NCBI RefSeq assembly: GCF_036417845.1
Contig: NC_090014.1
Span: 712,895 to 776,894, forward strand
Source of the DNA: Apteryx mantelli
Lineage: Eukaryota; Chordata; Aves; Apterygiformes; Apterygidae
Reading direction: 5' to 3'
DNA length: 64,000 nt
The first letter of the stretch is position 1. Every line of letters begins with the position of its first letter. A program made the position numbers and the translations under genes. The notes below the pieces were generated by a model that worked only from the letters and a program-made list of their open reading frames with translations, searched no databases and had not been told where the DNA came from. Shown here piece by piece: positions 1-64,000 of the stretch.

Positions 1-97
1 TCTGGAAGGGCAGATGGGCACCGAGGAGGCCGGGGCCGGGGCGGTGGCAGGTCAGACAGACAGAGGGACGGACGGGGGTGATGCCGCACGCCCCCAG

Positions 98-11091
<10,994 letters not shown>

Positions 11092-11242
11092 GCGGCGCCG
11101 GGGGGGGGACGCGCGGGACGGAGGGACGCGGCGGGACGGGGCCGCAGGGGGCTCCGTAGCCGGCCCCGGCGTCCGGCCGTCCTGCCCCGCGTCCCGGTGA
11201 CGTCCCTGCGCTTGCCCGCGCGCCAGCTCCCGCCGGCACCCC

Positions 11243-11248
11243 AATAAA
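11243..11248 (+). terminator. Polyadenylation signal of SPTBN2
   Basis: A canonical AATAAA lies 152 bp after the SPTBN2 stop, followed by a GT-containing stretch. It implies a very short 3' UTR. Confidence 0.8.
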
Positions 11249-11289
11249 GAGCCCGTGTAGAGACGCCGGCCCCGAGCCCTGCTGCTGCT

Positions 11290-11745
11290 GGGGGGGATGG
11301 GATGGGAATCGGGATGGGATGCGATAGGGATGGGGATGGGGACGGGGATTGGATGGGATGGGGACAGGCAGCCCCATGGATGTGCAACGCAGGGGGAGGA
11401 TCTGCCCCACCAGATCCCAAAGGATCCCCCCCCCAGTGACCCTTGCTGTGTCCCAACGGATGCCCTCGGCCCCTTACTAGATCCCTGCAGATCCTCCCAG
11501 TGACCCACACTGAAGCCCCAATGGATATCTTAATTCCCATCACTGGATCCCAGTGGATTCCCCCCAGTAATCCCTGCTAGGTGGCAGTGGATCCCTTCAC
11601 CCCCCCCACAAGCCCCCAAAGGATCCCCTCATTTCCCACCCCACTAGATCCCAGTGGATCCCCTCATCACCACCACCAGGTCCCAATGGATCCTCTCACC
11701 ACCCCCACCCCCACTAGATCCCAGTGGATCACCCCAGCGCCCCCC
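11290..11745 (+). repeat. Intergenic tandem repeats between SPTBN2 and RBM4 copy A
   Basis: First comes a 'gggatggggatg' stretch (11290-11370). From about 11400 follow diverged units of 35-45 bp carrying 'gatcccagtggatcccc' variants. No gene is supported here. Confidence 0.7.
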
Positions 11746-11864
11746 CCCCAGCCAGGCTGCTCTGGCGACCCCTCCTCAGCTGGGAATGGTTTGCTCCAGC
11801 TCCCCCCCCCCGCGGCCCCAGTGGATCGTTCCGCAGGCCGCTCGCCACGCCCTCCTCCCTCTCG

Positions 11865-12080
11865 CGCGCCTGTGATTGGCTCCGATGGGATCGTGGGCGG
11901 GGCGAGAGCCCGGGGCCACCGCAGGCGGAGGCGGTGCCGCCCACCCCTCCTCGGCTCAGGGCCCCGCCCCGCCGGCGCTCGACGGACAGCGTCGCCAGCC
12001 AATGGCAGCGGGAGGGCGGGGCCGAGCCGCGCAGCGTCGCCGCCATTTTGTGAGGCTCGAGCGGCGGGCAGGGGCGCAGG
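11865..12080 (+). promoter_or_regulatory. CpG-island promoter and noncoding first exon of RBM4 copy A
   Basis: GC-rich and without a TATA box. CCAAT-type motifs appear as 'tgattggctc' near 11873 and 'agccaatggc' near 11997. A YY1-type element, CGCCGCCATTTTG, sits at about 12038-12050. A probable 5' UTR exon ends at the donor 'gcgcaggtgggg' near 12080, and the next exon starts at 12525. The transcription start is inferred. Confidence 0.6.
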
Positions 12081-12535
12081 TGGGGGCGGGGCTGCGGTGG
12101 CGCCGGTACCGGCGGGCTGGGGGCGGGGGGCCGGTTGCCCATGGGGTGGTCTGTTTGGGGGGGGGGGTTGTCCCGTAGGCCCGGGGGTGAGCGGGGGGGG
12201 GGGGGGGCTCTGGCGGCGCGGCCTGGCCGGCGGTTCGGTGGGGGCGGAGGGCAGGGCCCTGTTGGGGGTTTTGGGGAGGGGATCTGGGGGGGTGGAGGGG
12301 TTTGGGGGGGTCCATAGGGCCTATGGGGCAGGGAGCGCGGGGGGTTTGGGGTCAGTACCCCAGTACAAGCGGTGCTGTGGGGGGGCCGGGCCCCCGCTCG
12401 TCGCAGGGCTGCGTTTTGGGAGCCGGGGGGTGGAGGGGGGGGCCGGGGGGTGGGGGGTTACGGCGGCACTGCCGCCCCCCCCCCCCCCACAAAGCACCCC
12501 CAACCCGCCCCCCTGCCGGCGCAGGCTTGACCAAG

Positions 12536-15500
12536 ATGGTGAAGCTGTTCATCGGGAACCTGCCGCGGGAGGCGACGGAGCAGGAGATCCGCTCGCTCTT
12601 CGAGCAGTACGGCAAGGTGCTGGAGTGCGACATCATCAAGAACTACGGCTTCGTGCACATCGAGGACAAGACGGCGGCCGAAGACGCCATCCGCAACCTG
12701 CACCACCACAAGCTGCACGGCGTCTGCATCAACGTGGAGGCCAGCAAGAACAAGAGCAAGGCCTCCACCAAGCTGCACGTGGGCAACATCAGCCCCACCT
12801 GCACCAACCTGGAGCTGCGGGCCAAGTTCGAGGAGTACGGCCCCGTCATCGAGTGCGACATCGTCAAGGACTATGCCTTTGTGCACATGGAGCGGGCGGA
12901 GGACGCGGTGGAGGCCATCCGCGGCCTGGACAACACTGAGTTCCAAGGTGAAACGTGAACCGGGGCCGCTGCAGCCTTTGCCGGGAGTAGGTAGCGCCAG
13001 GCTGTGCCCCGAGGAAGCGGGTCAGGCGTAAATCCGCCGGGAGCAGGGCCGGGGCAGAGCACCTGCCTTCGGACGCAGCCTCATCTTTGAGCGGGTTCGC
13101 TTCGGGGCTGTGCCCCCAGGGTGCAAATTTGCCGGGGAGGCCAGGGAACGGGAGGAATCCCGGTTTTCTATTCTAGGTAAACACTTCCAGTCCTTTTGGG
13201 CTTAGGCTGAGGCCTTTGAAGAGCTTTGGGAGCATCTTCGTCCCTGATCAGCTCCTTGGGAAGAGGCAGGGCTCCGGGCAGGATGCCGGCACTCCCGGCT
13301 GGGGAGCAGGGAAGGGGGAAGATCAAACCTTATTTCTGCGAGTGCTTAAAACCGCAGGCTGCTAAAGGGGAGCCCTTCCGCGAGCCGTTGAAGGCGGCCT
13401 GCCAGGCGGGCCGGGGGCCTGGCCTGCCTTTCCTCTGCGCTTGAATTAAGTGCAAATGTTTTTTTTCCCCGTATTGCAGCTCTGCTTGTGCCCCGCAGCA
13501 CCGATGTGGCGCACCCGTTTCTTTCACAAGCCAAGACGAGCAGGTTAGGTCCTAACCGTGGTGGCTGTTTTCCTTTCCATAAGGAAGGTGCTAGGAGACT
13601 GGGCGCTCTTCCTCCTCCTCCTTCTCCCTTTCCATCTCTTGATGCACATTTCCAGGCCTTCGCCTGACTCTTGACGACCTGAGACGGGCGACGGGACAAG
13701 CAGCGCGTTACGGGCTGAGGGATCCCGCGGCTTTGCCGCATGTTGCCTTCCCTGTGCCAACGCTCTGCTGTTAGCACAGATTTCCTTAGCCAGCGATCTC
13801 TTCTCCTTAGCCAGTGTCTGGGTCTCTTCTGTAGCCGACAAGCTAATTCAGCAGCTCGGTAGAGCGTCCGGATTTCTACACGTAGCAAGAATTGGCTTCT
13901 TTATCAGTTGAGCTTTGGCCCCAAGCAGACAGTCGCACCCTGCTCGGCTGCAGCGGTGAAAAGCCGCCTTCTTCCCAGTGCAGCGAGGTCGGGCACCGTC
14001 GCAGGACGTGGGTGCGGGGTGGCCTTCCCCTCCGGAGGGGGTTTGTCCCCTCCGCCTCGCAAACACCGGCCTCATCTGGGTTAGCGGGCGAGACGTCAGG
14101 TTGGCGCGGGACCCGTGGAGCAGGCGGGACCCGCTGGCGCCCGGGTTCTCCCTTTGGAAGGGCTCTTTTCCCAGCAGCTCTCTTCTCTTCTCGTGCCACG
14201 CTCAAGGCGCCTTCGGCAGGCGGATTCCTGCCCGAGCCTGGCCTGCTCTGGGGCAGTTGTCAGACATGGCGTGTTCCTCCGAGCGGCAGCGCGCTGGCAG
14301 TGTTTCTGCTGTGCCGAGCATGGTGCAAGGACCGGAACGAAGTTTGCAGCCAGCGAAGCCGCGGAGGCCATTCAGAGCGTAGGGAAAGGGCTCGCTAGTG
14401 AGCTGGCTAATAAGCTAGTAGACTGGGCTGAGTGCTCCCGCAGCGTGGCTGAAATGCCAGAGCGGGACTCCGCGCTCCCTTTACGCCCTGTGAAGAGCGG
14501 ACTGTCGCCACGCAGCTTTGGCTGGAGGACAGGACAGTCGGGGGCTCACGCGGTGACTCCGACCCGGCGCCGAGCCCGCTCCGAGCAGCCGGCCCAGGGC
14601 CGCAGGCCGGCAGAGCCCGTCCCAGGGCTGCCGGCACGGGGAGCGCGCAGGTCTTGCGGGCGGTTGCACCCTGCGCCGCAGCCCCGTCCCCGCCGCCGTG
14701 CTTCCTGGTAAGTGGGTTTGCTCTTTGCCGGAACGCGGCTCCGCCTCGAGCCGGGAGCGGTCTGCTCGCGCGTTCCTCCCGCGCCAGCGCCGGCTTCCTT
14801 TCCCAGCGGTAATTTCTAGCGTTGCAGAAAGCGAGGAGCTCTCAGTGTGGATTTCAGCCGGCTGCTGGGGGGAAATGCAGTCGGCTCTGTCCTCATGTTT
14901 GAATTATTGTGCTCTGTTTTTATAACGAATGTTTTGGTGTGGCCTCAGTTAATTATAGCAACCCTTCTTGCGTCTGTTTCTTAAAGGCAAGCGGATGCGC
15001 GTGCAGTTGTCCACGAGTCGGCTCAGGACCGCGCCCGGGATGGGAGACAAGAGCGGCTGCTACCGGTGCGGGAAGGAAGGGCACTGGTCTAAAGAGTGTC
15101 CGGTAGATCGCCCGGGGCAAGTGGCTGACTTTACCGAGGCCTATAATGAGCAGTACGGAGCGGTGCGCACTCCCTACCCCGCGGGCTATGGGGAGACCAT
15201 GTATTACGATGACGGGTATGGCGGAATGGTCGACTACTACAAGCGCTACCGCGTGAGGTCCTATGCGACGGCCTCTGCATACGACGCCTATGCAGAGCAG
15301 ACCATGGCCCAGTACTCGCAGTACGCGCAGTACTCCCAAGTGCAGTCCACGGCCATGGCCGCCACCACAGCCATGGCCAGTCGCATCCCCACCACCCTAG
15401 ACCCGTACGATAGAGCTCTGCTGCCGACCCCGGGAGCGGCAGCCGCCGTGGCCGCCGCCGCCACCGCGGCCGCGGCGGCCGCCTCCTCCACCTATTACAC

Positions 15501-15678
15501 CCGGGATAGAAGCCCCCTGCGCCGCACGGCAGCCGCGGCCACCACCGTCGGAGAGGCGTACACTTACGATCGTAGTCAGCTGTCGCCGGTCTCGTCGGTC
15601 GCTCGGGCCTCCCTCTACGACATGCAGCGGTTCGGGCGCGACGCATACGCGGACAGGGCGCGGTACTCTGCCTTTTGA
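12536..15678 (+). CDS. RBM4B: RNA-binding motif protein 4 family, copy A (next to SPTBN2)
   Basis: Regulator of alternative splicing and translation. Coding exons are 12536-12947 and 14987-15678, giving 367 residues (human RBM4 is about 364). Two RRMs fill the first exon: RNP2-like KLFIGNL at the start and KLHVGNI near residue 79, with RNP1-like NYGFVHI and DYAFVHM. The second exon has the CCHC zinc knuckle [14 protein letters not shown], Tyr/Ala-rich segments, a poly-Ala tract near 15430-15490, the RDRSPLRR motif, and the end DRARYSAF. The start ATG lies 11 nt into its exon, as in the family. The stop is followed directly by a donor (gag|gtgag), so the 3' UTR is in another exon. The position beside SPTBN2 in the same orientation matches human RBM4B, and segments such as [10 protein letters not shown] look RBM4B-like, but naming is uncertain because copy B is nearly identical. 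Confidence 0.93.
12948..14986 (+). other. Intron 2 of RBM4 copy A
   Basis: About 2 kb of non-repetitive sequence. The first 80 bp or so and the last 50 bp match the intron of copy B, while the middle does not. Read-through gives Gly-Glu-Thr and then a stop at 12957. No exon or RNA gene was recognised inside. Confidence 0.6.
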
Positions 15679-16165
15679 GTCGGAGGTGAGAGCGTGCTCA
15701 GGTGCAGTTCGCGGGCGCTTGTCCGTTTTCCTGGGGCCGGTGCGTTGCAACAGGCTCTGTGCGCGGGGCTGTGTGGGGCTCCGTGGCGATGAGCGCCGGG
15801 AGCAAGCGCCCTACGCGCGCTAAGCCCGGATACGCTGGTCGAGCATCTAAGCTGTGACTCCTGCTCGGAGCCGAGACGAAGGTAAAGGCCCCGACCTAGG
15901 ACGGGCCCCTTCCGAGGCCGGGAGCAGGTGTTAACCGCAGACGCCGGGCGCTGAGTTCACGAACACCGGGGAGTTTCCACGCTCTCCGCCGGGCGAGCGG
16001 GTGCCTCGCTCACGCGGCGGCGGCGCTCCTTGCTTTCAGGAAGCCGGGCGGACTCCTGGGGGGGCACGCGCCCTCCGCGCGCGGGAGCCCGGGGCACGGC
16101 CCGCGCTCTTGCAGGGTGGACGCTCGTCTCCAGGCCTCTGAACCGACTGTGCTTTTCTCTTTCAG

Positions 16166-16845
16166 GTAAGATTATTTGCGGCTGGACGTCGGGTTCCTGT
16201 TGCACGTGAAATCCGTATCACGCGTGTCAAACTGTGCCGGGCTTCAAAGCAAACCTATTGCAGCTAATGAATTTGTTCCTAATGGACACTTCAGCTTCTT
16301 CATAGTCTAGCGAGGAGTAACTTAACTTCCCCCCTTTTTTATTTTTTTATATTTTTTCAGGAATTGCTTTGAATTAGTTTTGTGGCCTGTGTTTCTCTGG
16401 CAGCAGCCCTTCCCTCACCCGACTGCCCTTCTTCCTTGCTGCTTCCTAGCCCCAGGCCGCCCCTAGCTGGTCTAGGCTCAGGTTTTGCGCTAGCGTAGCC
16501 ACAGTACGAGCTTCGCTTCTCTGCTTCCCCTTTGGAGTCGCGCTTGGAGCTGCTCTCTTCCTCCGCAGTTTGCTCTGTAGCTTCCCCTTCTTTTATTTTA
16601 TTTTTTTTAAAGAACGTGTTTATTTTTTAAAGGGTGAATAATCAGTCTTAACTTTTTAATACTAAATAATGTAGCTTACTTGATACCGCTAAGCACTGCT
16701 CCCTTGCGCCCAGCCTGCGTCGCACCATCCGCGCGGAAAAGATGACATTATGTTCGGAACGTAACCTGTGATTCTCCTCTCTGAAGCTGAGCGTCGCTTG
16801 AGCGCTCTTTCCAGTAAAATAAACTCTCCAACAGCTACGAATTGG
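16166..16845 (+). other. Probable 3' UTR exon of RBM4 copy A
   Basis: The acceptor 'gcttttctctttcag' ends at 16165. The sequence then becomes AT-rich and ends at AATAAA (16818-16823), followed by T/G-rich sequence. The RBM4 family is known to carry its 3' UTR in a separate exon. The exact 3' end is inferred. Confidence 0.6.
16818..16823 (+). terminator. Polyadenylation signal of RBM4 copy A
   Basis: AATAAA in 'ccagtaaaataaactctcc', followed by a 'ttggtgtctgtgtgggtg' GT-rich element. Further AATAAA motifs near 17046 and 17204 could be alternatives. Confidence 0.65.
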
Positions 16846-16849
16846 TGTC

Positions 16850-19800
16850 TGTGTGGGTGACGGGGGGGTGTTTTCACGCTTCGCGCCCCAATTCCCGTTA
16901 AAATGAGCCGCTTCTCCGTCCAGGGAGGGGAAGCCCGTGGCTGGGGGCTGTGGAGGGGATGAGGTGCTTTTGGCCTACGCCGGCCGTGCGGGCCCTGAGC
17001 GGGCAGCCCTGTATCCCCACCGCTCCCAAAACACTCAGCTGCTCCAAATAAAGCCTGGGGAGGGAGCCCAGGGGCGTCTCGGCAAGCGAAAGGCTGCGGC
17101 GGAAGCAGGGTGCAGGCAGACGTCAGAGCCGCCACGGCTTTTCCCAGCGCCACGTGAGGCCCCTTGGCCGGAGCCTCGGGGGGGGGATCGGATGCTCGCG
17201 CCAATAAACTGCAAGGATCAGCGGGAGCGAGACCTGTGCAGGGCTGCGCAGGCCCCCTCTGCGCTCGCAGGGTGGCTTTGGGGGATGCAGCGCTCGCAGC
17301 AAGCCGGGCTGCGTCCCCTCCGCTGCGGGGCTGCGTGTCCACACGCTGCCCCGGCTTCGTTAACCCCCTCGCTCAACAGCCGCCCCAGCTTTGTTAACCT
17401 CCCCCCCGCTCAACCTCCCCACATGCACGCATGTTTTCTCCTCCTCCTCCCCCATAAGCGTCTTACTCACCGCATGGCTCCTCAGTAGAACCGCTCCAAG
17501 GCTCCCAAGGCTCCCGGGGACGGGAGCTGCCGGTGCATCGGGATGGGACTGCCGTGCTCCCACCACCACCACCATCCTCGCTACCCCCACAAAACCCCGC
17601 TGGCACAGCTCATTTCGTCACCTAGGGCCACCCTCGTTGGGTTTGATGAGCAATTGGTGACACCTGTGGCAAAAGCATCCCAAAACCTTAAATAATATAA
17701 ATCACCTGGCATCAGTCGCAGTTCAGCAGCCCCAAGAAGCAGGTCCAGGCTCACTGGGTTTCCACAGCTGCTGTTCTGGCTTGATCTGACGATGCCGGTT
17801 GCCTACGAGCTCTTAAATCGCTTCCCTTTTAGTGCTTCACTGGCTACAAAGACGGTTTCTCATTTCTAGTGTTTTGAAGCAAACCGTGATCTTTGGTGTA
17901 GCCTCTCTCAGCAGATAACTACCTCTTTTTGCCAGTATCTCAACTATTTTTTTGTATTTCTTAGGCTATGGCTGTGGCCAGCAGGGCCTCAGCATTTCTT
18001 GTGCTTTATCTTAAAATATTTCCTTTGGCGACAGCTTGGTCTCTGGGCGCTTCTCGTCCTTGCTCGGTCGAGAGGATACGTCTCTTCCAAGTTTGGAAAA
18101 CGAGGGGAAGGAACAGGCTCTCTCCCCTTCCCCGGTCCTGCCAGGTGCTGAGCTCGTTACACCACGCTAGTTAATGATTCTCCAGCTGTGGCGATACAGC
18201 AGGCGCACAGCGCTGCAGGTCCGACTCCCCGCTCCAAACAGGGCCGCGAATCCAGGTTGTTCCGAGTCGTCTCACAACCCTCTAGGTGGCATCTCTGCAT
18301 TTTTAATCTAATAACTCTTTGCCAGAACAGATTCCTCCAAAAAAAAAAAAGACACTAACAGTCCTCGCAGTTACTGCCGTAACCCCGCTGCGAGTTTGGC
18401 ACTAGCAAACTAGCGACGTCCGGGAGGCGGACGTCGAACAAGAGCAGCCAACGCATAAGCGCTCGGATCGCTTCAGGACGCCCCTGAAATAGCGGGAGAC
18501 GTTTCTTTCCTGGAGGACAGGCCGGGGACTGAGCGACTCACCGAGAGACCTCCACGCGCGCGAAGCGTCCCATCGCGGCTCCCGCCGGAAGAAACATGAA
18601 CTGCCGCCGCCGGGATTTCCGCGAGGGGCCCGGCAGCCCTGGCTGAAGGCAGAGCTGCTCCCACAGCGTATCCGGCTCCCCTCACCGTCAGCTCAGGCGA
18701 ACGGGAGACGAAGGGAGAGGGCGCCCCGCGTCAGGAACGGCGCCGGGTCTTGCCCGGAGCAGGACACGAACGTGGCCACGTGGCAGCTGGACAGGGCTAT
18801 TTAACAGATCCGCGTTTACCGTAAACCTAGAGGCCTCCAAGGAGAAAACAGCCCAAACACTACAAAATCCTTTTCTTTAAAAGGAAACGAGCTACTGAAT
18901 TCCCCAGCTCAAAGAGCAGATAACACAGCGGGCAAAACATTTTAGAAACTTTAATAATCGTTCCAGTAGTGAAAAAACACAAGTCGGCCTAAGAGATACA
19001 AGTCAGCCATGCATTACTAGTTAAATGTACAGAAGGATCATTAATGTTTATCCAGTTACTACTATGCTGATTAAGTTTCATTTAGTGAGCTACTTAGATT
19101 AAAAAAAAAAAGAAAATCTTGGCCTGATAGAAAAGCAATTGAATGCCATATTTGAACAAAAGCGTTCTTGGATTCGAAACAAAGGAACACACAGTAATCT
19201 TTATCTTGTGGTTCGTTATACATTCAGCTTTTCTTCTCCAAACCAGTTGCTGTAACAGAGAAGCTGTACTGGGAATAGGTTATCTGAGATGCATCGTTAA
19301 TAGAGCATTTGAGATACCACCTAACGAGCCTGACAAGCCGCGAGCAGCAAGCACAGCTCCAGGAGGACGTTCGGGCCTGGGCTGGTAATCATTACACCGC
19401 TCCTGCGCTTACCGCAGCAGCGCTCCGGGAAACAGGGCTGCTTACTCCGAGTCCGATCTTTTCTTCGGCGGAAACCGTTTCGGTGCTTCTAACCGTTCGC
19501 TTGTCCGCGCTCATCCTGCACGAGCGGCGCAGCAGCGGGTCTACTGCAAACAAGCTGGTTAACGAGCCAAACGGCTATAGAACGGTTTACACCAACAGCT
19601 AACGACGACAGAGCGCGAGACGAGGGTGGCGTGCGCTCGGCTGACCAGGAAGCCAGGGGATCCGCGTGACTCGACCGTACAAAAATAGGTATTTCTAGAG
19701 AAAGGTGAGGTAGCTCCTGCGCCCGTCACTTAGGAACAGAACCCGTCCGACGCAGCAGCCGCGGCCCGGGCAGGGCACGAGGGGCCGCGTTGGGCCGCAA

Positions 19801-20540
19801 GGGGCTGAAGCGGATCCGGACACGGACCGCGCGGGGAGGAGAGAGGCAGCACCCTTAGCTCCGCGCACACAGCGTCCCAGCGCCGGGACCGCCCCGAAAC
19901 GCCGGCCGGGCGAAAGCAGCTCTTACACCACCCACGAGCGGCGCAGCACAGCACAGCATGCGCCTGCCAGGCCCGTCCCCGCGGCCAGCGGGGCTCCCCC
20001 TGCGCCCGGCTCCCTCCCTCCCGCTGCGCCGAGCCCCCCGCTCCTCTGCTTCTGCGCCACCGAGCCTTTCCCTCCGGACAAGCTCCTTGCAGAGATTCGT
20101 CTCCCCCCGCCGCCAGCGTCACGCTCTGCACTGGTCTAATTTAGGCCGTCAGCGATTCGGGGCAAGACTAGGAACTCCGACGCGCCAGGGTAGAGACCAA
20201 ACGGCTGCGGGAGCTGCCCGCTCCGCCGCGGGCATGCAGCGAGAGGGAAGGGGGGCGAGGGGGCTGCTGCTCCGCTCCCTTCCGACCGACAGCAAGACAA
20301 GACCGCGCGTCCCAGCTCCCCTTCCCCCCGCCGCGTCACCATCCGAGAGGCGGCTGCGTGGATGCGCACAGATCGTCTTTCCCTTTGGTTCGCCTCTAGC
20401 GTGAGGGCGAAGGTGCTAAGAGAACACGGGACAGTATCCCTGAAACTGCTAAGAGAACGTGGGGGTATCCCTGAAACCGGTAGGCTGGGGGGGAAACAAA
20501 ACAAAAAACACCGGACAACCGTTTCTAAACTGTAAATAGC
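16850..20540. other. Intergenic region without a supported gene
   Basis: Less GC-rich than the rest of the window, with several short A/T runs (18340, 19100). Open frames are short and lack recognisable domains or splice structure. Part of it may be long 3' UTR of copy A (from the left) or RBM14 (from the right). No transposon was recognised by eye. Confidence 0.55.
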
Positions 20541-20547
20541 CCAGCAT

Positions 20548-20553
20548 TTTATT
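20548..20553 (-). terminator. Candidate polyadenylation signal of RBM14
   Basis: TTTATT on the + strand reads AATAAA on the - strand, about 815 bp past the RBM14 stop. It is a plausible 3' UTR end but not the only possible one. Confidence 0.5.
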
Positions 20554-21368
20554 TACAGTCATACAAAATCTCACTCGTTTCCGAGGCATCAATTCTAACA
20601 TCACGCCTAGAGCAAACTTAACACTGGTGTAAAAAGAAAAAGGGACTCTCACGTTATATAAAAGAGCAGTTGCTCTTCCGTTCAGTGACAGCAATCGCTC
20701 GCGTTATAAAAACAGTACTGAGCAATCATCGCGGTGACAGTCGCGTTTACCAGGGATCCTGCCACGGAGCAGTTCTGCCTTGCTGACAGAGCCCGAAGAC
20801 AAAGCGAGAGGAGTCGCGAGCGGAAAACGGTTCCACGGATGCTACGGCATTCTGAGCGCTACGGAAGCGGGAAGGAACCCAGAGGCAGGGGCTTCGCCTT
20901 TGGGAAGCGAACTGCGCAGCCAGCTTCAGTGCTCCTGGGGTCGGAGCACTGAAGTTTTTGAAACCGTGAATTCGGATCATTCTAAAAACTCAACAAAAAA
21001 AAAAAAAGAAAAAAAGGAAAAAGGAAAACAGAACGAGGCAGCTAAAAATAACCGGCCCCTGCCCCACGCGGAAGAAAGGCCAGGAGAACGCTAATTGCGC
21101 TGGACGCAACAGCGAGTCCCCGGGACTCCTCGCACTCTCGCCTAGAATGAACGTTGAGATCTTTAGCCAAATGACACGGAGGAACGAGAGCCAAACGAAC
21201 GGCTGCGTTGACACCTGAGATAGCACGGGAAGGGGAGCAACGTGTGATTCAGAGAACCGAAAGAGAAAGCGAGCCTAAGAAAGACGCAATTGGCTTTATG
21301 CTAAGAAAGTATGTCCCAACTGGGAATGTTTAACCATTGCCCGCACCTGGGAAAGAGTCGACCCCCCG

Positions 21369-24300
21369 CTACAGGCGGCGCTGGTAACTAGAATGCATCC
21401 GCGCCGTATGCATATAATCGCCATAGCCGCCCGAGTAGCGGGCGTAATCGGAATGTGCTTCTGGAAGACGGCGATAATCCATCGGGGACTTTGTCGGCGA
21501 ACGACGGTACGCGAGCGGCGAGTCTGCTAAACGACGGTAATCTGAGAGGTCAGATAAACGGCGATCAGAATTGTACCTGGTCGAGAAAAGAGACATTTCA
21601 TGAATAAAACGAAGGGGTTAGGAGAACAGCCTCACGCCCCGGCCGGGGAAGGCGCGTACACCGGGGAGATCCCTCGGAAGGCGAGATCAGCGTCCTGCCA
21701 TCCGGGCAGGAGGGCGCCCAGAATCCTGAAACGGGCGGCGGGGAGACAGCTCATCAGCGCCCGTCTCGCCGCAGCAGCGCGCGGCTTGATCGTGTCTGCT
21801 CAGAGCAGCTCAAGCCGTTGCCTGGTCTCAGGCAGGCGAGTTCTGCTGTTTTTAAGCCTCCCTCGGTGGCCGCAGGAAGCGCTCGTTGCGTGAACAAAGC
21901 CAATTTCCCCCCAATTCTTGGACAACCAAGCAGCGTGCGGGAAAGCAAGCTCCCAGCAGGCCTGCGGTTTTCCGGGAACGCCACAGCCCGTTTACGGGGC
22001 GAGGGGAGAACGGGGCTGTCGGAGCGCGGGGATCAGGATTCTGGGCACTGCGTCGCTAGGCCTCCGCGTCACATCCAGCGCGGGGCGGCAGCAGCGGTCG
22101 CGCCCGGCCCCCCCGCGAGCGCACGCCTACGGCTCTGCCCCGCCACCAGCACCGCTGACCGTTGCGTCCTTCGTCATCTCAGCGGAAACGCCAACATCAA
22201 AAGAGACGCAGCAGCCGAACCCCCCCCTTCCCTCCCGGAACGCGGGGCCAAGGGAACGTTTCCAGCCCCCCCCGGACAGCCCGCCCCAAGCCTCTCGCGC
22301 ACGGCTGTCAGAAGGAAGCCCCGCACGCATCCAGCGCAACCTGCGGATCTGGGAAAAAAAAAGGGGGGGGGTGATCCCAGCCCCGCGCTCGCTCCTTCCC
22401 CCAGACGGACACACCGTCGTGCTTTCGCACGGAAGCGGAGGGCTGGGGGTTACGCGAGGGTCTGCGGCCGACGGGAGCGGCAGGCCACTCTGTCAACTCA
22501 CTGGCGTATTACGTGAGTAACGCCCGCACTCCCCCCCGCAGCGCTCCAGAGCGACACGAGTTTAGTGTGTTAGCAGGACACGTTCCACTCTGCTGCGAAC
22601 CGGAACCGAGTTTATATCAAGGTGGAGACTTGCACCGCGTCCGGAGCCTCGAGTCCCCTCGACAGCGCGTCGGGATCCTCGGCTAAGAGGCGCTACGTGC
22701 ACGTTACCATCCCTGGCCTAGTTCCATACCTTTTAGCCAGAGCAGTAGATTTTTTGTAAGGATCGTCATAGCCAGCGCTCCGGGGCGGGGAGAGGCGGGT
22801 GCGCTCGTACGGCGGGGCGACAGCGGCGGCGGCAGTCTGAGAGATTCCCAAATAGGAGGCCGCCTGTTGCCCCAGCTGGCTTGGCCCGTCGTACGCGGTG
22901 CCCGGCTGAGCTCGGTAGGCGGCTGCCAAGGAAGCGGAGGAGGGCTGCTGCGCTGCGTACGACGCTGCCATCGAGTTCGAGGCCTGCGCTCTGTAGGCCG
23001 CGGCGAGCGGGGCGGAGGCCTGCGCTTTGTAGGAGGCCGCCGCAGCCTGGTTGTTGTAGGAGGCGGCCAGCGAGGAGGCGGCCTGGGCGCCGTAGGTGGC
23101 GGAGAGGGCAGCCGCAGACTGGGTGCCGTAAGAGCCAGGCAGATTGGCCGCGGGCTGGGCGCCGTAGGAGGCCGAGTGGCCGGCTGCGGGCTGGGCACCG
23201 TAGGAGGCCGAGAGCGCGGCCGCGGGCTGGGCACCGTAGGAGGCCGAGTGGCCGGCCATGGGCTGGCCGCCGTAGGAGGCCGCGTGGCCCGCCACGGCCT
23301 GGGCTCCGTAGGAGGCGGCATGCGCGGCCACGGGCTGGGCTCCGTAGGAGGCCGAGAGCGCGGCTCCGGGCTGGGCTCCGTAGGAGGCCGCGTGGCCTTC
23401 TACGGGCTGGGCGCCGTAGGAGGCCGCGTGGCCCGCTGTGGCCTGGGCGCCGTAGGAGGCCACGTGCGTGGCCACGGACTGGGCGCCGTAGGAGGCCGCA
23501 GGGCCTGCGGCAGGCTGGGCTCCGTAAGCAGCGGCGTGCGCGGCCGAGGCCTGGGCTCCGTAGGAGGCCGAGTAGCCGGTGGCGGCCTGGGCGCCGTAGG
23601 AGGAGGCCAGGGCTGCGGACTGGACTCCATAGCCGGAGAGCTGGGAAGCCGCCGGCTGGGCGTTGTAGGAGGCCGCGGCCTGGGCGCCGTAGGAGGCGAG
23701 CGAGTTGGCCGCGGGCTGCGCGCCGGACGCTCCCAGGGAGACGGACGACTGGGCTCGGTAGGCGTTCCCCAGCGAGGCGGAGGGCTGGGCGCGGTAGGAG
23801 GCCGCCTGGCCGGTGGTCGGCTGCGGGCGGTAAGCCATGCCGAGGGAGGCCGAGGGCTGCGCGCGGTAGGCGGCTCCCAGGGAGGCGGAGGGCTGCGCGC
23901 GGTAGGCGGCTGGCTGCGCCGTCATGGGGAGCGTCACCGTCGAGTAGGCGGCCCGCGAGGGCGATCGCCGGAGCGGGCTCCTGTCCCTCCCGAAGTAGGA
24001 GGGGGAGGCGGGCCTCGCCTGGGCGTCGAAGGAGTCGTATTTGTTGGCGCTGTTGCCGCCGAAGCGCTGCTGGTAATCGTACAGCGAGGAGGTGGCGTAT
24101 CCCGCGGCGGCCGAGGGGAAGGTCGAGTCCGCAGCCCTCCGCTGGTCAAAACCGTCTATCTTGGGCTGGAATTTCTCCCTATACTCCAGACCTATCCTCT
24201 TGTTCTTGTCAACAATGATGCCTGCCTGGATAGTCTGGGCTGCTCCCTTTTTCTGAACGTTAGTAGAGAGTTCCACATTGACTCTTCTTCCTTTCACTTC

Positions 24301-27300
24301 CTTTCCATTAAGATTTTCGATGGCAACTTTTGCATCTGCTTCGTTCTCCATGTGAACAAATGCATAGTCTGATAAAGCAGCAGACAGAGGGTTATCAGTG
24401 GGGAAGAAAACAACATTTTATTACAGGATCGAACACTTACTTAACGAGGCGCGCATCTCAGCTACTGCTTAAATGCAGCCCAGGCGCACGGTCCGCCAAG
24501 CCGCAGCCCGTCTAAGGGACTGAGGCAGCAGGCCGCGCGGCTCCGCAAAGGTCCCGCTGGCTTCACAGCCTAACGAGAACAGGAGAGAGAAACAAGCACT
24601 GCTGTCTAAACAGGCTCCTTTTGTGTCGTACCTGCCCTGTCCCGCTGCTAGGAAAAACCCAGATCCTCACAGCTCCCCAGATCTAGGTCACGCGGGGCAG
24701 TTTAAGCGCAACGATCACTGCGCTTACACCTGAAATTTCAGATAATAGTGGTGTCGACAGCCGAGACTCTCGCCAGTTGCTTGGCGAAGCTTTACGCTCC
24801 CCGCTTGTTTGGGAAGGCTGCACAACGCCTCACACAGACACCGCGCAATGAACCCTTCTGCCAGCATCACGACACCGGCATGCCGAGGCCAGCGCTTGTC
24901 CGCAGGTATGGGGCACTCCGGGGCCCTGCAGAGCCACGTGCCAGCTAAGGGCCGGCACCAGAAACCTCCGCACTCACCCCTTAATAGGGCCCAAGCTCAA
25001 GCAGAGCAACCTACAGCGCCTCGGCTCGTTTAATTTACGTGAGCAAAACAAGTGTTTTCTTATAACCCAAGCTAACTAATGCCTTGAAGCCACTGCACGT
25101 TCTCCCAGTTTGCTGTTGGAAAAGCAGGAATCACCAGGAATTTCAAGAATGAAGCGCTATTCCCAATGCAATTCACGCCCCCACCTATCGTTTCCACACT
25201 GTCCGTAAGCTCCCAGGAATCTCCCGTCAACTCGTGCACTAGAAGCACTAACATCCCAATTAAGAGGAATGATGATAAACAGGAACACAAATATCTACTA
25301 TTTTTGCTAAAATGCTAATTATGCCACAGTGGCATGAGTTCAAATTAACCCATGAGCTAACGCTGCTTTCCTTTCAGGGGGGCAAAAAAGCTTCTCCGCT
25401 TCTCCCTGGCACACGGATCTTACGGAGAAGGCCGTAGCGGTCAGAGCCAGGATGGGAAAGGGCAGCCAATCCCTGCCCGACCAGCCAACGCTCCGCGCCG
25501 TCTTCTCACACGCTGAGCTTGGAGTTGAGGATCGGCTCAGAGCACCGTCCCCAAGGCGGGCCGGTCTCGTGCTGCCTTTCAAGCCGGTCCCTGGGTGGCT
25601 CGTCCGAGCCGGCCCTTCGGCACAGGAGACGCGGGGAACTAACAACTGCCCAGCCGGCAGCAAGGCCTCGCGAGCCCCGCTCCTGCCCTCCCGCCTGGAA
25701 GCCAGAGCAGAGCGAGTCGCATACAGCTGCTGTCCTGGAGAGACACCGGCTGTTTTGTACCAAAAGGGGTGGAAAAAGCCAGCGGCTCCTCCAACGGCGG
25801 CAACTTCGGCCGGGCACCGCGGCTGGTGGGACCTGCCCCCCGCCCAGACCCGCACACGGGAGCCTCCTCCAGCCCAGCGGCCTTGGGGACTGTCCCGAGC
25901 GCGGCCGCGTCCGGAGCGCTGCCGCCTCCTGAGGACACTCTTGCCATGCCACCGCGGCCCTTGGGGCACGCAGGGCCGGGCCGGGCCACGCTCTCCGTGC
26001 TGGGAGACGGCTCCGGCCTCCTCCGTCGCAAACGGGCCTCTGTGAGCAAACGACAAGGCACAACGAAACGCGGAGAGTTTGGACCGCGGAGGAAAGGATC
26101 CTAGCGAAACCTCGCTGACACACAGCAGCCCTCTGCACGCTTGCACGGACCTTTGGGACAAAGGTATCTGCTCAAAAATCTGAGCTCTGGGAAAGAAAAA
26201 CTGGCCACGCTCCTTGCTAACCTAACTGGGGAACAGGAATGCTCACTCAGCACCAAAACACACGGATTTGCCACGTCTCTCAAGCAGGCAGAAGCAACCG
26301 AGCGTCCCGTGGAGGTACCAGCTTAAAGGGGGCACTGAAGCAAACGAAGCAACGTGCCACCGCAGTTAAGGAACGGCCAGCTCACGCTTAGCGCCCTGCG
26401 CCTCCTTCCTTGAGCCCCAGCGGGCCACGAGGCAGGCGCTTCCCTAGGACGCCAGTGCCCGGGGGCGTCGCGCAACCGGTGCCTCGAGCAGGTCTCGGAC
26501 ACACGCGCGACGCCGGCTCCTGCGGCCCACACGACGCATGGGATTCGTCAGCCGCGCAGCAAAAAGAGCGGAGGAGACGCTCTCCCAGCTCGGCTGGAGG
26601 GCAGGGGCCTCGGAGGGAAGGGCAACGCCAGCAGAAGAGCGGCCCCACGCGCAGCGGCACGCTGTCGCACTCAGCACCGGGGACCGGAGATCGTGTCGCC
26701 CGGGCAAAGGGCTCTACGACTCCAAGGGGTTCGCCCTGGGCCACTGTAGGAAGTTCCGCTCATTTTTGTCGAGTCGGAAAAGTGGAAGCCACGTCTGAGA
26801 GCTACAGAAGTGGAAGCTGGGCACAGCTGTGGTTGGAGGGGCTGCTGGGGTCTGCAGAGCTCTTTCAAAGCACTCGCGCTGGGAAGGAACGGAGGCTGAG
26901 GACCGAGAGGAATTCAATTATACCTGTCCAGAGGCCAAAAAAAAAAACAAAAAACCAACCAAACAAAACTGGCTGCAAGGAGCTGAGCAAACAAGCAGTG
27001 CAGTAAAGGGAATCATTAACAAGGCATCGAAGCAGAGAAACATCAAAAAGCGAGTCAGAAAAGACAGGAGAGAAAAGAGTTAGAAACAGGAAAGCTCCAA
27101 CCCAGAAGTCCGCTGCTCTCCTGCGCTAGGCTCTGCCGCTGGATCTGCTCCCGGGATCTGGGGTGAGAAGCAGGTTACGTCTCACAGCGCAGGACGCCAG
27201 GGCGAACCTGTGAGGCCTGCATTCGTGCCCCGGGGAACGATACCAAGGCGTAGTCTTCCCCTAGAGCCACTGCAGCTGATTAATTGAGCTGGCGCCGTTA

Positions 27301-30082
27301 ACGACAGTGGCACATGAGGTAGGAGGAGGCTGCGGCTGGAGGGAGGCTTGACCCACGCCCGCGTCAGAGCTCAGGGCTGCCCGTGGCGCTTATGGAAATG
27401 CAGGGCCTTGTAGGCGCGCGGGGAACAAGCTCCAGGCCCGCTCCGCAGTTACGCATCCTACGGGAGAGCGGTTCCCTCTGCCGTGACGAGGAGGAATGGG
27501 CAAGGGGACAGTCGAGCGGACACCGCTGCCCACAGGAGCCCTGTGGCGCTCAACGGCTTCCTGCGGGTCCTGGCTTTATCCCAGAGTCGCGTCACGACGG
27601 GTCCGGGAGATCAGAAGGTGGCGCAGGGCATAACGGGCGTTTTTGCTCTGGGGCAAGACAGGCGCCTAATTCCAGCGCCTCCCGCAGTGGCGGACTCGCG
27701 CTGCCAGGACAAGCGCACGACCCCAGGCCGCATCCCCAAACTCGGTTAGAAGAGCAGCGACACCTCTTGCGGTATCTCTTCGTCCGTGCGCAGTTACCGG
27801 GGCTCACGTACCAGAGGCCGCAGTGATCAACACTGGCACAAACGAGTGTACCCACTGACAGCTAGCTTAAGTCTACAGCCAGAAGGTCCTTTGCCTTACA
27901 CCACTCCCACTTATAGCTTTTCTGGGGCTTTTCCGAGTTTTGTTTCAGCTTGCAATACCTGGGTTCTAGGGCTGAGCAAGAGAGACAGAAAATTTCAGGC
28001 AACGCATTCACAACATTTCAGCACACTCAGATGTATCATTCGCTAAATAACGCGGCCAGTGCTAGAACTGGGTGAATACCATAATAACGTCTCAAGTTCC
28101 AGCTAAAGCGTCATAAATTTGAATGTTACTGCACCTACTGCTGCTGGTTTTGCCCCCCTTCCTCTCCACGCCAAGATCCCGTCCCTCTCCCCGGCTCCTT
28201 TCAACATTTCACAGCAGACTAAAGAGCCGGAGAGAGCACGCTTGCCGAAGACGCCGCCGCGTAGGTGCTACGCTAATCGACAGCCCCGCAGCTGCTACGG
28301 TTCTTGAAAAGCTCCTGCCCTTACGTCCACATATCTTGTGCTGGCAGCTTAACAGGGACTCCTTCCCCATCTGGCCCAAACCCCACCTGCTCTGCCCGGC
28401 TCCTAGCAGCTCGGTGTCTCTTCCCGCTACAGCCTTTAAGCGGCCGCTGCCCCTCCGTCCCCCTTTGGAGGCTGTCAGGGATCCCACAAACCAAACACAG
28501 ACTGAAGCAACGCTAGAGGCACCACTTAGGTGCCGTTTCTTAATGGTAATGGACTCCACGGGGAAAGTCTGCTCCTGGTGGGGCAGGATGGATCGGAAAG
28601 GAGCCTTTGAGACTAACCTGGGACGAGAGAGCAGAGGTAACAAAATCATCTACCCACAAGGAGTTTGGAGCTGACAGAGACGTCCACCCGCATAAGAAAC
28701 CCGTACCTCAAGGGGCTGCCACACCTCGCATCTCCAGTTAGGGAGAGGCTCTGTGCCACGGGGAACGACACAGAGGCGGCAGCTATTCCGCATCAAGGTT
28801 AGGGGAACAGAGAGCTATCCCAGCACGGAGCAGTTCGTGCCGATAACTCTGTACTCCCTAACTAAACCGTGCTGACAAGGTCCTCGATGCAGATCAGAGA
28901 GACCCCTTAGGAACTTTTCCAGCACATGTAAGAGTTTTACAAGCGCTTCAAAACTGCCGCTCCAGCGGACGGGGGGGCGGCTGGCTGTGAAGCGGTCTCC
29001 ACCGCCACGCTCGTGCTAGAGCGGACGTGGAGGGGCACGGGACCCCGGCAGGGCCGCAGGAGGCAGTCGCGGCAGGGCGAAGGGGAGGCACCGCGCATCA
29101 GAAAGAGGGGGCAAACTATGGGAGGACGCAGAGCTCCAAGCAGCACGCGTGGGCGGTGGGTTATCCCTGTCCGAACCGGATCGGGGCTGGCGGGATGACG
29201 ATGAGACCTGCGGCCTAATAGCAAAAGCTGGAGAGAACGCATCGCCGGTTAGACAGGGGGGTGGGAGGTGGTGGGTTTGAGCGGGGCGGACGGCAGGCAC
29301 CAGCTTCGGGGCCTAGGAGAGGGAGCAGCGCCGGGACCCACGGTCCTAGGCAGTGCGCGGGGGCGCCGCCGGATCAGACAGGAAGGGAAGGCACAAACAT
29401 CCCCTTCCAGCTAAACGGAAAACGGGTCATCCCGAGCCCAAACCGGGGGACAGAACGGCTCCGAGGACGGAAGTTCGCAACCAACCGGCCGGGGCCATGG
29501 CGGGAAGCACCTAAGGGACGGAGAGAGGCACGGGGCACCCGGCGAGGGCTCTGGGGACGAACCCCCCCCGCTTGGGGGGCGGTTGTTAAAGGTAGCAAGG
29601 GGGGCGCGAGCCCCCGCCCGCACCGCGGCGAGGCTGCAGAGGGCGATACGGCGGGAGAGGAGGGCGGGGGGGAGGCAAACACGCTGCGTTAAAGGGCGGG
29701 GGAGAGCGGCCCGGGCCGTGGCGGCGGGTCGGGTACCTTTGACCACGTCGCACTCGACGACGGTGCCGTACTGCTGGAAGAGCGAGCGGAGCTCGCCGCT
29801 GGTGCAGGCGGCCGAGACGTTGCCGACGAAGATCTTGCACGTGTTGGTGGGCCGAGGCCGGGAGGGCTCGACCACGATGCGGCGGCCGTGCAGCTGGTGG
29901 CCGTTGAGCTGGGTGATGGCGCGGGCGGCCGCCGCCTCATCCCGCAGGTGCACGAAGGCGAACTGCTTCATGAGGGCGACGCCGAGCACGGGCCCGGCGA
30001 CGCCGGCGAACAACTCGCTCAGCTCCTCCGCCGTGGCCTCCTCGGGCACGTTGCCCACGAAGAGCTTTATGCCGGGACGCAT
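21369..30082 (-). CDS. RBM14: RNA-binding protein 14 (RBM14, CoAA/PSP2 family)
   Basis: Nuclear coactivator and paraspeckle protein. Three coding exons on the - strand: 30082-29737, 24368-22730 and 21576-21369. They total 2193 nt (730 residues; human about 669). Exon 1 has RRM1 ([12 protein letters not shown]) and most of RRM2 ([13 protein letters not shown]), breaking at VVK|DYAFVH. Exon 2 completes RRM2 and holds the prion-like Tyr/Gln region, with repeated [11 protein letters not shown] and about thirty SYGAQ-type units, plus [12 protein letters not shown] near its start and [11 protein letters not shown] near its end. Exon 3 encodes the conserved tail [14 protein letters not shown] to SYQRRL. 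Both introns have GT/AG on the - strand and preserve frame. The longer size comes from the SYGAQ region. The opposite strand is also open through exon 2 because of the codon pattern, and is not a gene. Confidence 0.95.
24369..29736 (-). other. Intron 1 of RBM14
   Basis: A 5.4-kb intron, the largest non-repetitive stretch in the window. Several open frames of 60-270 codons occur on both strands, but none has a recognised domain, and they overlap each other antisense. No exon, tRNA or snoRNA could be supported. Confidence 0.6.
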
Positions 30083-30114
30083 GGCGGCGAGCGGGAACGC
30101 GGCACCGCGGCGCC

Positions 30115-30470
30115 CTCACAAAATGGCGACGGCACCGCCTCAGCGCGGAGGGGAGCGGCGGCCGCGCACTGCGCCTGCGCGCCGCCCGCCCCGCCCACCG
30201 CGCGCGCCGCCCCCCCACGGCGCCTGCGCGCCGCCCGCCCCCCCGCCCCCGCCGCGCCTGCGCGCCGCCCGCCCGCCTCACTGCGCCGGCGCGGGACCCT
30301 CCCGCCGGCTCCACTGCGCCTGCGCGCCCCTTCGCCCCGCCCCCTCCCCTCGCGCTCCCGCGGCGCTTAGCAACGCCCCCATCACCCGCCCTCCCCCCCA
30401 CCACCACCTCCACCAAGGCGCGTAACGGTCCTAACGGCCGCCCCGCGGCAGCGCGCATGCGCCAGCGCCC
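30115..30470 (-). promoter_or_regulatory. RBM14 promoter CpG island with YY1- and NRF1-type motifs
   Basis: On the - strand, CGCCATTTTGTGAGG lies just upstream of the RBM14 start (about 30115-30130), a YY1-type element. Between 30168 and 30330 'actgcgcctgcgcgcc' recurs several times, and a perfect NRF1-like palindrome GCGCATGCGC is at 30453-30462. A further 'ccattttgtgg' on the - strand lies near 30480. The binding factors are inferred from consensus. Confidence 0.6.
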
Positions 30471-30668
30471 TCCCGCGCCACAAAATGGAGCCCGCCGAGG
30501 CCACGCCTACTCTTAAAGGGGCCGCGGGACATTTCTTCCGCTGGGTAAACGTACAGCGCCGAGCGCACACACCTTTGCTCAGCGCCAAGCACTCACAAAC
30601 CCCCATCCCGCGCCACGCCGAGCCCAAGCCCCCAAGAAAGACAGGCGGAGGAGGGAGCGGACGGAGGT

Positions 30669-30674
30669 TTTATT
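30669..30674 (-). terminator. Polyadenylation signal of CCS
   Basis: TTTATT on + is AATAAA on -, 35 bp beyond the CCS stop. The CCS 3' UTR is therefore very short. CCS ends only about 0.5 kb upstream of the RBM14 promoter, in tandem. Confidence 0.75.
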
Positions 30675-30708
30675 GTCAGCCCGGGCGCAGCAGCGGGCGC
30701 GGGCGCTC

Positions 30709-32769
30709 CTAGAGGTGTGGGGCCGGCTGCCCCGGGGGCCGCTCCCGGTCCCGCTCGTCCCAGAGCGTCAGCCCGTCGCAGGTGCAGATGCGCTTGGGGT
30801 TCTCGAAGAGCCCGGCCGCCCGGGCCACCACGCCGCAGGCCAGCCTGCGGGGGGGGGAACGGGTGAGCAGCGCCCGCCCCACGGCCGCCCCTTCCCCGCT
30901 GCCGCCCCTCACCTACCTGGGCCCCGAGTTGCCCGTGAGCCCGGAGAGCGGGTGCGAGCCCCGGCCCAGGTCGTCCTCGCCCGCGTCCACCACCACCGAG
31001 CGCCCGATGATGTCCCAGACCTGGGGGCAGAGGCGGCGCCGAGGGGCTCAGCGCCCTCCATGGGGCCCGCACCCGCCCCGCGGCCCCCCCCCCCGCGGCC
31101 CCCTGGCCCCGTCCCGAAGTCCCCCAGCCTCACCTTCAGGCGCGAGTCCTCCAGGCGGAAGGCGGCTCTGCCCATGGCGTCGGCCCAGATGTTGCCCAGG
31201 TCCCCGACGTGCTGCAGGGGGTGGTGGTGGGGGGGGTCACGGCCACGGCCACGGCTCCGTAGGGGGGTCACAGCCATGTCCCCATCCCCACGGGTGGCGG
31301 GGGGGGTCAGGGACATGTCCCCGTCCCCATGGGGGAGTCATGACCATGTCCCCATCCCCACGGGTGGCAGGGGGGGTCACGGCGATGTCCCCATCCCCAT
31401 GGGGGGGTCAAGGACATGTCCCCATCCCCGTGGATGGCGGGGGGGGTCAGGGCCATGTCCCCATCCCCATGGAGGGGGTCACAGCCATGTCCCCGTCCCC
31501 ACGGTTGGCAGGGGGGGTCAGAGTCATGTCCCCGCTGCCCCCCGGGGCCCAACTCACCCGGTGCTCATCCTGGGGTCCGCCGTGGCGCTCCCCGTCGGGG
31601 TTGAAATGGTCCCCGCAGCTGTCGGGAAGAGGGGGGGACGGGACACGGTGTGGGGGGGTAGAGGCGCGCCCCGGACGCCCGGGCCCCCCCCATTACCTGT
31701 CGCAGGCGTCAGAGAGGTCGCCGAACTCGTGGACGTGGAGCCCGTGGGGCCCCGGCTGGAGCCCATCAACGGTTCCCTCCACCAGGCAGCGCTCGGGGGA
31801 GACCTGCACGAAGCGCAGCAGCCCCCGCACCGCCCCGGGGCCCCGCAGCGCCGCCACCGCCGCCGCCACCGCTGGGCCCTGGCGTCCGGGGCTGCTGGGG
31901 CCGCCCATGCCCCGCAGCACCGCCCGGCGCCCCGAGGCCTCCAGCTGCTCCCGCACCTGCTCAGCCGCTACGCTGGCCTCCACCAGCACCGTCTGCGAGT
32001 CCAGGCGGACGTCGAGCACCCGCACGCCTGCCAGAGAGCGGAGGTGGCGGCGGGGGGACGGGGATGGGGACAAGACAGGATGGGGATGCAGACAGGACAG
32101 GGATAGGGAAAGGGACAGGACAAGGTACAGGGATGGGGATGGTCCAGGGATGGGGATGAGGATGGGATGGGGACAGGGACGGGAATGGAGATGGGGACAG
32201 GGATGGGGACAGGGACAGCGCTCACCTGCCAGCCCCTGCAGCGCCTCCCGCACAGCCTCCACGCAGCTCTCGCAGGTCATCTGCACCGAGAACTCCAGCT
32301 GCGAGAGGGGACGCGGGTGAGACAGGCAGGGGCTGCGCCCCGAAACCCCACAGGTGGGGGGCTGCACCCCAAACCCCCCCAGCATGGAGCCCTGCACCCC
32401 CAAAATCCCTCTGCAAGGATCCCTGCACCCCCTAACGCCCCTGCACGGGGTCCTGCACCCCCAAACCCCCCTGCATGGAGCCCTGCACCCCCAAAACCCC
32501 CCTGCATGGAGCCCTGCACCCCCAAAATCCCTCTTCAAGGATCCCTGCACCCCCCAAATCCCCCTGCATGAAGAACCGCACCCCCAAACCCCCCTGCATG
32601 GAGCCCCGCATCCCCAACTCCCCCCCTGAACGGGGCCCTGCGCTCCCAACTCCCCCCCTGAACGGGGCCCTGCGCCCCCAGCCCCCGTTCCGACCCCCTC
32701 CCCGTGCCCGCCGCGGCCCGCGGCGCCCCTCACCCGGCAGCTGGTCGCGGCCGGGCCCGGCTCCGCCAT
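30709..32769 (-). CDS. CCS: Copper chaperone for superoxide dismutase (CCS)
   Basis: Delivers copper to SOD1 and forms its disulfide. Seven exons on the - strand: 32769-32734, 32298-32226, 32027-31697, 31618-31558, 31211-31134, 31020-30917 and 30844-30709. They total 819 nt (272 residues; human 274), with all introns GT/AG and in frame. Domain 1 carries the copper motif MTCESC (exon 2). Domain 2 is SOD-like, with HVHEFGDL, CGDHFNPDG, HGGPQDEH and HVGDLGNI, and the VVVDAGEDDLGRG loop; the equivalent of SOD1 His120 is Asp, as in other CCS proteins. Domain 3 keeps the CxC copper site (CTCDGLTLWDERD). All metal-transfer motifs are intact. It shares a divergent promoter region with CCDC87, as in human. 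Confidence 0.95.
31212..31557 (-). repeat. Minisatellite in CCS intron 4
   Basis: Units of about 45-60 bp with 'catgtccccatcccca' and 'gggggggtca' fill the intron between exons 4 and 5. Confidence 0.8.
32041..32225 (-). repeat. Simple repeat in CCS intron 2
   Basis: Irregular 'ggggatggggacagggac' units on the + strand, close in composition to the repeats in ZNRD2 and EHBP1L1 introns. Confidence 0.75.
32340..32690 (-). repeat. Minisatellite in CCS intron 1
   Basis: About eleven units of 30-32 bp built on 'ccctgcatggagccctgcac' with 'ccccaaaacccc'. It occupies most of the intron after the 12-codon first exon. Confidence 0.85.
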
Positions 32770-33457
32770 GGCCGCGGCCTTCTCCCCCGGCGCGCACCCC
32801 GGAACCGCTGCGCGAGGCCTCACGGCGCGGCCGGACTCCCGCGGCGACGGACCGGAAGCGCCGCCACACGGCTGCCGTACCGCCCCAGGCCACTTCCGGC
32901 GTGCCGTCGCCATGGAAACGGCGGGGCGCCGCCGGGGCCGGGGCGTGCGGGGCTTGGTGCGGGGGGGCCCATTGACAGGGGATTTGGGGGGATTCGGGGG
33001 GTTTTCGGGGTCCTGAGGGGGTTGGGGGTCTTGAGGGAGCGTTTGGGGGCTAGTTTGGGGAGGTTTCAAGGGTATTTTGAGGGTATTGGGGGTCTTGAGG
33101 GGGTTGGGAGATTTGGGGGAGCATTTAGGAGGTTTGGGGGTCTCGAGGGAGTGTTTTTGGGGGGTGTTTGGGGGTCCTGAGGGGGTGTTTTGGGGGGTGC
33201 TTGGGGGTATTTGGGGGTCTCGAGGGGGTTGAGCGATTTGGGGGAGTATTCAGGTGGTTCAGGGGTCTTGAGGGGGTGTTTGGGGGCGTTGCAAAGGGGG
33301 GGCAGGGGTGGATCTGGGAGCCCTGATTTAAGGGGGAGATTCAGGGGTGCCCGTTGCGGAGGGGGGGGGAGTTGAGGGCCCCCATTGCGAGGGTGATTTT
33401 GGGGCGGTTCAGGACAATTCGGGGCGTTCCGCTCCAGGCCCCGCCGCCGGCCCAGCC
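32770..33457. promoter_or_regulatory. Divergent promoter region between CCS and CCDC87
   Basis: The two start codons are 688 bp apart, head-to-head. The CCS side (32770-32960) is a CpG-rich island with 'acttccgg' ETS-like sequence near 32890. From about 32980 to 33400 there is a G/T minisatellite with units like 'ttgggggtcttgaggggg'. A shared promoter is inferred from the arrangement. Confidence 0.55.
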
Positions 33458-35809
33458 ATGGCCCAGGCCTCCGGGGCCGAGGCGGCGGGAGGAGGCACCC
33501 GGCGGCCGGAGGAGCCCGGCTGCCCCGGCCCCACGTCGCTGCCAGCGCTGACCCCGCTGCTGGAGCAGCACCTGGCACCAGCCCGGCAGCCCGAGGAGCC
33601 GCGCGTCCGGCGGGCGTTCTGGGAGATCATTCTGGCCGCCACCACACGCGCCTGGGAGGCGGCCAGTGGCAACCCGCACGACCCGGCCCGCGGCGGGGAG
33701 ATTCGCCAGCGCTTGCTGTCCTACCTGGTGCTGGCGTCCGAGTGGCTCTTCCTGCACTACCTGCGGCTCATGAGGAGCAGCCGGAGAAGGGGCATCTTCT
33801 CCGAGCAGGCCAACCTCACCCGCTTCTGCGCCCAGCTGGCCCTCGACTGCGCTGCCTACTTTGACGTGGCTGCCGTCCGGCGCCAGCTCGTCGCGGAGAT
33901 GAGATCCCCTGTGGCCCGCGGCCTCCAGAGTTCCAAGAGCGGCCGCGGGGCCGCGCGGGGCTGCCGGCTCGGCGTCACCGTTGGCCACCTGCTCCGGCTC
34001 ACGCGGCCGCCGGCCCCCTCCTCCCAGGAGAAGCTCGCGATGGACATCAGGGAGCTGGAGAGCATCCCGTCCCCAGACCTCAGCCGCGTCCCCCGCTGGC
34101 TTTCCGGCGGGAGGACGCGCTTCCCGCTGTCTGCCCTCCGGGAGCTGCGCTGCGAGGCGATCCGCACTCCCTGCCCGCAGCCCTCCGGCACCGACAGCCG
34201 CCCCGGTGCCGAGTGGCCCAAGGCCGGTTCCCGTTCATTGCCGGACCTGAGAGAGGGGCGACGGCTCCTGGATGAGCTGGGGCTGCCCCGGCCCCCTCGG
34301 CGCCTCTCCCCGGTGGTGCTGGCTCGCAGCAGGGAGCCAGAAGAGGCCAGGAGCCGCCCGGCCGCCCTGGCCGTGGCGGAGGATCTGCGCCGGCTGACGC
34401 AGCGGGCGGCCGGGCGGGAGCTGAGCGAGGACCCACGACTGCCGCCCCTCCTTGCCGTGCTCACGCGCCGCAGCTGGGACGACGCTCGGCTCCGGCGCCT
34501 CCGGGAGCAGCTCCGGCAGGAGGAGCTGGCCCCGACGCTGCAGCCCATGTGCCCACGGCCCCCCGCCATGCCGTGGCCCGGCCCAAGAGCGAAGGTGGCC
34601 ACACTGCAGGTGCCCGTCCGGGCCTTCATGGACGCGGTGACGCTGCGGGGCTTCCCGCCGCTGTGCAGCGACCTCCTGGGGGACCCACACGCGGCCTTGG
34701 CGGACGCCCTGGATGCCGGGCTCTGCCCGGGGAGGGAGGTGCGGGAGGTCTACGCGGAGCTGGCAAAGAACCTCCCCAGCGAGCGGCTGCGCTTCGACCG
34801 CGAGCCCCTGGTGCAGCCCTCGGCCACGGACCAGGATCTCTGCCGCAGCTCGACCTCGGCGACGCTGCCCGAGGCGCGGCGGGAGCTGGTGATCAACGCC
34901 GAGCTGAGCAAAACGCTGCCGGTGGCGCAGCGCAGCTCCGAGGCGCCCACTGCCCCCGCGCTGGCCCCCAGGAACGTGCCCTGGAAGCAGAGAGGCTCCT
35001 GGCACCGGTGGTGGAAAACCGCCTTCGGCTTCGACGACTACCTGAAGTTCGTCTCCACCACGGAGACCGACTACCTGCACGTGATATTCCACCTGTGCAG
35101 CCGAGCCGGCGAGGAGGAGGAGGAGGAGCTGGCGGTCTGCCGGGAGCAGGAGCAGAGGGAGAGGGAGCCGACGCCGCAGGCAGCGGAGCAGCGAGCCCCG
35201 CGGGGCGGCTCCGGCGCGGAGCGCTTCGTGCCGGGGCTGTGGAAACCGGAGGAGCCGGGGCCGCCCGAGGAGACGAGGGCGCTGCAGAAGCGCCTGGAGC
35301 GGCTCTGGGCCGTGCTGCACGTCTCCGGCCGGGAGAAGCTCGCCATGGCCGTCAAGTACAGCTGCGGCGCGGGCTACGCGCGCCTCCCCGCCGCGCTGGA
35401 CGCCTGGGAGGCGGCCGCCAGCCGCATCCAGGAGCGCGAGCTCCTGCTGGCTCGCCTGGAGGCGCTGGAAGAAAACGCCTCCGACCCCAACCGCTTCTTT
35501 GAGAGGAAGCCGGGATCTGGCCGGAGCCGGGCCGGGGAGGCGCGGGCCAGGAGGCGCCTGCACGCCGCCATCGCCCGCCGCGACACCGCGCTCTCCGCTG
35601 CCCTGTGGACGATCGGGGCCACGTTCGGCGACACGGTGACCTTCAAGGGCCGCCCCTACCTGGAGAAGATGCGCTGGGACAAGGTGGAGATGCTCTACTG
35701 GCTGCAGCAGCGGCGCCGCGCCGGGCTGCTGGGTGCCGAGCAGGCGGGGGGGCTTCCTCCGCTGGGCGGCCGGGCGCCCGCCGGCCTAGCGGGAGGCTCC
35801 CGGCGCTAA
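33458..35809 (+). CDS. CCDC87: Coiled-coil domain-containing protein 87 (CCDC87), intronless
   Basis: Testis/sperm-associated protein of poorly known mechanism. A single uninterrupted exon of 784 codons including the stop (783 residues; human about 849). The start at 33458 (gccATGg context) is chosen because upstream in-frame sequence is repeat-derived. Family landmarks are FWEIILAATTRAWE near residue 50, LLSYLVLASEWLFLHYL near 90, 'SLPDLREGRRLLDELGLP' near 260, KTAFGFDDYLKFVSTTETD near 520, NRFFERKPG near 680, and the strongly conserved VTFKGRPYLEKM and WDKVEMLYWLQQ near the C-terminus. The intronless structure and head-to-head position with CCS match the mammalian gene. Predicted charged helical segments lie in the C-terminal third. 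Confidence 0.93.
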   Translation: MAQASGAEAAGGGTRRPEEPGCPGPTSLPALTPLLEQHLAPARQPEEPRVRRAFWEIILAATTRAWEAASGNPHDPARGGEIRQRLLSYLVLASEWLFLHYLRLMRSSRRRGIFSEQANLTRFCAQLALDCAAYFDVAAVRRQLVAEMRSPVARGLQSSKSGRGAARGCRLGVTVGHLLRLTRPPAPSSQEKLAMDIRELESIPSPDLSRVPRWLSGGRTRFPLSALRELRCEAIRTPCPQPSGTDSRPGAEWPKAGSRSLPDLREGRRLLDELGLPRPPRRLSPVVLARSREPEEARSRPAALAVAEDLRRLTQRAAGRELSEDPRLPPLLAVLTRRSWDDARLRRLREQLRQEELAPTLQPMCPRPPAMPWPGPRAKVATLQVPVRAFMDAVTLRGFPPLCSDLLGDPHAALADALDAGLCPGREVREVYAELAKNLPSERLRFDREPLVQPSATDQDLCRSSTSATLPEARRELVINAELSKTLPVAQRSSEAPTAPALAPRNVPWKQRGSWHRWWKTAFGFDDYLKFVSTTETDYLHVIFHLCSRAGEEEEEELAVCREQEQREREPTPQAAEQRAPRGGSGAERFVPGLWKPEEPGPPEETRALQKRLERLWAVLHVSGREKLAMAVKYSCGAGYARLPAALDAWEAAASRIQERELLLARLEALEENASDPNRFFERKPGSGRSRAGEARARRRLHAAIARRDTALSAALWTIGATFGDTVTFKGRPYLEKMRWDKVEMLYWLQQRRRAGLLGAEQAGGLPPLGGRAPAGLAGGSRR

Positions 35810-35867
35810 GTCGAGCCCGGCGGACGTTGGAGCGTCGGGAGAGGGTGCGGAAGTGCCGAAAACGGTC

Positions 35868-35873
35868 AATAAA
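35868..35873 (+). terminator. Polyadenylation signal of CCDC87
   Basis: AATAAA 58 bp after the CCDC87 stop. It lies about 115 bp from the opposing signal of the HARBI1-like gene. Confidence 0.75.
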
Positions 35874-35987
35874 GCCGCGGGAGAGGGATGGCGCAGGGGT
35901 TTCCCTGCTGGGGTGACCCGGCAGCCCTGAGCGCACTTCCCGCTCCCGTCCCAGCAGCAGCCCAGATGCCTCTACTAGAAAAATATG

Positions 35988-35993
35988 TTTATT
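35988..35993 (-). terminator. Polyadenylation signal of the HARBI1-like gene
   Basis: TTTATT on + in 'aaatatgtttatttttccc' reads AATAAA on -, about 455 bp past the stop at 36449. Confidence 0.6.
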
Positions 35994-36448
35994 TTTCCCC
36001 TCCGGAAAAAAGGGAGTGCCCCGCTCTGCCCCGGAGCGATGTCACCAAGGCGGAACGGGCACCGTATCCGCTGCCGGCGCCACGAAGGGAACGTCGCCGG
36101 CTCCTCCCTGCCCCGCTGCCCCAGGTCCCCCCGAGCGTCGGAGGCGTCTTGCTGCCGCTCGCCCCGTCTCCGTCTCCGTCTCCATCTTGGGGGAGCAGGA
36201 CGCGGCTCCTGGCGGCAGCGAGGAGGGGGGGGATCCGCCCGGGGATCCCGCTCCGTCCGCCGTGCGCCTCCCGTCCCGCGAGGCCCCGGGGCTCCGCTCC
36301 CCGGCGGCCGAGGGGGTGAGCCGAGCGCAGCCCCCTTCCTGCCCCTCGGTCACTAACCTACGGCGGGGTGTGGGGGGAAGGAATCGGGTTTCCCGGGTCC
36401 GGGAGCCCCCCCGGCGTGCCGGGAGGGGCGCGGGGAGGCGCGGCGGCT

Positions 36449-37917
36449 CTAGGCGAGGCTGTCCTTGACCTGCTGCACGATGCGCGCCCTCACGGCCCGC
36501 GCCTCGCTGGAGATCTGCACGTAGGGAGTCTGTACGGGCAGCTCGGGCTCGGGCTCGGCACCGTCGGGCGGCTCGGCACCCTCGGGCAGCTCCAGGGGCA
36601 TGCGGCGGCTGAGGGCGATGTTGTGCAGGATGCAGCAGGCCAGGAAGATCTGGCAGACCTTCTGCGGCGTGTACTGCAGCGAGCCGCTGGCCTTGTCCAG
36701 GCAGCGGAAGCGCATCTTGAGCAGGGCGCAGGTCTGGCGCAGCGCCGCCAGCGCCTCGTGGTGCAGGGCGTTGTAGCGCTCCTCCGCCGGGCTGCACGGG
36801 AACAGGATGGGGGTCATCAGCCACGTCTTCAGCGGGTAACTCCGGTCTCCTGGCGAGAGGGGAGGGAGAAGGGAGGCGTGAGCGGCCACGTCCCCGCGCC
36901 GCCGCCGCCCTCCGTCCCTCCCGCCGCCTCTGGAAGCGCTAAAACCCTCCCGGGAGATTAACGCCGCTCCCAGCGCTCGTGCCGCAGGGAAGCGGCGTTT
37001 GCTCCGTGTTTATCCTCCCCTCGGGCGCCCGCGGCTCCGGGAATGCCGGCCCCGCGCATCCCGATCGCCCCGCGGGTCTCCCCGTCCCATCCCGTCCCGC
37101 TGTGGCTGGGCGGCCGGGCTCGAGCGGGATCGAGGCGCCGCTCTGAGTCGGCTCTGCCAAGAGGCCCGCGCGGACGGAGCTGCCAGCGCCCTGGCTCACC
37201 CAGCAGCCAGGCGCCGTCAAGCCGGGCGCCGTCGAGCAGCCGGGCCAGGGCCGAGTTCTCCAGCACGGCGGCGTTGGGGCAGGAGCCGGGGTACTTGGCC
37301 ACCACGTTGGTGATGGTGCCGCGGGCGTCGCACACCACCTGCATGTTCATGGAGTGGTAGTTGCGGGCGTTGCGGTAGGCCAGCTCGTTCTCGGAGGGCG
37401 CCCGCAGCGCCACGTGCATGCTGCCCAGCAGCCCCAGCACGCCGGGGAAGGGCCCCGCCGGCGGCCCCGGCGCCCGGCCCGGTGCGGGGAAGGCGATGTA
37501 GCGCGCCGCCCGCCGCTGCAGCGCCTCCAGGAACTGTGCCAGGCAGTTGGACATGGCGGACTGGCTGATGCCGGTGGTGTCGCGCGTGGCCGTCTGGAAG
37601 GAGCCCGAGGCCAGGAAGGTGAGGGCGGAGGTGACCTTGACGGCCACGGGCAGCGCGTGGCTGCGGCCCGTGAGGCTCTCCAGGTCGGAGCCCAGCTCGC
37701 TGCAGAGCCCGGCGATGGCGGCCTTGTCGAGGCGGTAGCGCCGCAGCACCTGCTCCTCGCTGAGGTCCAGGAAGGAGCTGCGGGCCCGGTACACCCGGTG
37801 CTCGGGGTAGAAGCGCCGGCGGCGGCCCCGCTTCCGCCGCGCCCCGGCCGCCGCTGCCGCCGCCGCCTCGCTGCTCCGCTCCCGCACCCGCCGCAGCAGC
37901 AGCACCGAGTCTGACAT
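36449..37917 (-). CDS. HARBI1-like protein (domesticated Harbinger transposase, DDE sites lost)
   Basis: Two exons on the - strand, 37917-37200 and 36849-36449, joined in frame (W-L-L-G|D-R-S-Y). They give 372 residues (human HARBI1 about 349). Landmarks shared with HARBI1: GSFQTATRDTTGISQSAMS, HVALRAP, NYHSMN, VVCDARGT, YPGSCPNAAVL, TWLMTPIL, RFRCLD, LQYTPQKVCQIFLACCILHN. Alignment by eye to HARBI1 puts Gly where the first catalytic Asp should be (LLGSMHV vs VVDCIHV), Asn at the second (SCPNAAVL vs SLQDCAVL) and Arg at the Glu (ALRQTCALL vs VIEKTFRTL). The fold seems kept but nuclease activity is unlikely. A basic N-terminus (RRKRGRRRR) suggests nuclear entry. The intact frame, intron and polyA signal argue for a functional host gene. 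Confidence 0.82.
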
Positions 37918-37974
37918 GGCCCCGCGCCTGCGGCCGGGAGGGAGGGAGGGCGTCAGGGCGCGGGGGGACGCGGC

Positions 37975-38170
37975 CGACGGGGGCTGGGGGGGGCAGGAGA
38001 GGGGCAGGCTGGGGGTCGAGGGCTGATCGGGGCAGGATAGGGGCAAGATGGGGGGCAGGAATGGGGCAGGGGGGCAGGCTGGGGGTCAGGGGCTGCACAG
38101 GGGCAGGATGGGGGTCGAGGGGGCAGGAGGGGGGCAAGATGGGGGGCAGGATGGGGGCTGGGAGAGGCAG
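37975..38170. repeat. G-rich repeat upstream of the HARBI1-like gene
   Basis: Units of about 20-25 bp with 'ggggcaggatgggggtcgag' variants, followed by CpG-rich unique sequence up to the RBM4 copy B promoter. Confidence 0.7.
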
Positions 38171-38629
38171 TGGGACAAAAGGGGGACACTGGGGAGGGCG
38201 TGGCTAAGGCGGGGGCGTGGCTAAGACGAGGGGGTGTGGCCAGGCCGCTCCAGGCGAGGCAGCTCCAGGCCCGGCAGGGGCGGAACCCTCAGGGTGGGGG
38301 GGGCGTGACCCAAATTGGGGGCGTGGCCGCCCCGGTGGCAGTGAAGGGCGGGTTCGTCCCGGGGTGGGGGCGGGGCTCCCCGATGGGGGCAACTCCAGGC
38401 CCGGAGGAGGCGGGGCTGCCGGTGAGGGCGGGGCTCCGGGAGGGGCGGGGCTCCCGGTGCCGGTGAGGGGCGGGTCTCGCCGCGGTCCTGGCGGGGCGGG
38501 GCGGGGCGGGGCTGTTCCCCCCCTCCCCGCTCCCCTCCCTCCGCCCCCGGCACCGACCCGGCTCCGCCGCTCGCGCCGCTCCGACCCCGCCGGGCTCCGC
38601 GGCGCCGCCAGGCCCCGCCCCCTCGCCCC

Positions 38630-38971
38630 CGCCCCGATTGGCCGCCGCCGCCCTCACGTGACCGGAACCTCCCCCTCCCTCCGGCCTCCGCGCTCCACAT
38701 CCGGGTCGCCGCGCGGCGCGATTGGCCGCCGGGCGCGCGCGCCTCGTCCCTGACGTCAGCCCGCGCGCGCGCGCGGGCGCGGGCCCGGCGTCGCCCCGCG
38801 GCGGCTTGGCCAATCGCGCCGCGGCGCCCGGGAAGCGGCAGCCAATCAGCGGGCGCGGCGCCGCGCGCGGGGCGGGGCGCCGCGGAGGGGAGGGGGAGCC
38901 GCGGGGTGGAGCCGCCGCCGCCGCCATTTTGTCGCCGTCACCCGTCCCGGCGCGAGCGGAGGAGACGTTGT
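38630..38971 (+). promoter_or_regulatory. CpG-island promoter and noncoding first exon of RBM4 copy B
   Basis: Contains a perfect CRE palindrome TGACGTCA (38751-38758) and four CCAAT/ATTGG boxes (near 38637, 38721, 38810 and 38842). There is an alternating CG run near 38761-38775 and a YY1-type CCGCCGCCATTTTG (about 38917-38931). The first exon probably ends at the donor 'gttgtggtgagc' near 38971. There is no TATA box. Factor assignments rest on motif match only. Confidence 0.6.
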
Positions 38972-39387
38972 GGTGAGCGGCCGCCTCCCCCCCCCGGCCC
39001 TGCGCGGGCGCGGCGGCCTCCCGGGGCCTCCCCTCTTCTCCCTTCGCCGCCGGGCCGCCCCCGGGCGCCGGGGCCTCGGTCTCCGCCTCGTGGCGGCGGC
39101 CCTCAGGCCTCTGGGCCCTCCCCCGCCGCGGCCCGGCCCGCGCGACGGCCCCGAGCGGCGGCTTCCCCCGCCGGGCGGCCCGGCCCAGCCCCCTGTTAGT
39201 CGCAATAGAGGCCCCGCGGGGCGGATGGGGCCCTTCCTCGGCCCCCGGGGCTGCTTGAGGTGTCCGGGGCCTGGCGTGGGGCCCGGCGGTGCCGGGGAAG
39301 GGGCTCTGCCCGGGGACGGGAGCCACCGCGGCGCGTCCTGGTGTCCCCGTGACCGATTCTCTCTTCCCCGGCGCAGGCTTGGCCGAG

Positions 39388-42300
39388 ATGGTGAAGCTGT
39401 TCATCGGGAACCTGCCGCGGGAGGCGACGGAGCAGGAGATCCGCTCGCTCTTCGAGCAGTACGGCAAGGTGCTGGAGTGCGACATCATCAAGAACTACGG
39501 CTTCGTGCACATCGAGGACAAGACGGCGGCCGAAGACGCCATCCGCAACCTGCACCACCACAAGCTGCACGGCGTCTGCATCAACGTGGAGGCCAGCAAG
39601 AACAAGAGCAAGGCCTCCACCAAGCTGCACGTGGGCAACATCAGCCCCACCTGCACCAACCTGGAGCTGCGAGCCAAGTTCGAGGAGTACGGCCCCGTCA
39701 TCGAGTGCGACATCGTCAAGGACTATGCCTTTGTGCACATGGAGCGGGCGGAGGACGCGGTGGAGGCCATCCGTGGCCTGGACAACACCGAGTTCCAAGG
39801 TGAAACATGAACCGGGGCCGCTGCGGCCTTCGCTAGGAGTAGGTAGCGCCAGGCTGTGCCCCGAGGAAGCAGGTCAGGTAGGAGAGCAGGGTGCCGAGGC
39901 CGTCTCTGAGCGTGGGGAGGGGCTGCTCGAGGTGGGAGCTCTGGCTCCAGCGTAGCTCTCGCCTGCTGCCTGTGCTAGCTGCACCCTGCAGTAGGGAGCT
40001 CCCTGAGCACGCCTGTGGCGTGGCCCAATCCGCTGCGCGTTGCCTCCTCCAGGGCCTTGTGCCGTCACCTGCCCCTCGGGCAGCTGCATTCGGATCCCTC
40101 TGGGATCTGCTCAGCCCCTACCCAGGCAGCGAGGGGCTGCCCCTCCCCAGAAGGCAGGGAGACGAGGAAACCCGGGCCCTGGGGCTACCCACAGCGTTGC
40201 CGAGCTCCGCAGCTCCCGGCAGTCGTGTGCCCGCCGAGCTAGCGCAGACCGTCCCGGAGACATCCCAGGGGGAGACAGCAGGCAGGCGCAGAGGGGTGCG
40301 GGCGATGGGTCGCCGGAGCAGTGCCCTCGGCCTGGTCCTGGCCACTGCTCCGGTCCGTGGGGCTGGTCCAGCTAAGGGCAGCTTGGCAGGGGGGGGGGTT
40401 GCGGGGCCCCTCGGGGTTCTGGAGCCAGAAGCTGGAGGTGTTTGTGGCCTTTTCTCCTTCCCCAGTCGCACGCGTGGCGAGGTTCAGTTCCTGGCCTCGT
40501 CCTGCTGGAGGGAGAGAGGGTAATAGCAGAAAAAAGTCACTTTTCCTGAGTTTCCTGCACCAAACAAGCAGCCACGTGGATTCAGAGACAACCTCTACCT
40601 GTCCTTAGGTGCCCCACCTCTCTTCCGGCTGGGATCAAACACTGGCCACGTAAAAAATTGGCTTGCACTTCCCATGCCGTCTGTAACAGCCTGGTCCCGT
40701 GAGGCTTCTCTGCGCGCAGAGATGCCCGAGCCGCGCGGATGGTGGTCCGCTGCCCGTGGCCAAAGCCGGCTTCAGTGGCCGGAGAGGGGTGCAGGCGCGG
40801 GAGGGAGGCAGGATGGGAGCCGCGGTGGGGAGGGGTGTCGCTCCGAAACAGCGCTCCAGCTCCGGGGGAAGGAGTTACGCCCCCAGCTCCTAGGTAAGAG
40901 CAAGGCTGTCAGCGCCAAGAGCCGGGACCTGAAATCCGCTGGTCAAACGCAAGCGCTTTCCCTGGAAACGTGCAGGGGAAATAGTTCCCTTGGGCTTTGT
41001 GGCACAGCCAGGACCCCGGGGTCTGGACGGAGCTGCGGGGGCTTCCTCCTCCTCCTGGCCTCGAGCCAGGTCCGCGCGCTCCCCTGCTGCGAACGGGTTT
41101 CAGAGGAAAATCCGGGCGGATGCACTTTGGGCCGCCAGCCCGGGGGTGTCTCGGGGAGCGCAAGGAGCAGGGCGCTTCCCCGCGCGCGGCAGGGCAGGGC
41201 TTCCCCAGGTCTGGGGTCTCCGGGAAGCGCAGCGTGGCCTTCCCTCCGCGGCCGAGCGCGGATGCCAAGCCGTGACAGCTCCGGCCTTAGCGGTCCCGTT
41301 AGGAAGAGCCTCGAAAGCAGCGGCGTAAGCGCCCTGTAGCCGGGGAAGCCGTGCGGAGCCGGCACGCGCTTGTCTGCTTCTGCCCCTCCAAGCTGGACTC
41401 GCGTGAGCGAAGCAGAACCCCAAGAGAAGCTGTGTCCGTGTAGCTCCTTGTCCTGCTTCCCTCCCGGAGCAGAGCTGCCGTAAACGGCTGCCTGCCAGGG
41501 CTCCCCTGGCCCCTCCTCAGCTCCTGCAGCCCCGGCTCTGCTCCGGGACCTTCCTCACAGCCTGCTCTCCCTCTTCTTCCCCCCCATTGCTGTCCGCATC
41601 CCTGCGGAGCCCGGCTGCCCTTCCCCGCGTCCGCGTGGCCCTGACCCGGCACCGCTATCCGGGGCCGTGGTGAGAGGCGGCTGCGCTCCCTGGGGAGCCG
41701 GGAGGCTCCCGCGCGGCAGCGCAGCTGGCGGCTCTTCCCTCTAAACCCTTCCGCTTCCCCGGCTCGTGGCCAGGCTCTCCCCATCGAGGTCTGGCGTGGG
41801 AAGCCCCGGGAAGTTGCCATCGGTGTCTGAGCGAGGCAGATGAGCCCGACTGGTCCCATGACCCCTGCGGGAAGCGGAACGGGCTGGTTTTATTCACTCC
41901 CTTCCCAAGAACCTTTTTCAGACGCTGTTTCCCAGGCCGGCACGTATCCAGGGGCAGAGCTCGGCTTCACGCCGGCTCCGGGTCCAGCTCCGCGTCCCCT
42001 TGCAGGTTGCGAGCGGCGCAGGGCGTCTGATTGCGCTGCCTGGCTGCAAACGCGGGCGGTATCCAGAGCCTCCGTCCCTCGTGGGCTGTCCGGGGCCGCC
42101 CGGCTCCGCCGGAGTGCGGGAGCCGCTGGCGCAGGTTTGGGCCCGGAGGCTGAGCGGGCGCGCGGCGGCGAGCCGGGGGCCGCTCGGGCCCTGGCAGCGC
42201 CGCGCGGAGGAGCGGCACAGGGCGGCCGCCAGTCGGGCCGCCCTGGCCCCCGCAGGGGCGGCAGCTTCGGCTCTCGCTCGTCTGTGCTTCTCTTGCCTTC

Positions 42301-43045
42301 CCTTTGTGGCCTCGGTTAATTATAGCAACCCTTCTTGCGTCTGTTTCTTAAAGGCAAGCGGATGCGCGTGCAGTTGTCCACGAGTCGGCTCAGGACCGCG
42401 CCCGGGATGGGAGACAAGAGCGGCTGCTACCGGTGCGGGAAGGAAGGGCACTGGTCTAAAGAGTGTCCGGTAGATCGCCCGGGGCAAGTGGCTGACTTTA
42501 CCGAGGCCTATAATGAGCAGTACGGAGCGGTGCGCACTCCCTACCCCGCGGGCTATGGGGAGACCATGTATTACGATGACGGGTATGGCGGAATGGTCGA
42601 CTACTACAAGCGCTACCGCGTGAGGTCCTATGCGACGGCCTCTGCATACGACGCCTATGCAGAGCAGACCATGGCCCAGTACTCGCAGTACGCGCAGTAC
42701 TCCCAAGTGCAGTCCACGGCCATGGCCGCCACCACAGCCATGGCCAGTCGCATCCCCACCACCCTAGACCCGTACGATAGAGCTCTGCTGCCGACCCCGG
42801 GAGCGGCAGCCGCCGTGGCCGCCGCCGCCACCGCGGCCGCGGCGGCCGCCTCCTCCACCTATTACACCCGGGATAGAAGCCCCCTGCGCCGCACGGCAGC
42901 CGCGGCCACCACCGTCGGAGAGGCGTACACTTACGATCGTAGTCAGCTGTCGCCGGTCTCGTCGGTCGCTCGGGCCTCCCTCTACGACATGCAGCGGTTC
43001 GAGCGGGACCCGTACGCGGACAGGGCGCGGTACTCTGCGTTTTGA
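39388..43045 (+). CDS. RBM4: RNA-binding motif protein 4 family, copy B (next to ZNRD2)
   Basis: Coding exons 39388-39799 and 42354-43045, giving 367 residues with the same two RRMs, CCHC knuckle, poly-Ala tract and DRARYSAF end as the gene at 12536. The first coding exon encodes exactly the same residues as copy A. The second differs only near the end ([10 protein letters not shown] here, [10 protein letters not shown] there). At DNA level I count three differences in the 412-nt exon and about six in a 757-bp block around the other exon, with no indels. Most of intron 2 and the promoter are unrelated to copy A. The stop is again followed by gag|gtgag, so the 3' UTR is in another exon. Human has no RBM4 gene at this position (between a HARBI1-like gene and ZNRD2), so the symbol is a family label, not proven orthology. 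Confidence 0.92.
39800..42353 (+). other. Intron 2 of RBM4 copy B
   Basis: Apart from the first 80 bp and last 50 bp it does not resemble the matching intron of copy A. GC-rich and non-repetitive. As in copy A, read-through meets a stop after Gly-Glu-Thr (39809). No internal exon was recognised. Confidence 0.6.
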
Positions 43046-43061
43046 GTCGGAGGTGAGAGCG

Positions 43062-44320
43062 TTGTGGGTTGCAGGACGCGCGCACGCGCTGCGGGCGGTC
43101 GGGGCCGCCCTGGCGCCAGGTCGGGCGGCGTGTGGGGCCGCTGCTCGCAAAAAAAAAAACTAAACAAACTCCCGTTGCGAGCGGCGGCGGGACCCCGGCG
43201 GCTCAGCAACGCCCGGCCCCTTCCCCGCGGTGCTCCTGGTCGCGCGGGGCCGAGCCGCTGCCGCCGGGCGCTGGGGATGGGGTTTCTTGAGCCCGGCGGT
43301 CGCTCCCTGCCCTCCCGCCCCAGCTCCGCAGCTCAGCTAGAATCCGAGGTGGCGTGGCAGTGACCGGAGCAGCCTCCGTGCCCACGCAGCCGCCGTGCCT
43401 CCCCGCGGGGCTGCCCTGGCTTCGCTCTGGCACGCCGCCCTCTCCCGAGGCCGTGGCGACACCGTAGCCCGATTTCCCCACCCCGAAATGGGCTGCGCGC
43501 CCCTCTGCCCGCCCGGCATGCGGGCTCGGAAAGCCGGCCGGCTCCGGGCCGCCCACCCCCAACCGCCCCGGCTCTGCCGCTGTAACGCAGCAGCCCTCGC
43601 CGGAGTCTCCCACCCGCTCCTGGTCTCTTCCTCCGTGCTGGAACAGCCCCGCTGCCTCCCCCTGGCCCAACGCTCGGCCCCGAAGCCCGGTTGTAATAGG
43701 CCTTAATCTCCCAGGATGTGACCCCAAAGAGGAAGAAGCTTGGCAGGAAAATCCCTCCCTGAGGAAGCAGCTCTGGGCTTTCCCCGTACGCTAGGAATGG
43801 CAGAGACTTTTGCCGCGGCCTTGGAGAGCGGCACCCGACGGCCCTCGGAGGCTTGGCGGAGCTCTCGTTCTGGTCCGTAGCCGCAGCGGACGGTGCAGCG
43901 TCAGGTTAGACGTGCCCCGGGCCGCCGCCGCCGCCGCGGGTCTCGCCTCGCACAGACAAAGCTCCTTCCCCGGCGCGCTCGGCCGCGCGGCGCGGCCTCT
44001 TCCGGCCTGGCCTTGGGGGCGGTTTTGGGGAGCGGGGGGAGAGGCGGGAGCGATGCCGACGGCCCCCCCCTCCCCGGCGGGGCTCTCTGGGCAGCCCGGG
44101 AGGAGGAAGGAGCCCGCGGAAAAGCACCCCCCCCCCCCGGCGTGCCGACACGGCTCGGCATCGAGTTGCCCCGCAGGAGCGAGGGAGGAGAGCGGCCCAC
44201 CGGGAAGCCCGGCCGCAGCCCGAGCCTGGCCCTGGCTCTGGCCCCGGCGGCTGCGGGGGGGCCGCGGCCGTGGCGCCCCCCCCGTGCAAGCCCCTGAACC
44301 TCTGCTGTGCTTTCTTCCAG
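43062..44320 (+). other. Intron before the 3' UTR exon of RBM4 copy B
   Basis: GC-rich sequence starting at the donor after the stop codon. Open frames on both strands lack domains. I see no gene. Confidence 0.5.
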
Positions 44321-44705
44321 GTCGCGTGCGCCGGGGCGGAAGCGTTCGGCCGGACCCCCCGCACCCGCTCCCCCACCGCCCGCCCGCCGCGGGCTCCGGG
44401 GCGCCGCTGCCCTGCGCTTTTTTTTACGGAGGTTCCCGCGTCTCGGTCCCGCTGCGGCCCCCCCCCCTGCTCCCTTCCCCCCCACCCGTCCCCGCCCCCA
44501 GTCCCTAATTTAACTCCCGGCGCCCCGCCGGCCCCGCCGCGGGCTCGCTGTCTTCCAGGTAACTCGCCCCCGCGGGGCTGGGCGCTGCCGCCCCCCCCAT
44601 TGCCCCCCCCCAGTAGATGCTGTGTCCATTATGGCCCCCCCCAACCTCCCCCCCTTCCTCCCCCCAGCTTTTCCAGCAAAATAAACATTTCCCACAGATG
44701 TGCCT
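44321..44705 (+). other. Probable 3' UTR exon of RBM4 copy B
   Basis: The acceptor 'tgctttcttccag' ends at 44320. The exon is C-rich with long C-runs and ends after AATAAA (44680-44685). Unlike the coding exons, it does not match copy A's 3' UTR exon. Confidence 0.55.
44680..44685 (+). terminator. Polyadenylation signal of RBM4 copy B
   Basis: AATAAA in 'ccagcaaaataaacatttcc', followed by a TG/T-rich element. Confidence 0.7.
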
Positions 44706-44985
44706 GGTCCTGTCTTGCTTGGGGGGGAGGAAGGGGGGGGGTCGGGGTCTGGGGGGGGCGCAGTAGGGAGAGGGGGTCCCTGGATCAGTGGGTCCCCCGG
44801 GGGGGGCAGTAAGGGGAGGGAGTCCCCGAAGGTCTATAACCCCCCCCCAGATGTGGGGTGTCTTGGCGGGCGCCTCCTCCATGCCTGGATCCTGGGGGGG
44901 GGGGAGGGGGCTGGGGGCGGGGCCGGGCGCCCGCGTCCCCCGGAGCCGGGGGGAACCATTTCCCGGCCGGACCTACCCGCCGGGG
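44705..44985. repeat. G-run-rich spacer between RBM4 copy B and ZNRD2
   Basis: Composed of G6-G10 runs separated by short unique segments. No gene is visible. Confidence 0.5.
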
Positions 44986-45039
44986 CCGCTTTTCCGGCCG
45001 GACCCGTCCGGCGACGTCACTTCCGGCGGTGTGCGGACC
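44985..45039 (+). promoter_or_regulatory. ZNRD2 core promoter with CRE-like and ETS motifs
   Basis: 'ggcgacgtcacttccggcgg' at about 45011-45030 combines GACGTCAC (CRE-like) with CTTCCGG (ETS). It lies just before the ATG at 45040. No TATA box. Confidence 0.6.
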
Positions 45040-46670
45040 ATGGCGTTGAACGCGGGTGCGGGCGGCGGCGGGGTCCCGTTCCCCCCCCCCCGGAGCCCCC
45101 CGGGTCCCTGTGTTTCCCCCCCCCGCGGGTTCCCTGGAGCCCCCCCCCGGGCCCGAGGCGCCCCGTCCCGGGACAGGGGCCCCTCAGAGCCTTTGTGCCG
45201 CCCCCCCCCCCCCGGGACCGTGTCCCCACGTCCGCTGTCACCGTGACCGTCCCCCCATAAAAGCGTCCCCGTGTCCCCCGTGACCGTGTTCCCCTCCCGC
45301 GACCGTGTCCCCGCGTCCCCACGTTCCCCCCGTGACCGCGTCCCCCCGCGCTCGTGTCCCCGCAGGGGCTTCGGAGCCGGTCTGGGAGCCGCCGCCGGAG
45401 GCGGAGCGGAAGGTGCTGGCGGCGCGGCGGGAGCGGCAGGAGCGAATCAGCCACGCCATGGGGGAATATCTGCTGCGGGGGTACCGCATGCTGGGGGAGT
45501 GCTGCCCGGACTGCGGGGTACGGGGGGGGGCACCGGGGGGGGCACCGGGGGGGCGGGGGGGGCACCGGGAGGGGCACCGGGGGGGCCGCACACACCTCCC
45601 CCCGCCTCCCATCCCGACCTGCTGCAGGGGTACTGCATGCTGGGGGAGTGCTGCCCGGACTGCGGGGTACGGGGGGGCACCGAGGGGGGGCTGCACACGC
45701 TCACCCCCCCGTGCCCCCCTCTCCAGACCATCCTGCTGCAGGACAAGCAGCGGCAGCTCTACTGCGTGGCCTGCCAGGAGCTGGACTCCGACGCGGACAA
45801 GGACGATCCCGGTACGGGCAGGGACGGGGATTGGGGCTGGGATTGGGAATTGGGCACTGGGGATGGGGATGGGAGGCTGGGGACAGGGATTGGGGACTGG
45901 GGACAGGGGGCAGGGACTGCGCATGGGAATTAGGGACTGGGATCCAGGGATGGGGACCGGAATTGGGGACAGGGAATGGGGACGGAGATCTAGGATTGGG
46001 ACCGGGGGCTGGAGAGTGGATTTGGGAACGGGGACAGGAATCAGGGAGGGGGACGGAGGTCTAGGGATGGGGATGGGGACAGGAATCGGGGACTGAAGAT
46101 GGCGACGGGGGTCCGGGACTGGGTTAGGGGGGCAGGAATTGGGGCCTGGGGCCGCGCTTGGGGACAGGAATTGGGGACTGGGGATGGGGACGGGGGTCTA
46201 GGAGCGGGGTTGCAGCCTGGGAAGAAGGTTGGGGTGTTGGTCTGGGGACGGGAATTGGGGACCGGGGACGGGGCTCTAGGATTGGGATCCGGGGGATCCG
46301 GGGGATCCAGCCCCACTGACCCTGGCGCCCCGCAGCGCTCAACGCCCAGGCCGCCCTCTCGCAGGCCCGCGAGCACCAGCGGGCCGGGGCGTCCGGGGGG
46401 CCGCGGCCGGCGGCGCGGCGGCCCGAGCACTGCGAGGGGGCGGCGCCCCCCGAGCCGGCGGCCGCGGCGGCCCCCCCCGCCGAGCCGGGGCCCCCGGAGG
46501 AGGCGGCCGAGGTGCTGGCGGCCGCCCGCGCCGCCGTGCTGCGCAAGCTGGCCTGGGCCGCCCGCGAGCTGCCACGCAGCGCCTCCGCCGAGGCCGGCGT
46601 GCAGCTCTGCGCCCTGGTGCGCGCCTGCGCCGAGGCGCTGCGGGGGCTGCAGGGGCTCGCGCCGCCCTGA
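45040..46670 (+). CDS. ZNRD2: Zinc ribbon domain-containing protein 2 (ZNRD2/SSSCA1)
   Basis: Small zinc-ribbon protein, known as an autoantigen and linked to mitosis. Exons 45040-45055, 45366-45517, 45727-45811 and 46336-46670 join in frame to 195 residues (human 199). It starts MALNAGASEPVWEPP. The core is MGEYLLRGYRMLGECCPDCG followed by TILLQDKQRQLYCVACQELD, supplying CxxC pairs for zinc. The last exon starts ALNAQAALSQAREHQ and ends with a helix containing LCALVRACAEALRGLQGL. It carries an Ala/Pro-rich segment in the middle, as in the human protein. Intron 2 contains a copy of the end of exon 2 that could act as an extra exon (see 45628). A CATAAA variant polyA signal lies near 46700. 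Confidence 0.93.
45628..45666 (+). repeat. Candidate 39-nt duplicated microexon in ZNRD2 intron 2
   Basis: A near-exact copy of the last 39 nt of exon 2 plus its donor. It encodes GYCMLGECCPDCG and is preceded by 'gacctgctgcag', a usable acceptor. Both neighbouring exons join in phase 0 and 39 is divisible by 3, so inclusion would duplicate the first CxxC knuckle without shifting the frame. Whether it is spliced in is unknown. Confidence 0.6.
45812..46310 (+). repeat. G-rich repeat in ZNRD2 intron 3
   Basis: Irregular units of 12-25 bp with 'ggggacaggaattggggac' variants. Confidence 0.75.
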
Positions 46671-46761
46671 GCCCCCCCGGCCACCCCAGACCCCCCCCTC
46701 CATAAAGGCTCTGCACCCGCCGCCCGCCTCCCGCTCCTCATTTGGGGACTGGGGGGGCGAG

Positions 46762-46781
46762 ACACACACACACACACACAC
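46762..46781 (+). repeat. (AC)10 microsatellite
   Basis: Ten perfect AC dinucleotides about 90 bp after the ZNRD2 stop. Confidence 0.9.
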
Positions 46782-46849
46782 GCCGGGGGCCCCTTTTCCC
46801 CTCCGCCACGGCCCCTGCGCACTGCCCGGCCGTGGGGCAGGGGCTGCGG

Positions 46850-48005
46850 GGCGGATGGGAGGGCTGGGGAGCAGGTTGGGGGCGCTGGGGGGCAGTTTGG
46901 GGGCACTGGGGGGCAGATTGAGGTGCTGTGGGGCAGGTTGGGGAGACTGGGGGGGCAGATTGAGGGGCTGTGGGTCAGGTTGGGACGGCTGTGGGGCAGT
47001 TTGGGGGGACTGGGGGGCAGTTTGAGGGGCTGTGGGGCAGGTTGGGGGGACTGGGGGGCAGATTGAGGGGCTGTGGGGCAGGTTGGGACGGCTGTGGGGC
47101 AGTTTGGGGGGACTGGGGGGCAGTTTGAGGGGCTGTGGGGCAGGTTGGGGGGACTGGGGGGCAGATTGAGGGGCTGTGGGGCAGGTTGGGACGGCTGTGG
47201 GGCAGTTTGGGGGGACTGGGGGGCAGTTTGAGGGGCTGTGGGGCAGTTTGGGGGGACTGGGGGGGCAGATCAAGGGGCTGTGGGGCAAGTTGGGGGCTGT
47301 GGGGCAGATTAGGGGGCTGTGGGACAGGTTGGGGAGCTGTGGGGCAGTTTGGGGCGACTGAGGGGCAGATTGAGGGGCTGTGGGGCAGGTTGTGGAGCTG
47401 TGGGGCAGTTTGGGACGGCTGTGGGGCAGGTTGGGGGGACTGGGGGGCAGACTTGAGGTGCTGTGGGGCAGATTGGGGAGACTGGGGGGGCAGATCGAGG
47501 GGCTGTGGGGCAGGTTGGGACGGCTGTGGGGCAGTTTGGGGGGACTGGGGGCAGATCGAGGGGCTGTGGGGCAGGTTGAGGGGACTGGGGGGCAGACTGA
47601 GGTGCTGTGGGCAGGTTGCGGAGCTATGGGGCACTTAGGGAGAGCTGTGGGGCACTTTGGGGGAGCTATGGGGCAGTTTGAGGGGCTGTGGGACAGGTTG
47701 GGGGGACTGGGGGGCAGATTGAGGTGCTGTGGGGCAGTTTGGGGGCACTGGGGGGCAGATCAAGGGGCTGTGGGGCAGTTTGAGGGGCTGTGGGGCAGTT
47801 TGGGGGGACTGGGGGGCAGTTTGAGGGGCTGTGGGGCAGTTTGGGACGGCTGTGGAGCAGTTTGGGGGGACTGGGGGGGCAGATCAAGGGGCTGTGGGGC
47901 AGTTTGGGGGCTGTGGGGCAGTTTGGGGGCACTGGGGGGCAGATGAAGGGGCTGTGGGGCAGTTTGAGGGGCTGTGGGGCAGGTTGGGGGCGCTATGGGG
48001 CAGGT
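46850..48005 (+). repeat. Large G-rich minisatellite between ZNRD2 and EHBP1L1
   Basis: About 1.15 kb of units of 40-45 bp combining 'gactggggggcag', 'attgaggggctgtgggg' and 'caggttggg'. Blocks of several units recur, giving a higher-order period. It occupies the place of human FAM89B. Long open frames on both strands are compositional. Confidence 0.88.
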
Positions 48006-48292
48006 TACGGCCCGGGGGGGGGTTATATGGCCTGCAGGCAGCTATATGGCCCGGGGGGCGGAGCTATATGGCCCGGGGGGCGGAGCTATGTGTCCCGGGG
48101 GGGGAGGAGGAGGAACCGGCTGCCGCTTTGCCCCCCCCCGCCGGGCTGGGCCGGGCCGGGGGGGGGCGGTGCGGTGCCGGGGGGGGCGGTGCCGGGCGGC
48201 GGGGGGGGCCCGGGGCGGAGGCAGCTGCCCGCGGCGGGCGGCGGGGGCGCGTGCGCGCGGGCGGGCGGCGGGGGGGGGCGCGGGGGGGGGCC

Positions 48293-51200
48293 ATGGGCTC
48301 GGTGTGGAAGCGGCTGCAGCGCGTGGGCAAGCGGGCGGCCAAGGTGCACGTCGTGGCCTGCTACGAGGAGCTGCTGCTGGAGAGCACCAGGAAGTGGTGA
48401 GCGGGACGGGGCGACGGCGACCGGCCCCCCCGGGCCCCCCCCGGGGCCCCCCCGGCCGCGGCACCACCCCCCAGCACCCCCCCCCGCGGGGACCCCCGTG
48501 GGAACTGCCCCGGGACCCCCCCCCCTCGTGGGACCCCCCCAGGACTGGCCCCGGGGACACCGGGACCCCCCCGGGCCCCCCCCGGGGCACCTCCGGCCGC
48601 GGCACCACCCCCCAGCACCCCCCCCGCGGGGACCCCCGTGGGAACTGCCCCGGGACACCCCTCCTCGTGGGACCCCCCCAGGACCAGCCCCGGGGACACC
48701 GGGACCCCCCCCGGGACCCCCGTGGGAACCACCCAGGGACCCCCCCCCCCGTGGGGACCCACATGGGAAACTGCCCCAGGGATGCTCCCCCTGTGGGGCT
48801 CCCTCCTTGGGGACCCACTTTGGGACCCCACCTTGGAGACCCCCCCCAGAAATCCCCCCCTTGGAGACCCCCCCCTTTGGGGACCCACTTTGGGACCCCC
48901 CCTCAGAGCCCCCCCCATCCTGTCTGTCCCCGGCTGCCCCCTGCCCTGGGCTCCCCCCGGGGTCCCCACCTGGGGGGGGGGGGGTGGGACACACCAACCC
49001 CCCCATCCTGTCCCGTCCTGCCCCGGTGAGGGGCAACGACAGCCCCACGGCAGGTTTGGGGCCCGGGGACGGTTACCGGTCCGTATGGGGGGCACAGGGA
49101 CCGTATGGGGGCGATAGGGCCCCTATGGGGGGCACAGGGACCGTACAGAGCAGATGGGGCCCATATGGGGGGCTGGGTCTGTATGGGGGGGGCTGGGTCC
49201 ATATGGGGACCATATGGGTCCATATGGGGAGACAGGGCCTGTATAGGGGGCTGGGTCCGTATAACGGACCGTGCCTGTATGGGGGAGACAGGGCTCATAT
49301 GGGCGGTGGGTCCGTATAGAGGACAGGGTCCGTATGGGGGGCTGGGTCCATATAGGGGACTGGGTCCATATGGGGGGGAGGGTCCGTACAGGGGGCTGGG
49401 TCCATATGGGGGGCAGGGTCCATATGGGGGGCAGGGTCCGTATAGGGGGCTGGGTCCGGGGGGACAGGGTCCATATGGCGGTCTGGGTCCTTATGGGGGG
49501 ACAGGGCCTGTATAGGGGGCAGGGTCTGTATGGGGAGCTGGGTCCGTATGGGGGTCTGGGTCCTTATGGGGGGCTGGGTCCGTATAGGGGGGCTGGGTCC
49601 ATATAACGGACCATGCCTGTATGGGGGAAACAGGGTCCTTATGGGGGGGGACAGGGTCCGTATAGGGGGCGGGGTCCGTATGGGGAGCTGGGTCCTTATG
49701 GGGTACAGGGCCCGTATGGGGGGCCGGGGCCCCTATAGGGCACGAGGCCCCTATGGGGGCTGGGTCCGCGCGGGGGCCGCCAGTTCCTGCCGGGGCGAAA
49801 GGGGAAGCGGGACGCTTCCTCCCGGCGCCCGGGGGGGCTCAGCCCCATGGATGCGGGTGGGTGGGGGGCGGCCCCCCCCGCCTGCCCCAGCCGGGCCCCC
49901 CCTCCCCCCGTGGGGCTGGGGTCCGTCCCCCCCCCGCCCTCGGCGCCGGCCACGCTTCCCCCCCCCCCGCCCAGCTGCCGCTTTCGTTTTGAGCCCAAAA
50001 TGCCCTTAAATGGGGCCCTGGCGGAAAACGGCAAATATTTAGTCAGGGCGGCTAAAAATAACCCCCGGGGGGTGTGTGGGGGGGTGTGTGGGGCAGGGGC
50101 TGGGGGGGGCTGGGGGTGTCCGGTTTCCTCCAGCCCCAAATATAGCCCCGACCCCCCCCCCCCCCGGGGGGCTAAACTTAGCCCGAGCCGCCCTCCCCCC
50201 CCCTCCCCGAGCAGCTGCCTGGGGCTGGCGGGGGGGGAACCGGGGCGGGGGGGGTCTGGGGCAGGGGGTAGCGCTGGGGACCCCCAACTGCCCCCCCCCA
50301 GGGCTAGGGACCCCCAAACCTGCCCCTCTCAGAGCCAGGGGAGCCCCCTAACTGCCCCCCCTAGGCCTGGGGGACCCCCAACTGCCCCCCCCCCAGGGCT
50401 AGGGACCCCCAACTGCCCCCCCATGGGCTGGGGGGCCCCCAGCTGCCCCCCATTAGGGCCAGGGACCCCCAAACCTGTCCCCCCCAGAGCCAGGGGAGCC
50501 CCCTAACTGCCCCCCCTAGGCCTGGGGGACCCCCAACTGCCCCCCCATGGGCTGGGGGGCCCCCAGCTGCCCCCCATTAGGGCCAGGGACCCCCAAACCT
50601 GCCCCCCCAGAGCCAGGGGAGCCCCCTAACTGCCCCTCTGTGGCATGGGGGACCCCAAACCTGCCCCTCCCAGGCCTGGGGGACCCCCAACTGCCCCCCC
50701 CCCAGGGCTAGGGACCCCCAACTGCCCCCCCATGGGCTGGGGGGCCCCCAGCTGCCCCCCATTAGGGCCAGGGACCCCCAAACCTGCCCCCCCAGAGCCA
50801 GGGGAGCCCCCTAACTGCCCCTCTGTGGCCTGGGGGACCCCCAACTGCCCCCCCCCGGACTGGGGGACCCCAAACCTGCCCTCTCCCAAGGCCAGGGACC
50901 CCCCCCAAAGTGCAACCCCCCTCCTCTCGAGGTGTGGGGTGAGGACCCCCCGGGCGTCCAGGGCCGTGGGTGCCGTGGGGCAGGGCCGGGTGCGGCCCTG
51001 GGTGGCTCTTGAGCAACGGGTGACTCACGCCACGCCGTGGGGGGGGAAGGGCCGTGGGGCGGGATGGGGCGAAGGGGGGCAGCGGGGGGCTGCCGGGGGG
51101 CTGGGGGGGGGCTGCAGGGCTGCAATGGGGCTGTTACGGGGGTTGCAATGGGGCTGAGGCTGCTCTAGGGTTGCAGTGGGGCAGGGTGGGAGCTGTGGGG

Positions 51201-54200
51201 CAGGGTGGGAGCTGTGGGGCAAGGCAGCTGTGGGGCAGCGTGGCCATGGGGCAGGGTGGGAGCCATGGGGCAGGGCAGCCGTGGGGCAGGGTGGGAGCTG
51301 TGGGGCAGGGTGGGAGCCATGGGGCAGGGTGGCTGTGGGGCAGGGTGGGAGCTGTGGGGCAGGGTGGGAGCCATGGGGCAGGGTGGCTGTGGGGCAGGGT
51401 GGCAGCCGTGGGGCGGAGGCCCCGGCCGGCGTCTCCCCGCTGCCGTTATCTCAGGGGCGCCCGGCCCCACGGCTGCCGCCCCGCGGCCGATAAGGGCTGC
51501 CCCACGCCCTGGGCGAGCCGGGACCGGGTGCCCCGAGCTGGGGGGGGGGTGCTGGGGGGTGCTGTGGGGCACGGGGGGGGGGGTTGGGGTCGCCCCCTCG
51601 TTAGCTAACGAGCCCGGGGCCCACAGGCAGCCCGACAAACTCGTCGTCGTGTGGACGAGGCGCAACCGGCGCGTCTGCTCCAAGGTGGGAGCCGGGGGGC
51701 AGCCATGGGGCTGGGGGGCAGCCATGGGGCATCTCTGGGGCTGGGGGTAGCCGGGGGGCAGCCATGGGGCTGGGGGGCAGCTCTGGGGCAGCTCTGGGGC
51801 CGGGGGCAGCCATGGGGCAGCTCTGGGGCCGGGGGCAGCTGGGGGCAGCTCTGGGCCTGGGGGGCAGCCATGGGGCAGCTCTGGGGCCAGGGGCAGCTGG
51901 GGGGCAGCTCTGAGGCTGGGGGCAGCTGGGGGGCAGCTCTGGGGCCAGGGGCAGCTGGGGGGCAGCTCTGGGGCTGGGGGCGGCCATGGGGCAGCTCTGG
52001 GGCTGGGGGTGGTTGGGGGGCTCTGTGCACCCTGGGGCCTGGGGGTGGCTGTGGGGCGCCGTGGGTCTGAGGGTGGCGTCGCAGCCCCACAGCTGGCAGC
52101 CGGGCATTGGGAACCCACGGGGCCGTGGGGCGCCGTGGGTCTGAGGTCAGCGCTGTGGGGTGCTGTGGGGCACCGTGGGGTGCCATGGGGCGGTGTGTGG
52201 GGCCGTGGGGCAGTGTGGGGGGCTGTGGGGCGCCGTGGGGTGCCATGGGTCTGAGGTTGGTGTCGCAGCCCCACAGCTGGCAGCCGGGCATCGGGAACCC
52301 GCGGGGCCGTGGGGCAGTGTGGGGGGCTGTGGGGCGCCGTGGGTCTGAGGTTGGTGTCGCAGCCCCACAGCTGGCAGCCGGGCATCGGGAACCCGCGGGG
52401 CTGTGGGGTGGTGTGGGGCGCCGTGGGGTGGTGTGGGGGGCTGTGGGGCGCCGTGGGTCTGAGGTCGGTGTCGCAGCCCCACAGCTGGCAGCCGGGCATC
52501 GGGAACCCGTACTGCGGCACCGTGACCTGGGTGGTGCCGGAGAACGTCGACATCGTGGTGACGCTCTACCGGGTGCGGCGCCCTCGCACGCGCAGTCCCC
52601 TCGCACGACGGGTCCCCTTGCACGACGGGTCCCCTTGCATGGCGGGTCCCCTTGCACACGTGGTCCCCTCGCACGACGGGTCCCCTCGCACGACGGGTCC
52701 CCTTGCATGGCGGGTCCCCTTGCACACGTGGTCCCCTCGCACGACGGGTCCCCTCGCACGACGGGTCCCTTTGCATGACGGGTCCCCCTCGCACGCGCGG
52801 TCCCCTTGCACGACGGGTCCCCCTTGCACGCGCAGTCCCCTCGCACGACGGGTCCCCTTGCACGACGGGTCCCTTTGCATGACGGGTCCCCTCGCACATG
52901 CAGTCCCCTTGCACGATGGGTCCCCTCGCATGACAGTCCCCTCATATAGTGGGTCTCCTCGCACACGCAGTCCCCTCGCATGCACAGCGGGTCCCCTTGC
53001 TCGACGGGTCCCCTTACGCGACGGGTCCCCTTGCATGACAGGTCTCCTCGCACGCGTGGTCCCCTCACATGACGGTCCCCTCACACGTGCAATCCCCTCC
53101 CACACGCGGTCCCCTTGCACGGTGGGTCCCCTTGCACATGCGGTGCCCTCGCACGAGTCCCCTTGCATGCGCGGTACCCTTGCACGGCAGCGCCCTTGCA
53201 CAACAGGTCCCCTCACACGCGTGGTCCCCTCATGCGCAGCGCCCTCGCACGCCCAGTCCCCTTGCATGGCAGGTCCCCTCGCATGACAGGTCCCCTCGCA
53301 TGCCTGGTCCCCTCGCACACGCAGTGCCCTCGTACGCCCACTCTCCTTGCACGACGGTCCCCTTGCATGGCAGGTCCCCTTGCACATGTGGTGCCCTCGC
53401 ACACCCGCTTCCCTTGCATGACAGGTCCCCTCGCATGCCCGGTCCTCTCGCACACCCAGTCCCCTTGTACGTGTGGTCCCCTTACATGTGTGGTCCCCTC
53501 GCACATGCAGTCCCCTCGCACACCTGCTCCCCTTGCACATGCAGTGCCCTCGCACGCCCAGTCCCCTTGCACGTGCAGTCCCCTTGCATGGCAGGTCCCC
53601 TTGCATGACGGCTCCCCTCGCACAGCTGCGGGTCCCCTTGCACAGGTCGGGCCCCCTCGTACGCGCACGGACCCCTCGCGTGGGACACGGGCCCCTCGCA
53701 CGAGCTGGGGTCCCCTCGCGCGGGCAACGGCCCTTTGCACACCCTGGTGCCCCCCAGCCCCCCCCCGTCCTCGTGCGCTCACGGGGACCCTGCGCCCCCC
53801 CCAGGACCCGCACGCGGACCACTATGAGGACAAGGAGTGGATGTTTGTCATCGAGAACGTGAGTGGGGAGGGGGCGCCCGGACGCCTGGGTCCCTGGGGG
53901 GGGATGTCCCTGGGGGGGGGATGGGGTCCCCGGACGCCTGGGTCCCTGGGGGGGGGATGGGATCCCCCGGACAGCTGGGTCCCTGGGGGGGGGGAATGGG
54001 TCCCCGGACGCCTGGGTCCCTGGGGGGAGGGGAAGGGGTCCCCCGGACGCCTGGGTCCCGGGGGGGGGGATGGGTCCCCGGACGCCTGGGTCCCTTGGGG
54101 TGGGGGAGGGTCCCCCAGACACTTGGGTCCCTGGGGGGGGGGAGGGGTCCCCCGGGCGCCTGGGTCCCTGGAGGGGGGGAAGGGGTCCCCCGGACGCCTG

Positions 54201-57200
54201 GGTCCCGGGGGGGGGGGGGGATGGGTCCCCGGACGCCTGGGTCCCTTGGGGTGGGGGAGGGTCCCCCAGACACTTGGGTCCCTGGGGGGGGGGGAGGGGT
54301 CCCCCGGGCGCCTGGGTCCCTGGGGGGGGGATGGGGTCCCCGGACGCCTGGGCCCCCAGCCGCGGGGGGGGGGGGAGGGGGACCCCCCCCCCGGCCGGCG
54401 GTGCCCCGTGCGGGCGGGCGCTGACGCTGCCGGCAGGAGTCGCGGGGGCGGCGCTCGGCGCTGGCGGCCGCCCCGGTGAACCTGGCGCGGTTCGCGGCCC
54501 CCGCGCCCGCCGCCGCCCCCGCCGCCCTGGCGCTGCCGCTGCGGCCCCGCTCCCGCAAGGTGGCCGCCGCCTGCCTGCGCCTCACCCTCACGGCCACCGT
54601 CCTGCGCGAGGGCCGCGCCACGTGAGTGCCGGCGCCGCTGCCGCCATCTTGGTCGTGGGCAAAGGGGAAGGGGGGGGCGCCCGCAGAAGGGCAGGGGCGG
54701 AGTGACCATGTTGGTGTTGGGCACGGGGGCGGGTGAGGGTGGGGCTGCCATCTTGGTTGTGGGCAAGTGGGCGCCCCCATGGGCAGGGTGGCCATGTTGG
54801 TGATGGGCAAGTGGGTACCCACACAGGGGTGTGGGTGGGCCGGCCATCTTGGTCATGGGCACAGGGGTGCCCAGGGAGAGGGGTGACACTGGGGGACACA
54901 TTGGGGACACTGGGGGATGCGGGACAGCAGGAGCAGTGGGGGACAGGTATGTGGGGTGGTGCTGAAGAGGCGGGGACATGGGGACGTTGGGGGGACCCAT
55001 GGGGGACACTGGAGGGGACATTGTGGGGACATGGGGGACCCTGGAGGGGACATTGGGGGGCGCAGGGGACCCTTGGGGACGCCTGTGGGGCGGCGGCAGG
55101 GACGACGACATGCAGAGCGTGGCCAGTCTCATGAGCCTCAAGCCCTGTGACGTGGCCGACCTGGGCGACTTCGCCGAGAGCGACGAGGAGGATGGGGCTG
55201 CCGGCAGCGGGTGGCCGCAGCGGGGGGACGGCGCTGCCCCTGTGCCCCACGGTGGGTCCCCGCAGCACCCCAGTGCCCCAAACTGCCCCAAACGGCTCCA
55301 GAATGCCCCAAACAGCTCCAGAATGCCCCAAACGGCCCCAATCCTGCCCCCAATGGACTCAAACTGCCCCAAACTGCCCCAGATCCTGCCCCAAATGGCC
55401 CCAGAATGCCCCAATCCTTCCCCAGTCTGCCCCAAATGGCCCTAGAATGCCCCAAATAGCTCCAATCCTGCCCCGAACGGCCCCAGATCCTGCCCAAACG
55501 GCCCCAGAATGCCCCAAACTGCCACAGATTGTGCTTAAATGCCCCGATCCTGCCCCAAACAGCCCCCCAAAGCCCCAGTCTGCCCCTGTCCCCATCTGGG
55601 CGTCCCCCTGCCATGGGGCTGGGGTGCCGGGGGGGCGTCAGGAGCGGGAGGTCCCCGGTCCTGACCCCCCCCTCCCTGCCCCAGAGCCCCCCCGAGAGCT
55701 GGACGCGCTGGCGGAGGAGGAGGAAGAGCTGGCGGCGAGGCGAGCCGCCTCCCCGGAGCGGGGTACGGTGCCGGATGCCTCAGTCCCCGGGGGGGTGGGG
55801 GTCCCCTGGACGCCTGGGTCCCTATGCAGGGGGACGGGGGCCCCGGACGCCTGGGCCCCCTCCCCATCCCTGAGCTCTCTCTCGCGCAGGCTCTGCCGCG
55901 GCGGGGGGCGACCGCACGGCCCCAGGGCCCCCCCCGGCGCTGGGGGCACAGGGGGGCCCCCCCGGCCCTGGCAGCGAGCCCGACACCCCCTCAGCGGTGA
56001 GTGCAGTCAGTGGGGCCGGGAGGGGTCTGGGGCTGCCCTGGGGGGCTCAGGGACCCCCACGCATTTGCCAGGGGGTTAAGGGTGCCCTGGGGGGGCTCGC
56101 AGACCCCCATGCATGGCCCAGGGGATTTGGGGGGAGGGTCCAGGCTCACCCTGTGGTGCCGAGCCCCCATCGGGGGGTCTGGGGCAGCCCTGGGAGCTTT
56201 GATGACTTTCATGCATGGGCTGGGGGGGGGGTCTAGGGCTGCCCTGGGGGGGCTCTGGGACCCCCGTGCATGGTCCAGGGGGGTTCAGGGGGCTCAGGGA
56301 TCCCTGTGCATGGTCTGGAGTCATCCTGGGAGCCTTGGGAACCCCATGTGTGTGCTGGGGGGGTCTGTGGGGGTCCAGGGGGCTCAGGGACCCTCGTACA
56401 TGGTCTGGGGGGGGATCTGGGGGTTCAGGGACCCCCGTGCATGGTCTGGGGGGGATCTGGGGGTTCAGGGACCCTTGTGCATGGTCTGGGGGGGTCCAGG
56501 GGGTTCAGGGACCCCCATGCATGGTCGGGGGGGGATCTGGGGGCTCAGGGACCCTCGTGCATGGGCTGGGGGGGTCCAGGGGGTTCAGGGACCCTTGTGC
56601 ATGGTCTGGGGGGGTCCAGGGGGTTCAGGGACCCCCATGCATGGTCGGGGGGGGATCTGGGGGCTCAGGGACCCTCGTGCATGGGCTGGGGGGGTCCAGG
56701 GGGTTCAGGGACCCTTGTGCATGGTCTGGGGGGGTCCAGGGGGTTCAGGGCCCCCCGTGCATGGGCTGGGGGGGATCTGGGGGCTCAGGGACCCCTGTGC
56801 ATGGTCTGGGGGGGTCCAGGGGGCTCAGGGCCCCCCCGGGGGCCGTGGCTGACCCTGGGCGTCCGCAGGCCCCGGGGCCGAGCAGCAGCCGGGCGCTGCT
56901 GGAGTGGTGCCAGGCGGTGACGGCCGGGTACCGCGGCGTCCGCGTCACCAACTTCAGCACGTCGTGGCGCAACGGACTGGCCTTCTGCGCCATCCTGCAC
57001 CGCTTCCACCCCCAGCTGGTGTGAGTGCGCGCGCCCGGGACGCCCCGGGAACGCTGGGGACACCATGGGGACGTCCCGGGGATGCTGGGGACACCATGGG
57101 GATGCTGGGGACACCACGGGGACATCGCGGGGACGCTGGGGACACACCGGGAACGCTGGGGACACCATGGGGACGCCCTGGGGATGCTGGAGACACACCG

Positions 57201-60200
57201 GGGACACTGGGGACACCATGGGGATGCCCTGGGGATGCTGGGGACACCATGGGGATGCTGGGGACACCCCGGGGACTCTGGGGACACCATGGGGACACTG
57301 GGGACACCCTGGGGATGCTGGAGACACCATGGGGATATGCTGGAGGGAACAGGGGACACTCTGGGGACACCCTGGAGACTTTGGGGACACCCTGGGGATG
57401 CTGGGGACACTGGGGATACCCCGGGGACTCTGGGGACACCATGAGAACACCCTGGGGATGTTGGGGACACCCTGAGGACACTGGGGATACCCCAGGGATG
57501 CTGGGGAAACCATGGGGACATGCTGGGGGGGGCAGTGGACAAGCTGGGGACATGCTGGGGGCACTGGGAACATGGTGGGGGGCACTGGGGACACCCTGGG
57601 GACATTGGGGACCCTCTGGGGACATGCTGGGGGGACAGGGGATGCCCCGGGGGCACCCTGGGGACATCGGGGGGCACCCAGGTGATCGTGACCCTGGGGA
57701 CCTGTGACACATGGGAACGAGGGGGGGGACACACCCTGGGGACACGTGGGGACGCCCTGGGGGGCCCTGGGGACACGGCTGGACCCCTGTGCCACCCCCC
57801 TGTCCCTGCTCCCCCCTGCAGCAACTACGAGGCCCTGGACCCCCTGGACATCAAGGGCAACAACAAGCTGGTGAGGGGGGGCCCGGACGCCTGGGCCCCT
57901 GGGGAGGGTGTGGCAGGGGGAGGAAGTGTGGGGGGGGGGGTCCCAGACCCCTGGGTCCCTTGGGGGGGGCCCCGGACGCCTGGGTCCCCAGGGAGGGAAG
58001 GGGGGTCATGGGGGGGGGTCCCAGATGCAGCAGGGGGTCATGGGGTGTGGTGGGGGGGGTCCCGGACACCTGGGTCCCCAGATGGAGTGTGGGGGGCTGT
58101 GGGTCAGGTTGGGGGGGGTCCCCAGTGCTGGGGTCCCTTTGGGGGGTGGCGGGGGGGTCCCAGACACCAGGGTCCCTTTGGGGGGGGTGGCAGGGAGAGT
58201 CCTGGCTGGGGGGGGGGTCCCTTTGGGGAGGTGGTGGTGGGGGGGGTTCCCAGCCACGGGGGGGGTCCTGGCTACTGGGGGGGGTCCCGGCCGTGGGGTC
58301 CCTTTGGGGGGTGATGGGGGGGTCCCGGCCGCGGAGGGGGGGTCCCAGACACCAGGGTCCCTTTGGGGGGGGTGGCGGGGGGAGTCCTGGCTGGGGGGGG
58401 GTTCCCAGCCACGGGGGGGTCCTGGCTACTGGGGGGGGGGGTCCCAGCCGCGGGGTCCCTTTGGGGGGTGATGGGGGGGTCCCGGCCGCGGGGTCCCTTT
58501 GGGGGGTGATGGGGGGGTCCCGGCCGCGGGGTCCCACAGCTGCCTCCCCGCAGGCCTTCGATGGCTTCTCGGCGCTGGGCGTGGGGCGGCTGCTGGCGCC
58601 AGGCGACATGGCGCTGCCGGGGGGGCCCGACCGCCTCAGCGTCATCACCTACCTGTGGCAGCTGCGGGGGGTCCTGGACGGGGGGGCGGCACCCGCCCCC
58701 CCCGGCGCCCCCCAGCCGCCCCCCGGCGCCCCCCAGCCCCCGGCAGCCCCCCCGGACGCGTCGGCGACCGGCGTCGCTGCGAAGGATGCTGGGAGTTCGG
58801 CCAACCCTGGGGCTGCAAAGGACGCTGGGAGTTTCACTGATGGCATCGCTGCAAAGGATGCTGGGAGTTCGGCCAAGTCTGGGGCTGCAAAGCATGCTGG
58901 GAATTTGACTGATAACATCGCTGCAAAGGACGCTGGGAGCTTGGCCAAGTCTGGAGCTGCAAAGGATGCTGGGAGTTCAGCCAACCCTGGGGCTGCAAAG
59001 GACGCTGGGAGTTTCACTGATGGCATCGCTGCAAAGGATGCTGAGAATTCAGCCAAGTCTGGGGCTGCAAAGCATGCTGGGAATTTGACTGATGGCATCG
59101 CTGCAAAGGATGCTGGGAATTCAGTCAACTCAGGGGCTGCAAAGCATGCTGGGAATTTGACTGATGGCATCGCTGCAAAGGATGCTGGGAATTCAGCCAA
59201 GTCTGGGGCTGCAAAGCATGCTGGGAATTTGACTGATGGCATCACTGCAAAGGACGCTGGGAGCTTGGCCAAGTCTGGAGCTGCAAAGGATGCTGGGAGT
59301 TTGACTGATGGCTTCGCTGCAAAGGCTTCTGGGAGCTTGGCCAAGTCTGGAGCTGCAAAGAATGCTGGGAATTCAGTCAACCCTGGGGCTGCAAAGCATG
59401 CTGGGAGTTTGACTGATGGCATCGCTGCAAAGGATGATGGGAGTTTGGCCAAGTCTGGAGCTGCAAAGGATGCTGGGAGTTCAGTCAACTCAGGGGCTGC
59501 AAAGGACGCTGGGAGTTTGACTGATAGCATCGCTGCAAAGGATGCTGGGAATTCAGCCAAGTCCAGGGCTGCAAAGCATGCTGGGAGTTTGACTGATGGC
59601 ATCACTGCAAAGGACACTGGGAGTTTGTCCAACCCTGGGGCTGCAAAGCATACTGGGAGCTCGGTCAACTTGAATGCTGCAAAGCATGCTGGGAGCACAA
59701 CCAAAAATGTAGCTGCAAAGGATACTGGGAGTTCAGTTGACTCTGGGGCTGCAAAGCATGCTGGGAGCTCGTCCAACAGCACAGCTGCAAAGGATGCTGG
59801 GAGCTTGGCCAGCCTAGAGGTTGCAAAGGATGCTGGGAGTGTGGCCACCGCTGAGGGTGCTGGGAAAGCGCCTGCCAATGGCTCTCCCGCCCCTGCAGCC
59901 GAGGGAGAAGCCCTGGCCGCAAAGGATGCTGGGAGCTCGACCAATGGTGTAGCCGCAAAGGCTGCTGGGAATGCGGCCACCCCAGAGACTGCAAAGGACA
60001 CTGGGACGTTGGCTGTCCCGGAGGCCCCAGAGGATGCTGGGAGCTCAGTCAGCTTAGGGGCTGCAAAGGACTCTGGGAGCACGACCAACAATGTGGCTGC
60101 AAAGGACACTGAGAGCTCGGCCAAATCAGGGGTTGCAAAGGATGCTGGGATATTGGCTGTCCCAGAGGCTGCAAAGGATACTGGGAGTCCAACTAATAAC

Positions 60201-63200
60201 ATCGCTGCAAGGGATGCTGGGAGCTCGACCAACTCAGGGGCTGCAAAGGATGATGGGAATCTGGCTGATAGCTTCGCTGCAAAGGACTCTGGGAGTTCGG
60301 TCAACCTAGAGGCTGCAAAGCATGCTGGGAGTTTGGCTGTCCAAGAGGATGCAAAGGACGCTGGAGCTCGGCCAATGGCATCTCTGCAAAGGATGCTGGG
60401 AGTTCGGTCAACTTGGAGGCTGCAAAGGATGCTGGGAGTTTGGCCAACGCGGAGGCTGCAAAGGATGCTGGAGATCGGTCAACTTGGAGGCTGCAAAGGA
60501 TGCTGGGAGTTCGGCCAATGGCATCTCTGCAAAGGATGCTGGGAGTTCGGTCAACTTGGAGGCTGCAAAGGATGCTGGGAGTTCGGCCAATGGCATCTCT
60601 GCAAAGGATGCTGGGAGTTCGGTCAACTTGGAGGCTGCAAAGGATGCTGGGAGTTCAGTCAACTTGGAGGCTGCAAAGGATGCTGGGAGCTCGGCCAATG
60701 GCATCGCTGCAAAGGCCGCTGGGAGCTCGGCCAACTTGGAGGCTGCAAAGAATGCTGGGAGCCTGGCCAATGGCATCTCTGCAAAGGATACTGGGAACTC
60801 GGTCAACGCGGAGGCTGCAAAGGATGCTGGGAGCTCGGCCAATGGCATCGCTGCAAAGGATGCTGGGAGTTCGGCCAACGCAGAGGCTGCAAAGGCCGCT
60901 GGGAGCGCGGGGGGGGCGGGGGCGGTGGTGCCCCCCCCGCGGCGGCGGCGGCGCTCGGGCGGGGGGAGCCGCTGCCGCCCCCCTGCGCCGGGGGGGTCCC
61001 GGTGCCGGCCGCCCCCCCCCGGGGCCCCGGCGGCCTCTCCCGGCTGCGCGACGCCGACCTGCTGCGGCGCCGCCGCAGCTCCCGCGGCCCCCCGCGGTGA
61101 GCACCCCCCCTCCCGAACCAGGGTCCCCAAAATGTCCTGCCCCCCACCCGATACTGACCCTCCCTGCTGTCCCCAGGGTGATGGCGACGGTGACGGCAGG
61201 AGCAGCTCCACGGCCCCCCCAGCCCAGCCGCCCCCCGGTGAGTGCGGGGACAGGACGGAATGGGGATGGGGATGGGGATGGGGACAGGAGGAGATGGGAC
61301 AGGATGGGGACGGGGACAGGACAGGACGGGATGGGGACAGGGATGGTGATGGGACAGGGATGGGGACAGGGATAGGGACGGGGATGGGGATGGGATGGGG
61401 ACAGGGATGGTGATGGGACAGGGACAGGGATGGGGACAGGTTCCCTGCGAGCTCGAGGGTGGCTAACATCCCCCCCCCGCCTTCACCCCCCTGAGCAGAC
61501 GCCCCGGCAGAGCCCGGCCCCACGGAGGACGAGAGACCGGTGAGGGGACAGGGGACATCTGGGGGGCACAGGATGGCTGGGGGGACACGGGACAGCTGGG
61601 GGACACAGGGTGTGTGTGTGTGGGGGGAAACAGGGGTCATAGAGCCATGGGGCTGGTGGAGGGGACAGGGACCGGCCGTGGGGACAGGGACCGGCCGTGG
61701 GGCCAGCGTCCCCAGCGTCAGCGCCTACAGGACAGGCTGTGGGGCTGGGGCAGTGGCTGTGGGGCTGGGGTGGTGGCCATGGGGCCAGGGTGGTGGCCAT
61801 AGGCCCGGGATGGTGGCTGTGGTGGCTGTGGGGCTGGGGTGGTGGCCGCGGTGGCGGTGGCCGTGGGGCCAGCGTCCCCTGTGTCAGCGCCTGCAGGACG
61901 CGGGACAGTACGTGGGGCCGGGGTGGTGGCCTTGGTGGCCATGAGGACAGGGCGGTGGCCATGGGGCTGTGGCGGTGGCCATGGGGCCGTGGCGGTGGCC
62001 GTGGGCCCAGCGTCCCCTGCGTCAGCGCCTGCAGGACGCGGGACAGTACGTGCTGGCGGAGCTGCGGGCGCTCGAGGACGAGCAGACGCAGCTCGATGGC
62101 TGGGCCGTCACCCTGGAGCGGGAGCTGCGGCGCCTCATGGACTCAGGTACCGGGGACGTGGGGTGCCATGGGGACACCATGGGGACACCATGGGGACATG
62201 GCTACCACTGGGGACACCATGGGGACATGGCCACAGCAATCACCTGGGACATGGGGACACCATAGGGATACCATGGGGACATGGCTACCACTGGGGACAT
62301 GGGGACACCATGGGGACATGGCCACCACTGGGGACATGGCGATCACCTGGGACACAGGGACGCCATGGGGACACCATGGGGGACCCACAGCCACCACTGG
62401 GGACATAGGGACAGCCATGGGGCACACGGGTGACCATCTAGGACCCGGGGACATGGTGAGGGACATGGTGACCACCTAGGACATGGGGACACAGGGACAC
62501 GGCGAGGGACATGGGTGCGTAGCTGGGACATGGGGTGGGGATGTGGCAGGGGGACACGGGTGACCACCTGGGCCATGGGAACATGGGGATATAGCAGGGG
62601 ACACGGTGACCAGCTGGGACACAGGGACATGGGGACATAGTGGGGGGGACACAGGTGCCCACCTGGGACGTGGCAGGGGACACAGGTGACCAGGTGGGAC
62701 ATGGGGACGCAGCAGGGGACGCGGGTGACCAGCTGGGGACACAGGGTGGGCACATGGGCACCTGGGGGTCCAGGTCTCCATCAGCTCTGTGTCCCCATGT
62801 CCCCATGCTGAGGCCCTGGGCAGGGCCATGTCCCCATGTCACATGTCGGGGTCTCGGGTGTCCCCATGTCCTGTGTTGGTGTCCCTATGTCGGGGTCTCG
62901 GGTGTCCCATACTGGCGTCCTGAGCAGTGTCATGTCCCCATGTCCTGTACTGGTGTCCCCATGTCCCTATGTCCTGTGTCGGGGTCTCGGGTGTCCCCGT
63001 GTCCCATGCTGGCATCCTGAGCAGTGCCATGTCCCCATGTCCCCATGTCCTGTACTGGTGTCCCCATGTCCCTATGTCCTGTGTCGGGGTCTTGGGTGTC
63101 CCTGCGTCCCCATGTCCCATGTTGGTGTCCCCGTGTCGGGGTGTCCAGCGTCCCCCTGTCGCCGTGCTCGGGTCCCGGGCGCGCGGTGGCGGTGGCGGTG

Positions 63201-63726
63201 ACGGTGGCGGTGACGGTGACGGCAGGCGCGGACCCCCCCCGGGAGGAGGCGCTGATGCAGGAGTGGTTCTCGCTGGTGAACAGGAAAAACGCCCTGATCC
63301 GGCGCCAGGACCAGCTGCAGCTGCTGTGAGTGTCACCTCCCCCCCCGCCCCGGGACCCCCCCGGATGGGGAACTGCCCTGGTGGGGGGTTATTGCCCCCA
63401 GGAAAAGGTTATTGCCCCGGGGGGGGGGTTATTGCCCCCAGGAAGGGGTTATTGCCTTCCCCTGGGCTGTGTTACCCCTCTGGGGAGGGTTTATTGCCCC
63501 CTGGGGTGGTTATTGCCCCTGGGGAGGGTTATTGCCCCCTGGGGTGGTTATTGCCCCCGGAGAGGGTTATTGCCCCTGGAGGGGGGTTTATTGCCCCCAG
63601 GGAGGGTTATTGCCCCCGGGGGGGGTTATTGCCTGACCCCCGCTGCCCCCAGGGCGGAGGAGCAGGACCTGGAGCGACGCTTCGAGCTGCTGAGCCGGGA
63701 GCTGCGGGCGATGTTGGCCACCGAGG
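48293..63726 (+). CDS. EHBP1L1: EH domain-binding protein 1-like 1 (EHBP1L1), 3' end outside the window
   Basis: Rab8/Rab10-family effector in apical and endosomal traffic. Exons: 48293-48396, 51627-51684, 52477-52572, 53805-53858, 54437-54621, 55100-55251, 55685-55762, 55890-55996, 56869-57020, 57822-57870, 58554-61096, 61177-61237, 61499-61539, 62026-62146, 63226-63325, 63653-63726. The N-terminus [17 protein letters not shown] begins the NT-type C2 domain (exons 1-5), with [14 protein letters not shown] and [15 protein letters not shown]. Exon 6 has [12 protein letters not shown]. The CH domain spans exons 9-11 ([36 protein letters not shown]). Exon 11 then holds the 36-bp repeat array and the [10 protein letters not shown] motif. 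The bMERB domain runs through exons 14-16 ([35 protein letters not shown]). Frame is consistent through exon 11; exons 12-13 conflict by one frame (see findings). About the last 60 residues are missing. Confidence 0.9.
48400..49030 (+). repeat. C-rich repeats in EHBP1L1 intron 1 (first block)
   Basis: Two or three copies of a unit of about 120 bp carrying 'ggcaccaccccccagcaccc' and 'gtgggaactgccccggga', then shorter 'cttggagaccccccc' units. Confidence 0.75.
49060..49760 (+). repeat. 'Tatgggggg' minisatellite in EHBP1L1 intron 1
   Basis: Units of about 18-20 bp such as 'gggctgggtccatatgggg' with 'gacagggtccgtatagggg' variants, 35 or so copies. Confidence 0.85.
49985..50180 (+). promoter_or_regulatory. 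AT-rich island with CArG and MEF2 consensus motifs in EHBP1L1 intron 1
   Basis: A unique, less GC-rich stretch between minisatellites. It carries a perfect CArG box CCTTAAATGG (50004-50013), 'gcaaatatttagtc' (50031-50044) and a perfect MEF2 consensus CTAAAAATAA (50052-50061). A further 'ccaaatatagccc' lies near 50135. An SRF/MEF2 enhancer is inferred from motif density only. Confidence 0.45.
50270..50905 (+). repeat. C-rich minisatellite in EHBP1L1 intron 1
   Basis: Units of about 30 bp with 'gggacccccaactgcccccc' variants and a higher-order period of roughly 180-210 bp (for example the segment with 'gccaggggagccccctaact' recurs). Confidence 0.85.
51021..51027 (+). promoter_or_regulatory. 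AP-1-type TGACTCA motif
   Basis: Perfect AP-1 consensus in unique sequence 'gggtgactcacgcc' of EHBP1L1 intron 1. Function not shown. Confidence 0.3.
51130..51420 (+). repeat. G-rich minisatellite in EHBP1L1 intron 1
   Basis: About 12-14 copies of a unit of about 20 bp, 'ggggcagggtgggagctgtg' and variants. Confidence 0.8.
51446..51494 (+). promoter_or_regulatory. Inverted pair of GATA motifs before EHBP1L1 exon 2
   Basis: TTATCT at 51446-51451 and GATAAG at 51489-51494 lie in a short unique stretch just after a minisatellite and 130 bp before exon 2. Possible enhancer; motif evidence only. Confidence 0.3.
51690..52030 (+). repeat. Minisatellite at the start of EHBP1L1 intron 2
   Basis: Units of 15-20 bp based on 'gctggggggcagctctgggg'. 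Confidence 0.8.
52031..52476 (+). repeat. Repeat containing three copies of the exon 3 start
   Basis: Three intronic copies of the exon 3 acceptor and its first 39 or so coding bases start after the AG at 52084, 52268 and 52362. The real exon starts at 52477. Each copy reads [11 protein letters not shown] and then runs into 'gggcgccgtgggtctgagg' repeat, without a good donor. Confidence 0.85.
52573..53740 (+). repeat. 17-bp minisatellite in EHBP1L1 intron 3
   Basis: About 65 copies of a 17-bp unit, consensus 'gtccccttgcacgacgg'. It starts directly after the donor of exon 3 and degrades toward exon 4. Rich in CpG. Several long open frames on both strands are a product of the repeat. Confidence 0.9.
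53865..54365 (+). repeat. Minisatellite in EHBP1L1 intron 4
   Basis: About 10-12 units of 35-60 bp with 'ggacgcctgggtccctgggg' and long G-runs. Confidence 0.85.
54630..55085 (+). repeat. Repeats in EHBP1L1 intron 5
   Basis: 54630-54860 holds about five units with 'gccatcttggtcgtgggcaa' variants, each carrying a YY1-like CCATNTTGG. 54880-55085 is a 'gggggacactggaggggaca' repeat. Confidence 0.75.
55260..55600 (+). repeat. Minisatellite in EHBP1L1 intron 6
   Basis: Units of about 18-20 bp, 'gaatgccccaaacggcccca' and variants. Confidence 0.85.
56010..56860 (+). repeat. Minisatellite in EHBP1L1 intron 8
   Basis: Units of about 60 bp built on 'gggttcagggacccccatgc' and 'atggtctgggggggtcc'. From 56450 on there is a clear 120-bp higher-order unit repeated at least twice almost exactly. 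Confidence 0.88.
57040..57790 (+). repeat. 'ctggggacaccatgggga' minisatellite in EHBP1L1 intron 9
   Basis: Units of 10-20 bp centred on 'gctggggacaccatgggga', about 45 copies, splitting the CH domain between exons 9 and 10. Confidence 0.88.
57875..58550 (+). repeat. G-rich minisatellite in EHBP1L1 intron 10
   Basis: Units of 35-60 bp with 'ggggtccctttggggggtga' and 'gggtcccggccgcgg'. Confidence 0.85.
58776..60905 (+). repeat. Coding 36-bp repeat array in EHBP1L1 exon 11 (about 59 units)
   Basis: Each unit encodes 12 residues, typically [12 protein letters not shown] or [15 protein letters not shown] core 'gctgcaaaggatgctggga'. It lies between the CH domain and [10 protein letters not shown]. 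The frame giving AAKDAGS runs from the CH domain to about 60363; single-base losses there and near 60470 shift later units into other frames, but no stop results. The protein segment is Ala/Lys/Gly/Ser-rich and probably disordered. Confidence 0.92.
61240..61440 (+). repeat. Simple G-rich repeat in EHBP1L1 intron 12
   Basis: 'ggggacagggatgg' units. Confidence 0.75.
61690..62025 (+). repeat. Repeat with copies of the exon 14 start, including a candidate microexon (61888-61911)
   Basis: Upstream of exon 14 (62026) the segment 'ccagcgtcccctgcgtcag' plus the first exon bases recurs. A degenerate copy lies near 61698-61735 and a close copy has its coding part at 61888-61911. The second copy encodes RLQDAGQY, has an acceptor-like AG before it and GT directly after it, and is 24 nt long, so it could be spliced in frame. 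Units of 'gtggccatggggctgggg' surround it. Confidence 0.7.
62147..63225 (+). repeat. Repeat-filled EHBP1L1 intron 14
   Basis: 62150-62760 has 'ggggacatggctaccactgg'-type units. 62810-63150 has about four units of 60-100 bp with 'gtgtcggggtctcgggtgtc' and 'ccccatgtcctgt'. A '(ggtggc/ggtgac)n' stretch lies just before exon 15. Confidence 0.8.
63370..63640 (+). repeat. Minisatellite in EHBP1L1 intron 15
   Basis: About 12 units of 20-25 bp, 'ggttattgcccccaggaagg' and variants. Confidence 0.88.
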
Positions 63727-64000
63727 GTGAGCGCCTGGGGACGTCTGGAGACAGCTGGGGACATCTGGGGATGTCTGGGGACTTCTGGGGACACCTGGGG
63801 ACATCTGGGGACGTCTGGGGACATCTGGGAACACCTGGGGATGCCTGAGGATGTCTGGGGATATCGGGACATCTGGGGACAACTGAGGACATCTGGGGAT
63901 GCTTGGGGATGCCTGAGGACACCCAGGGACACCTGGGGATATCTGGGGACATCTGGGGACACTAGGGGACGTCTGGGGACATTTGGGAACACCTGGGGAC
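63727..64000 (+). repeat. Minisatellite at the right edge (EHBP1L1 intron 16)
   Basis: Starts after the donor at 63727. Units of about 10-11 bp, 'acatctgggg', continue to the end of the window. Confidence 0.85.

Follow-up and report, generated by a model that had tools for sequence, protein, structure and literature searches.

The window analysed here is a stretch of 64,000 nt from Apteryx mantelli, and all coordinates refer to positions in it. It contains two complete copies of RBM4, designated A and B. Both copies have a full-length ORF of 367 amino acids, coding exons of 423 and 699 bp, and a GT-AG intron 2. In copy A, exon 2 (12525..12947, forward strand) carries the ATG at 12536 and encodes both RRMs, while exon 3 (14987..15685, forward strand) encodes the zinc knuckle and the Ala-rich tail, contains the stop codon TGA at 15676-15678, and ends at the donor GGAG/GTGAGAG. 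The corresponding exons of copy B lie on the same strand at 39377..39799, with the ATG at 39388, and at 42354..43052, with the stop codon ending at 43045. Pfam recognizes RRM_1 in two stretches and zf-CCHC in the copy A protein, and the best PDB matches carry the names RNA-binding protein 30 and 4B. A C-terminal Ala-rich tract and an RD/ERSP site are given as features of the RBM4 family, in mammals plus chicken or in all vertebrates, in the available text of PMC3602429; the translations of both copies contain Ala runs and the sequence TRDRSP, in agreement with this description. Protein searches of the genome did not find a third RBM4.

The copies lie about 27 kb apart with other genes between them, as the earlier note had described. 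For RBM14 (22980..30115, reverse strand, left limit approximate), the reverse-strand ORF 29414-30115 holds the first coding exon and another, read from 24417 downwards, holds the rest of RRM2; the gene contains 36/108-bp repeats at about 23056-23911. It is followed by CCS (30900..33249, reverse strand, limits approximate), which has HMA and Cu/Zn-SOD domains, and by a single long forward ORF (33332..35806) that has only a sub-threshold MAP65 match in Pfam and that is CCDC87-like by its sequence and the gene order. Between this ORF and copy B lies a DDE ORF (36452..37009, reverse strand; Pfam DDE_Tnp_4, E 4.4e-12), which is HARBI1-like. Relative to the human gene order, copy A, which adjoins SPTBN2, is in the place of RBM4B; RBM14 is beside RBM4 in that order, whereas copy B lies beyond the CCDC87-like ORF and not beside RBM14.

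The similarity between the copies is confined to two tracts on the forward strand. Tract 1 (12516..13026 in copy A and 39368..39878 in copy B) differs at 11 of 511 bases, and tract 2 (14938..15695 and 42305..43062, respectively) at 6 of 758, which gives 17 differing positions and no indels. For the larger block the earlier note had counted about six differences and no indels, and an ungapped comparison of its 757 bp gives exactly six mismatches. The smaller block is near-identical, as claimed, but its 516 bp contain 16 mismatches, five of which fall on an unmatched rim that is absent from tract 1. The claim that the match is limited to coding exons also stands in part: the blocks are centred on the exons, but tract 1 takes in 9 bp from intron 1 and 79 bp from intron 2, and tract 2 takes in 49 bp from intron 2 and 10 bp from intron 3. 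Within the CDS, 8 of 1104 bases differ, affecting seven codons, five synonymously and two by replacement (G354E and A357P); in the exon-3 part of the protein 2 of 230 residues differ, both near the C terminus.

These differences are unevenly distributed. Exon 3 is identical in the two copies over its first 648 bp (14987-15634), including all 131 four-fold sites and all 73 CpGs, which are normally mutable, and the five differences of this exon all fall within 38 bp close to the stop. Over the whole CDS, 5 of 192 four-fold sites differ. The longest identical run is 286 bp in tract 1 (P 0.00125) and 687 bp in tract 2 (reached in 0 of 20000 random placements), both being statistics that mix coding and intron sites. 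The five differing four-fold sites lie 95.6 bp from the tract edges compared with 190.6 bp expected (P 0.008). At the end of exon 3, 2 of 6 four-fold sites differ versus 0 of 131 in its core (Fisher P 0.0016, for a region picked post hoc). Long identical runs and clustering at the edges are the kind of non-random placement of differences that gene conversion predicts. The exon 3 core is also less diverged than the intron flanks (0/131 four-fold sites versus 7/147 positions, P 0.016). When all four-fold sites are taken together, their lower divergence relative to the flanks is not significant (5/192 versus 7/147, P 0.38), and those of exon 2 are about equally diverged (3/55 versus 7/147, P 1.0). 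It is therefore exon 3 that carries the case for a recent event. Selection, and not conversion, may have preserved the 79- and 49-bp flanks; folding of the four conserved intron flanks gave no structured element (z 0.60, -0.51, 1.13 and 0.73).

Outside the tracts, strict local alignment of the two copies gave scores within the shuffle range for intron 2 (1878 x 2393 bp; 14 of 200 shuffles reach the score), for 2 kb upstream (12 of 200), and for 2.5 kb downstream (25 of 200). The strict version was substituted for an initial local alignment with permissive gap costs, whose matches spanned most of each region; in that test the homologous pairs had z of -0.02, -0.79, and -0.20, whereas of the two mismatched pairs serving as controls one reached 2.35. 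An upstream match with 61% identity (9260-9675 and 38498-38921) was rejected as homology, being GC-rich and matching elsewhere in both orientations. Plotting identity along the loci, as had been proposed, reveals sharp tract edges: in 25-bp windows identity falls from 84-100% within the tracts to about 0.1-0.4, and chance level is reached within about 25 bp. With permissive gapped alignment the tracts gain another 34 and 21 bp of weak similarity. The right edge of tract 2 may be less sharp, as the extension past it is matched by only 1 of 40 shuffles. A recent duplication would be expected to leave introns and flanks as similar as the exons, which is not what we see; conversion would be expected to leave the tracts far more similar than their flanks, and they are, with the right edge of tract 2 borderline.

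Intron 2 beyond the tracts (13027..14937 in copy A and 39879..42304 in copy B, forward strand) is repeat-poor in both copies, and no similarity between the two was detected there. Each has a single match in the genome (queries 13030-14930 and 39885-42300), with TRF coverage of 0.05 in A and 0.01 in B, self-BLAST coverage of 0, and no copies of the adjacent exon. Control stretches, four tandem-repeat regions of the window picked as positives, have coverage of 0.55-0.94. Intron 1, the start of which is estimated, is less repeat-poor than intron 2 (TRF coverage 0.26 in A and 0.16 in B, self-BLAST 0).

One further similarity lies in the 3' UTRs, where a poly(A)-signal region of copy A (16808..16834, forward strand, AATAAA at 16818) resembles that of copy B (44670..44697, forward strand, AATAAA at 44680). 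Anchored on the signals, their flanks agree at 10 of 11 positions; among the 21 AATAAA pairs that the window offers no other comes close, the second-ranking pair agreeing at 4 of 11. This similarity appears only in the poly(A)-anchored comparison, the whole downstream regions not being significant. The earlier statement that the remaining introns, the promoters, and the 3' UTRs do not match thus holds except for this short stretch. Sharing of one poly(A) site suggests that A and B arose by an old duplication of RBM4 in its entirety.

On the evidence of the sequence, this arrangement is very probably the outcome of homology-limited interlocus gene conversion between the RBM4 copies, acting exon by exon after an old duplication. 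The whole RBM4 gene would have been duplicated long ago, and its introns, promoters, and UTRs would since have diverged past recognition, while the coding exons, long at 423 and 699 bp, would have remained alike enough for pairing. Interlocus conversion may then have overwritten an exon of one copy with that of the other, and purifying selection on the exons presumably holds their homology above the pairing threshold. Each exon would have been converted separately, at least once, because a single tract across both would have carried intron 2, which is unrelated in the two copies. Exon 3 was probably converted more recently than exon 2. For exon 3 we infer that copy A was the donor, since the AT-rich 49-bp flank continues AT-rich in A and abuts GC-rich sequence in B, an argument from base composition at a single boundary. 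In ectopic conversion between unlinked sequences in the mouse, 2.5 kb of identity is wanted, with a sharp fall at 1.2 kb (work cited in the available text of PMC3966223). The RBM4 exons are shorter than these lengths, which counts against conversion, though they are linked at 27 kb. The earlier proposal of exon-restricted conversion is upheld by the unalignable introns, the perfect exon 3 core, the differences leaning towards the edges, and the repeat-poor intron 2; the restriction itself is not strict, as the tracts enter the introns.

The template was probably genomic DNA. Spliced RNA or cDNA would account for tracts that have exons at their centre and leave the introns largely untouched, but the similarity spans all four splice junctions and reaches 9-79 bp into the introns, which points to a genomic template; this counts only if the flanks were in the tract and not independently conserved. 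We regard an RNA-derived template as extremely improbable. Extreme nucleotide constraint, including synonymous sites, acting on two old duplicates without any conversion would fit the RRM exon, whose protein matches human at 97-98%, and would fit the intron flanks, which are similar as well and no more diverged than the four-fold sites of exon 2. It is in exon 3, however, that the perfect identity is most pronounced, and the protein tail of this exon varies across species. The tail matches human RBM4 and RBM4B at 71-74%. Together with the description of the C-terminal sequence as divergent in the available text of PMC3602429, this indicates that the tail is free to change in the long term. Constraint also leaves unexplained the 73 CpGs without a difference and the abrupt onset of differences in the 38-bp stretch of exon 3 near the stop, and we consider it very unlikely. 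Equally unlikely is an assembly artefact in which sequence from one copy was used to fill or polish the exons of the other. Such genes are reported to evade standard sequencing (available text of PMC12954441), but the tracts differ at 17 positions, including two amino-acid changes, each copy is flanked by its own unique introns in a single contig, and blocks of 0.5-0.8 kb would be short relative to any long reads used.

The strongest competitor, itself unlikely, is a recent duplication of the whole gene, the introns and UTRs of which were then rapidly rewritten by dot-chromosome 'sequence stuttering'. The window does look like a dot chromosome as described in the available text of PMC12954441, with 68.8% GC, dense tandem repeats, and an exon-end copy within a ZNRD2-like intron. 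Introns of dot-chromosome genes show massive repeat growth that is judged recent and leaves exons intact, and the TRF coverage of intron 1 in both copies is inside the 7-93% range of dot-chromosome medians (available text of PMC12954441). The main text of that source, as available, does not mention RBM4 or RBM14. Against this explanation, intron 2 of both copies has hardly any tandem repeats and neither self-similarity nor exon copies, and stuttering would have to erase about 2 kb of homology while leaving unique sequence, yet leave 131 four-fold sites of exon 3 unchanged. Moreover, clock-like divergence after a recent duplication predicts evenly spaced differences instead of clustering at the edges. 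Stuttering is weakened by these observations, and the earlier rejection of a recent whole-gene duplication is supported by the dissimilar introns and flanks, the single-match, repeat-poor intron 2, and the residual poly(A) similarity, all of which favour conversion.

Gene conversion limited to coding sequence has precedents, and the RBM4 pair would be a new place for a known kind of event. Between the human RBM4 and RBM4B proteins about 14% of the exon-3 part differs, compared with 2 of 230 residues for A and B. The mammalian RBM4a and RBM4b likewise share a chromosome and encode similar proteins, while their UTRs have for the most part diverged (available text of PMC3602429). In yeast whole-genome duplicates, concerted evolution is confined to coding regions, noncoding homology is hard to detect, and purifying selection is invoked for the similarity (available text of PMC3924837). 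The RBM4 pair resembles them in having coding sequence probably homogenised by conversion, but RBM4 is a vertebrate gene with large introns, in which two exon islands would have been converted separately. The hsp modules and col-12/col-13 of C. elegans also have near-identical gene bodies and diverged flanks, for which conversion after an older duplication is the explanation given, although the homogenised stretch of col-12/col-13 includes an intron, whereas in RBM4 the introns of 2-2.5 kb stay outside the tracts save for their ends (available text of PMC3966223). The human red and green opsin genes are similarly linked, about 24 kb apart, with exchange tracts whose limits are set by selection; there, however, homogenisation extends to the introns while a portion of exon 5 stays distinct, the reverse of the RBM4 pair (available text of PMC3924837). 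In a body of literature that included few subscription papers, searches on exon-limited conversion had no hits, and no paper linked RBM4B with gene conversion or RBM4 with concerted evolution. A scan of viral contigs for relatives of exon 3 returned 21 stretches that fit the pattern, none of them a relative.

The locus offers a vertebrate case clean enough for conversion tracts to be read directly from the sequence, two exons and the nonhomologous intron between them implying at least two events. Tentatively, the pair may predate the bird radiation and have been homogenised exon by exon continuously since then; coding exons above a minimum pairing length would be isolated islands of conversion, surrounded on the dot chromosome by sequence that drifts apart, and the two genes would make one protein under promoters and UTRs that evolve independently of each other. 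Trees or dates for RBM4 in birds that are based on exons may misread old paralogues as new or merge them. The pattern is predicted to be commoner in duplicates with long coding exons than in those with short ones. Chicken RBM4 was assembled from two partial records (available text of PMC3602429), which might be two genes.

RBM4-A (copy A; exon 2 at 12525-12947 and exon 3 at 14987-15685, + strand) and RBM4-B (copy B; exon 2 at 39377-39799 and exon 3 at 42354-43052, + strand) each encode a 367-residue protein with a pair of RRMs, a zinc knuckle, a tail rich in Ala, and a TRDRSP site. Their coding sequences differ at 8 of 1104 bases, spread over 7 codons, with two replacement changes, G354E and A357P. 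The human protein agrees with E354 of copy B, so G354 of copy A is likely the derived state at a position that lies outside the identical core of exon 3. Two blocks align without indels. Block 1 (12516-13026 in A, 39368-39878 in B) spans exon 2 and contains 11 differences over 511 bp, three of them coding (12820, 12922, and 12937), whereas block 2 (14938-15695 and 42305-43062) spans exon 3 and contains 6 over 758 bp, in line with the count of about six in the earlier note. All five differences within exon 3 fall at 15635-15672; its first 648 bp (14987-15634 in A), the exon-3 core, are the same in both copies throughout, Ala codons included.

Beyond the blocks, identity along the aligned loci falls sharply to background within about 25 bp. 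Gapped extension at the four block edges gave scores reached by 14, 4, 40, and 1 of 40 shuffles, and since only one shuffle reached the last of these, the right edge of block 2, alone among the four, may extend slightly further; permissive gapped BLAST adds 34 and 21 bp to them. Strict local alignments of intron 2, of the 2 kb upstream, and of the 2.5 kb downstream all scored within the shuffle range (reached by 14, 12, and 25 of 200 shuffles, respectively), which bears out the claim that the introns and surroundings do not match. The description of the similarity as exon-restricted holds for its abrupt end, but not to the letter, since the matching sequence also covers short intronic flanks: 9 bp in intron 1, 79 and 49 bp at the two ends of intron 2, and 10 bp in intron 3. 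Of the 147 sites in these flanks 7 differ, 6 of them within the 79-bp stretch.

Within the blocks, the differences form a homogenised core with eroding edges, a pattern that is clear in exon 3 and weaker in exon 2. None of 20000 random placements gave an identical run as long as the 687 bp seen in block 2, and the 286-bp run of block 1 has a P of 0.00125 (coding and intron sites mixed in both cases). The five differing four-fold sites are closer to the tract edges than chance would place them (P 0.008), and in exon 3 the end differs from the core (2/6 vs 0/131, P 0.0016, with regions chosen post hoc). Compared with the intron flanks, divergence is lower in the exon-3 core (P 0.016), but it is not significantly lower when all four-fold sites of the exons are taken (5/192 vs 7/147, P 0.38), and exon 2, at 3/55, resembles the flanks (P 1.0). 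Because exon 2 has more four-fold differences than the exon-3 core (P 0.025), its homogenisation would be the older. Intron 2 offers no sequence able to pair, so each exon must have undergone a conversion of its own, and the continuation of similarity across the splice junctions points to genomic DNA as the template. A single boundary suggests the direction of transfer: the AT-rich 49 bp of intron next to exon 3 (GC 0.41 and 0.43) are continuous with their surroundings in copy A, which stay AT-rich (GC 0.32 over the next 50 bp, 0.47 over the next 100 bp), but in copy B they give way to GC-rich intron sequence (0.64 and 0.74), as would follow from transfer from A to B.

A young duplication followed by rapid erasure of the introns was also considered. 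A 2026 report (PMC12954441) describes bird dot chromosomes on which introns show massive repeat growth ("stuttering") and exons are spared. Such features do occur in the window. Four stretches that served as positive controls, chosen for their hits in repeat searches, show tandem-repeat coverage of 55-94%, and in the ZNRD2-like gene an exon end with its splice donor recurs within the next intron (45487-45525 and 45636-45674, 149 bp apart), which looks like the "exon stuttering" of chicken dot chromosomes. Local tandem-repeat arrays between and within genes, at 2592-3212, 7764-8325, 31223-31533, 32362-32680, 46840-48106, 49078-49768, and 50276-50897, also resemble those described for stuttering introns. 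However, a duplication young enough to leave no change at the 131 four-fold sites of the core (95% upper bound 2.3%) would be expected to leave nearly identical introns, and intron 2 has low tandem-repeat coverage (5% in A, 1% in B), no self-BLAST similarity, no exon copies, and one genome match for each gene; it therefore resembles ordinary unique sequence after divergence. Intron 1, at 26% and 16% with a self-BLAST value of 0, is less clear-cut; downstream of the genes, coverage is 9% and 10%. The other alternative considered was a mosaic transposition or one of the exons alone. The 3' ends still have a poly(A)-signal region in common outside the exons: 10 of 11 anchored positions flanking AATAAA match, whereas the runner-up among the window's 21 AATAAA pairs matches at 4. 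This trace suggests an old duplication that included the whole gene. In both genes GCCGCCATTTTGT occurs some 0.5 kb upstream of exon 2 (at 12039 and 38920), with no further exact copy on this strand of the window; we attach little weight to it because YY1-like motifs of this kind are frequent at start sites.

Constraint by itself explains the exon-3 identity poorly, as the protein tail is not rigid: it diverges between species, and the human sequences show this too. On the reading of an old duplication with later conversion, purifying selection would keep the exons alike, conversion would remove differences as they appear, and introns, free to take indels, would drop out of pairing, leaving two genes with unrelated promoters and UTRs to make nearly the same protein. 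The coding exons, at 423 and 699 bp, are each within the few hundred nucleotides of highly similar sequence typically given for pairing in the review PMC3924837. A second review, PMC3966223, attributes the mostly exonic reports of conversion to the faster divergence of introns, and cites mouse data in which 2.5 kb was needed; those sequences were unlinked, whereas the RBM4 copies are linked. The process is already known and the RBM4 pair would be a fairly clean case of it, a description of which was not found in the papers searched.

The window (GC 68.8%) holds, in order, a spectrin gene, RBM4-A, RBM14 (-), CCS (-), a CCDC87-like ORF, a HARBI1-like ORF (-), RBM4-B, and a ZNRD2-like gene. By synteny the spectrin gene would be SPTBN2. 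Compared with the human gene order, copy A has the position of RBM4B, and copy B is not known to have a human counterpart at its place. The HARBI1-like DDE endonuclease ORF upstream of RBM4-B (36452-37009, -) holds only part of the domain, and the gene may therefore have further exons. Downstream lies the ZNRD2-like (autoantigen p27) gene (about 45170-46750, +); because human ZNRD2 is about 1 Mb away on 11q13, a synteny break may be close to copy B. When the translated sequence of either copy-A exon was searched in six frames against the 1.50-Gb genome, no third RBM4 came up: the exon-3 query gave 2 matches among 117 scored candidates and the exon-2 query 5 among 51, of which the third was RBM14 and the last two were weak. 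The RBM14 region contains a 36/108-bp tandem repeat (23056-23911, -) that is probably coding. An exon-like ORF at 54966-55442 (+) has no Pfam match, and a tRNA of unknown type that ARAGORN calls within a tandem repeat (56392-56486, +), its anticodon having 4 bases, is probably spurious. The alpha-A globin of this genome is most similar to bird hemoglobin chains in PDB when fused, engineered chains are left aside, so the bird origin implied by the earlier note is very probable. Elsewhere in the genome, three consecutive alpha-type globin genes (C16:3118236-3126395) are arranged as in the avian alpha cluster.
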